Origin: Beroe forskalii | Taxonomy: Eukaryota; Ctenophora; Nuda; Beroida; Beroidae | Assembly (NCBI GenBank): GCA_011033025.1 | Contig: WFMF01000328.1 | Span: 1 to 64,000, forward strand | Direction of reading: 5' to 3' | Length of the DNA: 64,000 nt | In this document: positions 1 to 64,000 of the stretch, piece by piece | Position numbering within the stretch: position 1 is the first letter of the stretch | Layout of the letters: every line of letters starts with the position of its first letter | Program-made: the position numbers and the translations under genes | The notes under the pieces: model-generated | What the model was told of the DNA's origin: nothing | The model's input: only the letters and a program-made list of their open reading frames with translations | Database searches by the model: none

Positions 1-343
1 AATTTTTTTTCTTTCGCTCCTTTAAAAAAAAAATTCATAAACAATTTTATGCAAAAATTTTTTGCCATTGTTTTTTTGGTTTTTTTTTCAACTCCCCGCT
101 ACTTAAAGAAGGTCAAATGATTGTGTGATTGAAACCAATCAAATATTTGATTGATTCCGTGAAAAATCGATATTGTTTCGATTTAATGATTAAAGAATTG
201 TAGAATTTTTGAAAAAGAATTAATTTTCAACATCAGAATGAACAGAGCATTGAACTCAAATACCTACAACGCTGTTAGCTAGCTGTAGCCCACAATGTAA
301 AGGATGCCACTAAACCAAGCTACTCTGATGCGAGTGATATTAT
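1..343. other. Left flank, no gene seen
   Basis: AT-rich sequence with T and A runs. No open frame, splice-flanked exon or repeat family could be recognised before the first inverted-repeat element begins at 344. Confidence 0.5.
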
Positions 344-2510
344 GGTCAACTGAAAGTATGATTTGACATAATTCCAACCAGTTTTTCAGCATGGTTGGAG
401 GTAGATGGACTGAAAGCAATATTCTCGTTTTTTTACTTAATATATCTCAAAATTTGAGGTTTTACTTATAATACTTTTTAGTCTATTGTTTTATATAATT
501 TTAAATTTCAAATCAACCAATGTGGAGCATACACACCAATATAAACTAGCATTCCATTTGTCACTTGAAGCTTTTTTATCGAACTGGGGTTATTCTAGAA
601 ATGGAAATGTGCAATACATACCCAAACAGTTAGAAATACCCTGGTGGACAAGATCACAGCCAACCATTGTGGAGCAAAAACAATGAAAATTGGGCTGATT
701 TCAGAGCCATAAAATACCATATTTTTTCTGAAATCAGCCTGTATTTTGTTTGTAAGGGAACAACATGAGTCTCTAGAATACTATATATGCAAATATATGA
801 TCATATATTGACCAACCCAGTGGAGTAGGTGATTATTTGAAACTCATCCAGTAAAAACTATTATTGGGGCTGCATGGACTCAAATAAGACACAAATTTAT
901 GAGAAACGACATCAGAAGTTTGTAAATATCAACCTACAACTATTCCAATGCATGTGAGGTTGTACCACGTTCATCCAACCATGTGGAGGCAAAACTTTTA
1001 CCAGAAAATCACGTTTTAACACGGATGATTTTTGGGATACTAAAATTTGAGAATTAGCAATTTTTGGTTTAATTGAAAGTTGAAAACATCATTAAAGATT
1101 TGGTAAGTTTTAAACAATTCTATCCAACCATGTGAGCAATGGCTTTAAAATGGGGCTATTTTAGTTGCGGCAATTAAATAGCATCCGTCTTCAATATTCC
1201 AACAAATCTTTTTGAGATGGAGGTATCAGAACTTAAGAAATATATCTCAAAGGGCCCTCGACAGCAACAACCCAACCAGTGTGGGAGCAATAAGGTCATC
1301 ATTGAGGGCATCTGGAGTCCTGAGCTAAAATTACTAGGATGATATATAGTATTATGCAATAGATATAACGCAGAAACTGGATTATGATTGTGCATTGTAG
1401 TCGCTCAATCATCAAGACAAGGCGTTTACCAACTATGTGGAGCAAGATACGTGTTCATTTTGGAAAAAGGGGACGGTTAAAATTATTTATAAAATCGGTC
1501 TTGGCAAACAGGTCTTGCTCCACGTGGTTGGACTGTTAACTCGAAACTGGCCTAATATGGTTGGCCTATACCAACTATACAGAAAAGTATAAAATTAACA
1601 TAATTTTCAATACAAGAATGTGCAAGTAAATTACTTATTTAATGGTGACATACTATTGAGTAAAACTTACTTTTAGATTTACTATTTTGCATCATTTTGG
1701 AGGTCAGCCCACTGGCTTGGAGCTCTTGTGTTGAATCTTTTGCCCAAGAGGATGTTTATTCATGCATCCATATTATTAGAGTCTCATATGGATCCGGCAT
1801 CAATCCAACCCCGTGGGAGCAGTCTTTTCCGATTCAAACAGGCCTTGCCCATGGTTGATTTGTTAGAGATTTAAATTACTCCACATGGTTGGCTCTAGAA
1901 TAAAGTTACTTGAATAGATAACTTGGGGCAAATTTAATGTTCCTGTGACTTTTTACAGCCACTTTTTGCACCATATCTGAAAACCAAAAGTCTAAAATTA
2001 TGGATTTTTGACATGACTTTTTGAAATGCCTGCTCCACAGTGGTTGGTAGGAATTAATAAACGAATATGATTGATTTAAATTGACAAGAGAATGAATTTT
2101 GCTGTGATGAAAAACCATTTGTTTCTATCTCAACTCCACACCCTGGTTGGATAGATATATGTCTCAAAATCAGTTATTGCCTATTACCCACATTGGTTGG
2201 ATGGTTTTGAATCGTTTTTTCATCGCATCTGAAGGGCATAATGATGCTAAAATTAAAGTTCACTCAAAAATAATTCAAAACCTCACAAGTTTTTGAAATA
2301 TGCCCGCTCCACACAAAAATGCTCCACAATAGAAAACCTTGCATAACTTCTGCTCCACAAACACTATTGAAATGGTTTTTTCAACCATCTTACAGCCAAA
2401 ACATTTGAGCATAAGGCAATAATCTTCACTAAGTGGCTCGGGAATATGGATTCGATTGACAGCCATTTTCCTAAACCATGGTTTTTGTCAAATCATACTT
2501 TCAGTTGACC
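344..2510. mobile_element. Inverted-repeat element FB1 with dispersed motif
   Basis: The ends are perfect 25-bp inverted repeats: GGTCAACTGAAAGTATG... at 344-368 and its reverse complement at 2486-2510. Inside, a motif near CCAACCATGTGGAGCA recurs roughly every 150 bp. It is forward near 513, 660, 812, 974, 1123, 1272, 1429 and 1805, and reverse-complemented near 1514, 1879, 2032, 2134 and 2188, so the orientation changes around 1470. No transposase frame is present. This looks like a non-autonomous DNA transposon whose interior is an array of possible protein-binding sites. The superfamily is not identifiable by eye. Confidence 0.75.
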
Positions 2511-2574
2511 TTATAAAGGAGCAGAAAGATGCATGAAAATGTACCAACCACCACCACGACGACACACGGTCGCG

Positions 2575-2712
2575 CGCAGCACCTATTTCAGATTTTTGAA
2601 GCCGTAAAGGTAGTATACAATACACAACCCCCCAAAATACATGATCTCTGCTAACCTATTCTCAATGCCTTTTTGTAAAACAAAAACGCAATTGGGAACA
2701 GGAAAAAATGTT
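2575..2712 (-). repeat. Dispersed repeat family R, copy 1
   Basis: This block matches 51968-52110 in opposite orientation at high identity. Shared stretches include CACCTATTTCAGATTT, GTAAAGGTAGTATAC and GCCTTTTTGTAAAACAAAAA. A more diverged third copy lies at 7400-7560. No protein is encoded. It is probably part of a short interspersed or MITE-like element whose ends I could not define. Confidence 0.7.
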
Positions 2713-3660
2713 AAATGTTTTTTGGGCCACCCAGTATCAACCCTCTTACTGCTACAAAACTTAGCCCACTGTCCAACTCTCCTATATAACCAGTTAGTAA
2801 ACAACATTTTATTTAGTCATCTTCACCCACTTTCATCACCCTCACCTGCTTGGTACTCTGTACTTCAAACCAGCTATGTCCCATTACCTCACCACCTCCA
2901 TCAAGCAACAAATTTCTGTACATCTAGACCCTTAGAAATTAAATATTAAAGGACAAAACTGCAGCCCATGTGGAAAGGATGTCCCCTCCCAATGAATCTG
3001 ATTTAGCGACAGAATCATCATTAATGAACAACTGTCATGCAACTACTCCAAACAGGAAACTTCTAAAATCTTTGAAGTACCTGTGACCTTCAAAATGCTG
3101 GAATAGACCCTGTATTCTATCCAGACGAAACAGCAATACACATAGTAGAAGACTGTCTACCATTCTCCTTACAGGGAATATTCCCTGACCAACCACTTCA
3201 TAAAACAATCCACAAGCTAACAAAGTTTTTTCATTGAAACTAAGTGAGCCTATCTCACTTCTTTTGATTTCCTAATACTAAGACGATAAACCTAAAAAAA
3301 TACAACCTAATAACTATTTCCTTCTCTGCTGTTCAAGGCAGTAACCTGGAACTGGGCTTTGCCAATTGAGCCCAGTTAAATCCCAATTGATGGGAAAATT
3401 CAAGAGGTTGAAGTTTAAACGAAATAACTGATACGATAGAATTGTATTCAGAAGCTTTCGAAAATCATGAGATTATCGTCGCCAGCTGAGAGTGAAGGAT
3501 GGGAATATTATTTACACAGTCTGGCTGGGTCAGACCTCCCTGTGAACCATCTTGATGAAGGGAGGTGGTTCATAGCCACCTTCAGCATATCTCTGACTTA
3601 ATATACAGGCAAGCATTATCTTGCTTTGCAGTCTAATTGATGCCAATGGGTGTTGCCAAT
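2713..3660. other. Intergenic, nothing recognised
   Basis: The open frames here are short and show neither protein similarity nor splice context. No repeat structure was seen. Confidence 0.4.
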
Positions 3661-4210
3661 TTTGGCGCTTTTGGCACCAAGAATTTTTTAAGGCCTAACA
3701 AATTCAAATTCAAATTCAAAGGCCTAACTCAAAAATACAGCTCCATTAGTTTCTGCAGAATTGTGTCTTCAATTCAATTCAATTATAAGATTTAACAGCA
3801 CAGTAATTAAAATATACTCCCTCCACTTGGTGGACATATAAACATATAAAGAAGCAGCTAGGTTGTGCTGAGGGCAGGCACCAAGCCAAATTTAGAATCT
3901 GTGGAAAGAATTGTGCAAAAATATCAATCATAGCTGGTGTTATTAGCCATTGAATTAAGTGCACTTTTGAAAAATCGTGAACTGGGAAAATGGTGATTTC
4001 AAGGTTTTAAAGAGGTTTTTTGAACCTCAAATGGTCATTTAAGCAGCAATCAACCCCAAGTTTGTAGTGAATACATAACCCAACACTATTTATTGATTAA
4101 ATGCTGGTTTTTTGGCAAAGTTATGGGATAAAATAGGCTTATGTGAAGTCCATATGCCCATATTTGGCATATGTTTTTCACCCATAACTCTTTAGGGACA
4201 CTTTACAACA
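3661..4210 (-). repeat. Dispersed repeat family P, copy 1
   Basis: The block around 3955-4180 is the inverted counterpart of 46690-46930. Both contain a run like AGAGGTTTTTTGAACCTCAA, a segment like TTTAAGCAGCAATCAA and a TATGCCCATAT box. The neighbouring AAGGCCTAACTCAAAAAT at about 3720 matches the arm of the perfect palindrome at 46995-47074. No coding capacity is visible, so this is a non-autonomous repeat. Confidence 0.65.
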
Positions 4211-4935
4211 ATATTACAACTAGGTTGTAATATTACAACAATATTACAATTATCAAGGATCCTGTCAAAGACTAAGGAAAGAGCTGTTAGAAATTTTTGT
4301 GGCTTGACTGTACAAAGATGACTGTATTTGTATCCCAAAGATAATTATCTTACAACAAATTATATCTGACAAAGATGAATGTATTTGTACTACAAAAAAG
4401 AACAAATTATATCACAACAAATTGGAAACTTTGGAATGATAAAAGAAAGTAAACTTTTATATCAAAGCTTTCAAAATCATCAATAAAATTAATAATAATA
4501 ATAATAATAATCATAATAATATAATTGTTGTGTAATGAGTATAACACATTTATGTCACTCTCATTCTTCATCATCATTCTTCATGTCATGCACCTCTACA
4601 AGGTACTCTTAGTTTTCTTTAAAAACTGAAATACATTTTGAAATGCACAATCACCAATGCACGATATAAATAATTAAACAAAATTTCAATTAAACAGCAG
4701 CACAATCATATCATAAAACATTGCTCATAATATTGCATTGCTTACAATGCTTTTGAAATCAAGTACGTTCAAATTTTCACTACGTTAACAGGATCATCAA
4801 GTCTCAAATAAGATATTTAAAAATTGAGAAAATACATAAAAACAAAACGTGCAATAATGCAATGATGTGTTAATTAGAGCATAAAGAATGCTAAAAATTG
4901 GCAATTCCTTGTCCTAATTCCTTGTGGAATTAGTA
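4211..4935. other. Intergenic with (AAT)n microsatellite
   Basis: A trinucleotide AAT run occupies about 4488-4533. The rest is AT-rich with no supported gene. Confidence 0.5.
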
Positions 4936-5600
4936 CACGCCGCGCGCGACGATAATAGGGGTATACGTGTTTAGCAATTCCGTGTTCTTGCTTTCTGCAC
5001 CTATTGATAGACCCTCAACGGCTCGACTCCCGAGTAACGTGCCGACGCGACGCAGCTGCATCAGTGGGCATGGAATCACCAGGCAACGCGCAAAGGGCGC
5101 GAAGCCCCTGGCATGGTTGGAGAAAGACGCGGCCGCGGTTAGGGGAATGTATATCCCTGTTCGCGTTGCGCGGCGCGCTTCTTTCCCCTGACTCGACCTG
5201 TTACTTGCCAGACGTAATGCCTGGCGCCCCCTGCGCGAAGCTTGCTAAACGCGTATATCCCTGTTATCGTCGCGCGGCGCGTACACACACCTATGCGGGC
5301 TTAGGAAGCGCGCGCGCCCCGACTAGGCAATGTTTGGCATTTTGGCAACTTGTTACCTATACCGCCTGTCGCGTCGCACCGAGCACTTTATCACTAATTT
5401 GATACTTTGTGCTTGCCCTAACCAGGGCCCTGGTTAAGCGCACAGAGTGCGCAGCGCGGCACCCCTGGTTAGGGGAAACTGTGCGCGAAATTATACCATG
5501 GTGCTGGTTAAGGTTGCCAGGCCACAAGCGTTGCCTGAGTACCCCCTCGCGCGCGCGAAGCGCGCTCGCCACGACTCGCGACGCACACTCATTCTTGTCT
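4936..5600. other. CpG-rich GC-rich islet 1
   Basis: About 650 bp are strikingly GC- and CpG-rich (many GCGCGC and CGCGCG words) inside an AT-rich background. It contains an 18-bp perfect palindrome, TAACCAGGGCCCTGGTTA, at 5419-5436 and two near-repeats of a TATATCCCTGTT...GCGCGGCGCG block around 5147 and 5252. Open frames up to 132 codons occur in several frames, as expected where stop codons are rare, and none looks like a real protein. Related smaller islets lie at 30827-30960 and 38800-38905, so this is more likely a repeat family than a promoter island. Confidence 0.55.
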
Positions 5601-6017
5601 CTTCGGAGTGGCAGCCTGATTTATGTTTACAAGTAAACACAGTCGACTTGATCTCCTGATCTTGTCTGGACCAAATGGAACTTTAGGTTCCCTTCTAAGC
5701 TTAAGTAGAACATGGTTTTAATGCATATTTCAGCAATTGGTAAGGGTACACACTACATACAATACAACTGATGCCCGATGGAATGCTTGGAACAATCATG
5801 GGAACATTATAGTTATGTTAATGATGTGATCCAATGTCTTATCTATAGAGGTGTATGGGTATACTACAAACATAACAAAATACTGAATATCGATTTCCTA
5901 ATTCAAAGATTGACATAAGGGGCGGAAGAGACTAAACTGTGAATCATCAGTGGTTACCCTACAGTTGTAAGGTCTCCCTGCCATCTATGATGTAGGTGTA
6001 CCATAATTGGAATTGTT
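5601..6017. other. Intergenic, nothing recognised
   Basis: No exon, RNA gene or repeat seen. Confidence 0.4.
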
Positions 6018-6268
6018 AGGTATCTTGACACAAGCAACCTTGACAATTGACATTTCTCGATTAAATTGGGCAATCTTGTCCTATTGAAATTGACCTTTCT
6101 CAACTGTTTCTCAGCCGTTTCTTGACTGCATCTCGACTAAATCTCGACCTAATATCGAACCAAATCTCGACTTATTCTTGACTGAATAGTGAATTTGAGC
6201 CCATTTGAACAAAACCTCGATAGAGTCTTGACCAATTGACATTCAAGGTGGCTTGTGTCAGGATACCT
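6018..6268 (+). mobile_element. MITE-A copy 1
   Basis: A 251-bp element has near-perfect terminal inverted repeats of about 26 bp, starting AGGTATCTTGACACAAGC and ending in the complement GGCTTGTGTCAGGATACCT. The interior is built from short TCTCGAC-type words. It has no coding capacity. The second copy, in the same orientation, starts 388 bp downstream, and the 387 bp between the two copies hold nothing I recognise. Confidence 0.85.
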
Positions 6269-6655
6269 CTCCACTTCTGTGTTCCAGTAACACTGACATG
6301 ACTTATTACACACATTTCCACACTCATTTCATTTGATCAATCCATTTGATCGACGTGTAACGATGCAGGTGCCTGAGGTTGGTTCTTTCCAGTGGAAATT
6401 TACCCTACCTCATATTCTCATCCCCTTTCTATTCCATTCATATATGTCTATAAACCCTTACGTCTGTCATCTATATACCCCTATACCACTTCACCAAGGT
6501 TGTTTTATCATGATTATGAATGCCACCATTGTGTTTGACATTTTTGCCACCATGATCATCTCTCTAGCTCAAACGGTTTAAAAGTTATGGCACCCTAAAG
6601 TTTTAGGTCACATGTTCCCATGTGCTTGAGTTCCAAAACGATTTGTTCTGTGGGA

Positions 6656-6894
6656 AGGTATCCTGACACAAGCCACCTTGACATTTCTCCACGAAATTGG
6701 GCAATCTCAACTTATTGAAATTGACCTTTCTCAATTGTTTCTCAACCAAATCGCGACTAAATCTCAACCTAATCTCCGCCATACCTCAAACCAAATCTCA
6801 ACTTATTCTCGACTGAATTTGAACAAAGTCTCGACAGAGTCTTGACCAATTTTGCAAAATTTTGACTGTCGAGGTGGCTTGTGTCAGGATACCT
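6656..6894 (+). mobile_element. MITE-A copy 2
   Basis: This is a 239-bp sister of 6018-6268 in the same orientation. It has terminal repeats AGGTATCCTGACACAAGCC / GGCTTGTGTCAGGATACCT and the same internal order of words. Internal divergence of roughly 10-20 percent by eye suggests independent insertions or an old duplication. Confidence 0.85.
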
Positions 6895-7399
6895 AATGTG
6901 ATGATGATTAGCTAGGTACCTAGTATAGTACCTACCCATTTAACTAGTAATTAGTATCAAAATTCAAACATTCAAAAAGATATAAAACCAAAACTTCTAT
7001 AATCATGAAAGCATGAAGGAACACATTCAAAAAATCAATAATTTCTTCTCAAGAAGCAAATTCTCAAATTTAAAAGTTTGGCAAAATCGTACCACAGGAA
7101 CACGACAAAAATTAGCCTCCATTAGCCTCCATTAGCCTCCATGGAGGCTGAGTTCCTGAGGGAGGCCAATTTAGAAAATTAGCCTCCACGGAGGCTAATG
7201 GAGGCATGAGGCTAATTTTCAAAAAATAGCCTCCACTATGGAGGCTAATTAGCCTCCACCCAGCCTCCACTAGGCTCCACTAGCCTCCACTCAGCCTCCA
7301 TGGAGGCTAAATTTTTGGTTTAGCCTCCACTAGCCTCCACTCAAGAATTAGCCTCCATTAGCCTCCACGGAAATTTAAAAAGTCATTTTTTCCCTCCCC

Positions 7400-7560
7400 A
7401 TTGGCATTTTTGTGTATACAAAAAAGCAAATGAGAGGGTTGGTAGAGATCGTGGTTTGGGAAGGTGAGAAATAGGAATATGTGTATATCAGGTCGAGGTT
7501 TGCAATACAACTACTGTAATTTCTGGAAAGTGCCCGGATTGCTCCTTTATAATATCAGTC
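7400..7560 (+). repeat. Dispersed repeat family R, copy 3 (diverged)
   Basis: It shares the order of words TACAAAAAAGCAAATGAGAG, GGTAGAGATCGTG and GCTCCTTTATAATATCA with 51990-52190. Identity is clearly lower than between copies 1 and 2. It lies inside the core of FB2. Confidence 0.5.
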
Positions 7561-7966
7561 GCGAAAATGTCCCTCCGTCCCTCCGTCCGTCCGTCCCTCC
7601 GTCCCTCCGTCCCCTTTTTCACACAAATCTTCAAAATCACGAATTTCCTAATTCATGAAGCTTTCGGTTGTCAAAAATTTTAATCTCATACGTTGACCAG
7701 GCCCATGATCCGTGCCACATTCCCAGTCACTAAAGTTTTCATATCGACCAAATGTAATGTCCTGGAAATTGATTTTCATTTCGACTTTTTCAAACACAAA
7801 AAACACGATTTTTTTTCGCCAAAAAAGGTATTGACCGAGTAAATGTGAAGATGGCTTGCCAAATTTGACTATTCTCTGAGAAATGATGTGGAAAATTGAA
7901 TCAATATCACAATAAAAAACTGAAATTTTACACGCGTTGTTACACATAATTAACGTGTCATTTCAC

Positions 7967-8049
7967 AACTTTGTAGCGCAATTGGTTAGCGCGTCAGACT
8001 TGGTAGTGCTGGTACGCTAGAGGTCACGGGTTCAAGCCCCACTATAGTC
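7967..8049 (+). pseudogene. tRNA-like sequence, degenerate
   Basis: Both internal RNA polymerase III promoter boxes are intact: A box TAGCGCAATTGG at 7974-7985 and B box GGTTCAAGCCC at 8029-8039, with tRNA-like spacing. The D arm GCGC-AATTGGTTA-GCGC pairs well. The anticodon stem does not close, only three T-stem pairs form, and the acceptor stem has two mismatches. This is therefore a tRNA pseudogene or the head of a tRNA-derived SINE rather than a working tRNA. The original amino-acid identity cannot be read. Confidence 0.55.
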
Positions 8050-8278
8050 AAATTTCAAATTTTTATTTTCTTAGCTTATCTTCAGTTTTCTGATAGTAAA
8101 AAATGATCCCGTACAGCCCAATCAGTTCATCAGAAAGGTTTTAAATCAGGTCACAGAAAATTTTCAGTAAGTTTAATTCAGCAGTTAGATTTCGAAATAC
8201 ACGATGGCACGATACTCAAATAAGCATGTTGCCCAGGTCATTAAGACTAGAATTCCAAAATGTTGAGTTACAAGACAT

Positions 8279-8363
8279 CAAGCATCGCGGGGAGGGAAAT
8301 TAAGCGCCTGCATACGGGAACAATGGACAAACAAGAACTGTGTCGGCAGGCGCAATGCTTGTT
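8279..8363 (+). other. Pseudoknot-forming repeat, copy 1
   Basis: GCGCCTGC (8304-8311) is complementary to GCAGGCGC (8346-8353). AACAAG (8330-8335), lying inside that loop, is complementary to CTTGTT (8358-8363), outside it, giving an interleaved H-type pseudoknot. An alternative outer pairing is CAAGCA (8279-8284) with TGCTTG (8356-8361). A second copy, with the same order and a matching GGAAATTAAG leader, is at 53245-53308. Function is unknown. Confidence 0.5.
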
Positions 8364-8716
8364 GTGGAGGCTAAAGCCTCCATATGGAGGCTAAATGAGG
8401 CTAATGGAGGCTGAGTGGAGGCTGAGTGGAGCCTAAATCAATGAGCCTACAAAACACAAAATTTCTTGCTGAAAATAATGATAAATGTGTACTAATGTGA
8501 ATAACAATTTATAGCTTCAAACTTTCAGACAGCTCCAACTGTCCTACACTCAGCCTCCACTAGGCCCCACTCAGCCTCCACTAGGCTCCACTCAGCCTCC
8601 ATGGAGGCTAATGGAGGCTAATTTTTGTCGTGTTCCTGTGGTACCATTTTGCCAAAACTTTTTAAGTGTCATTAAACATATCAATAAGCATAATTTTCAA
8701 GTGTCAATAAGAATAT

Positions 8717-9094
8717 ACCTTATTGGCCCTTATTTAATGACTTTTAGATTTTTTCCAAGGGGCCAGTTGAAAAAATGGCAGATTGAAGCGGGGCCAATTA
8801 GATAATAGGCCAGTTGATTTAAGTCAGTTGAGACTCTTATTACTTGGGTTTTTACTACATTAGATTCATTATATAACACAGATAATGACTTAAATCATGA
8901 TATTAGACCAGGATTTGAGTTTCTTGGTGTAATATAGTTACTTAGTATAAGTTGGTTTTCGTGGCTGTTTTTGAGCAAAAAGATCTTGGTTCGGCAACTG
9001 CTTGAAAATTTTTGTCCAAATGGTTCAAAAATTATTCAATTTTTGTCCATGGGGCTGGTTAAAAAAAGGCCCGCTAAATAAAGGCCAATAAGGT
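8717..9094 (+). mobile_element. MITE-B copy 1
   Basis: A 378-bp element is bounded by ACCTTATTGGCCCTT and its complement AAAGGCCAATAAGGT. The interior contains GACTTAAATCATGATATTAGACC and a TTTTTGTCC...GGTTCAAAAAT block, all of which recur in the second copy at 41205-42118. It has no coding frame. Confidence 0.85.
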
Positions 9095-10444
9095 AAGTAA
9101 AACTCTTTCACAAAATATCCACATAATACAAAGATAGATTTTCTTTGTAATTCATATAAAGTGCACTAATTGCTATCCTCAAAACTTCATTTCAGAGATA
9201 AATATTGATATATATTTTAATGATTTTGTAAGATATCATTATAATAAATTCATAATGTACATCCATATTGTATCTACATTGTCTGGGGAGGAAGGGGCCT
9301 GGTTCATGCAAACATTTATGATATAGAAGCAAGGGGGTAGATAGCAAAATGCAGATGCCCACTTTTTAGGTAGATTTAGGCAATTTATATGGGTCTTTCA
9401 AAGCAGAAATTTAAGCTATTTTCAGCTCCTTATTCTATAAATTGACCAGGAATTGTATTCCAATTTCAGCCATTTTTCGACAGGGCACAGAAATTTGTAG
9501 ACAAAGGGAAAGGAAGGGTCTAAAATGGGCAAAATATTTCAGGCATTCTTCATGGACAGCCCCATGTTTAGTTCAAATTCAAATTTTGAAGCAGGCATAA
9601 TCAGTGCTGATAAAGGTTCAAATGAAATGGCATACTTCTATCATACTGAGAAGATCATTGGCTATAACATAGACCAATAGTACATTTTGTGTAGTATAGA
9701 CCAATAGTACATTTTGTGTTCTGATAACTGTAATAGTGATTGACAGAGGAAAAGAGTTGATCATGTTAAAAATGGCAGTAAATTATAACCAGATCGATCA
9801 GGTAGAGCATGGTCATAAAAGGTTAGGTGATCGACCTTACAGTAATACTTAGATTACCTAAACACTATTAATGATTTTTATACCATCATCACTGTCTTTC
9901 ATTGATAGAGGTTAAAAGATCATGATATCATCATTCATCATTAATAATTGAAAACTATAGCTTCTGTATAATACCATACTAATGTGGCACTTTAATCGCC
10001 TAATTTCTCTTGACCAATTTTCTACAACCAATCAATCTATACCCTTTAAACTATAAGATAGGTATTATGAAAAGACTCTTCTTCTTGACCTTGTCAGACA
10101 GAGAAAATAAATTCAAATTTAACTGGCACTTTAAGTGAAAGTGCTGTGAGTCAACATCAATTAATATAGCATATTTGGAAGGCAATTCCTGACATGAATG
10201 CCAAATGAAGCAAAATTTTTCAGTACCTACCTATCATACAATGTTTTGACAATAAATGTCATTTTAGTTGTAGGTACATTAACATTAAACAAAAAATACC
10301 AGATGCAGCATGTCTCAAATTGATCAATGTAATGATTTCCCCTTATTAATTCCTACTAACTAGGCTACTGCTAATTTACTATCATATTGAACTACGAAAT
10401 ATAATTAACGTATCATATCATTGAAAGCTGGGTGTTCTACTCTT
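9095..10444. other. Downstream flank of LITAF-like gene 1
   Basis: AT-rich, with a 22-bp direct duplication of TAGACCAATAGTACATTTTG near 9670-9718. It probably includes the 3' UTR of the minus-strand gene ending at 10445, but no polyadenylation signal on that strand was identified. Nothing else is seen. Confidence 0.4.
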
Positions 10445-10990
10445 CTACATTGCATTTTTTCGACCAATGAAAGCTTTGCAAGAAGGACATGAATGAACTG
10501 CATCCTTTACACTATCAAGTAAGAATGGAATGAAGCAACAAATCCCAGTGAAAATGAATAAGATACAACATAACAACCAACCCAATGTACCAAACTCATA
10601 TTCCACCTTTGTCTGAATTTGAGCATGGCATGATGGGCATATCATATTCTGTGGAAATCTGGAAGCAATAAATGCCGCCTGAGGAACTACAACAACTTGT
10701 GCAGGTGGAGCTTGTGCTTGGGGAGGTGGATATGCAGCTTGTTGTGGAGGTGGATAGCCACCGGCTGGAGGAGGACCACCAGGTGGAGGGTAGCCGCCTG
10801 CAGGTGGAGGGTAGCCGCCTGCCGGTGGAGGATAGCCACCTGCGGGTGGAGGATAGCCGCCTGCCGGTGGAGGGTAGCCGCCTGCGGGTGGAGGGTAGGC
10901 ACCTGCTTGAGGTGGGTAGGGTGCTGCAGGACCAGATTCCGAGTACATTGGTGGTGGGGCTGCTGCTTCTCCTTCCTTTGTATCAGCCAT
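10445..10990 (-). CDS. LITAF-domain membrane protein 1 (181 aa)
   Basis: A single coding exon of 181 residues. Residues 1-30 include PPMY (13-16), a PPxY motif of the kind that binds WW domains of NEDD4-type ubiquitin ligases in LITAF. Residues about 31-90 are repeats of GGYPPPA, encoded by a 21-bp DNA repeat. Residues about 112-178 form the LITAF domain: CPSC (C118, C121), a hydrophobic membrane-inserted stretch at about 133-158, then HSCPSC (C168, C171). In the family these paired cysteine knuckles bind zinc and anchor the protein monotopically on late endosomal and lysosomal membranes. A likely splice acceptor (TTTCTAG) ends 6 nt before the ATG, so a 5' non-coding exon is expected. The foldback element FB3 begins only 33 bp upstream of the ATG. 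The domain assignment is secure; the cellular role is inferred from the family. Confidence 0.9.
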   Translation of the reverse strand: MADTKEGEAAAPPPMYSESGPAAPYPPQAGAYPPPAGGYPPPAGGYPPPAGGYPPPAGGYPPPAGGYPPPGGPPPAGGYPPPQQAAYPPPQAQAPPAQVVVVPQAAFIASRFPQNMICPSCHAQIQTKVEYEFGTLGWLLCCILFIFTGICCFIPFLLDSVKDAVHSCPSCKAFIGRKNAM

Positions 10991-11022
10991 AGATTGCTAG
11001 AAATAATTATTTCACTTGAAAC

Positions 11023-12178
11023 GGTTAAATCCAAGCAGAGGAATACAGTGAAAATTAGCCACCATTAGCTGATTGGTGGCTGGGTGGTGGCTCGGTGGTG
11101 GCTGGGTAGTTGCTAATGGTTGCTTAATTTTCTAGATTATCCCCACTGTGGCTAATGGGGGCTATTCAGTATTCACTGGTAGCCACCACCCAGCAATCAT
11201 CCAGCCACCATGGGGACCAAAATGGTGAATAAGCCACCACTAGCCTCCATTAGGTCCGAATGAAAACTTAGCCACCATCAGCCCTAACAGTTTCATTCTA
11301 ATGTATTTTTGGGGAAGCTGGTGAGGGCTAAATGGGGGCTAATGGGGGCTTAGTGAGGGCCGAGTGGAAATCTACTGCATTATCCTGTATATAGTATCCA
11401 CTTCGAAAATAGAAAGAAACTAAAAATCTGAAAAATTGCTCGGAAAAGGGTGTTAAAAACAAGGTTTGTTCCATTAGCCCCAAAGGCAACCATTGACCCC
11501 TGCCAGAATAAAACAAAAATTTCAGAATAAAACAAAAATTTTATTTAGCATTTCATTGAACACACCTAAAATTACTAAAAATATGTACGAACAAAAAGCT
11601 TATAATTATAAATGATTTCTGATTTCAGGGTAATATGGGAGTAATAATGATAGAGTGTTCTAGTTGAGGGATTCTGATTTCAGGGTAATAGGGGAACTCT
11701 AGCATTAGAGCATTCAAACAATAGGGTTCTGCCAGCAACCATAAGCACCACCAGCAACCATAAGCACCCACCAGCAACCATAAGCCCCACCAGCCACCGT
11801 TAGCCCCCTCCAGCGACCACTAGTGGGGGCTAATGGTTGCTGATGGAGGCTAACGGTTGCTGGTGGGGGCTAGTGGTCGTTGGTGGGGGCTGATGGTCAT
11901 GGTATTGCCAGCAACCATTAGCTCCCGCCAGCAACCATTGACCAAATGGCGTGATTAGCCCCCACTGGCTATCTGTAGCCCCCACTAGCTTCCACATGGG
12001 AGCTATAGCTTCCACCAATATGTAATTGATGAAACTAGTTTGGGCTGATGGTGACTAATTTTTCAGTGGGACTTTGTGGGGGCTAGTGGTGGCTTATTCA
12101 CCATTTTAGCAGTCACCGTCGCTGGGTGCTGGCTAATGGGATTTAATTTTCGTTGGGTTCCTCTGCTTGGATTTAACC
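11023..12178. mobile_element. Foldback element FB3 (AGCCACC arrays)
   Basis: The terminal inverted repeats begin GGTTAAATCCAAGCAGAGGA at 11023 and are mirrored at 12178. The interior is made of short variants of GCCACCATTAGC, AGCAACCATAAGC and their complements, with orientation changing towards the middle (about 11700-11950). No protein is encoded. It lies between the two LITAF-like genes, and its right end is about 26 bp upstream of the likely 3' splice site of gene 1, so it probably sits in that gene's 5' intron or promoter. Confidence 0.8.
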
Positions 12179-12711
12179 CTTAAAACCAACACACCATGTG
12201 GTGTCAAAACTTTTTGAGGCACGGTGTATAATGCTTTGCTGGCTACTTCCATTGTAAGTACTTTACAAGCTGTCACATACACAAAAAAGTAGGTGCCATG
12301 TCGTGGCATGATACACCGTGACACTTGGGTCAAATTTAGGTCTATAGAATCAAACTTTTTGTTCAAAATCATAGAAACCATATAATTATATTAACTGCCA
12401 TTGAATTAATATATCTCTGAAATTTCATCATCTTACTTCTTATAACTTCTTGATTTCCATGAAATTAAGAATTATGAACAATCAGATCATTAATTTGATG
12501 AAAAATATGTATAATGTTAAAACATAATATTCAATGAAGTACTTGTATTACATCATACTTACATGCATATCTTAAAATACTAAAATGTAAGTTAAAACTA
12601 ACTTGAAAAATTAAAATGCTGCTTATCCTAAATGAATTCACAATTGATCCTAAGTTCTATTTAAGGATTTCATCTGATTTCAAAATTATCTGATTGACCT
12701 TTAAAAACTGT
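12179..12711. other. Downstream flank of LITAF-like gene 2
   Basis: AT-rich region expected to include the 3' UTR of the minus-strand gene that stops at 12712. No other feature seen. Confidence 0.4.
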
Positions 12712-13464
12712 TCATGAACCTCCTGATCCACCAGACCCTCCAGAGCCTGCTGATCCGCCAGAGCAGCTTGATGCTTCCGAGTCTCCTCCACTGCGTCTCC
12801 GTGAACGTCTTCCCCTTCTCTTGCTATACCCTTTTCCAATTTTACAGTCACATGATGGGCATTTGTGAACTGCATCTTTGAAGTTGTCCATGAAGCATGC
12901 TATGAATGAACAAAGGAAGCAAAGCCCCAATGAGAACACAGTGATGAATATAGCTATGAGAATTGTTTGAATCCCTATTTTGTACTCTACCTTTGTTTGA
13001 ATATTTGCATGACATTTAGGGCAAATCATGTTGCATGGCTTTCTTCGGAGTTTCGGCTGGCTTTGCTGAATTATGACAGTTTGGGGCTGTTGGAAAACCA
13101 CATTAGAGTACCCTGCTGTTTCCACAGGTGGAAGTGGATGGCCAGTATTGTACTGCTGTGGGTAACCTGTACTTTGAGGGGGATAACCTGTGCTTTGAGG
13201 TGGATATCCTGGGCCTTGGGGTGGATATCCTGGGCCTTGGGGTGGATATCCTGGGCCTTGGGGTGGATATCCTGGGCCTTGGGATGGATATCCTGGGCCT
13301 TGGGGTGGATATCCTGGGCCTTGGGGTGGATATCCTGGGCCTTGGGGTGGATATCCTGGGCCTTGGGGTGGATATCCTGTGCCTTGGGGTGGATATCCTG
13401 TGCCTTGGGGTGGATATCCTGTTATTTGGGGTTGAATATTGCCAGGAGTACTGGGGTTTGCCAT
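12712..13464 (-). CDS. LITAF-domain membrane protein 2 (250 aa)
   Basis: A single coding exon of 250 residues and a paralogue of the gene at 10445-10990. Residues about 16-103 are tandem GYPPQGP heptads, encoded by a nearly invariant 21-bp DNA repeat at 13187-13430. Residues about 144-208 are the LITAF domain: CPKC (C148, C151), a hydrophobic segment at about 164-191, H200 and CPSC (C202, C205). Unlike the paralogue it continues into a basic patch (about 211-224, KGYSKRRGRRSRRR) and a Ser/Gly tail. A likely acceptor (TTTCTTAG) ends at 13492, 27 nt upstream of the ATG, and a candidate promoter with a non-coding exon lies at 14605-14696. Related LITAF and CDIP proteins act at endosomal membranes; that role is inferred here. 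Confidence 0.9.
   Translation of the reverse strand: MANPSTPGNIQPQITGYPPQGTGYPPQGTGYPPQGPGYPPQGPGYPPQGPGYPPQGPGYPSQGPGYPPQGPGYPPQGPGYPPQGPGYPPQSTGYPPQSTGYPQQYNTGHPLPPVETAGYSNVVFQQPQTVIIQQSQPKLRRKPCNMICPKCHANIQTKVEYKIGIQTILIAIFITVFSLGLCFLCSFIACFMDNFKDAVHKCPSCDCKIGKGYSKRRGRRSRRRSGGDSEASSCSGGSAGSGGSGGSGGS
13187..13430 (-). repeat. 21-bp coding minisatellite in LITAF-like gene 2
   Basis: About eleven tandem 21-bp units, read on the plus strand as GGTGGATATCCTGGGCCTTGG, encode the GYPPQGP heptads. Units are almost identical at synonymous positions, which points to recent unequal exchange or slippage. Copy number is likely polymorphic. Confidence 0.8.
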
Positions 13465-13491
13465 TGTTCAGCTTTTTTGGTAGTTGGATAC

Positions 13492-14604
13492 CTAAGAAAT
13501 AAAGAAAAACTGAGGATTAGAATAATAGCATTTGCAGCACATACATATTCTGCAGTACCTTATTTGTGGGGTGAATGGTCCAAATAAGCATTTTGGGGTA
13601 TTCGCAAATTCCATGTTTTTAGGAATAAGACAATTAGGGGGCTGCCTAATAGTTTCAGAAGATTGAAAGCACAACAAACAAGCTCAAGCAAGGTGGACTT
13701 CATTCTTATACTGACTTTAGAAAACACCAGGTATGTCTGTGAAATAATGAGTGGAAACTTCCAGCTGTTGAAAAATCTGTAACAATAAAGCAATGAAAAT
13801 ATGAGATCCTAAGATGAGCTGTAAAGGATTGAGCCAAGATGAAAGTATAAAATGTAATTATACAATTTGCATTTTGCCTGATCGGGTACATATTGATCTA
13901 GATTCTACCGATTGGCTCAGGCCAAAACCGGATGCATCCCTTGGGCTTACGCCCTCGGGAATGGACCTGATGTCATGATAAGCGTGTTTGTATGTATTTT
14001 GCAAAAAATTTCATACAGTTCTACCTCAATATTCGTGTATAGTTACAAAATGAGTCAATGTATACAAGCTCTAATGAGAAGAGCATCAGCAAATCAAAGA
14101 ATTCATGTAGGTAACATGTTTATATGAGAATAATAGACATGCAGTATGCATGATTTTTGTATGAAACTTATATACATCAGTACTTTCATTAAACTGCATG
14201 TTGAGTGGTTAGCCGCGCCCGGCTGGATATGGAGATTGTAGAATAGTTACAATAGAAATATGTAACTACTGTGCTGTACACTGTGAAACAAATAGCAATG
14301 GACAAGGCGAAGTAACGGTGATGTGAGTAAAAGAAATAACTAATAAAGGAATAAGTGAATGAGTTTGGACAGCGCCGGAAACACAACTAAACCTTTGCAA
14401 CTTAAGAGCACACAGTATAACTTCATCTATACAAACAAGTCACAGAGTCACAGTATAATAGAATTTCATTACACAGTACACGCTGAGGAATGTTCTTCTC
14501 AAGATGTGTACATGAGCACTGAACACACATTATATGTACATGTGTACACCTATATTAAGTTACACAATTACAATAGTTCTATTGATATGATTATAAATAC
14601 CCAC
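13492..14604. other. Probable 5' intron of LITAF-like gene 2
   Basis: This interval lies between the likely splice acceptor at 13492 and the candidate donor at 14604. No protein-coding exon on either strand could be supported. Confidence 0.35.
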
Positions 14605-14696
14605 CTAATTGTTGTGCGACTGGCTGGCGCCTGGACAACTCCCTGACATCGAGGCTGGATGACAGCAAGAAGCTGGATGATGCAGGAATGTTTATA
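14605..14696 (-). promoter_or_regulatory. Candidate TATA promoter and non-coding first exon
   Basis: On the minus strand a TATAAA (14696-14691) is followed about 90 nt later by a good donor, TTAG|GTGGGT, at 14605/14604. This fits a transcript starting near 14663 with a short non-coding exon spliced to the acceptor at 13492 ahead of LITAF-like gene 2. It is an inference from spacing and splice signals only. Confidence 0.35.
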
Positions 14697-16084
14697 TTTT
14701 AAATGACTTGCAACACCAACTCACCGACAACTCAACAACTTTGAAATAAAATTGTAAAACTTAAAAGTGCAAACATGATAATTGATACATGATATATAAT
14801 TTACAGACGTACCTCTTACGACTTACGACTTACGCAACAGATTTCATCAAATTTTTCCATGTTGTGCGTTCACATTGTAGGTAGAATAGTATAATTTTTG
14901 GCTCAGAAGTCAGACCAACTCATTGTTATGACTTAATGAGAAGCCGTAATTCTGTACCTAATTCTTTAAGTTGTTCTATCGGCTATCATCTCCTCATTAA
15001 TTCGGCATGCCATCAAGTCATCAATCGCTCAATGAAATAATGAGATTTGCTGAAATGGAAGGGTAAGATGGTTAGGAGAATAACGGACGAATTCAAATAC
15101 CTATTCAATGAATAAATCTAAGATAAATATTGTATTCAATAGGTACCTAATGGCCTAATGCCTTGCGTGCAAGAATTAGCTAATTAGGGAATTAATTACG
15201 GGATTAAGGGGATCAACTTGATATTTTATTAAGTACCTACCTATAGATTATAGAAGTAAAACAGTAAAACAGCAACCAGTAACTAAAACGGTGATCTAGG
15301 TAGGTATAGGTAGCATCTCAATCAAGTAGCAACTTTCAACTATACCTAGTATAATTGGGTGAAGATAATAGCAATATGTCATAACCAAATGGCTTTTGAG
15401 TAATGAAATTATAGAATAGGTGGTATTTCAATCCTCTTTGTTGCTTATTAATTATGACGTAAGACAATTCAAAGGTTGATGATAACGGAGAGTGCTCACG
15501 ACTTCATAAATTGAACGAAATTAGGACGAGAGACTACCTATAGAGCTTTAGGTACGAAGAATGTTATGAAAAATGATTCGAATGTGATGATGGCTGCAAA
15601 TATCATAGCATTGAATCTATAGCATTGAACCCTTTAGTTCCATACGCATATTTTGGTCAGATAAAGCTGCATCAGAGTGCCTAACAAAGTTCAACTTATT
15701 TCTTTATTTGGGTACCTACCTACGTTGATGATGGGATGTGATGTTTAACTTGCATGAATGAACCAACCCAGAACCCAGTGCCAACAACTAAACAAATTTG
15801 ATTTAAAATTACAATTCAAAACTTAAAAGTGCAAACATGATGATAACGAATTAGGTACCTACTTTATCACTTAGATAGGAGGAAGGTACATATCTTACCA
15901 TCTCTTTTTTATTTAGATGGTTTTACTTCTATTCCAACAGCTGTAACAGCCAATGACAGAATGAAAAATCGAAGGGTTTAAGCCAGTGACGGTTAAGGAA
16001 TTGTAATCCATACTTTCTTCGCACGAGACTTCGCTGCAATGGGCAGCTCCTTATTTAACCCTCCCGTGCAGTTTCCTGTACACT
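14697..16084. other. Intergenic, nothing recognised
   Basis: AT-rich DNA with many TAGGTACCTAC-like words but no ordered repeat and no supported gene. Confidence 0.4.
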
Positions 16085-16213
16085 CGGCTGAGTGAACCAT
16101 GTGGCTGCTTAGGTGAGAGTCCTCACCCTTAGCACGATAGGCACGGCCGGGAATGAAACCACCAACCTCTCAATTGGAAGCATGACGCTATAAACCACTG
16201 CGATACCTGGCCA
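16085..16213 (-). mobile_element. tRNA-derived SINE, copy 1
   Basis: Read on the minus strand, the element begins GTGGCCAGGTATCGCAGTGG, has a degenerate B box (GGTTTCATTCC, 16161-16151) and continues GGCCGTGCCTATCGTGC. The same order occurs at 19700-19585. The pol III boxes are decayed in this copy. Confidence 0.65.
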
Positions 16214-17574
16214 CAGTACTTTATTCCATCACATGACAGTGCAATGAATATTGAAAAACAACTTGACTGTTTACGGTTAACTAAAAGATAACTCAATGAG
16301 GACTGGCAACTGTAACTTTGTTGTTCCTGGTTTCGTTCTTTGATACCTACCTACCTATACTATTCATTTACTCATTAACCTACTCAATATTTTACAAATT
16401 CGAACTATTTGAAACTTTGAAAAACGATGAAAAGAAAAACTATGCGAGGACGTAAAAGAATAAAAAGCAAAGATTTTCGATTTTCGCAATTGTAGACTTG
16501 TAGGTACCTTCAAGCTTAATAAAACAGAGAGTTTCAGACGATATTTAAAGAAATACTTTATAAACACCGGCTAGGTAACAACTGCAAAGCTCTAAAAGTC
16601 TAAAGTTACAGGAAGCGCAAGGCTCTCTGTGTACTGTGCTGTTAGCAATTGGTCGTTTCACTCCTAACGACCTTTCACTAAGCAATATTATACCCACAGT
16701 TCCCTTGAGCCATACCACTACATTAGGTGATCTGACCAGAGTTTAAAATGAGATTACTCCAGTGTTATTTGAGATGAGCGGGTACACTAAATTTGGTGAT
16801 ATGACCAGAATTTATTTAGTTATTTGAGACGAGGGGGGTACAACAAAACTTATCAAGTAGTTAACTGTCACGTAACGTAAATACAGAGAGTAGTGTTCGC
16901 CTAATTATCTCAGCTTCTTAACTATTCACTGAATACCTACCTAAGACAATGATGTTTGTACTCTTACTGTGGCTTGAATGATATCACATCGTGCATTTAT
17001 AATGGTCAATCGTCAACTTCCCTACAATGACTAATGTCCGGCTAATTACTGAGCTATTTAGTTATACCTTCAGCTATGGATGATATTTAATAGTTTAGGT
17101 ATTTATCAAACTGCCGAATCCTGCAGTTGCTTGGAGTACCTGATTATCTATGCGATACCATTATAGGAAAGTGTATAGGTATTAGGCACCTGGTAGGTAC
17201 CTAGTAGGTACCTAGTAGGTACCTAGCATTCCTCAACTCGAAAACAGAGATTTGCAGACTTGGAGGTTCCATCATGGCTGCAAAAGTTCAAATAAAGTAA
17301 AAGAATAATAAATAAATCAGCTCACGCTGCAGGCAGAAGGACGGCTTTGAGAAAGGCTCGAAGAAATGGCTTAATCGCCAAACAAAGGGTGAATCCGGCT
17401 GTGTAGTGGTGGTTGCTCGAAGAGACTAGATTGTAGTAATGTTTCAGCAGTTTTCACCTGCTGGAAGTTGCAATAGCAACGTGAGCAACAGAGAAGAGGC
17501 AGAAGAGATGTGGAGCTGAGGTTGCTCTTCAATCATACATTGACTCACCAGATGTGCTGCAATATGGTGATGTA
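16214..17574. other. Intergenic with small tandem repeat
   Basis: Three to four copies of CTAGTAGGTAC lie at 17185-17228. Otherwise AT-rich with no supported gene. Confidence 0.4.
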
Positions 17575-18011
17575 GGTAAATTGAGCGATCCGTCTAGGCC
17601 AGTATCACGTCAGTACCGGGCCAGTATCGCGCCAGTATCACTGTATCAGGCCAGTATTGCGCCAGTATGAGGCCAACCTCACGCCGTTATCGCGCCAGTA
17701 TCGCGCCAGTATCACGCCAGTAGCGCGCCAGTAGCACGCGAGTACCGCGCCAGTATCACCCCTGTATCACGCCTGTATCACGCCTGTATCACGCCAGTAT
17801 CGCGCCAGTCGAAACAAACTTAAAGCCATGCTGCCAGAAACACACTGGGCTTTAAGTTAGTGTCGACTGGCGCGATACTGGCGTGCTACTGGTGCGCTAC
17901 TGGCGCGATTCTGGCGGGATACTGGCGCGATAACGTCGTGAGGTAGGCCTGATTTTGACGCGATAGCCGATACTGGTGTGATACTGGCCTAGAAGGATCG
18001 CTCAATTTACC
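17575..18011. mobile_element. Foldback element FB4 (GCCAGTATCGC arrays)
   Basis: The ends are GGTAAATTGAGCGATCC (17575) and its complement ending at 18011, extending into TCTAGGCCAGTATCAC. About twenty copies of GCCAGTATCGC fill the left half, and complementary copies fill the right half around a centre near 17830. AATATGGT occurs at 17561-17568 and 18014-18021, a possible 8-bp target duplication that is not flush with the inverted repeats. It is non-coding. The array is richer in CpG than its surroundings. Confidence 0.8.
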
Positions 18012-19330
18012 GTAATATGGTCGTTTTAGTGCCAGTCAATGTTGGAGCTAATGCAGAAGTTCGTAGCAGTACCATGTCATTTCTTACTAAATAGAGAAAT
18101 AGGTAGGTAACTACTAACTGAAGTAAGTGAATTGTGAATAGCGAGAAGGTACATTTTTCAATTTAATGAAAGATTATAGCACTGTTATAAAATACTAAAA
18201 TAGGAAAGGAAAGGCATCACGAAGCCATTAACTTACTAACTTATTGAGAATTAGCTCATAGGAATGTCAATGACTCGAATACTTCTCTGGTAAGCTAGTA
18301 GAGTTGTTGAGCAGTATGTATTGCTTCAGTACGTTAGTACGTTACGTAAATTTTATCACGTTAAAATACTAAAATGTGAAGCTGTGTATGAAATTATGGA
18401 GTACTAAAAATACTTAAATATTCCCTGAATTTCACACCTTCAAAGCATGAAAAATGACGTCATCGACTCATCCCTTGTGGCTGTGTCAATGACGTTATCT
18501 TCACTTCATGTATTATAAAATTATATTGCCTGTGTTGTGCGGAGTTTTTTGGCACCCCAAACAATCCATCGATATTAGGACCCCTTCCCCTCATCCATCG
18601 GTTGATATCAACATCGGTTGATAAAAAAATTTGCGTTTTTCGATAACCCAACAAACAAACTGAACGACAACGTTAGAGAAACACATGCAATGTAGAATGC
18701 AGATTCCTGCAAAGATCAGAATAAGAAAATAATAAAACATTTACTGATTCAAAGTTTAACATCTGACATATGGCAAAAGAATCTATACGGATTCCCATGT
18801 AACTGTGTAGATTCCCATGTAGAGGTGTAGTGTGTTCAGAAATGAATGGCATTTCCGAACATGTTGCACTGCCCTGGACTGTTGAAAGGTGGGTGACGTA
18901 AGCCGTCCACTGGGCATTTTTTTACGAAAAGCCTGTTTGACAGACGTTATTCATGGATTGCATTGACCTCTAATATCATCTTATCATATATCTAATATCT
19001 TATATTTAACGATATTTCTAAAATTTAAAGTTCCTGCATCTGAAAGTATTCTGTCTCCCGAAGCTGTGAATATTTCTTCTCCCTTCTCAATCTCCTCTTT
19101 TCAGTTAGTTCCATCTATCAGCCCACTGGAACACTACTATAATACACTATACACTTATACAGGCTTGCTGTACACAGCGTGTAATCTTGTTATCTGAACT
19201 CAAGTTCTCAAATTGATAGCAATTCAACAAAACGCACTACAAGACTACAAGAGTGCAAGTCCTCTCCCCAGCCCCATATCCTGATCCTGAATCCCACTTC
19301 TTCTCTTTTTCCTCTACCATTTCTCCTCCT
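18012..19330. other. Downstream flank of JPT-like gene
   Basis: No exon or repeat family recognised. The part nearest 19331 should include the 3' UTR of the minus-strand gene, but I found no clear polyadenylation signal. Confidence 0.35.
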
Positions 19331-20161
19331 CTAGCCGAAGCTGATGCTGGAGGCTCCACCTGGTGGGTTCTTTACTTTTGTGGAGGGCCTGTAGTTCACG
19401 TCGTAGAAGTTTGAGGGCTCCGCTTGGGCCGCGTTGTGTTGCTGTTGTTGCTGGTGAGCAGCTGGTGTTGTGTCGGGGGTGTCGAATACGTGGGATTCGT
19501 TGCGTTTAACCTGTGGGAATAAGCTAGGGGTTTAACACATGAACCTCAATAATGATTCGGAGACACTATTACTACTCATCTCCTCAATTTATGTTGAGAG
19601 TTTTCTCCCTTAGCACGATAGGCACGGCCGGGGATCGAACCACCAACCTCTCTATTGAATGAACGATGGCCGATGCCTTAACCACTGCGCCCCCGGCCAC
19701 TACCTAATACCTATCCCGTGACTCTATTCTCAGAATTTTCTAAATGATATCAGCTATTTTCTAAATGATACAAGCTATTCTAAATGATAGCAGCTATTTT
19801 TTCTTCCACTTCTCTGCCTCTGTTACTTACCTGAGTTTCTGAGACTGCGGGTTTAGTGACCTGTGGCTCGGGTCCGTCAGGCTGGAATATATTGAAAGAG
19901 CAGTCTCCACCAGGACTGTGAGTTATCCTGGGAAGAACGGCCAAAATGATAATCAGAACAAGTTGGAAAAACCCCATACAAAAACCATTGAATCAATGAT
20001 TATTTCTTTATTTATTAAGCAATTACCTTTTGCTATTTCACTATTTCCTTTTAGGATGATGGTATACATCAGGGAAAGACTCACTTCACGGAAGTCCCCT
20101 TCCTGCCCCCGAAGCCTCTCTGTCCAGCGGCCTCATCCATGGTGGTGTTCAGTGCAGACAT
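19331..20161 (-). CDS. Jupiter/JPT (HN1)-family protein, 3 exons
   Basis: Three exons join in frame: 20161-20085, 19915-19831 and 19510-19331, with donors GTGAGT and GTAAGT and acceptors ACTCACAG and TTCCCACAG. The product is 113 residues and starts MSALNTTMDEAAGQRGFGG. Family hallmarks are a first PGG box (NPGGDCSFNIF, starting at residue 26), matching the PPGGGSNFSLGF region of animal JPT1/JPT2, and a C-terminal NPPGGASSISFG matching the conserved NPPGGKSSLVLG end. A Gln-rich stretch lies between. Jupiter proteins in flies associate with microtubules; JPT proteins in vertebrates are small, disordered and cytoplasmic. Its length is slightly below vertebrate JPT1 (about 154 residues). A SINE copy sits in intron 2. 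Family membership is likely; the biochemical role is not predictable. Confidence 0.75.
19585..19700 (-). mobile_element. tRNA-derived SINE, copy 2
   Basis: On the minus strand it starts GTGGCCGGGGGCGCAGTGG. It has A-box-like GCGCAGTGGTTAAGG (19690-19676), a perfect B box GGTTCGATCCC (19641-19631) and the shared tail CCGTGCCTATCGTGCTAAGG. This copy is better preserved than 16085-16213. It lies antisense to nothing: it has the same orientation as the JPT-like gene whose second intron contains it. Confidence 0.75.
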
Positions 20162-22828
20162 GATGAAGCCAGTCTCAAATTTGATTACGAAATAGATTCG
20201 AGTTAAATATTAGATGGCACCGTTTTCAAAAATCTAATATGCATGCGTACAGCAGATCAATTAATTTGGATTACTATACTTTTTTGTCGATTCTAAGATG
20301 AAATCTAGAACACAAAACACAGAAGTGAAATTCAACTCCAAACACGAAGCGTACGAAGAAAATGAGAAACTAACAACTTGCTCCGTAAATATCATGTATT
20401 GGGATGGCTACGAATCCCCTGCAAGGACTTGTTATAGAGCTCTCTGACAAACCTATATAATATATAATATTTATATGCGTAAACGGAATAATTGATATGC
20501 AATGATGACCCTTGATGATGCCCATTCGTACATTTTGTTTTACTCGAAAATAAGAGTGAAAATACTGGAATTGTCTTCGCCTACTCATGAGTTAAGGTAC
20601 ACGTTATCTCAAAGTGCGTACAAAAGTACACAAACGGTCATTCGTAAATTTACGATTAAGGCACTTAAATTATTATTTGATCCTTTATTTTCACTGAGCA
20701 TTCAGCTAATCCATGGAATAATAAGTTAATGCTCTAATGAAGTAATAAGGTGTGAAATTCATCTTCTAAGCTCCTAGATGCCCGTAAAGAAATATAAAAT
20801 TTCAGCTGATGTTGACTTTGCAATCAGCGCCGATTCAGAGCCGATTCACCGCCGATAGGCGCTGTTCAGTGCCTGTCAGCGGTGAATCGTTGCTGATCAG
20901 CGCTGATCAGCGCTGATTGCAAACATTAAACAACATCTGTCAAACATCTGTTTAGTATACAGCAAAGGAGTTACATGAGAAAGACTTGACAAGTCACCTA
21001 CATCCTATCATGGGAACTAGAATGCTAGAATCTTGACAGAATTATAATGGGGCCAAGAACCCTCCCCTGGGAATTATTTAAAATCTAATGAAGACTATTT
21101 CTAGTTGGAACCTGTACACGAAACTTTAGGATTCACATCTTATCTCTAAATGCATGATTTAACTGAGAAATTCAATATGCACCCAATTTGAATTTCTGTG
21201 AAATTATTGAAATTTTACTGAAATTATTATTTATTTAACCACTGGGAAAGCTCAAGTTGAAGACGTGAAATCGCTATAAAACTATAAAACTTTGGGGCCC
21301 TGAACACTGGAAGCATCATGTTTTATAAGGTGTAGAATAACCTGTAGTGCAGACAACAGCAATTCACAAACAACTTCACAAAACACAAGATAAAATTATA
21401 TTTTCTTCTTTTCTACTTGTTCGTATTTCGCTAGAGCGAAAGTTTTAAATTGGCACACGAATGCTTGTCTAATTTTGCTTATGAATATACTCATTATAGA
21501 TCCATGTTGTAACCTTCACTAATACAACTTGAAATGAATTATTGTATACCAATTCAATGTGTATTCCATGACGTTCCGTCATGATCGAAATCAATTTCAA
21601 ATTCATTAAGCTTTTTCATGATACATAACGTGATGATGCAATCAATGATGTAATTTCGGCTTTAGTAAGTTAGTACAACCACTTTAGTAATTCATTCACC
21701 TCAGTAATTTCACCAAATCACTGAACTGATGGTATAGGCCAATGAACAGGTAGGCATTGTGCCATGCTAAGTGCACTGTGAATGAGGATACTTAGTCCGT
21801 TCCATGGCGGAAAATATTTATTTTCCGCTTCATGTGGTCAATTTTCTCGCATTATAGGGACACTCTAAGATTAGGTATCAGAAATCACTTCGTTTTACTT
21901 GCAGATACCTGAAATTCCAAGATGCTGTTGGAAGAGAGGATGGGTAGATTGTAGAAGAAACTCTTATCTCAGATTCATTACTCTATTGCCCAAGATGACG
22001 CTTCATAGCTCAATGATGTTATCGCATCATGTTATTATGTTAGGTAAGAGACTCGCCATTGACTATTACTATTTCGTTATTTCTTAATTATTGACTTTCT
22101 ATTAACTAACTATGAACAAACAATGGACTAAATATCGTCTAATTATTGACGAATTTTGATTGACTTACTTGCTTGACTTACTATAATTGACTAACTATTA
22201 ACTATTAACTTATTAACTATTGAGTATTGACTAGTATTTTGATATTCATTACTGTATCATTGATCAAAGTATACCAGTATTCATGTCACATGTGATGGTG
22301 TTGAAGCACCTATTTTGGTGTAACAGAGCAACATTGAGCTTGTTACATTAAATTGATCCAACCCCGCCCTGGTCATGTGACGTTGCATTACGTAGGGTAC
22401 CACGTAAAACGTGCCACACCCCAGCCAAAACAGCAGAACATGGCACGCCATAATATGCGCCATTCTCAAAAGTCAAAACCGTATTGCAGGAGGCACACGG
22501 ACAATAGCCCCTTGAGAGTGACCCCATCATCAGGGCTTTGTATGGTGAACTGGTGATGCTATGCGACCTATCCTGACGCATCACAGGCCAGCATATGTAT
22601 CGCGATATATATTAATTTCCTGATTCGTAATATATAGCGTGCTGCTCGCGCATTGTAGTAATTTGATTAACTGCTGCAGCCATTGTGAGAAGAACAAAGG
22701 CCCGGTGCCTACAATGGGCTACTGGGCTATCCCGGGCTTATAAGGTCGTGTAGAGCCCTGCACGTGCTGTAAAGCTGTAAGTAGTGATGGTAGACTTTAG
22801 TAAATACTGACCAGTCCAGGTTACCCTG
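20162..22828. other. Intergenic, mostly featureless
   Basis: Apart from the hairpin at 20818-20921, no gene, RNA or repeat family was recognised. Confidence 0.4.
20818..20921. repeat. Hairpin-forming inverted repeat
   Basis: TTGCAATCAGCGC at the left pairs with GCGCTGATTGCAA at the right, and GATTCACCGC pairs with GCGGTGAATC inside, giving a folded stem of about 100 bp with internal mismatches and repeated CGATTCA / CTGATCAG words. It resembles a very short foldback MITE. Confidence 0.6.
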
Positions 22829-22906
22829 TCACGGTTTTGTTAAATTCCGCATCATCTTTACGAAATCACAGTCTTTTCCTGGTAGTTCCTTCATGGCCGC
22901 CTCTTC
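22829..22906 (-). CDS. Candidate terminal exon, unknown protein
   Basis: After a weak minus-strand acceptor (CCAAATAAG), 26 codons run to TGA and encode EEAAMKELPGKDCDFVKMM and a short tail. The charged composition looks protein-like, but I could not find a convincing upstream exon and do not recognise the family. It may be chance. Confidence 0.2.
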   Translation of the reverse strand, partial: EEAAMKELPGKDCDFVKMMRNLTKP

Positions 22907-23221
22907 CTTATTTGGGAAATAAAAACTTTAAATAATATTGTGAAATCAGCATTGACTAACAGCGTTTGTAAATTGCTTTTGTATCTTTCTCCAGTAGACG
23001 ATGGTTTTATACTTTTAATATGTGTTTTTCATGGACTAATACTTGACACTGGACTTGTTTGATTGCAGTAACCAGGAACCATAGTTTCTGGTTTCATAGC
23101 TGGAGGTTCTAATGGGTTTTTAAACGACAACCGATATCGGATATATGCATTGAAATGTTAGACTAGGTGCGAAAATGAGAACTGATTAATTGAAAAATAA
23201 GCGTAAAAGTGAGTAGATATT

Positions 23222-24536
23222 AATGGGGTTGGCAAGTATGGGAGCCCGGGAATAGGGGGAGGCATTAATGCTCCCCCTATTCCCGGGATCACAAATTACA
23301 GAGTTCACCGTACGGAGGCTTCCCCTAAACCTGGGATCACCTCTAATCACGGACTCCCCTGTACACTGCTCCCCTTAATCTAGGGCTCCCCCGATTGTCC
23401 GGGGCTCACCTCTATACACGGTCTCGCCCATACCAGACTCACCCTATTGCCGGGCTTCACCATACCAGGCTCCACCGGACCTCGGGCTTCACCAATGCCT
23501 TGGGATAACCCCGATACAGGGGCTCACCCGTACCAGGCTCACCCTTACCTTGGGCTTCGCCATACCAGGCTCACCCGATCCTCGGGCTTCACGGATGTTC
23601 TGGGATAACCCCGATACAGGGACTCACCCGTACCAGACTCACCCTTATCTTGGGCTTCACCATACCAGGCTCCACCGAACCTCGGGCTTCACTGATGTTC
23701 TGGGCTCACCCTCAAACATGGCATCACCCATACCAGGCTCACCCTTACATTGGGCTTCACCGTACCTGGCTCCACCTTATCCTGGGCTACACTGATGTTC
23801 TGGGCTATACCTGAAACATGGGTGAGCCTCGTATGGGCGATCCCATGTTTCAGGGTGAGCCCAAGTTATGGTGGAGCCTAGGATTAGGTGGAGCCAAGTA
23901 CGGTGAAGCCCAAGGTAAGGGTGAGCCTGGTATGGGTGATCCCATGTTTCAGGTATAGCCCAGAACATCAGTGTAGCCCAGGATAAGGTGGAGCCAGGTA
24001 CGGTGAAGCCCAATGTAAGGGTGAGCCTGGTATGGTGATGCCATGTTTGAGGGTGAGCCCAGAACATCAGTGAAGCCCGAGGTTCGGTGGAGCCTGGTAT
24101 GGTGAAGCCCAAGATAAGGTGAGTCTGGCATGGGTGAGCCCCTGTATCGGGGTTATCCCAGAACATCCAGAAGCCCGAGGATCGGGTGAGCCTGGTATGG
24201 CGAAGCCCAAGGTAAGGGTGAGCCTGGTACGGGTGAGCCCCTGTATCGGGGTTATCCCAAGGCATTGGTGAAGCCCGAGGTCCGGTGGAGCCTGGTATGG
24301 CGAAGCCCAAGGTAAGGGTGAGTCTGGCATGGGCGAGACCGGGTATAGAGGTGAGCCCCGACAATCGGGGATCCTAGATTAGGGGGAGTGGTGTATAGGG
24401 GAGCTTTCATAAGAGGTTATCCCATGTGTAGGGGAGGCTTGGGTGCGGTGAACTCTGTAATTTGTGATACCTAGAATAGAGGGAGCCCTTGTCACCAAAA
24501 CGGATACATGGGCTCCCCCTACTTGCCAACCCCATT
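23222..24536. mobile_element. Foldback element FB5 (TGGGCTTCACC arrays)
   Basis: The terminal inverted repeats are AATGGGGTTGGCAAGTA (23222) and its complement ending at 24536. The left half is built of units such as CCATACCAGGCTCACC and TTGGGCTTCACC, and the right half (about 23820 onward) carries their complements, e.g. GGTGAGCCTGGTATGG. Subterminal CTCCCCCTATTCCCGGGA lies near both ends. Open frames up to 195 codons are merely translations of the array. There is no transposase. Both flanks carry a related direct repeat (TTGAAAAATAAGCG-like), which could be part of the target or of a larger unit. Confidence 0.85.
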
Positions 24537-25744
24537 GAAAAACAAGCATATGAATTGAAAAAAAAACGAGAAGACATTAATTGTAAAATAAACGTAAAGC
24601 GAGAAGACATTAATTAAGCCTCTAGGCCCGAAGGCTGAAACCAACACCAATGTAACCGAAAAACTAGAACATGTTAAGTGAAAAGGAATATTTGATAATG
24701 TGAAAAAGGATCAGCTAGTAAATTGAAAGAGACGCACCTTTATTTAAGTATTTAAAGGAACATGTGTCTCACCTGGGTTTGAAGTTTCTGAGATTATCTC
24801 AGTTGTTATTGAGTTCTTGAACTGTAGCTTCTTTGCGCAATGTTCTCCCCATCGTGATCATATCCAATCTACTGTACCACCCTTGCGGGATCTTTAAAAC
24901 ATTCAGTTATGCCGTTTTGAACGGATTTTGATCCCTGAAGCACTGGTCTTTTAGTTTGCCCATGTCACTTTCTTGAACACTTCAACTATAATGACGAATG
25001 ATGATCCAAGCCTCCATACCACTGCAAATTCCTGTAAAACAATGTAGGTAGTGGTAAACCAATAATATTGGAGTTCAGAGCATTTACTATATCACATAAT
25101 CCATATGAACTGCAAATAATACACGCCCATTCTTTCATTGTCGAGGGCTGATTGCAGAATTTCCCTGATCTCTTTATTCGATGAAAAGATTATAATCAAC
25201 ACTTCAGACTTAGCAGCTCAGCAGTGTGCAGTGCAACCGGGCAAATGGGAATAACCAAGGCCTATTGTCTCGAATATATTTCCCTAGCACAATCGTACGA
25301 TCGCACTATGTCGAAGTGTTGTGTCGCACATGAATTTATTTTACAATCTGTTTGTTTCTCCGACAAAGTAGTGTCATGTGTAGCAGTATACACTATACAC
25401 TATACATTTTCACCCGGTTTGAAAGGGACGTTAATAGATGTTTCCCGTGAGCGTCTTGAAAAAGGACCATTTGAATTTCTTGACATAGTTCCACCTTCTG
25501 CCAATTTAAAAATATACGGCCCAATTGTATCATCTCCTGAGGCTCCTTTTATAAGCTTTTATAGTATCTGGTACTTTTTTCCAGGAAATGTTTAATAACG
25601 AAAAGTAAGAAGACATAAGTATCACACTTTATTCAACATTCATTGATTGCTTCGTCAGGGTCAAAAAGTAAATGAAGAAGTTTTCCTGACTCCCAGAGAA
25701 GTCTAAATCAGATTGTCGACTGCAGAGTGTTTCTGGAAATATTC
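24537..25744. other. Upstream flank of P450 gene
   Basis: A short direct repeat (AACGAGAAGACATTAATTG-like, 24565-24615) is followed by AT-rich DNA. A 123-codon open frame at 25224-25595 has no recognisable family and no splice context. The promoter of the plus-strand P450 should lie within the last few hundred bases, but no TATA box was convincing. Confidence 0.35.
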
Positions 25745-28700
25745 ATGGTAGCATGGTGCATCTCTTACATGTTGGGTGAGTCTTCTTTTGACCATTTCAA
25801 GTTCACAACTTTTTTTCTTTTAAAAATTACTACTTTTCGATTTTTGAATAGCAGCCTTCTGATTGATCTTATGGGTCACGACTTTTCATGAAACCTCTGC
25901 CAGAAAAAGTTTGCATGGGATATTGATTGACATATTCATGATTCATGATTTGAATCAAATCTTTTAAAGTAAAAATTCAATGACCCACTCACACCTCATC
26001 TTACCCTCACCCTTAACGACCCCTCTTCTCCCCTTCGCAGGATGGTACACTATCCCTCTACTAGCACTGCTCTGTGTCGTGGGTACCCTTGTCAGAATGC
26101 TAGTCCCCTTCCTGTTAGAAGCCAGGAAACTGTCGCACCTCCCCGGGCCACCTTGTCATAGGTTAGTTGGTTAGAAGTTAGAGGTTAGTGGTGGGTAAGT
26201 TGATGACGTCATAATCACGCATTAGGATGACGTTCTATTGCTTATCATTCATCGAGTTAAATAATTGAATGGAAGTTCTGACTTAATTTCTTATCAAGAA
26301 GGAAACCATCGAAAGCCACTAAACAAACCACACCGCAGGATCATCTCAGGGCACGGAGAGTTCTTCAAGCAAGTGCTGAGATCCTCAGACCGGTACGGCA
26401 TCATGTTCGACGTGTGGTTGGAATGGAGCAAGGAATACGGACCCCTCTTCCAGTACAGACACTACCACAAACATGTCATACCTATTGTATACGGGGAGGA
26501 CACACTCAAGGTAGGGAAAAGGTTATATTAAGGGGAAGGGGGAGGGGGTACAAGGACTTGAAATGAATGGAGGATCCTTATTTTATTAATTCATTAATTG
26601 TCGTAGCTTTGAATTGGGAATACAACGGTGTGCTGCAATGCTCTTGTCAAATAAAGTATTTCAATTTTTCCAATACTCTTTGCACATATTTCTTGTTTCT
26701 GCTAAAATAACTTCTAGGGATTATTTCTACAGGTTCTGCATGACATTGGCAACACCAGATTCATTTTCAAAGACTCGCTGAAGTTCTACATGGGTCACAG
26801 GTAATGGCAACATATCATACTGATTTGGGAGTTGATTTGGAAGGTGATTGGTGGGCTGATTTGGGAGCAATTCTCGTTCATAGGATGAAAGTAAAATTTC
26901 ATAATCGCATTGCCACTTTCCAATAATTAAAAGCTACAAACTCTTCCAGGATTCTGGGTGACAATGGAATGCTATTAACTCCGTACAACGAGGCTTGGCG
27001 AATAAAGAAAACTATTCTTAAGAAGTTCCTGAATACCAGGTAAATTTCTATTTGATGCAAATTTAATGCTGATATCGTTCGATAAACTTCTTAACTTTCA
27101 TTCCTCAAGAAATAATGGGTTATCAACAGACAAGTAACTAAGCAATCCGCAGGACAGTAGCGGATTACGAGGGACGGCTGCTACAGGTCTTAGACCGAGC
27201 CCTGGATAACCTCTCTGAGGGCCTCCTCCCTTCTGTGGCAACACCCCTGCCTGACAGGGGAAACCACAGGGTTATAGATGTGCACGATGTCTTGAAACTA
27301 GTCCAGAAGATATCCTCAGATATAATGGGCCTGGTCAGTCCGCGCTTTTTGTTCAAACATTTCTGGTATTTCTTATCTACTTTAATTTGCTTGCTGAGCA
27401 ATCTGTGATCTTTTTACAATCTCCGAAGCATCAATGACTAATTGCTGTTTCAGTGTTTGTTTGACAAGGATTTCGGGTGCTCCTCGACCTCACTCAGTGA
27501 GTCCTCTGACCTGGCTGAGATCTCCTCTCAAGTCGCCAACGAGTGCTTCAAAATGATAGCTGACCCCAGTCGAAAGGTAAGCTGTTAAATTCAATTACAA
27601 AACAAAAGAGAAAATGCATGGGAGAATGTTACAGAATTTCAATTCCGGCCGTAAACATGACCATGTACTTTCCTAATTTTCACATGATGTTAAGTCTAAT
27701 ATCAAACACCGACTTACCAATTTGGATCCCTAAAACTCTAAAAGCATGTTGTTTCATCTGGTAAACATGTTGGGTTCACTGTTCATGTTATCGTGTTTGC
27801 AGCTACCGTTCCGGAAGACAGCAACGAAGCAGACTACCTGTCAAAACATCGCCAAAATGCGGCAAACTGCACGAGATATCATAGAAAACGGGTCATCTTT
27901 AACAGATGAATTTGTCAAGTCGTTCAATGATATTGACGATATCATCGACGATGTCAATTCACTGCTATTTGCGGGTAAAGTACGATTAAACATAAAAGCA
28001 TCAAAATGGTTTCAATAAACTGCTCAGATTGATGATTTTTACAATTTTACGGCACGAAAAATGATAATTCGATTGGTTAAATCCTGAGGAAACGTTTTCT
28101 AAACTAAACATCTAAACAACAGACAACTATACCTACTATTTCCTCAGGTCAGGATACAACATCGAATGCTCTGACTTATGCTCTGGCAAACATCGGTCAT
28201 CTCCAAGAAATCAACAAATGGTTTGCCTTCATGACTAAATGATATTTGAAAATATGCTAATAATCCAATGATAATCCAATGATTTTAATGTGATCTAATA
28301 ACATAATAATGCTATAATGTGATGATAATTCCAACTGATATATCTGCAGTTGTGACGTGAAGGAGCCGAATTTAAAATTAAAATAAATTAAAATTATTTA
28401 ACGGCGGGATTTTCGGAATATTTCGAACATCTGATCATTGATAAAATTGAGTTAACATTAGCAACCTAAAAATCTCAGAATCCGCCATTCTTTGGTTGTA
28501 TTTAAAGAAACTTTTTACGGAATCGAAATATCTGCGGAATTTTTCGAATGATCAAAAAAGTAAAAGGGGACAAGACTTTTGGCGCACCCTGTAGTTAATA
28601 CTGAAGGCTTTTTATCCTAGATCCTACCTTCATCCTAGAACCTATCTACATCCTAGAACCTATCTACATCCTAGAACCTATCATTCTAGACTCTAGAACC

Positions 28701-30516
28701 TACCTTCACCTTGACTCTGATCCCTCGTCAGGCTGAGAGAAGAGATAGACAGTGTCAGTGCCTCTGCACCCTGGGCCCATATAAACGAACTGCCCCGCTT
28801 GGACGCGGTAGTCAAGGAAACCATGCGACTGTACCCCAGTGCCCCCATGACTCTCAGAACACTTCACAAGGACTACAGCATCGCAGGCTATCGGGTGCCA
28901 CAAGGTATTTTTTATATACAAACTAACAAACTAAAATACAGAAGTGCTGTAATCTGATCAATCAATAGTGTAGTGTGGTCACTGGTCACTTGGTAAGGAC
29001 CTGGAATATCGCATATTATGCACTTAAGGGGGAATCATGGGATGGATTGCAGTGGTAGCAATGACTTAGAACTCCCAATTAAGTCGATATAAGCAGTGAT
29101 AAGAAGAGATAGAGGTTAAAGTTGTCTAAATCTTTATATTTTTATCCGTAGGTATATTGCTATACTCCAGTACACATAAGATATGAGCTATTATGAGGCT
29201 ATTTAGGCATTCATTATGCTATTATACATCAGGAATTGCCTAATACGCTCGAACTGGTTCATGCTCTCTTTTTCTGCGGCAGAAGTCCTTCCGGAAGATG
29301 AAAATTAGAGTAGCCTGCTGTCTGCAATTCTTCTTACACTGTTTTTGGTGTTCTGAAGATTTAAAACGCGATAATTACACAGCATTTCTTCTTTGAGATT
29401 GTGTGGCATCAATGATAAACGAGAAGTGCCTCCTTTCTCTAGGGTCTTATGGAAGTGTTGGTGCCGCTTGTACGAATGTGTTTCAAGACATTTCCCAATG
29501 GTGTCATGTGTGTACGTGTTATTCTATTAAATCAGTATTACTTACTGTAAATACAGGGGCCGTGTGTAAATTCCTCAAAGTGTTGACAGAACTCGTGACA
29601 TCTATGTACCAATGCCCCATGACTGGTCCAAAGGGGCAGCCTTAAGTCAAGGTGCAGTCCTTAAGCCATTAAGCCAAGGTGCAACCCTAAGCCAAGGTGC
29701 AACCCTAAGCCAAGGTGCAACCCTAAGCCAAGGTGCAACCCTTAGGTCACTAATATTTTACGTCATATGACCAAGTTTCTGCGACTAACAGTGCTGTCTT
29801 TTCAGGGAGCACGGTTTGGGTATCGCCCTACACGGCTGGCAGGGATCCAAACTACTGGGAAGACCCCACGACCTTCAGCCCTCAGCGCTTCATCAACACC
29901 AAGTAAGTCATGGGACATTTTCTATCACCAAGGAAGTCATGCGCAGGGGACATTTCTAAAAATAGATAACCATTCAAATTTATTGACGAATGGCGACATC
30001 AAATTATACATTGTTCAATTATTCTATCAGTTATTTGAAATGTGTATATACTGCATTGATGATTGATTAATAGCATTTTTATGTGTATTTGACGAGTTAC
30101 AAACATTTCAGGGAAATTCCGAGGTATCGATACTTTCCTTTCATGACAGGTCCTCATGAATGCAGCGGCAAGCACTTTGCTATGGTGAGGATACAAGAGT
30201 TAAATGAATCTTTGGTTCAAAACGGTGGTCATGGTTTTGTTCACTTTTTATGGTGACTATCTCAACAATAACTATCTGCGATTTCTATAATTCCTCAAAC
30301 CACCCTCCACTAGAAATGTCTGTCAATTGTTGTAATAATTATTGCCTGAATGATTAACAGGTCCCATTCCCTCAGATAAAACTTAAAATGGTGGTGTTCC
30401 ACGTTCTCAAACGTTACGATATCGAGATGTTGAACAGTTCGATGCCAGCACCTCAGATGTCCATAACGATGCACCCCCGTCGTCCCATCCATCTACGCTT
30501 CACCGAAATAGACTGA
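25745..30516 (+). CDS. Cytochrome P450, CYP46-like, 13 exons, 509 aa
   Basis: A haem-thiolate monooxygenase, complete here. Exons: 25745-25775, 26041-26161, 26339-26510, 26733-26800, 26950-27039, 27153-27333, 27454-27576, 27803-27974, 28148-28220, 28732-28904, 29806-29902, 30112-30184 and 30361-30516. All introns are GT-AG and all phases agree. Landmarks: hydrophobic membrane anchor (about 5-35), LPGPP hinge (44-48), I-helix AGQDTTS (319-325), K-helix ETMR (E373, R376), FSPQRF (425-430) and haem loop FPFMTGPHECSG with the axial ligand C451 in FxxGxxxCxG. Length is typical. By eye the nearest family is CYP46 (cholesterol 24-hydroxylase): a DVWLEWSKEYGPLF N-terminal block and K-helix KETMRLYPSA. 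Family placement is tentative and the substrate unknown. The anchor implies the ER membrane. AATAAA at 30814 may be the polyadenylation signal. Introns 9 and 10 hold minisatellites. Confidence 0.92.
28610..28712 (+). repeat. Minisatellite in P450 intron 9
   Basis: About five tandem units of ATCCTAGAACCTATCTAC (18-19 bp) end 20-30 bp before the exon 10 acceptor, so expansion here could affect branch-point spacing. Confidence 0.75.
29645..29752 (+). repeat. Minisatellite in P450 intron 10
   Basis: Five to six units of CCAAGGTGCAACCCTAAG lie about 55 bp upstream of exon 11. The last three full units are identical. Confidence 0.8.
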
Positions 30517-30826
30517 ATTTTGTTAATTATAATAGGAATATTTTAGAGTATTTGTTTCAGTTGCACTTTTACTCAGGACGATCTTTAATTATAGTATAAA
30601 TTTTTGTACATTACTAGGTATTCTTTTATCATTTTGAGAATCTTATGAATCAATCTCCATTCTTCGATTAAATCATGAATGAATAGAAATGATTATTAGG
30701 GTGTATGGTGATATTTTCATTGCATATCGCATAAAATAATTATACTGAAGGGAAGTGGATTTCATGGTATTGTCTAATACATTTAGAACAATGCGCTCCG
30801 TCGGTCTCACAGTAATAAATGTTGTT

Positions 30827-30960
30827 TGGAACGCGCGATGACAAAATTATAAAACGTTAGCAACTACTGTAATATTAGGCGCGCGCGCACGCATGTTCCG
30901 CGCGCCTAACCAGGGGCGTCGCGCCTAACTGCTAACCAGGGTCCTGGTTAGGGCAAAAAT
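30827..30960. other. CpG-rich islet 2
   Basis: A short GC-rich patch downstream of the P450 contains CGCGCGATGACAAAATTATA, a GCGCGCGCGCACGC run and the imperfect palindrome CTAACCAGG-GT-CCTGGTTAG (30932-30951). The palindrome and the GCGCGATGACA word link it to the islets at 4936-5600 and 38800-38905. Confidence 0.5.
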
Positions 30961-31286
30961 TATGACAAAAAATAATAATTTAAGATTGAACTTCAAAAAA
31001 TGCAATGGCAACAAACTGAAATTGGTTTCAATGAATGAACAGATGCCATGTAATTTTTATAAATTTTGCGTTTCATAAATGGTTCCAAAGAATCCCCACA
31101 CCCCAAAATTTTATTGAATTTTGTATTATTTTAATTTGATTTAATAAAGATAACTCATAACTAAATTTAATTTAATTTGGAACTAATTTATTATACCCAT
31201 TAAACATAATAAATCCCATAAAACAAATATTCTTTAAGGTGAATCTGACAGAGCAGCCACTTATCTTTAACTCTTCATTCTTAATT
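30961..31286. other. AT-rich spacer
   Basis: Very AT-rich DNA with TTTAATTT-type words. Nothing else is seen. Confidence 0.4.
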
Positions 31287-32227
31287 TAACGGGTGTGACT
31301 ATTTTTATCTGAATATTTCAATGTATTCTCTTAAGGCAAATCGAGATCATGTTAGAGCTCAGATGTGCTTATTCTGGACCTAAAGTTCGCTGATTCAGAA
31401 TAACATCATGAGAAAATTTGAAACCCTTTTTTCTCATGCTACTGGCCGATTAGTTTGAGAAGGTACAAAAAATCTTGCACAAATTCAAAGATTGACTTCC
31501 TGACATATGATTGGAAAATTGCATACAGGAGCATGCCCATCAGTTGCCATCTAGGTTTACTCATGAACTTCGTTAGCTGAGACACTAATGAAGACCTCTA
31601 CATGCATTTTTCGTTAAATATCAAGAAAATTCTTGGATTTTAGAGCTAAAATCACGCCAAATTTATGGAAAAAGGTGTGTGTTTTTTTGCTACACCAGGC
31701 CTTAAGAAAGTCTTCGAACAGGACCTAGGTGGTCTAAACACTCAGATTTGATGGCAGGGACCTCATTAAACATAACTCATGTCTTTGGACCACTTCCATT
31801 TATTGGTATGCAGAATTTTGGATTAACAATTACCCAAAATCGCAGTTTTATGAAAGTGACATTATCCTAGAATTGACGATTTTGAACACGTTTTAGGTTC
31901 CATAGGGTCACCACTGGATAAGTTAGTGATGCTACTTACTGCAGTCACTCTTGAGACCCTCTTGCTCAGAATCATCCCATAGTAAGGGTTAATTAACACT
32001 TTTGGAGATAATTATTGTCATTTAGATTTTGTGCAAGATTTCTTCGTACCCTCTCAAACCAATCGGCCAGTAGCATGGGAAAACAAGGCTTTCAAATTTT
32101 TTCATGATGTTATTCTGAATCAGCAGACTTTTTAGGTCCAGAATAATCATATTTGAGCTCTGACATGATCTTGATTTGCCCACAAGAATACATTGAAATA
32201 ATTCCAGATAAATAGTCATCACCCGTT
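31287..32227. mobile_element. Long-armed inverted-repeat element FB6
   Basis: Arms of roughly 210 bp (31287-31500 and 32022-32227) are inverted copies at about 85 percent identity by eye. Both begin TAACGGGTG and share GATCATGT...AGAGCTCA, CTTATTCTGGACCTAAA-like and CTACTGGCCGATT segments. The roughly 520-bp middle is unique and non-coding. Unlike FB1-FB5 there is no internal array. It is probably a non-autonomous DNA transposon. Confidence 0.8.
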
Positions 32228-33001
32228 ATCTGTTGGCTTCTCAAACCTCAGGCTTGCCTTAACTTTGCATATTTTGTTTTGGTTCATACAATAGCCCCAG
32301 CAAGTATGATTCCTATGCCCCGGAATATGCTATTATTGGCTGCATGTGAGATTACACCACGGGGTAGTTGTTGACCACTCAGCCTGAATTACTCGGAAAT
32401 TAACGTTTAGTGGTCCCAAAATCTGTTCTCAGGATAACAAGGCAGCAACTAACCATGATATTCCCATCCTTGATGATTTTATTTTACTTGTACGATATCT
32501 ATGTTTGTAAAAATGGCATGAAATTTAAATATCTTGTTTTCTTCAATATCTTGTTTTCTTCAGTAACCCGACAACAAGAATAAACTGTTTTTGGGAGGGG
32601 ATTCCTCTCGACGTATTTGAAATTGTTTGAATACATATGACGTAAAGTTTAATAGTTCATGATCAAGTAATAACTCTCAACACCTTCGCATGTGACTTTT
32701 AGTGCATGGAGCTGGAGTGTGAATTTACACTTCATGTACCGCAATTTATTTATTTGTAAATTTTGGTTTAATGATGACTCGAAGCACCTAGATAGGGGTG
32801 TTAATTGATATTGAAGTACTTAATGTTGCATTTTAGTTATGAAACCATGAACACATTGTAACATGTGTTGAAATGAACGATGTAGTTTTGTGAAGAGTTT
32901 GTTGTGGAACCGTGTTGCTGTAAAGCAAAAAGTTTTATCTTAATCTTTATCTTTATGTACTGAAAGTTTACACACATAGGTGATTGGAGCTCTTTCTTTC
33001 A
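32228..33001. other. Intergenic, nothing recognised
   Basis: AT-rich. Its last part may be the decayed 5' continuation of the retroelement that follows. Confidence 0.35.
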
Positions 33002-33340
33002 TGGAACTTAGACATAAGTGTTAACAATGGGCACTTTGACACTAAACTGTAGGATAAAAGGCGTGATTTCAAGTTCAATGTAGTAAGTTTACCTAACCTT
33101 AGGTCTAACATACCTTATAAACAAGCATATGGTATATTTAAAGGTGAATTGTTTAGAATATGCAAATCATCGTCTAATGGTAATGTATTTATTAATGATG
33201 CAAAGCTGTTAATTAATAAACTTATTAATCAAAAATTTGAGAAGAACAAATTGTACAATACACTCAAGAGTTTCATACAATGTAAGCCCGCATGTTTGCT
33301 TAGGCACTGGAACAACTACAATGTTAATGGGTTTATGTGA
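33002..33340 (+). pseudogene. Reverse-transcriptase C-terminal fragment
   Basis: In one frame the DNA reads NLDISVNNGHFDTKL, a stop codon (33050-33052), DKRRDFKFNVVSLPNL, SNIPYKQAYGIFKGELFRIC and an alpha-helical tail to a stop at 33338-33340. This matches the end of a class of animal retroelement reverse transcriptases whose typical form is LDxxISVxNGxFxTKLYDKRDDFNFNIV...SNIPxxPAYGVYISQLIR. The internal stop and missing palm and finger domains show a truncated, dead copy. The retroelement clade is not assigned. Confidence 0.75.
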
Positions 33341-33968
33341 TCAACTGGGTGGTGGCTAGTTTTTCCAGTTCCTATTTTGTTGTCCGCCGGAACTTCTGGT
33401 TGTTTTGTCCTTGCCTGATCTAACACATTAGACTTTGCTGTATGTTACAATTGTATGTCTGCACTTTTAATTGTTTGTTATACTGTATTGTTTATACTTT
33501 TATTCAGGATTGTCATGGATTATGTGGATACATCATTTAGCTTAATATGTTATCAATATTGTAATCAATATCTGTTACAGTATTACCATGTATTACAGAG
33601 TCATTATAACTTAATGTTGCAAGAGGGTGGCAAGCCCCTCTACATGGTGATTGGTGCGTTTTCTGCGTGTTTTCTTGGTGTGTTTTCTTGAGGGAGAGGG
33701 AGGGGGTTGAAAATTTCAACCCCCTCCCTCTCCCTCCACTTGAAAATGGCCAAATAATGATTCAAAGTATGTGAATGGTCGCTTTCACAAGTGGGCCTCA
33801 TAAGAATCAAATTTGAGGATAGAATTGTGGGGATATATTATTAAATTCCACTTGATAACAACTTGTCTCATTTGCTATCTAATCAAAGTAAGACTCATAA
33901 ATTATGATTACAATAGCAATTATTTATCACTAATAAATCTTTACCCCTGAGTTGAGTTTCTAGCAAAT
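33341..33968. other. Upstream region of TMEM258
   Basis: It contains the perfect G/C-strand hairpin at 33691-33735. The core promoter of TMEM258 should lie in the last 200-300 bp, but no TATA box or other element is clear. Confidence 0.4.
33691..33735. repeat. Perfect 22-bp hairpin, purine/pyrimidine arms
   Basis: AGGGAGAGGGAGGGGGTTGA and two more A residues (33691-33712) are followed by one A and then their exact complement (33714-33735). The arms are almost purely purine and pyrimidine, so G-quadruplex or triplex structure is possible. It lies 233 bp upstream of the TMEM258 start. Confidence 0.85.
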
Positions 33969-34205
33969 ATGGATTTAGATTATGAGCCCCACATGTCTCC
34001 AATCAACCCTGGAATGTATTCTCAACTCACTCTTCTTCTCATGAGCATTGGTACATTCTTTATGGCCTGGTTCTTTGTATATGAGGTTACTTCAACGAAG
34101 TTCAGCAGACAGCTATCTATGGAGTTGATGTTATCCGTTGCTGCTGCCACATTCCTTGGTTTTGGAACATTGTTCACTCTACTATGGTCAGGGATATATG
34201 TCTAA
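33969..34205 (+). CDS. TMEM258: TMEM258, oligosaccharyltransferase subunit
   Basis: A 78-residue ORF with an ATG at 33969. Human TMEM258 is 79 residues, and WFFVYEVTSTK (34-44) plus the MGFGxLFxLLWxGIYV-type C-terminus match it nearly exactly; PINPGMYSQL aligns with the N-terminal SPVNP region. Two membrane helices are visible, about residues 19-39 and 51-75. The protein is a small ER subunit of the oligosaccharyltransferase complex, which transfers glycans to nascent proteins; the fly orthologue is called Kuduk. Here the whole coding sequence is in one exon, whereas the human gene is split, so either introns were lost or this is an intact retrocopy. No poly-A tail remnant is seen just downstream. 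The first AATAAA downstream (34560-34565) lies inside element FB7. Confidence 0.95.
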   Translation: MDLDYEPHMSPINPGMYSQLTLLLMSIGTFFMAWFFVYEVTSTKFSRQLSMELMLSVAAATFLGFGTLFTLLWSGIYV

Positions 34206-34454
34206 GCATTTTTAATTCACAGATTATGGGATTCATGACATTGACATTTAGATAGTTTATTAGTTGAATAACCTTGAGAAGAACTTCGAAGTTTTTGATT
34301 TGATTGTATAATTCACTTTTTCAGCTGTGTCATGGATATTTAACTGGCAGATCACTTGATATTTGAATTCCCCCCTGTATTCAGTGATGACCATTTCCAT
34401 ATTTTCAATTTTGTTGTTTTATTAACTTAACTCTTCAATAGATCACATCAAAAT

Positions 34455-34820
34455 TTTACGCTACTTTACCATAAGTTTACCATTTAGGTTTATACATCAG
34501 TTTACTATTAGTTTTCACCTGTTAGCCATAAGTTTACAGTTTCAGTTTACACTGTAAGCAATAAATTAATGTGTAAACTTATGGTAAACTTACAGTTAAC
34601 CATTTGTAAGCCATAAGTTTGTCATGGTAAACTTATGGTATATGGTTAACTGGAGTGTACCTATACATTTATAATGTTAATTGTAGATTTATGATCGACT
34701 TACAGTAAAGTGGGTGTAAAGTTATGGTAAAGTTATGGTAAAGTTATGGTAAAGTTATGTGAACTTATGGTGAAGTGTTGGTAAACTTTTGGTAAATTGG
34801 CAGTAAACTTATGGTATATG
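34455..34820. mobile_element. Foldback element FB7 (TTTACCATAAG arrays)
   Basis: The left half repeats TTTACCATAAGTTTACC and related words, and the right half carries complementary units such as GGTAAACTTATGGTAAA and AAAGTTATGGT. This gives a foldback of about 365 bp with an AT-rich centre near 34570. The outer ends are less sharply defined than in FB1-FB5. It lies 250 bp downstream of TMEM258 and supplies the first downstream AATAAA. Confidence 0.7.
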
Positions 34821-35384
34821 ACAACAAGGGGAAAAGTTCGCAACATTTTGTTTATGTGCCCTGATTTTCAAAACTCTTAGCCATTGATCATCGCTATGTT
34901 GACCTCGGACAAAAAACAAAATGAACGGCCAATAGTCCTATATGCTGAGAGGGGTTCTAGGGTTAGTAAGGTGAGAATGGATTCCGCAGAGAAAAGTTAA
35001 CGAAGGTATTCACTAATGTCTAACACCAACCCTAACCCTAACTAATTAAATATTGAACTAAGTAACAATGGCCCTAGCAGTTAATCTAATAACAGTTAAA
35101 ATGATGATCAGAAAGTGTCAGTAGGAGTTCACAAGGGGGTCAACAGGGGTTCGCCAGGGGGCCTGCAGGGGTTTAGTAGGGGGCCATTGGTATACTTTCA
35201 TACGACCGCACCACATAGGTCACGTGTGCTTACGAAATTATAATTTAAAGATAATATATCTTGCATTGCTCGTCGCATTTTCAGCCTTATTGTTCAAAAG
35301 TTAAATGATAACAACATGATTTCTTGATTAGGAAATGATAGCCTCCAGAACCTCACTCAGATTCATGTTGTTACCTGACAACTG
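34821..35384. other. TRIP11 upstream region
   Basis: The spacer between FB7 and the TRIP11 start contains a CACGTG E-box at about 35222 and short repeats of AGGGGGTCAACAGGGG-like words near 35125-35185. No TATA box was identified. Confidence 0.4.
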
Positions 35385-38300
35385 ATGTCAGAGAGTGGGG
35401 GTTACTCTGGATGGTTGGGTGGCTATGCTAAGAGTGTAGCTGGCTCTGTCTCAGCGTTTACTCAGGATATTCTCGAGGAAACTAGATCCGAAACGCAAGA
35501 TGAGAAGATAATAGCTATTTGTCTGTTGCAGTATAGAATTTATGATTGAATTGAATTGAAATTTAGTTTTATGGGGCAGTTCTTTTGGAAAGTTTGGTAA
35601 TTCATAGTTCTTTTTGGAATGGTTGAATTGCATGGTAACGTTTTGCGAAATTTCTCCTCAATGTGTAACATAGTTACAGGCCATCGTCTCGATGCATATT
35701 GCACATATTAAACTCGGTTGCACCTCGTACAATATGCATAACATGCATCTAAAGTCTCAACTCTGCCCTATAGTCATGTATATTTTCAGTGGACCATGAA
35801 CTTCTTTTATCCCTTTTAAAATTTCTTGTTAAGTATTTATTGCATATTAATATTATGCCACATGCTGTTCATCTAAATGATTCGGTAAAATCGAGCATAA
35901 TGATTGATGAACAATAATTGATTACCATTTCGCCGTTTATTTTCTATTTCGCCTGTATTTCAGATGTTAATTCATTGCTCAAGCATTCGTATCAAAAGAC
36001 AGCAGAATGTGAAGCCAAAATAGAGGCTCTAGATGCCGAGGTACATTGTTTAACATTTCCAGTTGAGTCCTACTTCCATTGAATGATTGCCTCTTGCTAG
36101 ATGAGGAATATGGCGGACTATAAACTATGAATACCTATATTCCATCGTTTCTCCGTTATTCCCCACCTCCAGATTCTGAAGATGAAGTCGGAGCTTAGCG
36201 AGGCGGCTGAGGACAGAGAAGTGGCTGAGTTGCAGCTTCAAGAAGTGGGAGACAGGTGGCGAAATGTTGTGAAAGAAAAGGATGTGAGTGGGTCTTACGA
36301 GTAACCTTAACTTTCGAATTTATTGTTGGCCTCTTTCTTATTACTTTATTAGTAAATTTGGCAAACCATAATTACCACCGACTATAGAAAAGTCGAATAT
36401 CATTTTTTAACGATTTTAACTCTACGGATGACGGCTCTTCTGCTGTGCTGCGTCTGATCTTCAAGCTATCAAAGTGATTCATTTCACAGCAGCCAACGCT
36501 GTTACAGTATATCTTACTCATGGGACAGAGAATTTGGCTAAATCCTTCTGACAGACCCGTCACTGTTAGATATACAGCATCAAAAATGTATCAACTTGAT
36601 AGTCTGAAGACCTCGACCAGATTCGAATGTAGGTCAATCCGTGTTCATCACTTGTGACTAGAACCAGTAGAACGGGCTGGTCACAGCTTGTCAAGGAAGA
36701 CGTGGTAGAAGTTGAGGGGACTGGTAATCACTCGTCGTGGAGGGCGTGGCTGAAGGGGCTGGTCATCTCTCGTCAAGGAAGGTGTGGTAGGAAGGTCTGG
36801 TCATCACTCGACAAGGAAGCCGTGGACGGAGTAGGAGGGCCAGGGTATGGTCATCACTCGTCAAGGAAGGCGTGGTAGGAGGGGCTGGTCATCACTCGTC
36901 AAGGAAGGCGTGATAGGAGTATGAGGGGCTGGTCATCACTTGTCAAGGAAGGCTTGGTAGGAGCAGGAGGGGCTGGTAATCACTCGTCAAGAAGGCGTGG
37001 TAGGAGTAGGAGGGGCTGGTCATCACTCGTCAAGGAAGGCGTGGTAGGAGTAGGAGGGGCTGGTCATCACTTGTCAAGGAAGGCTTGGTAGGAGTATGAG
37101 GGGCTGGTCATCAATTGTCAAGGAAGGCGTGGTAGGAGCAGGAGGGGCTGGTCATCACTTGTCAAGGAAGGCGTGGTAGGAGTATGAGGGGCTGGTTATC
37201 ACTTGTCAAGGAAGGCGTGGTAGGAGCAGGAGGGGCTGGTCATCACTTGTCAAGGAAGGCGTGGTAGGAGGATGAGGGGCTGGTCATCACACGTCAAGGA
37301 AGGCGTGGTAGGAGCAGGAGGGGCTGGTCGTCACTCGTCAAGGAAGGCGTGGTAGGAGCAGGAGGGGCTGATCATCACTCGTCAAGGAAGGCGTGGTAGG
37401 AGCAGGAGGGGCTGGTCATCACTCGTCAAGGAAGGCGTGGTAGACAGGAGGGGCTGGTCATCACTCAAGTGGTAGGAGTAGGAGGGGCTGGTCATCAGTC
37501 GTCAAGGAAGGCGTGGTATGAGTAGGAGAGGCTGGTCATCACTCGTCAAGGAAGGCGTGGTAGGAGCAGGAGGGGCTGGTCATCACTCGTCAAGGAAGGC
37601 GTGGTAGGAGCAGGAGGGGCTGGTCATCACTTGTCATCCAGGCGTGACGTATGACGGTCATTTGCATTCAAGGAAGGCGTGGTAGGAGCAGGAGGGGCTG
37701 GTCATCACTCTCGTCAAGGAAGACGTTGACAGGGCTGGTCATCACTCGTCAAGGACGGTATGACGTATTTGATTGGTCATCATTCCACATGGTGGGAGTA
37801 GGAGCATTCATCACTCGTCGAGGAAGGCGTGGTAGGAGAAGGGTTGACACCATTTGCATGTAATGAATAATGACTCCGCAGTGGAGGGCTTTATATGTGT
37901 CCGTTGACACCCAATCAAACATGACATGACGTTGACATTCCATCCATATGACGTATGACGTATTTTGATTCGTATGCATTCCACATTCGTATGCATTCCA
38001 CATTCCAGCCATGTGACATTGACACCATTTGCATGTTATGACGAATGACGTATTCTGATTCGTACGCATTCCACATTCCATCAATATGACGTTGACACCA
38101 TTCGTATGCTATGACGTTTTTTGATTCGTACGCATTCCATATTCCAGCCTTCATGACGTTGAAACCCTTTTGATGTTATAACGTATGACGCTTTGATTCG
38201 CCCATATATCGAATATGATTGATGAATTAATCATAAAGTATTAAGGTGACATGAAGATTGAAGAAATGATGCTAGTATATTTCTTATCATCCCCAAAGGC

Positions 38301-41300
38301 CAAAGTCTGGGGACTTGTTGTAACCTACCCACTGAACCTAAGCTAATGATTTCCACAGGAAGAAATAAAAGCAATGAAAGAGAAGATAGAGGAGTTAGAA
38401 AGCTACAACCTGAACGACAGCACCAGAACTCGCGCAACATCAGGGGCTGGCGATGTTGTCGACTTCAGCGATCCCTTCGTGTGCGAACTGGAGATAGGCA
38501 GGTTGAACAAGGAGAATCAGACGCTGCGGACCAAAGTTGAAAAGATATCTGCCGTAAGTTAGTGATTCTGTTATGTTAGTTTGGATTTAGATGAATCCTT
38601 GTTTTTAGGAAGAGAATTGATACGTCTCATACTAGCTTCACGTTAAAGCTCTCATTGGGAGTCAATTGCATCTTATCAACAAGTATGTGATGTAATCAGT
38701 AATGGAACTGGAAAATCGTGCCAAATGGTAATTGGTCGCAGGTGCTTGTTGCTGTGCCACGTAAAATTTTGATAAAATGGGGCGGTCGCTATTTTATACT
38801 TTTGGTTGCGTAGCGCGCGATGACATTTTATCGTAACGACATTTTACTGTCATTTCGAAGCAAAACACGTTCCGCGCGCGCGGCGCGCACGAGCAAATTT
38901 TGCTAGTTTTGGGTGGGAAAGTCGCCAAAAACTGAAGACGCAACATTATCTCTGAATTACTCCATCATTGACTCTTATCATGATCGTTTCAGCGGAAGAA
39001 TGACAATTCTGCAGAACGGAACGATGAAGATTCAGAGAGTAAAATTATGGTTCGTGATTCTGACATTTCTTTCGCTAACACGAAATTTACTGGGAATTTA
39101 TTTCTATCTGATATTTGTTCTAAGTATTCTTGCTGAATATTCAAAGATTCCATTCAGGCCCTACAAGCCCAACTGAGGTCTGTGTATATGGAACATGAGA
39201 ATGAGCTGGCTCTAAAACAGCAGGAAACGGACATTATCATCGCTAGCTTGAGGGAGGAGCTCCTACATAACTCAACCAAGACAGGTGCTTTGGTCCAACA
39301 TAATCTTAATGGCTGATATTTGCAATTAATTGGAGTAAATCAGAAATCTATGATATATGGACATTGATTCCTATCGACTGTTTGGTATTGTAATTTCGTA
39401 CACTGAGGCATGCCTTCGGCATATCATGGAATGTTAAAAGATGAAAGCATGCTTGCTAGCCGGGCGACATAACATATGAAACTATCGGTATTCTCTCCTC
39501 TATATTAAACAGCACGGTAAATAAATACCTTACATGCCACGAATTGATGGAAATCGTGACGCAAGATCAAATTCTACCGTTCATTATGAGGGTCAATTCA
39601 TTGATACCCCTAAAAATGTGACAATTTATAATTTTGGTCATAATATTCCAATAAAGTAAATACCTTAAACGAGGGATATTTATTTGGTGCGAAAATTTTT
39701 CGGAATAATACCCAAATTTTTTGCAAAACTAAATTTTGCTTTCCATTTCCAGAAGACGATAACGAGCACACAGACTTACAACGCAAGTATTCTGAGCTAC
39801 AATTACAACACAAGCGTGAACAAGGATTCTTCAAACAGGTTTATACTTTTATAGCTTTTAAAACTATTGAATGAGACTTTTATTCAAAAAAATGACTCAA
39901 GATAAATCTGTATGGACACAGTCAAGCTCTTAAAATTAAAAGATGAAGATGTTCCCATGTGAATATATCCATTAAAAGATGAAAATGTTCTCGTGTGTAT
40001 CATTAGAAGGTGCAATGTCTGTTCCAATACTCCCAGCTAGAGCAGGAAAGCAGTGTCCTGGAGACGCGACTGTCTGCTGCAGACTCCGCTGTGTCTGTCT
40101 TGGAGGAGGAGAAGTCTCGTCTCTCTGATCTCGTCAGGGAGTTGGAGAGCTGCCAGCGGATCTCAGAGGAGAAGATAGCGGAATTGGAGGGACAGGTCAC
40201 TCCGTCACCTGATATGGAGGCCACGTAAGGATCGATTTAAATCGTAGTTTCTATTGGTTACATTAAATGAAATATGGTTACAGCGTTGGATCGAAGAAAA
40301 TTTCGAATCAATTCGTTCTTGTCATGAATTTGGATTGAATTGCTAAAACGCAAAATTATAATGTTTGGCTTCTAACCCATGCCAAATCCCACCACGGCTC
40401 AATTCAACGGTGCTATATCTAACCTGAACAAAGAACTAGCTCTCAAAACCTCAGAAGTCCAATCTCTGCGCTCCAAGCTGGGTGCTGCAGAGCAGCTTGT
40501 CTCCAACAAGGACAAAGAGGTGAGTAGCATCGCTAGGAAGCTTTCACTTCCATGGATTGTCAATTTGTGGTTATAAGCGGTTATTATTTGGAGATAATTG
40601 GTTAGTAAAACTAATAGAGAAACATTGAAATAATTTCGTTAGAGGCACACCATGGCCCTTCAGCATGTTGTAACTCACAGTTCCCATGAAGGTAAATTAT
40701 GCCATTATTTTCAAGAAATCCTGAAATATTAGTATTGTCGTGAAGAACAAGGATGGTCGATGGAGTTTGAACCTACCGCTGAATTTCAAAAATCAAGATA
40801 TTCTTATGACTGTCATATCATAATTTTCCTGTGCATACCTGCTGATAATATTAGAGCACAACAACCACAAGCCTCCCACCCCACGCCACCACACATTGTT
40901 GTATCTCTTTCTGGCATTGTACGTGTTTCTCGGGTGTCTCTCACACATTTCCTGCTCAGAAGCTTCTCTGGCACCCTTCCATTCCAAGTCTTGTGAAGTG
41001 TAGTGGTAGCACTCATAGGTGGGTGGATCCCCTTCAAAGGTAGCGTCTGTGAGGAGAAAACACACCAGAACCACCAGGGGTTTCATGCTGCTCTCGTATA
41101 CTCCTACTGTTTCATATTGCTTTTCTCATATTATACTCCTATTGAAATGGTTCTTATCAAGGAAAATTTCAAATCACCATCAGTGCATCGAGTAACCTCA
41201 ATTTCTTTATTGGCCCTTTTTCAACCGGCCCTTAAGGACAAAAACGACTTTGATATTTTTGTCCAAAGAGCCGATTAAAAAAGGCCGGTTAAAGTGGGGC

Positions 41301-44300
41301 CGATTAAATTAAAGGCTAGATGATTTAGGTCAGATGAAACTTGTATTACATAGCTTACCTTAGGAGGTCTATTTATAAAGGGTGTAATTTGGGGATTTTT
41401 CGAAAAAATCCCCATATTTTCAACCTACCAAAATTTTGCCCGCCACAATTTTACTCCCCGATTTAATTCAACCCGCTTTCGAAATTTCTTGAACTATCTG
41501 TACTAAAACAGTACAATTTCGTTTCAGAGATGAGTTTTCAGATAGTTACAGATAATTTAGTCAAAGTCAAATGGTTAAAACAATTGAAATTCAAAAATTT
41601 AGAACAGTAATTAATGAAGCAGAGGCTCAGGAAGACGATCAAGAATTCGATTTGTAATATTAGAATTAATCTATTTTTCCATTGTTTTCCCCAAAAAATC
41701 TTTCATTTGTCAGCAAAAAGTTAGAAAAATCACCCAATTTTATTTGGTGGGTGAAATTTGGGGATTTTTGAAAAAAATCCCCATATTTTCAACCTACCAA
41801 AATTTCAAACACCGCAATTTCGACCCATATAAATAGACCTCCTAAGGTATGTAAAGTTAAATTCATTTTACCGTCATCATATATAACACAGATCATGACC
41901 TAAATCATGATATTAGACCGGAACTTAGGTTTTCTGATGCAATTTACTAAGTAAACGTTATTTTTGTGACTATTTTTGAGCAGAAATTTCTTAGTTTGGC
42001 AACTTTTTGAAAAATTTTTGTCCAATAATAAAATAGTTCAAAAATGATTCAATTTTTCGTCCAAAGGTTGAAAAAAGGGCCGGTTAAGAAAAGGGCGGTT
42101 AAAAAAGGCCAATAAGGTAGTTTATTTTGCGCTTTTACTCTGCACTCCTACAGATTGCTCAGCTGAGGATTGCCCTCAACACAGTAAACAACGAGGACTT
42201 TCAGGAGCTACGAGGACTCTCAGACTCCCTCAAAATGCAGGTATTTTATAAAATTACTATGGCTGAGAGCGCCCATTCACAGTCCACATTTTGGAGAAAA
42301 TGCTGTAAAATCTGCTCTGACCCATCAGCAGAGGGACTTTCCCACCTACCCTTCTTTGACCCTATCATCGAGGACGAACAGCACTTCCTTGTTAGCTGTC
42401 CCAACTATCATCCACAGCGCTTAGCACTGGAAGAAGAGGTAAAGTCAGCACTGATATCCTGGGAGCCATGTCGATTGATGACACTGTTCCAAAAGACTCA
42501 ATGATGTCATTCGCCAGATATGTCAACAGAATCATGAACATTCGATTCCCAAAGCATGATTTGAGCAACAGCGATTCAGATAAGCCAAGAAAGAAGACAT
42601 CTACAAGAAAGAAGAGGAAAGATTGAGGATCTGGGCACAAGAACATCCTTCAAATCATCCGTCCACCACTTTGCCTCAATAACTTTACACTCTGATCTGC
42701 TGAACTCATGTTAACATCCTTTAAATTACTAACTTATCACACCGAGTTGAACTTATCTTTATAATTTCTATCAGGCTTTTTCACTGGGCGCTTTTCTTTT
42801 CTGGCTGTTCTTATCTTGGCACGCTTTCTTTTCATCAGACAAGTTTATTGGTTTGGGGACTTAAGTTTAGCTTGTTGGTCTTTCAATTTTAGGCACGCTT
42901 TTCATTTTTATCTTCTCATGTTAAGATCAGTGGTTTCTTTACATTTTACTTTGCCTCTATAGTTTTGAGGTTTACGCTTATAGATTTTTGGCTTTCTAGT
43001 TTCGTTAAGAGTTTCGTCAAGAGCCTCTTTTCGCGGTCTGACATTACTTGGAATATACGGTTAATTAAGTATGTTTTGTAATTAGACTGTAATTGATATT
43101 TCTATTTCTATTTCTATTTCTAAAATTTTAAATATATATGAAATTTTATAGAATTTTATTAAATACAAAATTTTATTAGATTTTACAAATAATTTAATAA
43201 AATTTTGTTAAATTTAATTAAGTTTTATTAAAACTTTATAAAATTTCGTAAAATTTGATAAACAAAAAGGGTCCAAGTTTACATAAATGTGAACCTGGAC
43301 CCTAATCCAAACCCTGGACCCAAGTCTTTGGCGGAATTATCTTGAGAAGATAGTGAGATAAATGATTCTAATCCGTAGATAAATCGAGATAGAATGATTG
43401 GTTTGTTTTTATAAAGTTTAAAAAAGTCAAAATGGAAAAAATCTTCGGAGGTTACTTTGCAAACAAAACAACTTATGCTATGATATTCTCGCTGGATTTC
43501 AAACGAAAGATTCAAGTACACCGATAAATTCTGAGCGGTCTTTTAGTTGCAAGTGGCCTCTATAAGATGCGGTCTATCTGTTGCTGGTTCCTTATAGCGC
43601 CTAAAATAAGAACATATTTGCATAATTGCCCAATCCACCTTATCACAGTAACTACTTCCCATTGTGTTCTTCTCATTATCCAACGCACCTCTGCCGTCCG
43701 TTTGATATTTCGGCACATGAATTTCCATAGACTCTGAAATTCAACCTGAGCGTTATGCCGTACCACCTCCAAGGAGGATCCCCCTCAGTAAATCTTTTGT
43801 AACGCAGCAGTGCATTACTTGCCCGCAATTAGCCCTTGCAATTCTTAGTAGCCAACTTATAATCAGTTTCACTCCGCTGGTGCCTGTTTAAACGCTCCAA
43901 GCCGTGCCTTGCAAAGGGCTGCCTGCCACCCGAATACTTATTATATGCATCTATTCAGGACGATGAATTAAAGCCGAGTCAGTCGGATTTTAGTCACATT
44001 AGAAATGCTAATAGCGTCATTATTATATGCTAGTGCGAGTAATCGCGCCGCGGTTTATACAAAAGAATCAAATTCGGGATTTAACTGGAATATGGGAACT
44101 GGGATTACCATCATGACTTTGACATTGAAATACGCCCACCTAGAGTAGGCTCACCGTCTACTACCGCCACATCCACTTGGTCATGTGACCTTACTTACGA
44201 AATAAATTTACATGGAACAATAATTCCGGGGATCGAAATTTTGGGGGTACGAAATTTGGGGATATTCTGGGAAAATAACGCATGTTAACGTATGATGATG

Positions 44301-47300
44301 ACGTCATTTTGAAATTTTGTAATTCGTAACTCATAACATTTGGCCTATTCTGCATTTAACCCTAACTCATATCCACCCATTCTCACCAACTCCCTCAGGT
44401 GGACGGGTACAAAGAGTCTCTGAAGGAAACAGGACACCAGCTGCTCCAGGCACACACCCAAGTGGAAGCCCTGTCCACAGAGCGGGTAGAACTCCTGGCA
44501 ACCGTCCAGTGTTTGGAGGAGGAGAAGAGGAGGAGCGAGGGGGTGGAGCGCGACTATGCGATCCAGATTAGGGTGTAGTGGGATCCAGGTTAGGGTGAAG
44601 TTGGATCCAGGTTAGGGTGGAGTGGAGTGGAGCTGGACAATGCGATCCAGGTTAGGGTGGAGTGGGATCCAGGTTAGGGTGGAGTGGGGTGGAGCTTGTC
44701 AAGGCGATCCAGGTCAGTGTGGAACGGGAAGGCCAGAGTGGAATGGGAGAGGTAGAATGGGTGGGAATGGATTTAGGAGTGGAGATTAAATGACGCAATG
44801 TTGATGAAAACGCTGATATTACCTAAAATCGTGAAAAACTGAGACATTACTCATATATTTAAACACCGTTCCATACTTCACTCTCAGCTGACGACGATTA
44901 TCAAAAGATTTTCGAAAGCTTATGATTACAATTCTTTCGTGTCAGTTATATCGTTTAAACTTCCACCTCCTGAGTACTGAGACATAGGAAATAGTATCGG
45001 AATGAAAATGAATTTTTAGTATTTTCGAATTTTTAACATGGTATATTAATCATCCTTGGAAACATCAAATCTGGTGCCTAAGTTTGAAACTATCTCAGAT
45101 CAAAACCAAGGACGACTTCATCTCTGAACTTCAAGAAACGTGTTCCTCGCAACGGCAGGCTTTGTCGGAACAGAAGGAAGCTACAGCGACCCTCACTGCT
45201 CAGCATGAGACCACTGTCAGACTTGCCAATCAGCTCAAAGCTGGTAAGTACATTCCCTTGCAAAACCTTCTGTCACATCTCTCTGATCAAGGAATTTTAC
45301 CGTCTAAAAATGTCTCAATGCTCAACTATTCGGACACATTACACACACAATCCTCCTCCATTTCCCAGAAAAGGTTGAACTGGTAGTGGAGTGCAAGAAG
45401 CTGCGAGATGAGCTGGAGTCTAGTGAGGAGCGAGGTAAGCAGCTCAGCTCCGAAGTCTCCACTCTGAAGAACCACCCTCTCTCCTACCTCATGAGGGAGG
45501 AGTTGAGTGAGGGACAGATGCTTGGTATCCGAGATATCTGCGCGAGGGGGGAGGAGGAAGGGACAGACACTCAGGCAGCTGGAGAGGAGTTGAGGGAGGT
45601 GAAGAAGAAACTCTCAGATAAGAGCGAGCAACTCAAACTTCTCCAGGGTAAGGAGGGAAACCGCGCGACTTTTTGTTTCCTTTTTGTAAGCTTCGCGGCT
45701 ACCGTCGTTATTAGTTAAAAGCCATGGAGTTCCTGTCAGGTTGAGATGGGACATATCTCACTTCTGACTGGAGACCTTTTTGCATTTTTGAGGAAAGTTT
45801 GAACCGCGCTGTTAACCGAAATGTTTCAATAAAGGGGGGGGGGGGTTCAAGCCAAATTTTTGGGAAAGCACGTTTCTGAGATAATGGTTGACCCAAAAGG
45901 TATACCCCGTGGGCCAACTTTTTGGCCAGGTTTGGTACCCCCAGACCCACTGGCGCCGCCGTGGCGCCGTGCCCAAATGGGCATATTTTTCAAAAGCAAC
46001 TTGGGCGGGATCTGAGGTGTGCAATCGATATATAATGGTCCCCTGAGTTACTATAGAAAAATTTGAAGTCGATATCTCAAAAATGGCCGAGTTAGCGTAA
46101 ACGCATGCCCATATATGGGCATACGCGCGTCGCGCAAGCCAATTTTGGCCCATAACTTGTGCAAATATCAATATTTTTGAATGAAACCAACTTTATTCGA
46201 CCCTAATCTCACCCACTCTGAAGCAGCTCAAACTTCTACAGGGTAAGGAGAGGACTGCTTGACTTTTTGTTTCCTTTTTGTAAGCTTCGCGGGTGCCGTC
46301 GTTATTCGTTAAAAGCCATGGAGTTCCTGTCAGGTTGAGATGGGGACATATCTCACTTCTGACTGGGGACCTTTTTGCATTTTTGAGGAAAGTTTGAACC
46401 GCGCTGTTAACCGAAATGTTTCAAGCCAAATTTTTGGGAAAACACGTTTCTGAGATAATGGTTGACCCAAAAGGTATACCCCGTGGGCCAACTTTTTGGC
46501 CAGGTTTGGTACCCCCAGACCCACTGGCGCCGCCGTGGCGCCGTGCCCAAATGGGCATATTTTTTCAAAAGCAACTTGGGCGGTATCTGAGGTGTGCAAT
46601 CGATATATAATGGTCCCCTGAGTTACTATAAAAAAATTTGAAGTCGATATCTCAAAAAATGGCCGAGTTATGGCCGAAAAACGCATGCCCATATATGGGC
46701 ATACGCGCGTCGCGCAAGCCAATTTTGGCCCATAACTTGTGCAAATATCAATATTTTTGAATGAAACCAACTTTATTCGATAAGTAGCGTTGAATTATGT
46801 ATTCTTTGCAAGTTTGGGCTTGATTGCTGCTAAAATGGCGATTTGAGGTCCAAAAAACCTCTAAAAAACCACAATATCGCCATTTTCTCAGTTCGTGTTT
46901 TTTCGAAAGTTCTCTTTACTCAACGGTTAAAAACTCAAGCTACGATTGATATTTTTGCATAATTCTTTTTTTACGTGAAACAATACTAAATTCAGCCAAA
47001 AATTTTGAAGGCCTAACTCAAAAATCCGGCTCTATAGAGCCGGATTTTTGAGTTAGGCCTTCAAAATTTTTGGCGCCCCCCCCCCGGCCCCCTTAAAAAT
47101 GTAATCTGTGCTTAAATCACGTCATCAGTGTCTGCTACGCACTTCGCAATGTCTATTTGTCAGGAATTCTTACTCCTTGCAAATTTCTCTCGACGTGGAG
47201 TGTTGCGGCATTGTGTGCAAATCGATGAAATAACGAGTAACTCTTGAGATTTTGAGTCCTGTTCAAATTTTGCAGTACAGCTACAGGAATGTCTCCTGAA

Positions 47301-50300
47301 ATGAACAATGCACAAAATGTCTTTCTAATTGCTAATTAGTCATTAGTCTTTGCTAATTAGCACCCTGCAACAGGCAACTATTGCGGATGTTAGCAACCAG
47401 TGCGACGCTACCGAATTTAATACTTTGGGAATCTCATTTTCAGGGTGTAGCTGGAAAATTTGAGACTTTATTATTTCCTGAGCTATTTCATGGAGTGTGA
47501 CCAGTCAAACTAGCTAATTTCCCCTAATTGTGGCCTAAGTTGCATCGTAACAAACTGGATTAAGCCTAAGGGGGTACAACGCAGAGTATTCCATAGTAGT
47601 AGCCATATATAGCCAAACCAATTGCCAAAGGGGCCATCCATAAAGGACGTCCGCAAAATTTCGGCCATTTCAGACCCCTCCCTCCCCCCTTGTCCGCAAA
47701 CGTCCGCAATCCAGAAACCCCTCCCTCCCCCCGGACGTCCGCATTTTTCTTCAAAATCTTTTGGGTCATCATTTTTGGCCCCGAAATTTCATGATTTTCT
47801 AGTGAAATAGCGGTCAAATCGCCCAAAATTTCCGTGAATTGCGGACGTCCGCATTTGGCCAAACACCCCCCTCCCCCTACGTCCGCAAACGTCCGCATTG
47901 GCCAGACTCCCCCCTCCCCCCTCATTGCGGACGTCCTTTATGGATGGCCCCAAAGTATCTCAATTCAAGAACAGTTCTTGAATTTAGTGTATCTACTAGG
48001 TGAGACAGCTAACTCAACCAACAAATCATAACGACTATCAGATATCCTGAAAGGTACTCTAGCAATTCCATCATGTAAATCAATTCTATCGATCCCCCAG
48101 GCACCCTCTCCAAGTTGCGAGCTGACCGAGCCAGCTGGGTGTCTCTACAGGAGCACGAGGAAGCTATTGCTGACATAGCATCCCAACACCTAGCATTGGA
48201 GCAGGAGAGGGAGGAAACTATTGCCGCACTCAGGCTCCAAGTTGAGGAGCTCAATGTGGAGAAGGAGGTAGGCGGTGAATGTTGGAAATAGAAGGAAAAA
48301 TTGGATGAAAGTTTTCAATTTAATTTGGAGTCTTTTGAGTTAGATCAAATCATACTCTCTTATCCCAATATAAGGGTTGGTTATCCAGAATTAAGGGTAG
48401 ATTTCTTACGCCCTCAAAAATCATTAATAATGGCGGAGAAATATCGACTGCCTACCATCACTCCTGTTACGTAATTCACAAATTCTACTCTAGAACTCAA
48501 TTCGTGGAAATTTTAACATCGCTCTTGAGACCTCAATTTACGAAGCCCAGCTTCAATTCTTACTGTGCAGCTGTTTTCAGAATAGCTATATTATGTTCGC
48601 CCCAATTTTTGTTCAGGGCAGTCTAAAGTAGTAAGCGGTGAATTAGGAGGGAAAAGTGAGGATGGTATCGCTCTTTTGAACTGCAAATTTAAGCTCAATC
48701 TAAATCCAATGCACGTTTCCAAATTGAGGCCATAGGTGAAAGTGTAGGATGCCTGATAGAGAGAAAATGTCACCGGTTATTTTGAGAGAGTTTGATTTCC
48801 AATAATTTCCGTCTGCAGGGTCAGAGAAGTGAAATTGAAGATTTAGAATCGTCCTATGCTGAGCTAAACACAACGCTAGGGAAAACGCAGGATGATCTGT
48901 GCAAACTGCAGGAGTGTAGCCTCGGTGAAGAGCAGTTTGAAGAAAAACTGGAAGGGTTTAAAACTTCGGCGAATAAAGAGTCATGCAATTCATCTATGTT
49001 CATTTATTTTACCTAGTTGATATGATGGATAGTCTCAGTTTATTTTACCTATATTTGACAATTTCGTAGAATTTCAAGGCATAATTCAAACCAAGCTCAA
49101 CCCCGCCAAATAACCACAATCCATGACGACCCTCCCTCCCTCGGCGAGTAAAGAGAGATCGCGTTTACTGGAGGAAATTCAACGGTTGGTGGAAGAGGCT
49201 GCTGAGATCGAGGAGGTGTACTCGGGGCTGGGAATATTAATGGTGTTTTAAATTTCCAAAACAAGACCCATTTTGAAAGGTCAAAAGCTTGTCTCTTAAC
49301 ATAGATTTTCCACGATGAATGGCGGTGCCCCCTACGCGTCTTGGGAGACTGGCTGGATCTCTCCCCCAAAGTAGTAGACTTAGATGCCATTGAATCGCCT
49401 GTTTACATGTTTTGAATTTTCCTGCCAATGTTCTGTGTTGCAGGTGTACTCGGTGGCAGTATCTGAGAAGGAACAGTTGGAGAGTGAGGTATCATCCCTC
49501 CGAACCTCCCTCTCCCAGCAGGAACAGGAGAGGACTACCCGGGAAGAGAAACTGCTGAAAGTGGGAGAAAGTTTGAAGAAGGTGGGAGCTCCTTCGTGTG
49601 TGTATGAGCGTTAATATATCCCGCATTTTCAGCATTATATGAGTGTGTGTGTGTCTAGACTACCAGGGGGAGAGGAAATATACATGCTTCTTTCACGGAG
49701 ATTAATTCTTAAAGATATACCTGGTCCTTCTTTAGGCAGCTGTAAACTGAGGCTAATCCTGTCACTTGGATGCTGTTGAGTGAAAACCCCTTACCCCTTT
49801 GGTTAACCCACTACGTTAATTTACAACCCTTATCCCATAAATTAACGCAGTTCGTTAATAATTATATCATATGGTTTTATAAAGATTGTCAGAACTCTCC
49901 TGACTGCCGTCTCCCCCTCGTCATGTTCTCCTTTTTCTTGTCCCCCTCTACACATCCCCTCTCAGGCCCAAGCCCGTCTGACAGTCAAGGACACTAAGAT
50001 AGACGAGTTATCAGACCAGCTGGTAACCCTGGAGAAGAAGGTGGCTGAGTCCACTGAACTGGTTGAGTTTTACAAGAGTAACCAGACTGACGAGTGCAAG
50101 GTAAACTACTGGGAGGTAGGAACTCTGGGAACTAGCCCGAACACTTGGTGTTGGGGATAGAACCCGATGAACTTATTAGAATAATCTAAGCTAAGAATCT
50201 GCTCAGAAAGGCCCTAGTTTTGGAAAGGCATGAATTGTAAAATACAGTATTTCTTCTAAAACGACACAGGACACGTGTAATCTATCTTTACCAGGCAGCC

Positions 50301-53300
50301 CAACTCGGTCTGACAGAGTTGCCCGAGGCCTCCGCATCGTTTCCTAGCGACCCCTCTCCCTATCTGTCCCGTGACACAGCACGTGATTCTGTAACACGTG
50401 ACTCTGTAACGCGTGACGCAACGCGTGACACAGGAGGTGACGTCACAACTAAGCCGGAGATTGCGAGGCTCCAGCAAGAACTCAGCGAAGCTGAGATCCG
50501 CTACGAGAAACTCATTGAGACGTGCCGGGACAAGGAACTCAGGATAGAGTTTCTGGAAGCGGAGGTAGGGTTCGATATTCCGAATTCTCTGAACTTTGGA
50601 AAAGCATTCATCTTAACGATTTCGGGTTATCAGTTGAACATATCGGTTCAGAATCAATAGCAATATTCTGAACAGTATTTGGAATAGTGTCACCTATAAC
50701 GCGAGCCACTGCAGCGAGTGCTCCAGCGTTCCTTCTTTAGTGTGTAGCTGAAACGATGCATAAAGAATTGTGACTCAGAACTTTACACCTCACACTTGCG
50801 GCCCCTGGGCCATGCTCTCAGTTTTCAGTGTAAATTCTTGCGCTGCCGATTTCAAGAATATTATGCACTTATGCAATAACTACGTCTGGATTGCGGCCAC
50901 ACCATGAGACTCATTTAAATGGCTTTACCGTTCAATACCCAATGGAAAAAGTCATAGACATCCGCGAATTGGCAAACCATTTTACCGGTTGAAACCTTGG
51001 GATTTCGAACTTATAATGTTATAAGTTGCCGATCGAAAAATACCGATTATTATTCTCTGATGGCGGAAATTATTCCCACTATTTTTACCGAATCAGTGGT
51101 ATGTAACTTATAACAATCAAGAAGAGTAATTCCCTGCAGATAACGGTAAAAAGACCCATATCCAGGCGGCAACCAACGCCCACCCCTCCCCCGGTGATAT
51201 GCCCCATTTTCAGGCGGCCAGCGCTGCCGACCCCTACCCCCGGTGATATGCCCCATTTCCAGGCTGCCAGCGCTGCGGACCCCTCCCACAAGGAAGTGGA
51301 CACTACCAAGCTGATAGACCAGAACAGGGTTCTGCAGAAGACCAACTCCACCCTGGACCGGGATCTGGAGGCAACCAGGGCCCAGAACGTGGAGCTGGTC
51401 CATCAGAGGGACTTCTACCAGGAACAGGTATACATACATACATACATACATACCACAAGGGCGTAGCCAGGGGAAGGCGACACAGGCGGCTGTCTCCCCC
51501 TTTTTGGACAGAAAACGTGAAAATTTTGTTAAGATGAGCCCAGCGAAATAAGAAATTGCCAGGTTTTAATGAATCTCGCCGCCCCCTTTTCAAATTAAAT
51601 CTGGCTACGCCCCTGACATACCAGGAACAGATGACTTGAAACAGATGACTTCTATCAATAACAGGTGATTTAGGTGCAGTTACACCGCAGAGTGTCTTGC
51701 TGTGTCTGGTATAGGAACCAACAATTTTCTTGTTGCGTGTAGGAACCAATTAAATTCCTTTGCAGGCTAAACAGTTCCATGAGAACATGGAACAACTGAG
51801 GAGTGAAGCAAATAAACTTATCAATGACGCAAATGAGAAGGCCAAGAAAAGTGCGGGGGAGCTTGAACGGTTTGTGAGTTCTTATTCCTGACTGCCGGAC
51901 TCTTGTACAATATTTCATAAGTAAAATTAAGTGACATTGGTGGATATTTATTCAGTATCCATGAATATTTCCATTTTTTCCTGTTCCCAATCGCGTTTTT
52001 GTTTTACAAAAAGGCATTGAGAAAAGGTTAGCAGAGATCGTGTTTTGTGGGGTTTGTGTGTATACTACCTTTACGCGTACTGTTAAATCTGAAATAGGTG
52101 GTGCGATGAAATTTGGTATGTAATGTGTATGCGTGTATGCATGCTCCATTTTCATACATCCAACTGCTCCTTTATAATATCACTCGCGCCAATATAGCTT
52201 GGTGTAGTGGCATCCTGTACGGTGTGCACTGCAGCTAGCTTACTGATATTTCGGTTCAATACTCTGTCCATCCTAATGTTGAAACTTGGAAATTGATTCT
52301 TTTTCAAAAACTTCATCATTCTTCATATTTTACCAAATTTGTCAAGGACAAGAGGTGCACGAATGTCAAACGATTTTCTTGGAAATCTCCATCAAATTTT
52401 ATTGGGTTTCAATCAAATTAACATTTTTTCAATCATACAAGAGAGAATTGACAATGAGCAATTTGAGTTCGATCAATGATGATTGACCTGAGTAATTGAG
52501 CTGAGGAAAGTGAGAGATGAAATTTTGTCCCGGTACCTGATTGATTTACGATATCCAAATCTTCAATCTTTGTAATCCTTCTCTTTATCTTCAAGTTGGC
52601 AAGGTTGATCTTAAAATCACATATTTCGACGCCCAGGAAGTACTTTGCATTTGGTTGAATATCAATAGTCACCATGAGAAATCCTCGATAAAGTTTTTTA
52701 TTTTAAAGTGAGCTCTGACTGTGACAGCTGAGCAATAAAAACTGAAACTGCAGAAACTTGCAAGGACAGAAAATAATGCAATTTCGTGTGATATAATTAT
52801 TGTCATAAATCGAAACGCTTGATAATGCGCAACGCTTGATAAGAGCACGAGATATCACACAAAACTCAAAAGGAAACAACCAAGAATGAATGGGTACGCG
52901 TGTAAACGGGAAACAGAACATGGCAGGTGTTGCGCGCAAACAGAACATGGCAGGTGTTGCGCGCGCAATAAAATGCACGTGCGATTTGTGATCACGTACG
53001 GACTTTACTGTTTCATGAAATTTAAGCGCTTTCCGATGTTAGAGAAAACTAACACAATTATTGTTTTCAGTCTATACTTATGAACGAATATTTATAAAAT
53101 TGATTCAATGATATTGGTACTTAGGTATTATGATGTGACACTTGATAGCAATGTTTTATCGTCAACTCATCATGTGACATGTCAGTAAATGAGACGGACA
53201 ATGGTCGACGATCAAATGACGGCATGTTTTATACCAGCCCCGGGGAACAGGAAATTAAGTGCCTGCATACGGGAACAAGAAATGCGCCGGCAGGCGCAAT

Positions 53301-54343
53301 TCTTGTTCAATTCTCACAAGTGCAAAATGATGAACCATAATCGAGTATCCTACCGTTTGTTCATGACAACTGAAGTACTGACAATTCCTCCGAATGCTGG
53401 CTTACGTTCCATTTCCCCAGGCTACAGGAACACCTGGTGCATGCTGAGCAAAGCCACGCTGAAGACTTCCTCTCAGCCACCCAAAGCGAACATGACCTTC
53501 GTGCTGAGGTAGCCGAGCTGAGAGAGAAGGTCCTCACTCTCAACCACTCCCTCGATACGACCAGGTACTCTCACGGTTTATTGAACAGGTTCAAATATTG
53601 TGAAAAATTTACAAGCAGGTTCAAATTTCGAAAAAAGATCACCAAGAAAGATGAGGTACCGCTCATCAATTCATAAGGTATCTCCCTTTCACACGTCATC
53701 ATATCTCCCTCCCAGGTCAGAAAACGTGCAGGAGGTTACCATAGTAACTACACATGTTTCCCTCCCAGGTCAGAAAACGTGCAGGAGGTTACCATGGTAA
53801 CCACGCAGTACCACCTGGCGTGCTCGCAGCGTGATGAGGCCCTTCAACGAGCGTGTGTTTTGGAGGAACAAGCAGTCTTCCACCAGACATCCCTTACTAA
53901 CCTGCAAATAGCCCTGGAGCAGTTCCAACAAGGTTAGGGGATCCGTTACGCGTGCACATTGCAGGGACATGCTACGTACGCACCTTGCAAAGGCATTTTG
54001 CACATGCACCCTGCAGAGACATTCTTATAGCGCCTTTCAGAGGCATACACACAGTACTTTAGACAATACACATGCATTCAGTCCATTGCACATGCATACA
54101 AACATTGCGTTACACATGCATACACAGTACATTTCACTTGCATACACATAACGTTACAAATGCGTGAACACAGTACATTGCACATGCATGGACATGCATG
54201 CGATGTGTCCCGCCTCATGACAACACATGCATCCCTCAGACCGGGAGGGGTACGCCTCGGAGGTTGTGGATCAGTACAAGAGAGACATGGAGCTTATGAG
54301 GGAGCAGCAGAGTGCCACAGAAGCAGAGATCACAAAACTTCAG
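35385..54343 (+). CDS. TRIP11: TRIP11 / GMAP-210 golgin, 5' 23 exons
   Basis: A long coiled-coil tether of the cis-Golgi. Exons: 35385-35520, 35964-36040, 36173-36283, 38359-38553, 39158-39284, 39753-39838, 40010-40224, 40393-40519, 42154-42240, 44399-44566 (or 44572), 45099-45243, 45369-45647, 48101-48267, 48819-48955, 49149-49215, 49444-49581, 49966-50100, 50295-50564, 51263-51427, 51766-51873, 53428-53564, 53769-53932 and 54240-54343; 1,115 codons in phase. Exon 1 encodes a Gly/Ser-rich amphipathic N-terminus (SGWLGGYAKSVAGSVSAF), matching the ALPS lipid-curvature sensor of GMAP-210. Heptad-rich coiled coil follows. Exons 19-23 align with the vertebrate C-terminal half; SQRDEALQ...LTNLQIALEQFQQ is diagnostic. 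Exon 18 has an RDSVTRDSVTRDATRD repeat (about 825-840). The GRAB/Arf1-binding end lies beyond. Weak points: exon 1 donor (TTT|GTCTGT), exon 7 start (40010 or 40037), exon 8 acceptor without AG, exon 10 donor (lost GT), exon 14 donor. Confidence 0.88.
36284..36671. other. TRIP11 intron 3, unique part
   Basis: Unique intronic DNA before the minisatellite. No feature seen. Confidence 0.4.
36672..37845 (+). repeat. 45-bp minisatellite in TRIP11 intron 3
   Basis: Roughly 25 direct copies of a 44-46-bp unit, GGCTGGTCATCACTCGTCAA followed by GGAAGGCGTGGTAGGAGCAG, occur all in one orientation, with variants (AGTATG or AGCAGG, ACTTG or ACTCG) alternating in a higher-order pattern. It is not CRISPR-like: there are no unique spacers. 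Confidence 0.9.
37880..38200 (+). repeat. About 105-bp tandem repeat rich in TGACGT
   Basis: Three to four units contain CATTCCACATTCCA, TGACGTTGACACCATT, TATGACGTATGACG and TTGATTCGTACGCATT in the same order. Each carries several TGACGT half-sites of the CREB/ATF type. The array follows directly on the 45-bp minisatellite in intron 3. Confidence 0.75.
38800..38905. other. CpG-rich islet 3
   Basis: A short CpG patch in TRIP11 intron 4 has GTAGCGCGCGATGACATTTT and GCGCGCGCGGCGCGCAC, related to 30827-30960. Confidence 0.45.
40793..41086 (-). CDS. Candidate small secreted protein antisense in TRIP11 intron 8
   Basis: The open frame starts at a true ATG (41086) with MKPLVVLVCFLLTDAT, a plausible signal peptide, then a charged Cys-containing stretch (TYECYHYTSQDLEWKGAREA). 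It reads on to residue 97, although the last 25 or so residues look non-coding, so a donor near the middle is possible. No family is recognised. It could be exon 1 of a nested antisense gene, a remnant, or chance. Confidence 0.3.
   Translation of the reverse strand: MKPLVVLVCFLLTDATFEGDPPTYECYHYTSQDLEWKGAREASEQEMCERHPRNTYNARKRYNNVWWRGVGGLWLLCSNIISRYAQENYDMTVIRIS
41205..42118 (+). mobile_element. MITE-B copy 2, interrupted
   Basis: The left end CTTTATTGGCCCTTTT and right end AAAAGGCCAATAAGGT match MITE-B at 8717-9094, as do internal blocks (GACCTAAATCATGATATTAG and TTTTTGTCC...GTTCAAAAAT). It is about 490 bp longer because another element (41357-41848) is inserted in it. It ends 35 bp before the TRIP11 exon 9 acceptor-proximal exon start at 42154. 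Confidence 0.85.
41357..41848. mobile_element. MITE-C nested in MITE-B
   Basis: The terminal inverted repeats ACCTTAGGAGGTCTATTTAT and ATAAATAGACCTCCTAAGGT bound 492 bp. A subterminal block, TTTGGGGATTTTT then CGAAAAAATCCCCATA, is repeated directly near both ends. Homology to the uninterrupted MITE-B copy resumes on both sides, which proves insertion. There is no coding frame. Confidence 0.85.
42245..43123 (+). mobile_element. 5'-truncated LINE-like 3' end
   Basis: A frame continuing from 42241 encodes CCKICSDPSAEG...IEDEQHFLVSCPNYHPQR, the CxxC...HxxxxC zinc-knuckle pattern typical of the C-terminus of non-LTR retrotransposon ORF2. After a frameshift near 42500 the end reads SMMSFARYVNRIMNIRFPKH and a Lys-rich tail with a stop at about 42625. 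A non-coding 3' region ends in four copies of TATTTC (43097-43123), a typical LINE tail. It is truncated and frameshifted, hence inactive. It lies in TRIP11 intron 9. Confidence 0.65.
43124..44398. other. Rest of TRIP11 intron 9
   Basis: An extremely AT-rich stretch (43124-43262, repeated AAAATTTTAT words) is followed by unique DNA. No exon found. Confidence 0.4.
44567..44725 (+). repeat. Minisatellite made from TRIP11 exon 10 donor
   Basis: The exon end GCGATCCAG plus its following intron start is repeated: GGATCCAGGTTAGGGTGGAG-like units run from 44566 to 44725, two of them with the longer exon-derived GGAGCTGGACAATGCGATCC block. Copies at about 44595, 44617, 44655, 44676 and 44712 keep an intact CAG|GT, while the first junction reads CAG|AT. 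Confidence 0.8.
45629..46790 (+). repeat. 595-bp tandem duplication including exon 12 end
   Basis: 45629-46200 and 46224-46790 are direct copies about 595 bp apart. Each begins with the last nucleotides of TRIP11 exon 12 (CTCAAACTTCT.CAGG) plus the donor GTAAGGAG. Each continues through a TTGACCCAAAAGGTATACCC region into family P sequence with a perfect ATGCCCATATATGGGCAT palindrome. Identity is above about 95 percent by eye. Confidence 0.9.
46791..47074 (+). repeat. Family P repeat copy 2 ending in palindrome
   Basis: This continues the family P homology with 3661-4210 (opposite orientation) and ends in a perfect 80-bp palindrome at 46995-47074 (40-bp arms, centre CTCTATAGAG). Its arms carry AAGGCCTAACTCAAAAATCC. 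A run of C (47077-47086) follows. Confidence 0.8.
47075..47630. other. TRIP11 intron 12, unique part
   Basis: Nothing recognised apart from the C run at the start. Confidence 0.4.
47631..47950. mobile_element. MITE with 5-bp target duplication (FB8)
   Basis: A 320-bp element has long inverted repeats starting GGGCCATCCATAAAGGACGT and is flanked by CAAAG on both sides (47626-47630 and 47951-47955), a clear target-site duplication. Internal units GACGTCCGCA and CCCCTCCCTCCCCC are repeated in inverted arrangement. It is non-coding and lies in TRIP11 intron 12. Confidence 0.9.
51175..51262 (+). repeat. Duplicated splice acceptor before TRIP11 exon 19
   Basis: Two diverged units of about 40-47 bp precede exon 19. 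Each contains CCCCGGTGATATGCCCCATT followed by a pyrimidine-CAG acceptor and a GCGGCCAGCGCTGC-type exon start. Acceptors are at 51223 and 51262. Only the last keeps a long open frame; entering at 51224 gives an in-frame TGA within 11 codons. Confidence 0.8.
51968..52195 (+). repeat. Dispersed repeat family R, copy 2
   Basis: Inverted relative to 2575-2712, with high identity over about 140 bp (TTTTTGTTTTACAAAAAGGC, GGTTAGCAGAGATCGTG, CTACCTTTACGCGTA). It then runs into GCTCCTTTATAATATCACTC, shared with 7538-7558. It lies in TRIP11 intron 20. Confidence 0.7.
52196..53244. other. TRIP11 intron 20, unique part
   Basis: A short direct repeat of ACAGAACATGGCAGGTGTTG occurs twice at about 52914-52955. 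Otherwise nothing recognised. Confidence 0.4.
53245..53308 (+). other. Pseudoknot-forming repeat, copy 2
   Basis: GTGCCTGC (53259-53266) pairs with GCAGGCGC (53290-53297) with one G-U pair. GAACAAGA (53273-53280) pairs perfectly with TCTTGTTC (53301-53308). The two stems interleave as an H-type pseudoknot. Leader GGAAATTAAG and linker ATACGGGAACAA are shared with 8279-8363. Relative to copy 1 a stem G-C is replaced by G-U, so pairing is kept. Confidence 0.5.
53708..53790 (+). repeat. Duplicated acceptor and exon start, TRIP11 exon 22
   Basis: CCTCCCAG|GTCAGAAAACGTGCAGGAGGTTACCAT occurs at 53708-53742 and again at 53761-53795, 53 bp apart, with almost no divergence. The downstream copy is the one that keeps the frame. 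Using the upstream acceptor without further splicing leads to a stop at the second copy's TGGTAA. Confidence 0.85.
54000..54200 (+). repeat. CACATGCATACA-type tandem repeat
   Basis: Degenerate units of TTGCACATGCATACACAGTA span TRIP11 intron 22 right up to exon 23. Confidence 0.65.
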
Positions 54344-57300
54344 GTGGGTCAAGTTGGTTTCAAATAGTGAATAGGTACAGGTCAGTGGGCCGAAACCGCA
54401 GATCATATCGTAGGATTTTTACGACCCGCGCTCGAGCACAACGATCACATCTGCACTCTCATTATCGGCATCCAGTCAGAATTTATAGACGGGAATTTAT
54501 AGACGGGAAAAGTCCGTCGACAGATCAAATAAATTTTTCTGGTGAAACTTGGATTTCCCGATTTCAGTCCTGATTTGTTGTACTTAATTCAAAACTGGTT
54601 TAACTTCACGTTATATTTCTTTCATTCTCAGAATAAAATAATAGTTTAAAATCAGAGAATAAAGTTGTATGTTGCTGCCATGGTTTACACTACTGTGTTA
54701 AATCCGTAGTAACAGAGTGGAATTCAGCATCGTGATTTTTGAGGGAGCAATTTAAAACGTGATTTGTTTTTCTCAGAACTAACCATTTCGTTGCAAATTC
54801 ATCGCTGTGACGTCACGTTGTGCAGTCACCTTGGTAACGGCAGAATAATACGCCACGTCACGTTACCGTGGCAACGCTATGACAACGCATTTTGTCACAT
54901 GACAATAGTAAAAACTACGAAGTTTCGCGTTACAGCTACTGTAGCAACGGTAGCACAATACCTGCATCTCTATATAGTCAGGTGAACATGATTCTGGTCA
55001 CGTGTTTCAGTTGTCAGGTCATGTGATCTTAGTTCTCTGATCACGTGATCAAGAATTCTCGGTGTATACTCACTATTCCTGTCTTTGTGTCACAATTTGA
55101 ACTGATTTCAACTTACCCGGAATGAGTTGAAATAGCAACGGGGTAAATTGAGGGCTTAGCTACGTATTTCAGATTTCTCGATAAATTGCGAACTATAATT
55201 TCTCTACCAATTTTGCAGTATCATTAACATTGAATCTCATTTTATCTCGAGCTTTGTTTTCAACAACTAGCATTCTAGCTTTCAGTTCAAGAGTCAAGAG
55301 ATCGTGATTTCGTCTTCATGGAGCCTTGGAATATTTATTGACATCTTTGTAGTAAAAATCGCAAATTAATATCATCTTCTGTACCGCGTTGACAATACGC
55401 TTAATTCCTATTCATATCACTGCTAGTGTTGGCTACTCAGGAAGAGTCCATGATCCGTGACGAATTCACTCCCCGCTGCGCGCTGGTTCTCATTCCTCGG
55501 TACCCCATTCTAAACCGTAGTAATGACGGCGGTCCCACCTCCTTTTCCGAGTATAGACTCCTCCCTGTTACTACCATCTGGCTCACCTGTTTTGTTGCTA
55601 TATCTTCACGACGCTGCGCAGTAAACAAAAGAAGGCAAAAAAGTGGTATTTAGCGTCTCATGAAATTGAATTAGGAAGAAATGATGTGTTGTTTTGATGA
55701 GAGGCTGTTGGTTATGTGTGCTACGATCCGTGAAACGTGGATCGTGGAGGCCGGAAAATTTCGTTTTTTAGGAAATAGAACTTTAAATACCGAGTAATAA
55801 ATACTGTGGTTCCTCCAAGGAATTCCAAGTATTTCAATTATCTCCCATTCGTTGTACACACTGTATGTTTTCTTCAGCGGTGAATCACACCAATTTGTAG
55901 TCTCGCGCAGAAATGATTCCGCTGTGAGTTGATCAATCTCTCAGCCATAATATAACGGCACTTTCAGCCATAACAATGTCACTTTCCACCACAATTATGT
56001 CAGTTTCAAACATAATAACGGCACTTTCCACCACAATAACGGCACCCCTGTCACGCCCCATGAATTACTCGAGCACTCCAGTACCGGCTTCAGACTCAAA
56101 CTGCACAGCGCGGTGCTTAATGTCGCACCGCGCAAAGTATGCGTGTCCTTTTGAACCCTCTCAAAGGTCCTGAAGTTCAAAGTCAAATACTTATTTAATG
56201 TTATCTACTCAGTCTCCATGTATCTTTAATATACTAATGTGTGTATGAGCCGTGACAAACCATATCTCGGGATTATTGAAATATTATTATGTAGTACGAA
56301 TATAATATCTTTAATATATTACACACCATAAAGACTACTCTTTATCGCACACACCATGTTACTCTCTCTATCAGCCACCTCACTTCCTCTGAACATTATA
56401 AAGACTTCTTCTTTCCGAATCCAGTGTTTGAGGGCCGCTGTGCTTCACGGTCCGTTACACTTCATCTTCTTCTCTTGATCTTTTGACGTGATATTGCACC
56501 TTTCCACCGTATCTCTAATGTATTTAGAGCCTCCCTTTGCTGTGCTTTGTTACAGGGATTTTCCGCGTCTCCCTTTTCTCCCCGCACCAGATAACAGCCA
56601 CCTTTACGTCACCAGCTCCGCATTGTTAGACCTGATGATGACGTCAGCTCCGCACGCCTGAGCTCCGCGCGGCGCCCCCTCGGCTGTCTTTGTGGGAGGG
56701 AGTTGTGCCGACACTAATTTCACTCTGCTGCCCCAGTGTATCCTTATATATATACGTGTTGTGTATCACTGCAGCCATTTCATTGTTATCATCACGGTCC
56801 GTTGTAAGTGTCCCGTTCCTTGTTATGTGGCTACTTGGTTTCTTCTTTTTGTTGTTTTCACCTCTCATCCTCCTTTTTTACTTCTTTTTGTTGTTTTTAC
56901 CTCCATCCTCCTTTTTTACTCCTCGCTTTAGCTCCCTTGTTGATGTTTTCACCATCAGTCTTCCCACTCGATTTCTTTTCCACTCCTTTTTCTCGTGTCT
57001 CTATTTGCCTTCTCTAACTCTTTTCGAAAATTGAAATGTAGGTACCAAAGTTGAGCAAATCTAGAATTTAGCATTATTTTCCAGCAATGCGTTTATTTTC
57101 GTATTTTCGTACTGTCTTTTTGGAAACTTCCCTCATGTGATATGACAAATTGGCAAACTAGATACGCCGACTAATTGCATTTCACACCCCACTGAACCTG
57201 TTTCGGTGCAGTATATCTGCGACTTGGGGACGCCGTCACGGTTAAACGGGTGGAAAATGAGAGATATTAGCGGGAGAGGCTGTTGTTTTTGTTTAGCGAA

Positions 57301-59924
57301 GCGTACAGCCGCCTCCTCTCTCCGCGGTGGCTGTGACGGCGTTACTAGAGCTCGACACAGCGCGGGGTTGAGGGAAGTACGCCATATTCCTCCTGCGTCC
57401 CGCATATAATGGGAGGCTGTGGGAGATGTATCACAATACGAAGGGGGATGCCGTGCTTTCTATTGTGCGGATAACCACTAAACTAGCTGCATTGCTTCAA
57501 TGCTTTCTATGGAACCCCTCCGAGATGCTTCCTCGGTTTGTGCTCTGTCACCAGCGACATTCCTTTATACTTAACCTTTTGATATTTATGTTTATATACC
57601 GTTTAATAATAGACTTTTGGAGCTGCTAAATGTATGAAAGTAGTTGGTTGTACTGCTTTTATAGTAGACCAGTAACCAATATTGGCACGATATTGACGTT
57701 TTATAGCGGCCATGTTTATCGCCAAAGTAACAACGAAAGAAAAAAACTTTTTGATCTCCATATGTATGACTTTTTATTGGCAGGACCTTAATTCTTCGTG
57801 GAATAATCTGTAATAAACGGCCCAAGTTCAAAGTTTGGTCTTACGCGATTCCATTTACCATGTAAGGTGGCTCAAAATTATGAAAACTGACTAATCTACT
57901 GATCTGTCTTACTTCCAATTTATGCGAACTCCTACTGCTAGATGATGTAATTCCAGATATGCCGTGTAGAAGCTTTACTGTCTTCTTCTCAACATGCGTT
58001 GTCGTGATTTGGTTGTTCATTGTATCTGGAGGAACGTATACAGATACATATCCCTTGTAGGTATCCCTCGCTAAAGAAGAGGTATATCGCTGAGAATCAG
58101 TGTGGGTGACCGACTGGTGACTTAGGTATCAGGGTTAATCCTTCGAAGCCCATAAGGTGACCAGATATCATATATTTAAGTCTGCGAGCAAATGAAATGC
58201 GGTTCTGACGGCAACAACTGCACACTTTAAGTCATGGAAGTGGTGTCACTTTCAGCTTACTTTTATTGGAAGTTGGCGTGGGGTCGTCAAAAGACAGGCA
58301 ATTCACACCGCCTTATTTCTGTAGTGTTGCAGTATTCGCAGATCATATCATTATTACCAAGTCTAGTCAGCCATGTCTTCATATGATAAAACTCTCATTA
58401 AAGCCGAAGGAATGATATAGACTTCTTAAAAATTCGTTGTCCTGTAGACCTGAACTACGCCAAATCATCCATAATTTTGTGTTGGCAGGTCTGCTATTAA
58501 TTATATGATGAATTTTGTGAACGAAGAATTAGAGAAGGACGTACCTATTATAATTTTGAATGGAAATTAAGGATTTCCAAAACTATCTGATTTGAATTTT
58601 TTCTAAAATCCAAAATCATATAATGATTCGTATTATATCTTAAAGCCAAAATCAATCAACTTTAGTAGTTTCTCAAAGTCATTTTTGATCCCTTCCTCCC
58701 GTATTTCAAATGCTTGTTTTAATCACACTTCAACAGTTATACGGTTATTTTATTTTACTGCTATCTTATTAACATTTTCACCTTATAATCATGTTGAGCG
58801 GAGAAAAGCAAAATCGCAGAGATTGAAACCATTTCAGTTCTATATAATTCACGTGAAAACCTGGTGGTCTCAACTAAGAACTCCAACTTCCAAGTTTGAT
58901 GAAACAGCAAGCCTATTATGATCTACACTTGGGAAGTTTCTTTGTCGTTGTACGATTCAAAGGCCCGCGTTAACAAAGGGTGTGCATCAAGTGTTTTCAT
59001 TTTATTGTTGTTTGTCTTTTCATTGTTGTAGCTTTGTAGGTTTTGTGCTTCGCTCAGCCGCGAAAACATATTTTTCCTTGAGTCACTGAACCGTTTCTAT
59101 TCATTATTCTGGGCCGTTTCTTCAGTATTACGGCTTTGATGAAATAGTTGTTGGAACTTTAAAGTCCCTGGAAGAGAGAAAATTTGGTTCAAGAGAATAA
59201 AGGAAAGAATTGAAGAAAGGCGTTAGAATGCGTGCCACGCACTTATTCTGAGCCAAGCCTTTCCCGCCCAGATTTTAAGGGGGAGGGCTTTCAAAGACCT
59301 AGGGCCCTAGGTCTAATATTCACTATTTAGCGTAAAAATTAAACTCGTGCTCTTGTTTTTGCTGTTGTTGATGTTTGTAACAATTCGTAAATTTAAGGTA
59401 AATTTAAGGTAAATTTAAAAGCAATTTCTGTTGAACTAAGCTTGATTTTAAAACAATTTTGATGCACAAAATTTGGAATCCTTAGTGGGGCTGCTTCCTC
59501 CCAGATTATTCTGGGATGCCCATCATTAACTAAAATGCTGAAAATATTTCTGTAAAATTCTAGCCAGGAGCGGAAAGGGGCGTGGGCCGTGGTCGTTTTT
59601 GCGCGATCTTCGCACCGTCTGAGATCGATTCACCACCGAAGAATTGACCAAATGAGAGGACAAACAACTTCCCGTAACACTTTCACCCACATTACAAGAG
59701 GTTGTTAATAATCCCTCATGAAAACCGGAACAATGCTATTGCTACTCATGACCCGGCAGGTGGTACCCCTACCGAAAAACTAGGGGTGATGTTGCAAATT
59801 AAAACTTTTCATTCCATTGTTCGCTAAGTACCTTACATACTGAATCAATGATAAAACAAAGTATGCATTTATATATGTTAATTAATAAAGTTAAAACTTA
59901 ATTAATTATCATATAGATGAGTTA
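54344..59924. other. No supported gene; TRIP11 intron or intergenic
   Basis: No exon continuing TRIP11 could be identified. The Arf-binding C-terminal block expected for GMAP-210 was not seen. Notable pieces are a degenerate tandem of AACGGCACTTTCCACCACAA (55945-56050), a 38-40-bp duplication in a pyrimidine-rich tract (TCATCCTCCTTTTTTACTTC, 56838-56925), and otherwise AT-rich DNA. Open frames in the pyrimidine tract are low-complexity. Confidence 0.4.
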
Positions 59925-60124
59925 GTAAATACGGGATAGCAATTTGTTTTTCGCAAATTCTTTAGGGAAAGCATCTTCGAAATTTCCATGATTAGGAGAA
60001 ACAAATGTAGAATGAATAGCAATTATATTGTTACTCATCCTACATTTGTTTCTCCTAATCATTAAAATTTTGTAGTGTCTTTCCCCAATAAATTTGAGGA
60101 AAAAAATTGCTATCCCGTATTCAC
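59925..60124. mobile_element. 200-bp hairpin MITE (FB9)
   Basis: The ends GTAAATACGGGATAGCAATT and AATTGCTATCCCGTATTCAC are inverted. Most of the interior also pairs (AATTTCCATGATTAGGAGAA-type left arm with TTTGTTTCTCCTAATCATTA on the right), so nearly the whole element folds on itself. Another ATTGCTATTCCCGTATTCAC follows at 60129-60148, a partial extra terminus. Confidence 0.8.
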
Positions 60125-63100
60125 TTATATTGCTATTCCCGTATTCACCAAAAGCCATATTCATAAGCGGTTACATGTCGAAGTGGTGAGCGTATACCGC
60201 AACTTACACGGTTGAGGCAAAGTAGAGATTGTGTTAGTTCTTATTATTCCCCTACCAGAAATATCAAATAACTCGGACCAACTATTCCCCGACCAAACAA
60301 CAGTGATTCTTTCCATTCGGATCTGATGACCCTCGTTCAGATCCAACAGTATATACATTTTTGAGTGCTCCTCCGTAAAAATCAAATTTCATTTTAAGCT
60401 ATTTTGCACTAAAATTTCGTCGTCAAGGCAACTTAAATATAATCGTAACTTACTTGATGTAACAAAATACTGAACGTACTCCCTCAGTCCTCACCTGAAC
60501 AAATTTCCTTGTATTTTGGCGAAAATTTGGATAGTTAACTTGCAATATTATTTGATCATTTAGTTGAATTAGAGAAAATTAACCATTTTTGCTACGAAAT
60601 TTCTTCTGACCAGGAAATTGGTAAATTTATGCCTTTATGCAATATCTAAATATCTTGTCCTTCGATATTTCCGTATATCTCGCGCCCATTATCGATCTCG
60701 AATAATATTATATGCACCTACTTTCGCACAACATTTCTGAGATGCTAATTCATGTCTATAGCTAATATTCGAATTTATATCCTAATACGGAAATCCTGTG
60801 GCGGGAGGATATATCTTGGGAAGGAATATATCCGACGCAGTCCCGTTCATTATTATAACTGAACCATGCAGTTCGTGAATTGTTTTATATTCGTCAGTAC
60901 GTATATATATATGTTTAAACGGGTTTTATAGGAAGTCAGTCTTGTCTAGACACACGGATTTATTATGTGTGCGAGCCTGTAATATAGAACTATAGGTCGA
61001 AGGAGTAACCTAATACCACATATATGTAGTGAGCGCGAAGCGCGAACTATATATAGACGCATTATTGGCCGAAGCGAAGCTGAGGTCAGGCGAAGCCGAG
61101 TTCAAAGAGACCTATGGTTTCATGGAAACCACAAAAATTAACGCGCTAAAAATACGTAATAACGTGAAAAATAGACTTTTGACAAGGCAGCCGTCAGACA
61201 GGTTGATGTGTAAAGCATCCGGCCCGGATCCAAATTAGTGCTAAATCGTTGGTGGTGTGTCTTGCAGGAAGAATTACAGATTTTGCCATCAACCCACTGC
61301 TGTAAATCTTGATAAAGACGTCACCTTGAACATTTTGTTCATCGTGGAATGTATAAATTCTATTACCACAGAATGCATATCTATGTTTGTCCCATCCAAA
61401 TTATGCAAATTCGATTGACACTACTGAGTTGCTATCATATATAGGTTCGTTCCCGACCCTAACCCCGGAAAATCCAGTTATAGGGTCGGTAACATATAAC
61501 ATGGGGTTATAGGATCTGACCGACCCTATAATATAGAAATACCCCGATGTATATGGTAGCAAATAAGGGCTTATGAGCCATGTAATATGTATTCCTATTC
61601 CCAGGAGCGTGATAACCCTTTCTTCCCAGTCTCAGAGCCGTTAATTTAGCAGTTTCCACCCCCAATATATGCGTGGTTATAATACCATCTCCCGTTCAGC
61701 GCAACAGAGGCCGTCGCGATATTCGGTGTGGTCGATTTCATTCTCCATATATTCTGTAATACTATAGTCTCTAATAGAGTCCCTAATATAGTGTCTACTA
61801 GACTCTCTTATATAGAGTCTCTAATAAAGTCTCCACTAGAGTCTCTAATAGAGTCTATACTAGAGTCTCTAATAAGTTAATGAACTTCCAGCAGAAATTT
61901 CCCTTTATAATCTTTTACTTTTAGTCTTGTCTTTTGGAAAAGCTGTTTAAATCACTTCCAATTTTTCTGTAATATTCAGATTAAATCATATTAAATTAAT
62001 ATTCGGATTAAATTAGTAAATCCCTCAAAAGGAGATACTTCTTCTGAATCCTTCCTAGATAATATGTTCTTTGCGATACGATGCGATTGATCGCGTTGAG
62101 CCCTCATGGCTACCTGGTTATATCTGCTCCCTTGATTTGCAACCTTTGAATTATTCATGACTCATGATTCACGACACTTCAAACGTATCACCTAATCCGT
62201 GACCCGCGTATCTTTTTCACACTCGGCGGCTGCCTCTGGTGTCTACTTCTCTAATTGTCACGTGACAAACAGGGGTAATTTCACGCCATTAACTAGAGGC
62301 TAGATTCGCCAGGTTCTAGTGCCGCATGATGGTACTGTCAACTTGTGCTCTGGTTGGGACGTGACTGGTCAGCGGACAGTCCTTAGCTAGCACAGCAAGC
62401 AGTTACCATTTACCAAGTACCAACCCTTTTATCTGTTACAAGCCAGTCACTGCCCTGAAATCGCTTAAAGCAGTCACTGCGCAATATCTGCATTCCGCAC
62501 TGCACAGAGACTGCATTGCGCGAAATTAACTTCCACTGGGGTCTAAGGCGGAGCCCCTTGCAGGGGGTTAGGGGGTGCAGCCCCCGAATCAAATTTTTGA
62601 AAAAATATTGTGCTCTGAATGTTTTCTGCAATGAAGAAATGAACGGGAGAGCAAAAATGGAGTCGTCAATATCAAAGCTTTAAAAAGGTGTCGGTACAAT
62701 AAATTATATAAGAGAGCTTTATCAAACAGAATAAAATTTAACGCTAGTACTATTTCACCAATCCAAAGAGTTATGATAATTAGTCAAAATACTATTATTC
62801 GAAATAAAGCACTTATTTTTTTAAAGTTTCCTATTTTTCCGGTGTGCAGGCCAAACCCCATTCTCTTCGGGACTGGCGCTGGATAGTGTAACAATGATTA
62901 TCTCCACTCAAATGCATCTCGACCATTCAACGTCCGTTCATTTTAATCACCGCTAATTCTCCCCAATTCATTCCCCCTTATATACTCGAAATCCCCAAAT
63001 ACTATATAGTTCTTTCGGTTCTTTAACCTGCCATGCCAATTTCGCCTCTTTTCAATACTTCACTAATTGGATGAAGCAATCACTAACTAGTATCCGATTA

Positions 63101-64000
63101 GATAGTAACCAGATATACCGATCGCTACTAAGCACAGTTTAGATTTGCATTTTCCATGGTCTACCTATTACTTTTGATAAATGGGTCACTGAACTTCGAC
63201 TACCCGCTCCAACAACCAAATTGATGCATGCCGGGAATTTTGTTCTGTCGCGGAATTATTTGTCCTTGAATTTAGTCTGCCTCCAGTTAAATTCCGTCTG
63301 AATTGCGTTTCCAGCCGCGTCTGAGTGAGCCGGATATTGAACATTGAACCACGTTTCCTGAGTGAGCTGGATATTGAATATTCAACCACTAAGAGCATAT
63401 AATATTCCAACCACTGCGGATATATAATGTCAAATTATTGCCAATAGTATCGCCTCGGTTTTTGGGGATTCAGCTGAAAATCCCCGCGTTGCATAGCCTG
63501 GAAACTAAACGGTCAGTTAGCGGGTTAGGGATTGTCACCGTAATTCCGTGATAAGTTAGGCATGTCTCGCCGCGCCATTCATCGGCGATGCTGGATTGGT
63601 TCTTGAAAACTCGATAACGCACGAGCCGAATGCCTAATTGCGCAGACTTGATCAAGTTAACGACATCCAGAGGCATGGTGGGACCAGTTTAGTATGCTCA
63701 TATTATTTCGCTCGTTTGCGGCTGGTATTTGGTTAATCGTTATGATTCGGAACCTCCCACTTTGTAACCCTCTCCGATACTCAGTCAACCTTCGCCAGAC
63801 ATCGGACTTAACGTTGTACAAATATTGAGGATGTTTCGCCGAATTCCTCCTCCACAGAGGGCAAGCAGATGCTGGTCTAGGCGGATCTATTTAAGTCCGT
63901 GCAAACCTCCAATTTGACACCAGTCCAATCACAAACAAGAAGGCTATCCAATTGATAATTGTTAAGTCTCCTGAATTCATTACAGAATGCACCCCATCCC
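60125..64000. other. No supported gene to window end
   Basis: AT-rich DNA. Tandem GAGTCTCTAATA units lie at 61765-61880. A GAGCCCCTTGCAGGGGGTT / GGGGGTGCAGCCCCC pair of small hairpins is at 62550-62586. No splice-flanked exon was found. It may be intronic to TRIP11 or the next intergenic region. Confidence 0.4.
61765..61880. repeat. GAGTCTCTAATA tandem repeat
   Basis: About eight degenerate 12-14-bp units (GAGTCTCTAATA, GAGTCTCCACTA, GAGTCTATACTA) in direct orientation. Confidence 0.75.

What the first reader, a model, noticed from the sequence alone, without database searches (positions are those of the whole stretch)
344..24536. One transposon architecture, several unrelated repeat units
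FB1 (344-2510), FB2 (7069-8667), FB3 (11023-12178), FB4 (17575-18011), FB5 (23222-24536) and, less sharply, FB7 (34455-34820) all show terminal inverted repeats, then short-unit arrays in one orientation, a turning point, then the same unit complemented. The units (CCAACCATGTGGAGCA, GGAGGCTA, AGCCACC, GCCAGTATCGC, TGGGCTTCACC, TTTACCATAAG) are not alike. Drosophila foldback elements are the established precedent for inverted-array termini. Here many families in 64 kb seem to have converged on it, suggesting one transposition or amplification mechanism that generates or selects subterminal arrays.
Basis: partly seen in the sequence, partly recalled or inferred. Interest (0 to 1): 0.7.

Follow-up and report, generated by a model that had tools for sequence, protein, structure and literature searches.

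The report
Array-armed jumping genes, several lineages
This stretch of what is probably an animal genome holds several real jumping-gene families whose ends carry mirrored arrays of short repeats; at least two different transposase lineages seem to have built the same layout, and in one further family the repeats sit at very regular steps of about 150 bases.

Summary
FB1-FB5 are mobile elements, not local inverted duplications. Termini in the genome: FB1 27, FB2 465, FB4 371, FB3 only 17; about 39 FB5 arms were tallied. Target duplications differ: FB1 4 bp, FB2/FB3/FB4 8 bp, FB5 2 bp. "Units are not alike" is partly wrong: FB2 and FB3 have related ends and nearly the same unit, and link through a sister family (L028) to a decayed Merlin transposon (L048) with inverted 11-bp arrays around its transposase. 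FB5 looks like the hollow form of an ISL2EU-like element: 8 of 35 DDE_Tnp_4 matches in the genome lie inside FB5 arms (0.04 expected). So two transposase superfamilies share the layout; FB1's 4-bp duplication suggests a third. The strict order (array, turn, complement) holds for FB4, FB5 and FB7, mostly for FB1, not for FB2/FB3. FB1 is no tandem array: 16-bp boxes recur every 146-163 bp in unrelated sequence. Most likely the units are secondary transposase-binding sites, as shown for Galileo; that is inferred here. Independent origin of foldback form is already in print; Merlin and ISL2EU cases and FB1's stepped boxes did not turn up in my searches.

The parts
344..2510 (+). FB1 element, GGTCAAC...GTTGACC, 4-bp target duplication TTAT at 340-343 and 2511-2514
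   Evidence: 27 termini, 12 pairs of 2148-2911 bp; duplication exact in 7 of 8 examined
514..1444 (+). FB1 left array: seven 16-bp boxes (CCAACCATGTGGAGCA) starting at 514, 660, 812, 975, 1124, 1272 and 1429
   Evidence: spacings 146-163 bp, spacers not alike, evenness reached in 0 of 1,000,000 random placements
1516..2360 (-). FB1 right boxes in the opposite orientation, less regular, ending in half boxes
7080..8653 (+). FB2 element, GGCAAAAT...ATTTTGCC, 8-bp duplication AAAAGTTT/AAAACTTT at 7072-7079 and 8654-8661
   Evidence: 465 termini at up to 2 mismatches, control 0
7385..8363 (.). Unrelated 979-bp very high-copy repeat lying inside FB2
11023..12178 (+). FB3 element, GGTTAAATCC...GGATTTAACC, 8-bp duplication CTTGAAAC/CTTAAAAC at 11015-11022 and 12179-12186
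   Evidence: 17 termini at up to 2 mismatches, the window's own two included
11504..11731 (-). 228-bp end of another repeat lying inside FB3
17575..18011 (+). FB4 element, GGTAAATTGAGCGATCC ends, 11-bp units; inverted twin at C390:167344-168118
23225..24533 (+). FB5 element, GGGGTTGGC...GCCAACCCC, 2-bp duplication AT; A arm to about 23822, B arm from about 23941; no coding centre
34455..34820 (.). FB7: low-copy TTTACCATAAG array without clear termini; not shown to be a transposon

Best explanation
These are non-autonomous cut-and-paste DNA transposons of at least two, probably three, superfamilies: FB2/FB3 (with a sister family in L028) Merlin-type, FB5 ISL2EU-type, FB4 an 8-bp-duplication family that may be Merlin, FB1 an unassigned family with a 4-bp duplication. 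Each has a short terminal repeat, where cutting happens, and inside it many copies of a short site, facing inward in FB1, FB4 and FB5 and in mixed orientation in FB2 and FB3. Shown: common termini, target duplications, copy numbers, changing centres and array lengths, and transposase-bearing relatives for FB5 and for the FB2/FB3 clan. Inferred: the sites are secondary binding sites for the element's transposase, giving multivalent end recognition; selection for capture by a transposase made elsewhere keeps the arrays, while slippage, unequal exchange and faulty gap repair change their length and remove the centre. The likeness among superfamilies is then convergence on one solution, not one shared mechanism.
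For: Termini and controls. Target duplications: FB4 8 bp exact in 9 of 17, FB1 4 bp exact in 7 of 8, FB5 the same dinucleotide on both sides in 8 of 8 (7 AT, 1 AC), FB2, FB3 and the L028 family 8 bp with 7 of 8 matching each. FB5 transposase: 8 of 35 DDE_Tnp_4 matches inside FB5 arms, 0.04 expected; 7 of 7 with a securely typed arm run from arm A to arm B. Merlin: L048 has a decayed transposase gene over the PF12762 cut-off between 8 plus and 10 minus units of 11 bp and ends like the L028 family. FB4 twin: same insertion, differing by a 327-bp centre deletion between GCCAT repeats plus one 11-bp unit. FB1 boxes: even spacing with unrelated spacers. Precedent: Galileo transposase binds sites in its repeated long TIRs (PMC3688188, passages).
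Against: No binding or transposition was tested. All 8 FB5-linked transposase matches are partial (profile 17-94 or less) and weak (26.7-57.9 bits); the best-scoring matches of that family lie elsewhere. The eighth arm, C170:674646, cannot be typed securely (92% to B over its length, 96% to A over a shorter stretch). AAT...ATT around FB5 could also be read as part of the terminal repeat; the AC/AC copy is the main evidence for a duplication. No Merlin gene was found inside FB2, FB3 or FB4, and L048 ends match FB2 and FB3 directly at no more than z 4; two L048 fragments scanned alone had no Pfam match. FB1 boxes are not significantly better conserved than spacers between copies (pooled 820 of 2000, L002 112 of 2000, L003 1284 of 2000). 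FB2 and FB3 arms mix orientations.
Confidence: 0.65

Rival explanations
1. Passive arrays: the units are by-products of slippage and of palindrome-prone replication or gap repair in hollow elements, with no role in transposition; the likeness among families reflects a mutational bias of this genome.
For: Unit number varies widely among FB4 elements (4-13 plus, 4-20 minus); an FB5 copy holds a 2.5-kb array of a 20-bp unit; FB2-type arrays run beyond 1.2 kb in L035 and L104; FB2/FB3 orientation is mixed; box conservation between FB1 copies is not significant.
Against: FB1 boxes recur evenly while the spacers between them show no likeness, which plain duplication does not leave; a Merlin copy with a gene also has inverted arrays on both sides; FB4 and FB5 orientation is strict.
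Confidence: 0.22
2. One superfamily only: all FB families derive from one transposon clade with variable target duplication, and the units drifted apart.
For: All five ends start with GG; FB2, FB3 and the L028 family are related; Merlin genes occur in the genome.
Against: Duplications of 2, 4 and 8 bp; FB1, FB4 and FB5 ends match no other family convincingly (FB2R-FB5L at z 4.2 was equalled by a shuffle); FB5 is tied to DDE_Tnp_4, while 0 of 35 PF12762 matches fall on any contig with a tallied FB5 arm (lists compared by eye).
Confidence: 0.07
3. Local inverted duplications or assembly effects, not mobile families.
For: FB3 has few close copies; FB7 is low-copy without termini.
Against: Many dispersed copies with common termini and target duplications.
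Confidence: 0.03

Closest known systems
Galileo (P superfamily, Drosophila)
   Same: Long inverted ends with internal tandem repeats and variable structure; transposase THAP domain shown to bind sites in them (PMC3688188, passages read)
   Different: Another superfamily; binding not tested here; FB1 boxes sit in unrelated sequence at about 150-bp steps
Mutator-type foldbacks: Tetris (PMC4079207), Tm1 (PMC3169594), Drosophila FB/NOF
   Same: Inverted arms of tandem repeats, non-autonomous copies (Tetris passages; Tm1 search listing only; FB/NOF recalled)
   Different: Tetris duplications are 8-10 bp; FB1 and FB5 duplications are 4 and 2 bp. Mutator genes were not searched for, so FB4 could still be one
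ISL2EU group of PHIS transposons (PMC4482050)
   Same: FB5: AT duplication in A|AT|T, GG ends, DDE_Tnp_4 match inside long copies
   Different: TIRs there are 6-259 bp; FB5 arms are about 600 bp and repetitive; THAP and YqaJ parts not examined
Merlin superfamily (PMC8101967)
   Same: FB2/FB3 clan: GG ends, 8-bp duplication, related Merlin-bearing copy L048
   Different: TIRs there are 24-462 bp; inverted unit arrays are not mentioned in the passages I saw, apart from 163-bp and 12-bp tandem repeats in one family

Membership tests
ISL2EU (FB5) | 2-bp AT target duplication in A|AT|T | tested here: met
   same dinucleotide on both sides in 8 of 8 (7 AT, 1 AC); partly ambiguous because AAT/ATT is also an inverted repeat; definition
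ISL2EU (FB5) | Termini begin with GG | tested here: met
   one of 16 ends examined (C376 left) differs
ISL2EU (FB5) | PHIS-type DDE transposase in autonomous copies | tested here: met
   8 of 35 DDE_Tnp_4 matches inside FB5 arms, all partial
ISL2EU (FB5) | THAP domain and separate YqaJ ORF | not tested
PIF/Harbinger (FB5) | TWA 3-bp target duplication | tested here: not met
   flanks; definition
Merlin (FB2, FB3, L028 family) | 8- or 9-bp target duplication | tested here: met
   7 of 8 bases match in each of the three elements examined
Merlin (FB2, FB3, L028 family) | Termini begin with GG | tested here: met
   definition
Merlin (FB2, FB3, L028 family) | IS1595-type transposase in a copy with the same ends | tested here: inconclusive
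   L048 has the transposase and ends like the L028 family (z 4.5-6.0) but not like FB2 or FB3 above z 4; none seen inside FB2, FB3 or FB4
Merlin (FB4) | GG ends and 8-bp duplication | tested here: met
   exact in 9 of 17
Merlin (FB4) | Ends related to a Merlin element | tested here: not met
   FB4 ends match only each other above z 4, with the one Merlin element available
Kolobok (FB1) | TTAA-specific 4-bp duplication | tested here: not met
   TTAA in 1 of 8; TTAT, ATAA and TAAT in 6; 1 without; definition
Mutator foldbacks (FB2-FB4) | MULE transposase | not tested
   No genome search left for it

The most novel reading that the evidence does not exclude
Several unrelated transposase superfamilies in one host independently rely on arrays of short inward sites for end recognition, and FB1 places its sites at nucleosome-like 150-bp steps in otherwise unrelated sequence, so that the transposition complex assembles on chromatin-phased sites, perhaps through a host factor common to all.
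Probability: 0.15. Interest if true: 0.75.

Novelty: new variant of a known kind. Interest (0 to 1): 0.5.

Why it matters
A paper I saw in passages says that most foldback elements seem to be Mutator relatives (PMC4079207). Merlin- and ISL2EU-type versions in one genome turn the question why foldback ends evolve again and again into a comparative test: one host, different transposases, hollow copies and transposase-bearing relatives side by side. FB1's evenly stepped boxes separate site spacing from tandem duplication and can be tested directly.

Tried and rejected
TTAA duplications for FB2, FB3 and FB5 (first reading by eye) were dropped once exact ends and more copies were compared. FB4's 4120-bp pair in C237 as an autonomous copy: the 1301 bp read from its middle are an FB2-type array. 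The long centre of the FB4 twin as a transposase remnant: the one 67-aa frame scanned had no Pfam match. A 145-aa frame over FB1 boxes in L003 as a gene remnant: nothing above cut-off. The Merlin gene in L068 as FB4's partner: it lies outside the element. The FB1 alignment had L002 the wrong way round and was redone; only box positions and spacer scores are used. FB2R-FB5L end similarity at z 4.2 was treated as chance, since a shuffle equalled it. A helical-turn rule (units of 10-11 or 20-22 bp) was considered, but FB5 arm spacings do not fit, so it is not claimed.

Rows and limits: one search took 17 FB4 elements from 20 loci (L058 shows one end only; L065 and L068 repeat the places of L054 and L053). 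FB1 duplications were examined in 8 of 12 pairs; FB5 in 8 elements. Searches list only the first 100 places, so pair sizes come from those. The 39 FB5 arms and the pairs were typed by hand, with partial and overlapping rows merged by eye. In one search arm C170:674646 was labelled B on bit score; identity does not bear this out, so I count 7 securely typed cases, not 8. My second checkpoint note says 10 of 17 exact FB4 duplications and a 338-bp centre deletion; the outputs give 9 of 17 and 327 bp plus one 11-bp unit.
Full report
Setting. The window is contig C390:1-64000 of an unnamed 216-Mb genome in 1134 contigs. Two LITAF-type genes flank FB3. That the host is an animal is an inference from gene content and from ISL2EU, which the paper seen reports only from animals. 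No tRNA or Rfam match was found in the window.

Observation. Of the unit hits in each element, those fitting plus-left, minus-right are FB4 25 of 25, FB5 36 of 37, FB7 13 of 13, FB1 9 of 10 (56 of 1000 label shuffles do as well), FB2 21 of 30 (265 of 1000) and FB3 25 of 44 (697 of 1000). The layout is strict in some families and mixed in FB2 and FB3. Two middles are foreign: FB2 contains a 979-bp repeat with 2647 first-look candidates in the genome, 40 of them scored; FB3 contains 228 bp of another repeat.

Mobility. Terminus counts, with the pattern read backwards as control (0 each): FB4 371 exact, FB2 465 at up to 2 mismatches, FB3 17 at up to 2, FB1 27 at up to 3. FB1 forms 12 pairs of 2148-2911 bp, none longer. 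Among the first 100 listed places FB4 gives 22 pairs of 94-689 bp and one of 4120, FB2 26 pairs of 1767-2392 bp and three of 3033-4835. Target duplications: FB4 8 bp exact in 9 of 17, one more with 7 of 8 bases; FB1 4 bp exact in 7 of 8 (TTAT, TAAT, TTAT, ATAA, TTAA, TTAT, ATAA; L004 fails); FB5 AT on both sides in 7 of 8 and AC on both sides in 1; FB2 and FB3 8 bp with one mismatch each.

The FB2/FB3 clan. FB2, FB3 and a family nested inside an FB2-type element in L028 (401-1452, duplication CATGGAGT/CATGGAGC) have related ends: FB2 with FB3 z 5.8-9.4, FB2 with the L028 family z 6.1-7.4; FB3 with the L028 family did not pass z 4. Their units are TAGCCTCCA, TAGCCACCA and TAGCCCCTCAC. L048 (C760) shows a decayed Merlin transposase gene, over the PF12762 cut-off in the genome search, although two of its fragments scanned alone had no match. 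It lies between 8 GGCGGACCTAA units (107-213) and 10 inverted ones (1148-1276), and its terminal repeat resembles that of the L028 family (z 4.5-6.0) but not FB2 or FB3 directly above z 4. A second Merlin gene, in L068 (PF12762 3e-20), is followed by about seven copies of a 21-bp unit. GG ends and 8- or 9-bp duplications are the printed marks of Merlin (PMC8101967, passages). None of the 35 PF12762 matches falls in a listed FB2 or FB4 pair, by eye and over partial lists. FB4 has GG ends and 8-bp duplications, but its ends match nothing else here.

FB5. The arms come in two types, A and B, about 91% alike when inverted. Of nine convergent pairs read, six have one clear A and one clear B arm; in three (C376, C189, C170:643944) one arm is nearly tied. 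A stretch inside one pair (C170:485500-491217) continues as 2.5 kb of a 20-bp unit. DDE_Tnp_4 has 35 matches in the genome; 8 lie inside the 39 tallied FB5 arms against 0.04 expected. All 8 agree with the labels typed, but one label (C170:674646) is insecure, so 7 of 7 secure cases run A to B. The matches are partial (profile 17-94 or less; 26.7-57.9 bits). ISL2EU is described with AT duplications in A|AT|T and GG ends (PMC4482050, section 5 read). FB5 in the window is then the hollow form whose arms nearly meet.

FB1. Only the outer 28 bp form a terminal repeat; otherwise the halves share little but a 16-bp box. Seven boxes face inward on the left at spacings 146, 152, 163, 149, 148 and 157 bp. 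Seven spacers, one of them running past the centre, are no more alike than shuffles (mean local score 16.8 against 16.5). So even a spacing was reached in 0 of 1,000,000 random placements, a test made after the pattern was seen. The other four full copies read show the same step with extra sites. The plain account is very old tandem duplication with only the box kept; either way the box looks constrained. Against this, boxes are not significantly better conserved than spacers between copies (pooled 820 of 2000, L002 112 of 2000, L003 1284 of 2000); the copies are 93.6-99.7% alike, which gives little power. The superfamily is open: Kolobok's TTAA rule (PMC9587614, passages) is not met.

Array and centre change. 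The window FB4 (437 bp) has an inverted twin (775 bp) at C390:167344-168118; the alignments run 97% over 1181 bp on one side and 89% over 443 bp on the other. The 338-bp difference is a 327-bp centre deletion between GCCAT repeats (junctions) plus, by subtraction, one 11-bp unit. Among 17 FB4 elements plus units number 4-13 and minus units 4-20.

Mechanism. For Galileo a THAP domain binds sites within the repeated long TIRs (PMC3688188, passages). The same model fits here: a terminal cutting site plus many secondary transposase sites, with multiplicity giving specificity and capture. ISL2EU transposases are described with THAP domains, which makes FB5 a good test; THAP in these copies was not examined.

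Known or new. That foldback form may arise independently in different lineages is in print (PMC4079207, passages), and long TIRs in different superfamilies are a highlight of PMC3688188. Seven searches listed no title or abstract opening on Merlin or ISL2EU foldbacks or on 150-bp stepped boxes; the library is open-access and most listed papers were not opened. I file this as a new variant of a known kind.

Noticed in passing
window 7385-8363; L010-L028: A 979-bp repeat with 2647 first-look candidates, a microsatellite-like GTCCCTCC stretch, a tRNA-like segment and a hairpin at one end; it may be a Helentron/HINE-type element (recalled resemblance, not tested).
   Followed up: partly
window 11504-11731; L030-L048: A 228-bp end of a longer repeat with a short tandem CAGAATAAAACAAAAATTT tail, 210 first-look candidates; it lies within about 3 kb of a Merlin transposase match in C122 (twice), C225 and C760.
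   Followed up: partly
window 31335-32180: A further long inverted-repeat structure (GGCAAATC...GATTTGCC) without unit arrays; the inverted likeness goes on into the flanks.
   Followed up: partly
C390:16112-18246 and C390:165844-169618 (L053, L068): Part of the window has an inverted copy about 150 kb away in the same contig, 89-97% alike; real duplication and assembly effect were not told apart.
   Followed up: partly
C1013 and C170: Clustering: C1013 holds 8 of 27 FB1 termini and C170 12 of the 39 tallied FB5 arms.
   Followed up: no
window 10448-10996 (-) and 12715-13467 (-): Two LITAF-type zinc-ribbon genes with proline-rich 7-residue repeats encoded by 21-bp arrays lie on either side of FB3.
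   Followed up: partly
window 36674-37784: A 44-bp G-rich tandem array of about 1 kb, origin not examined.
   Followed up: no
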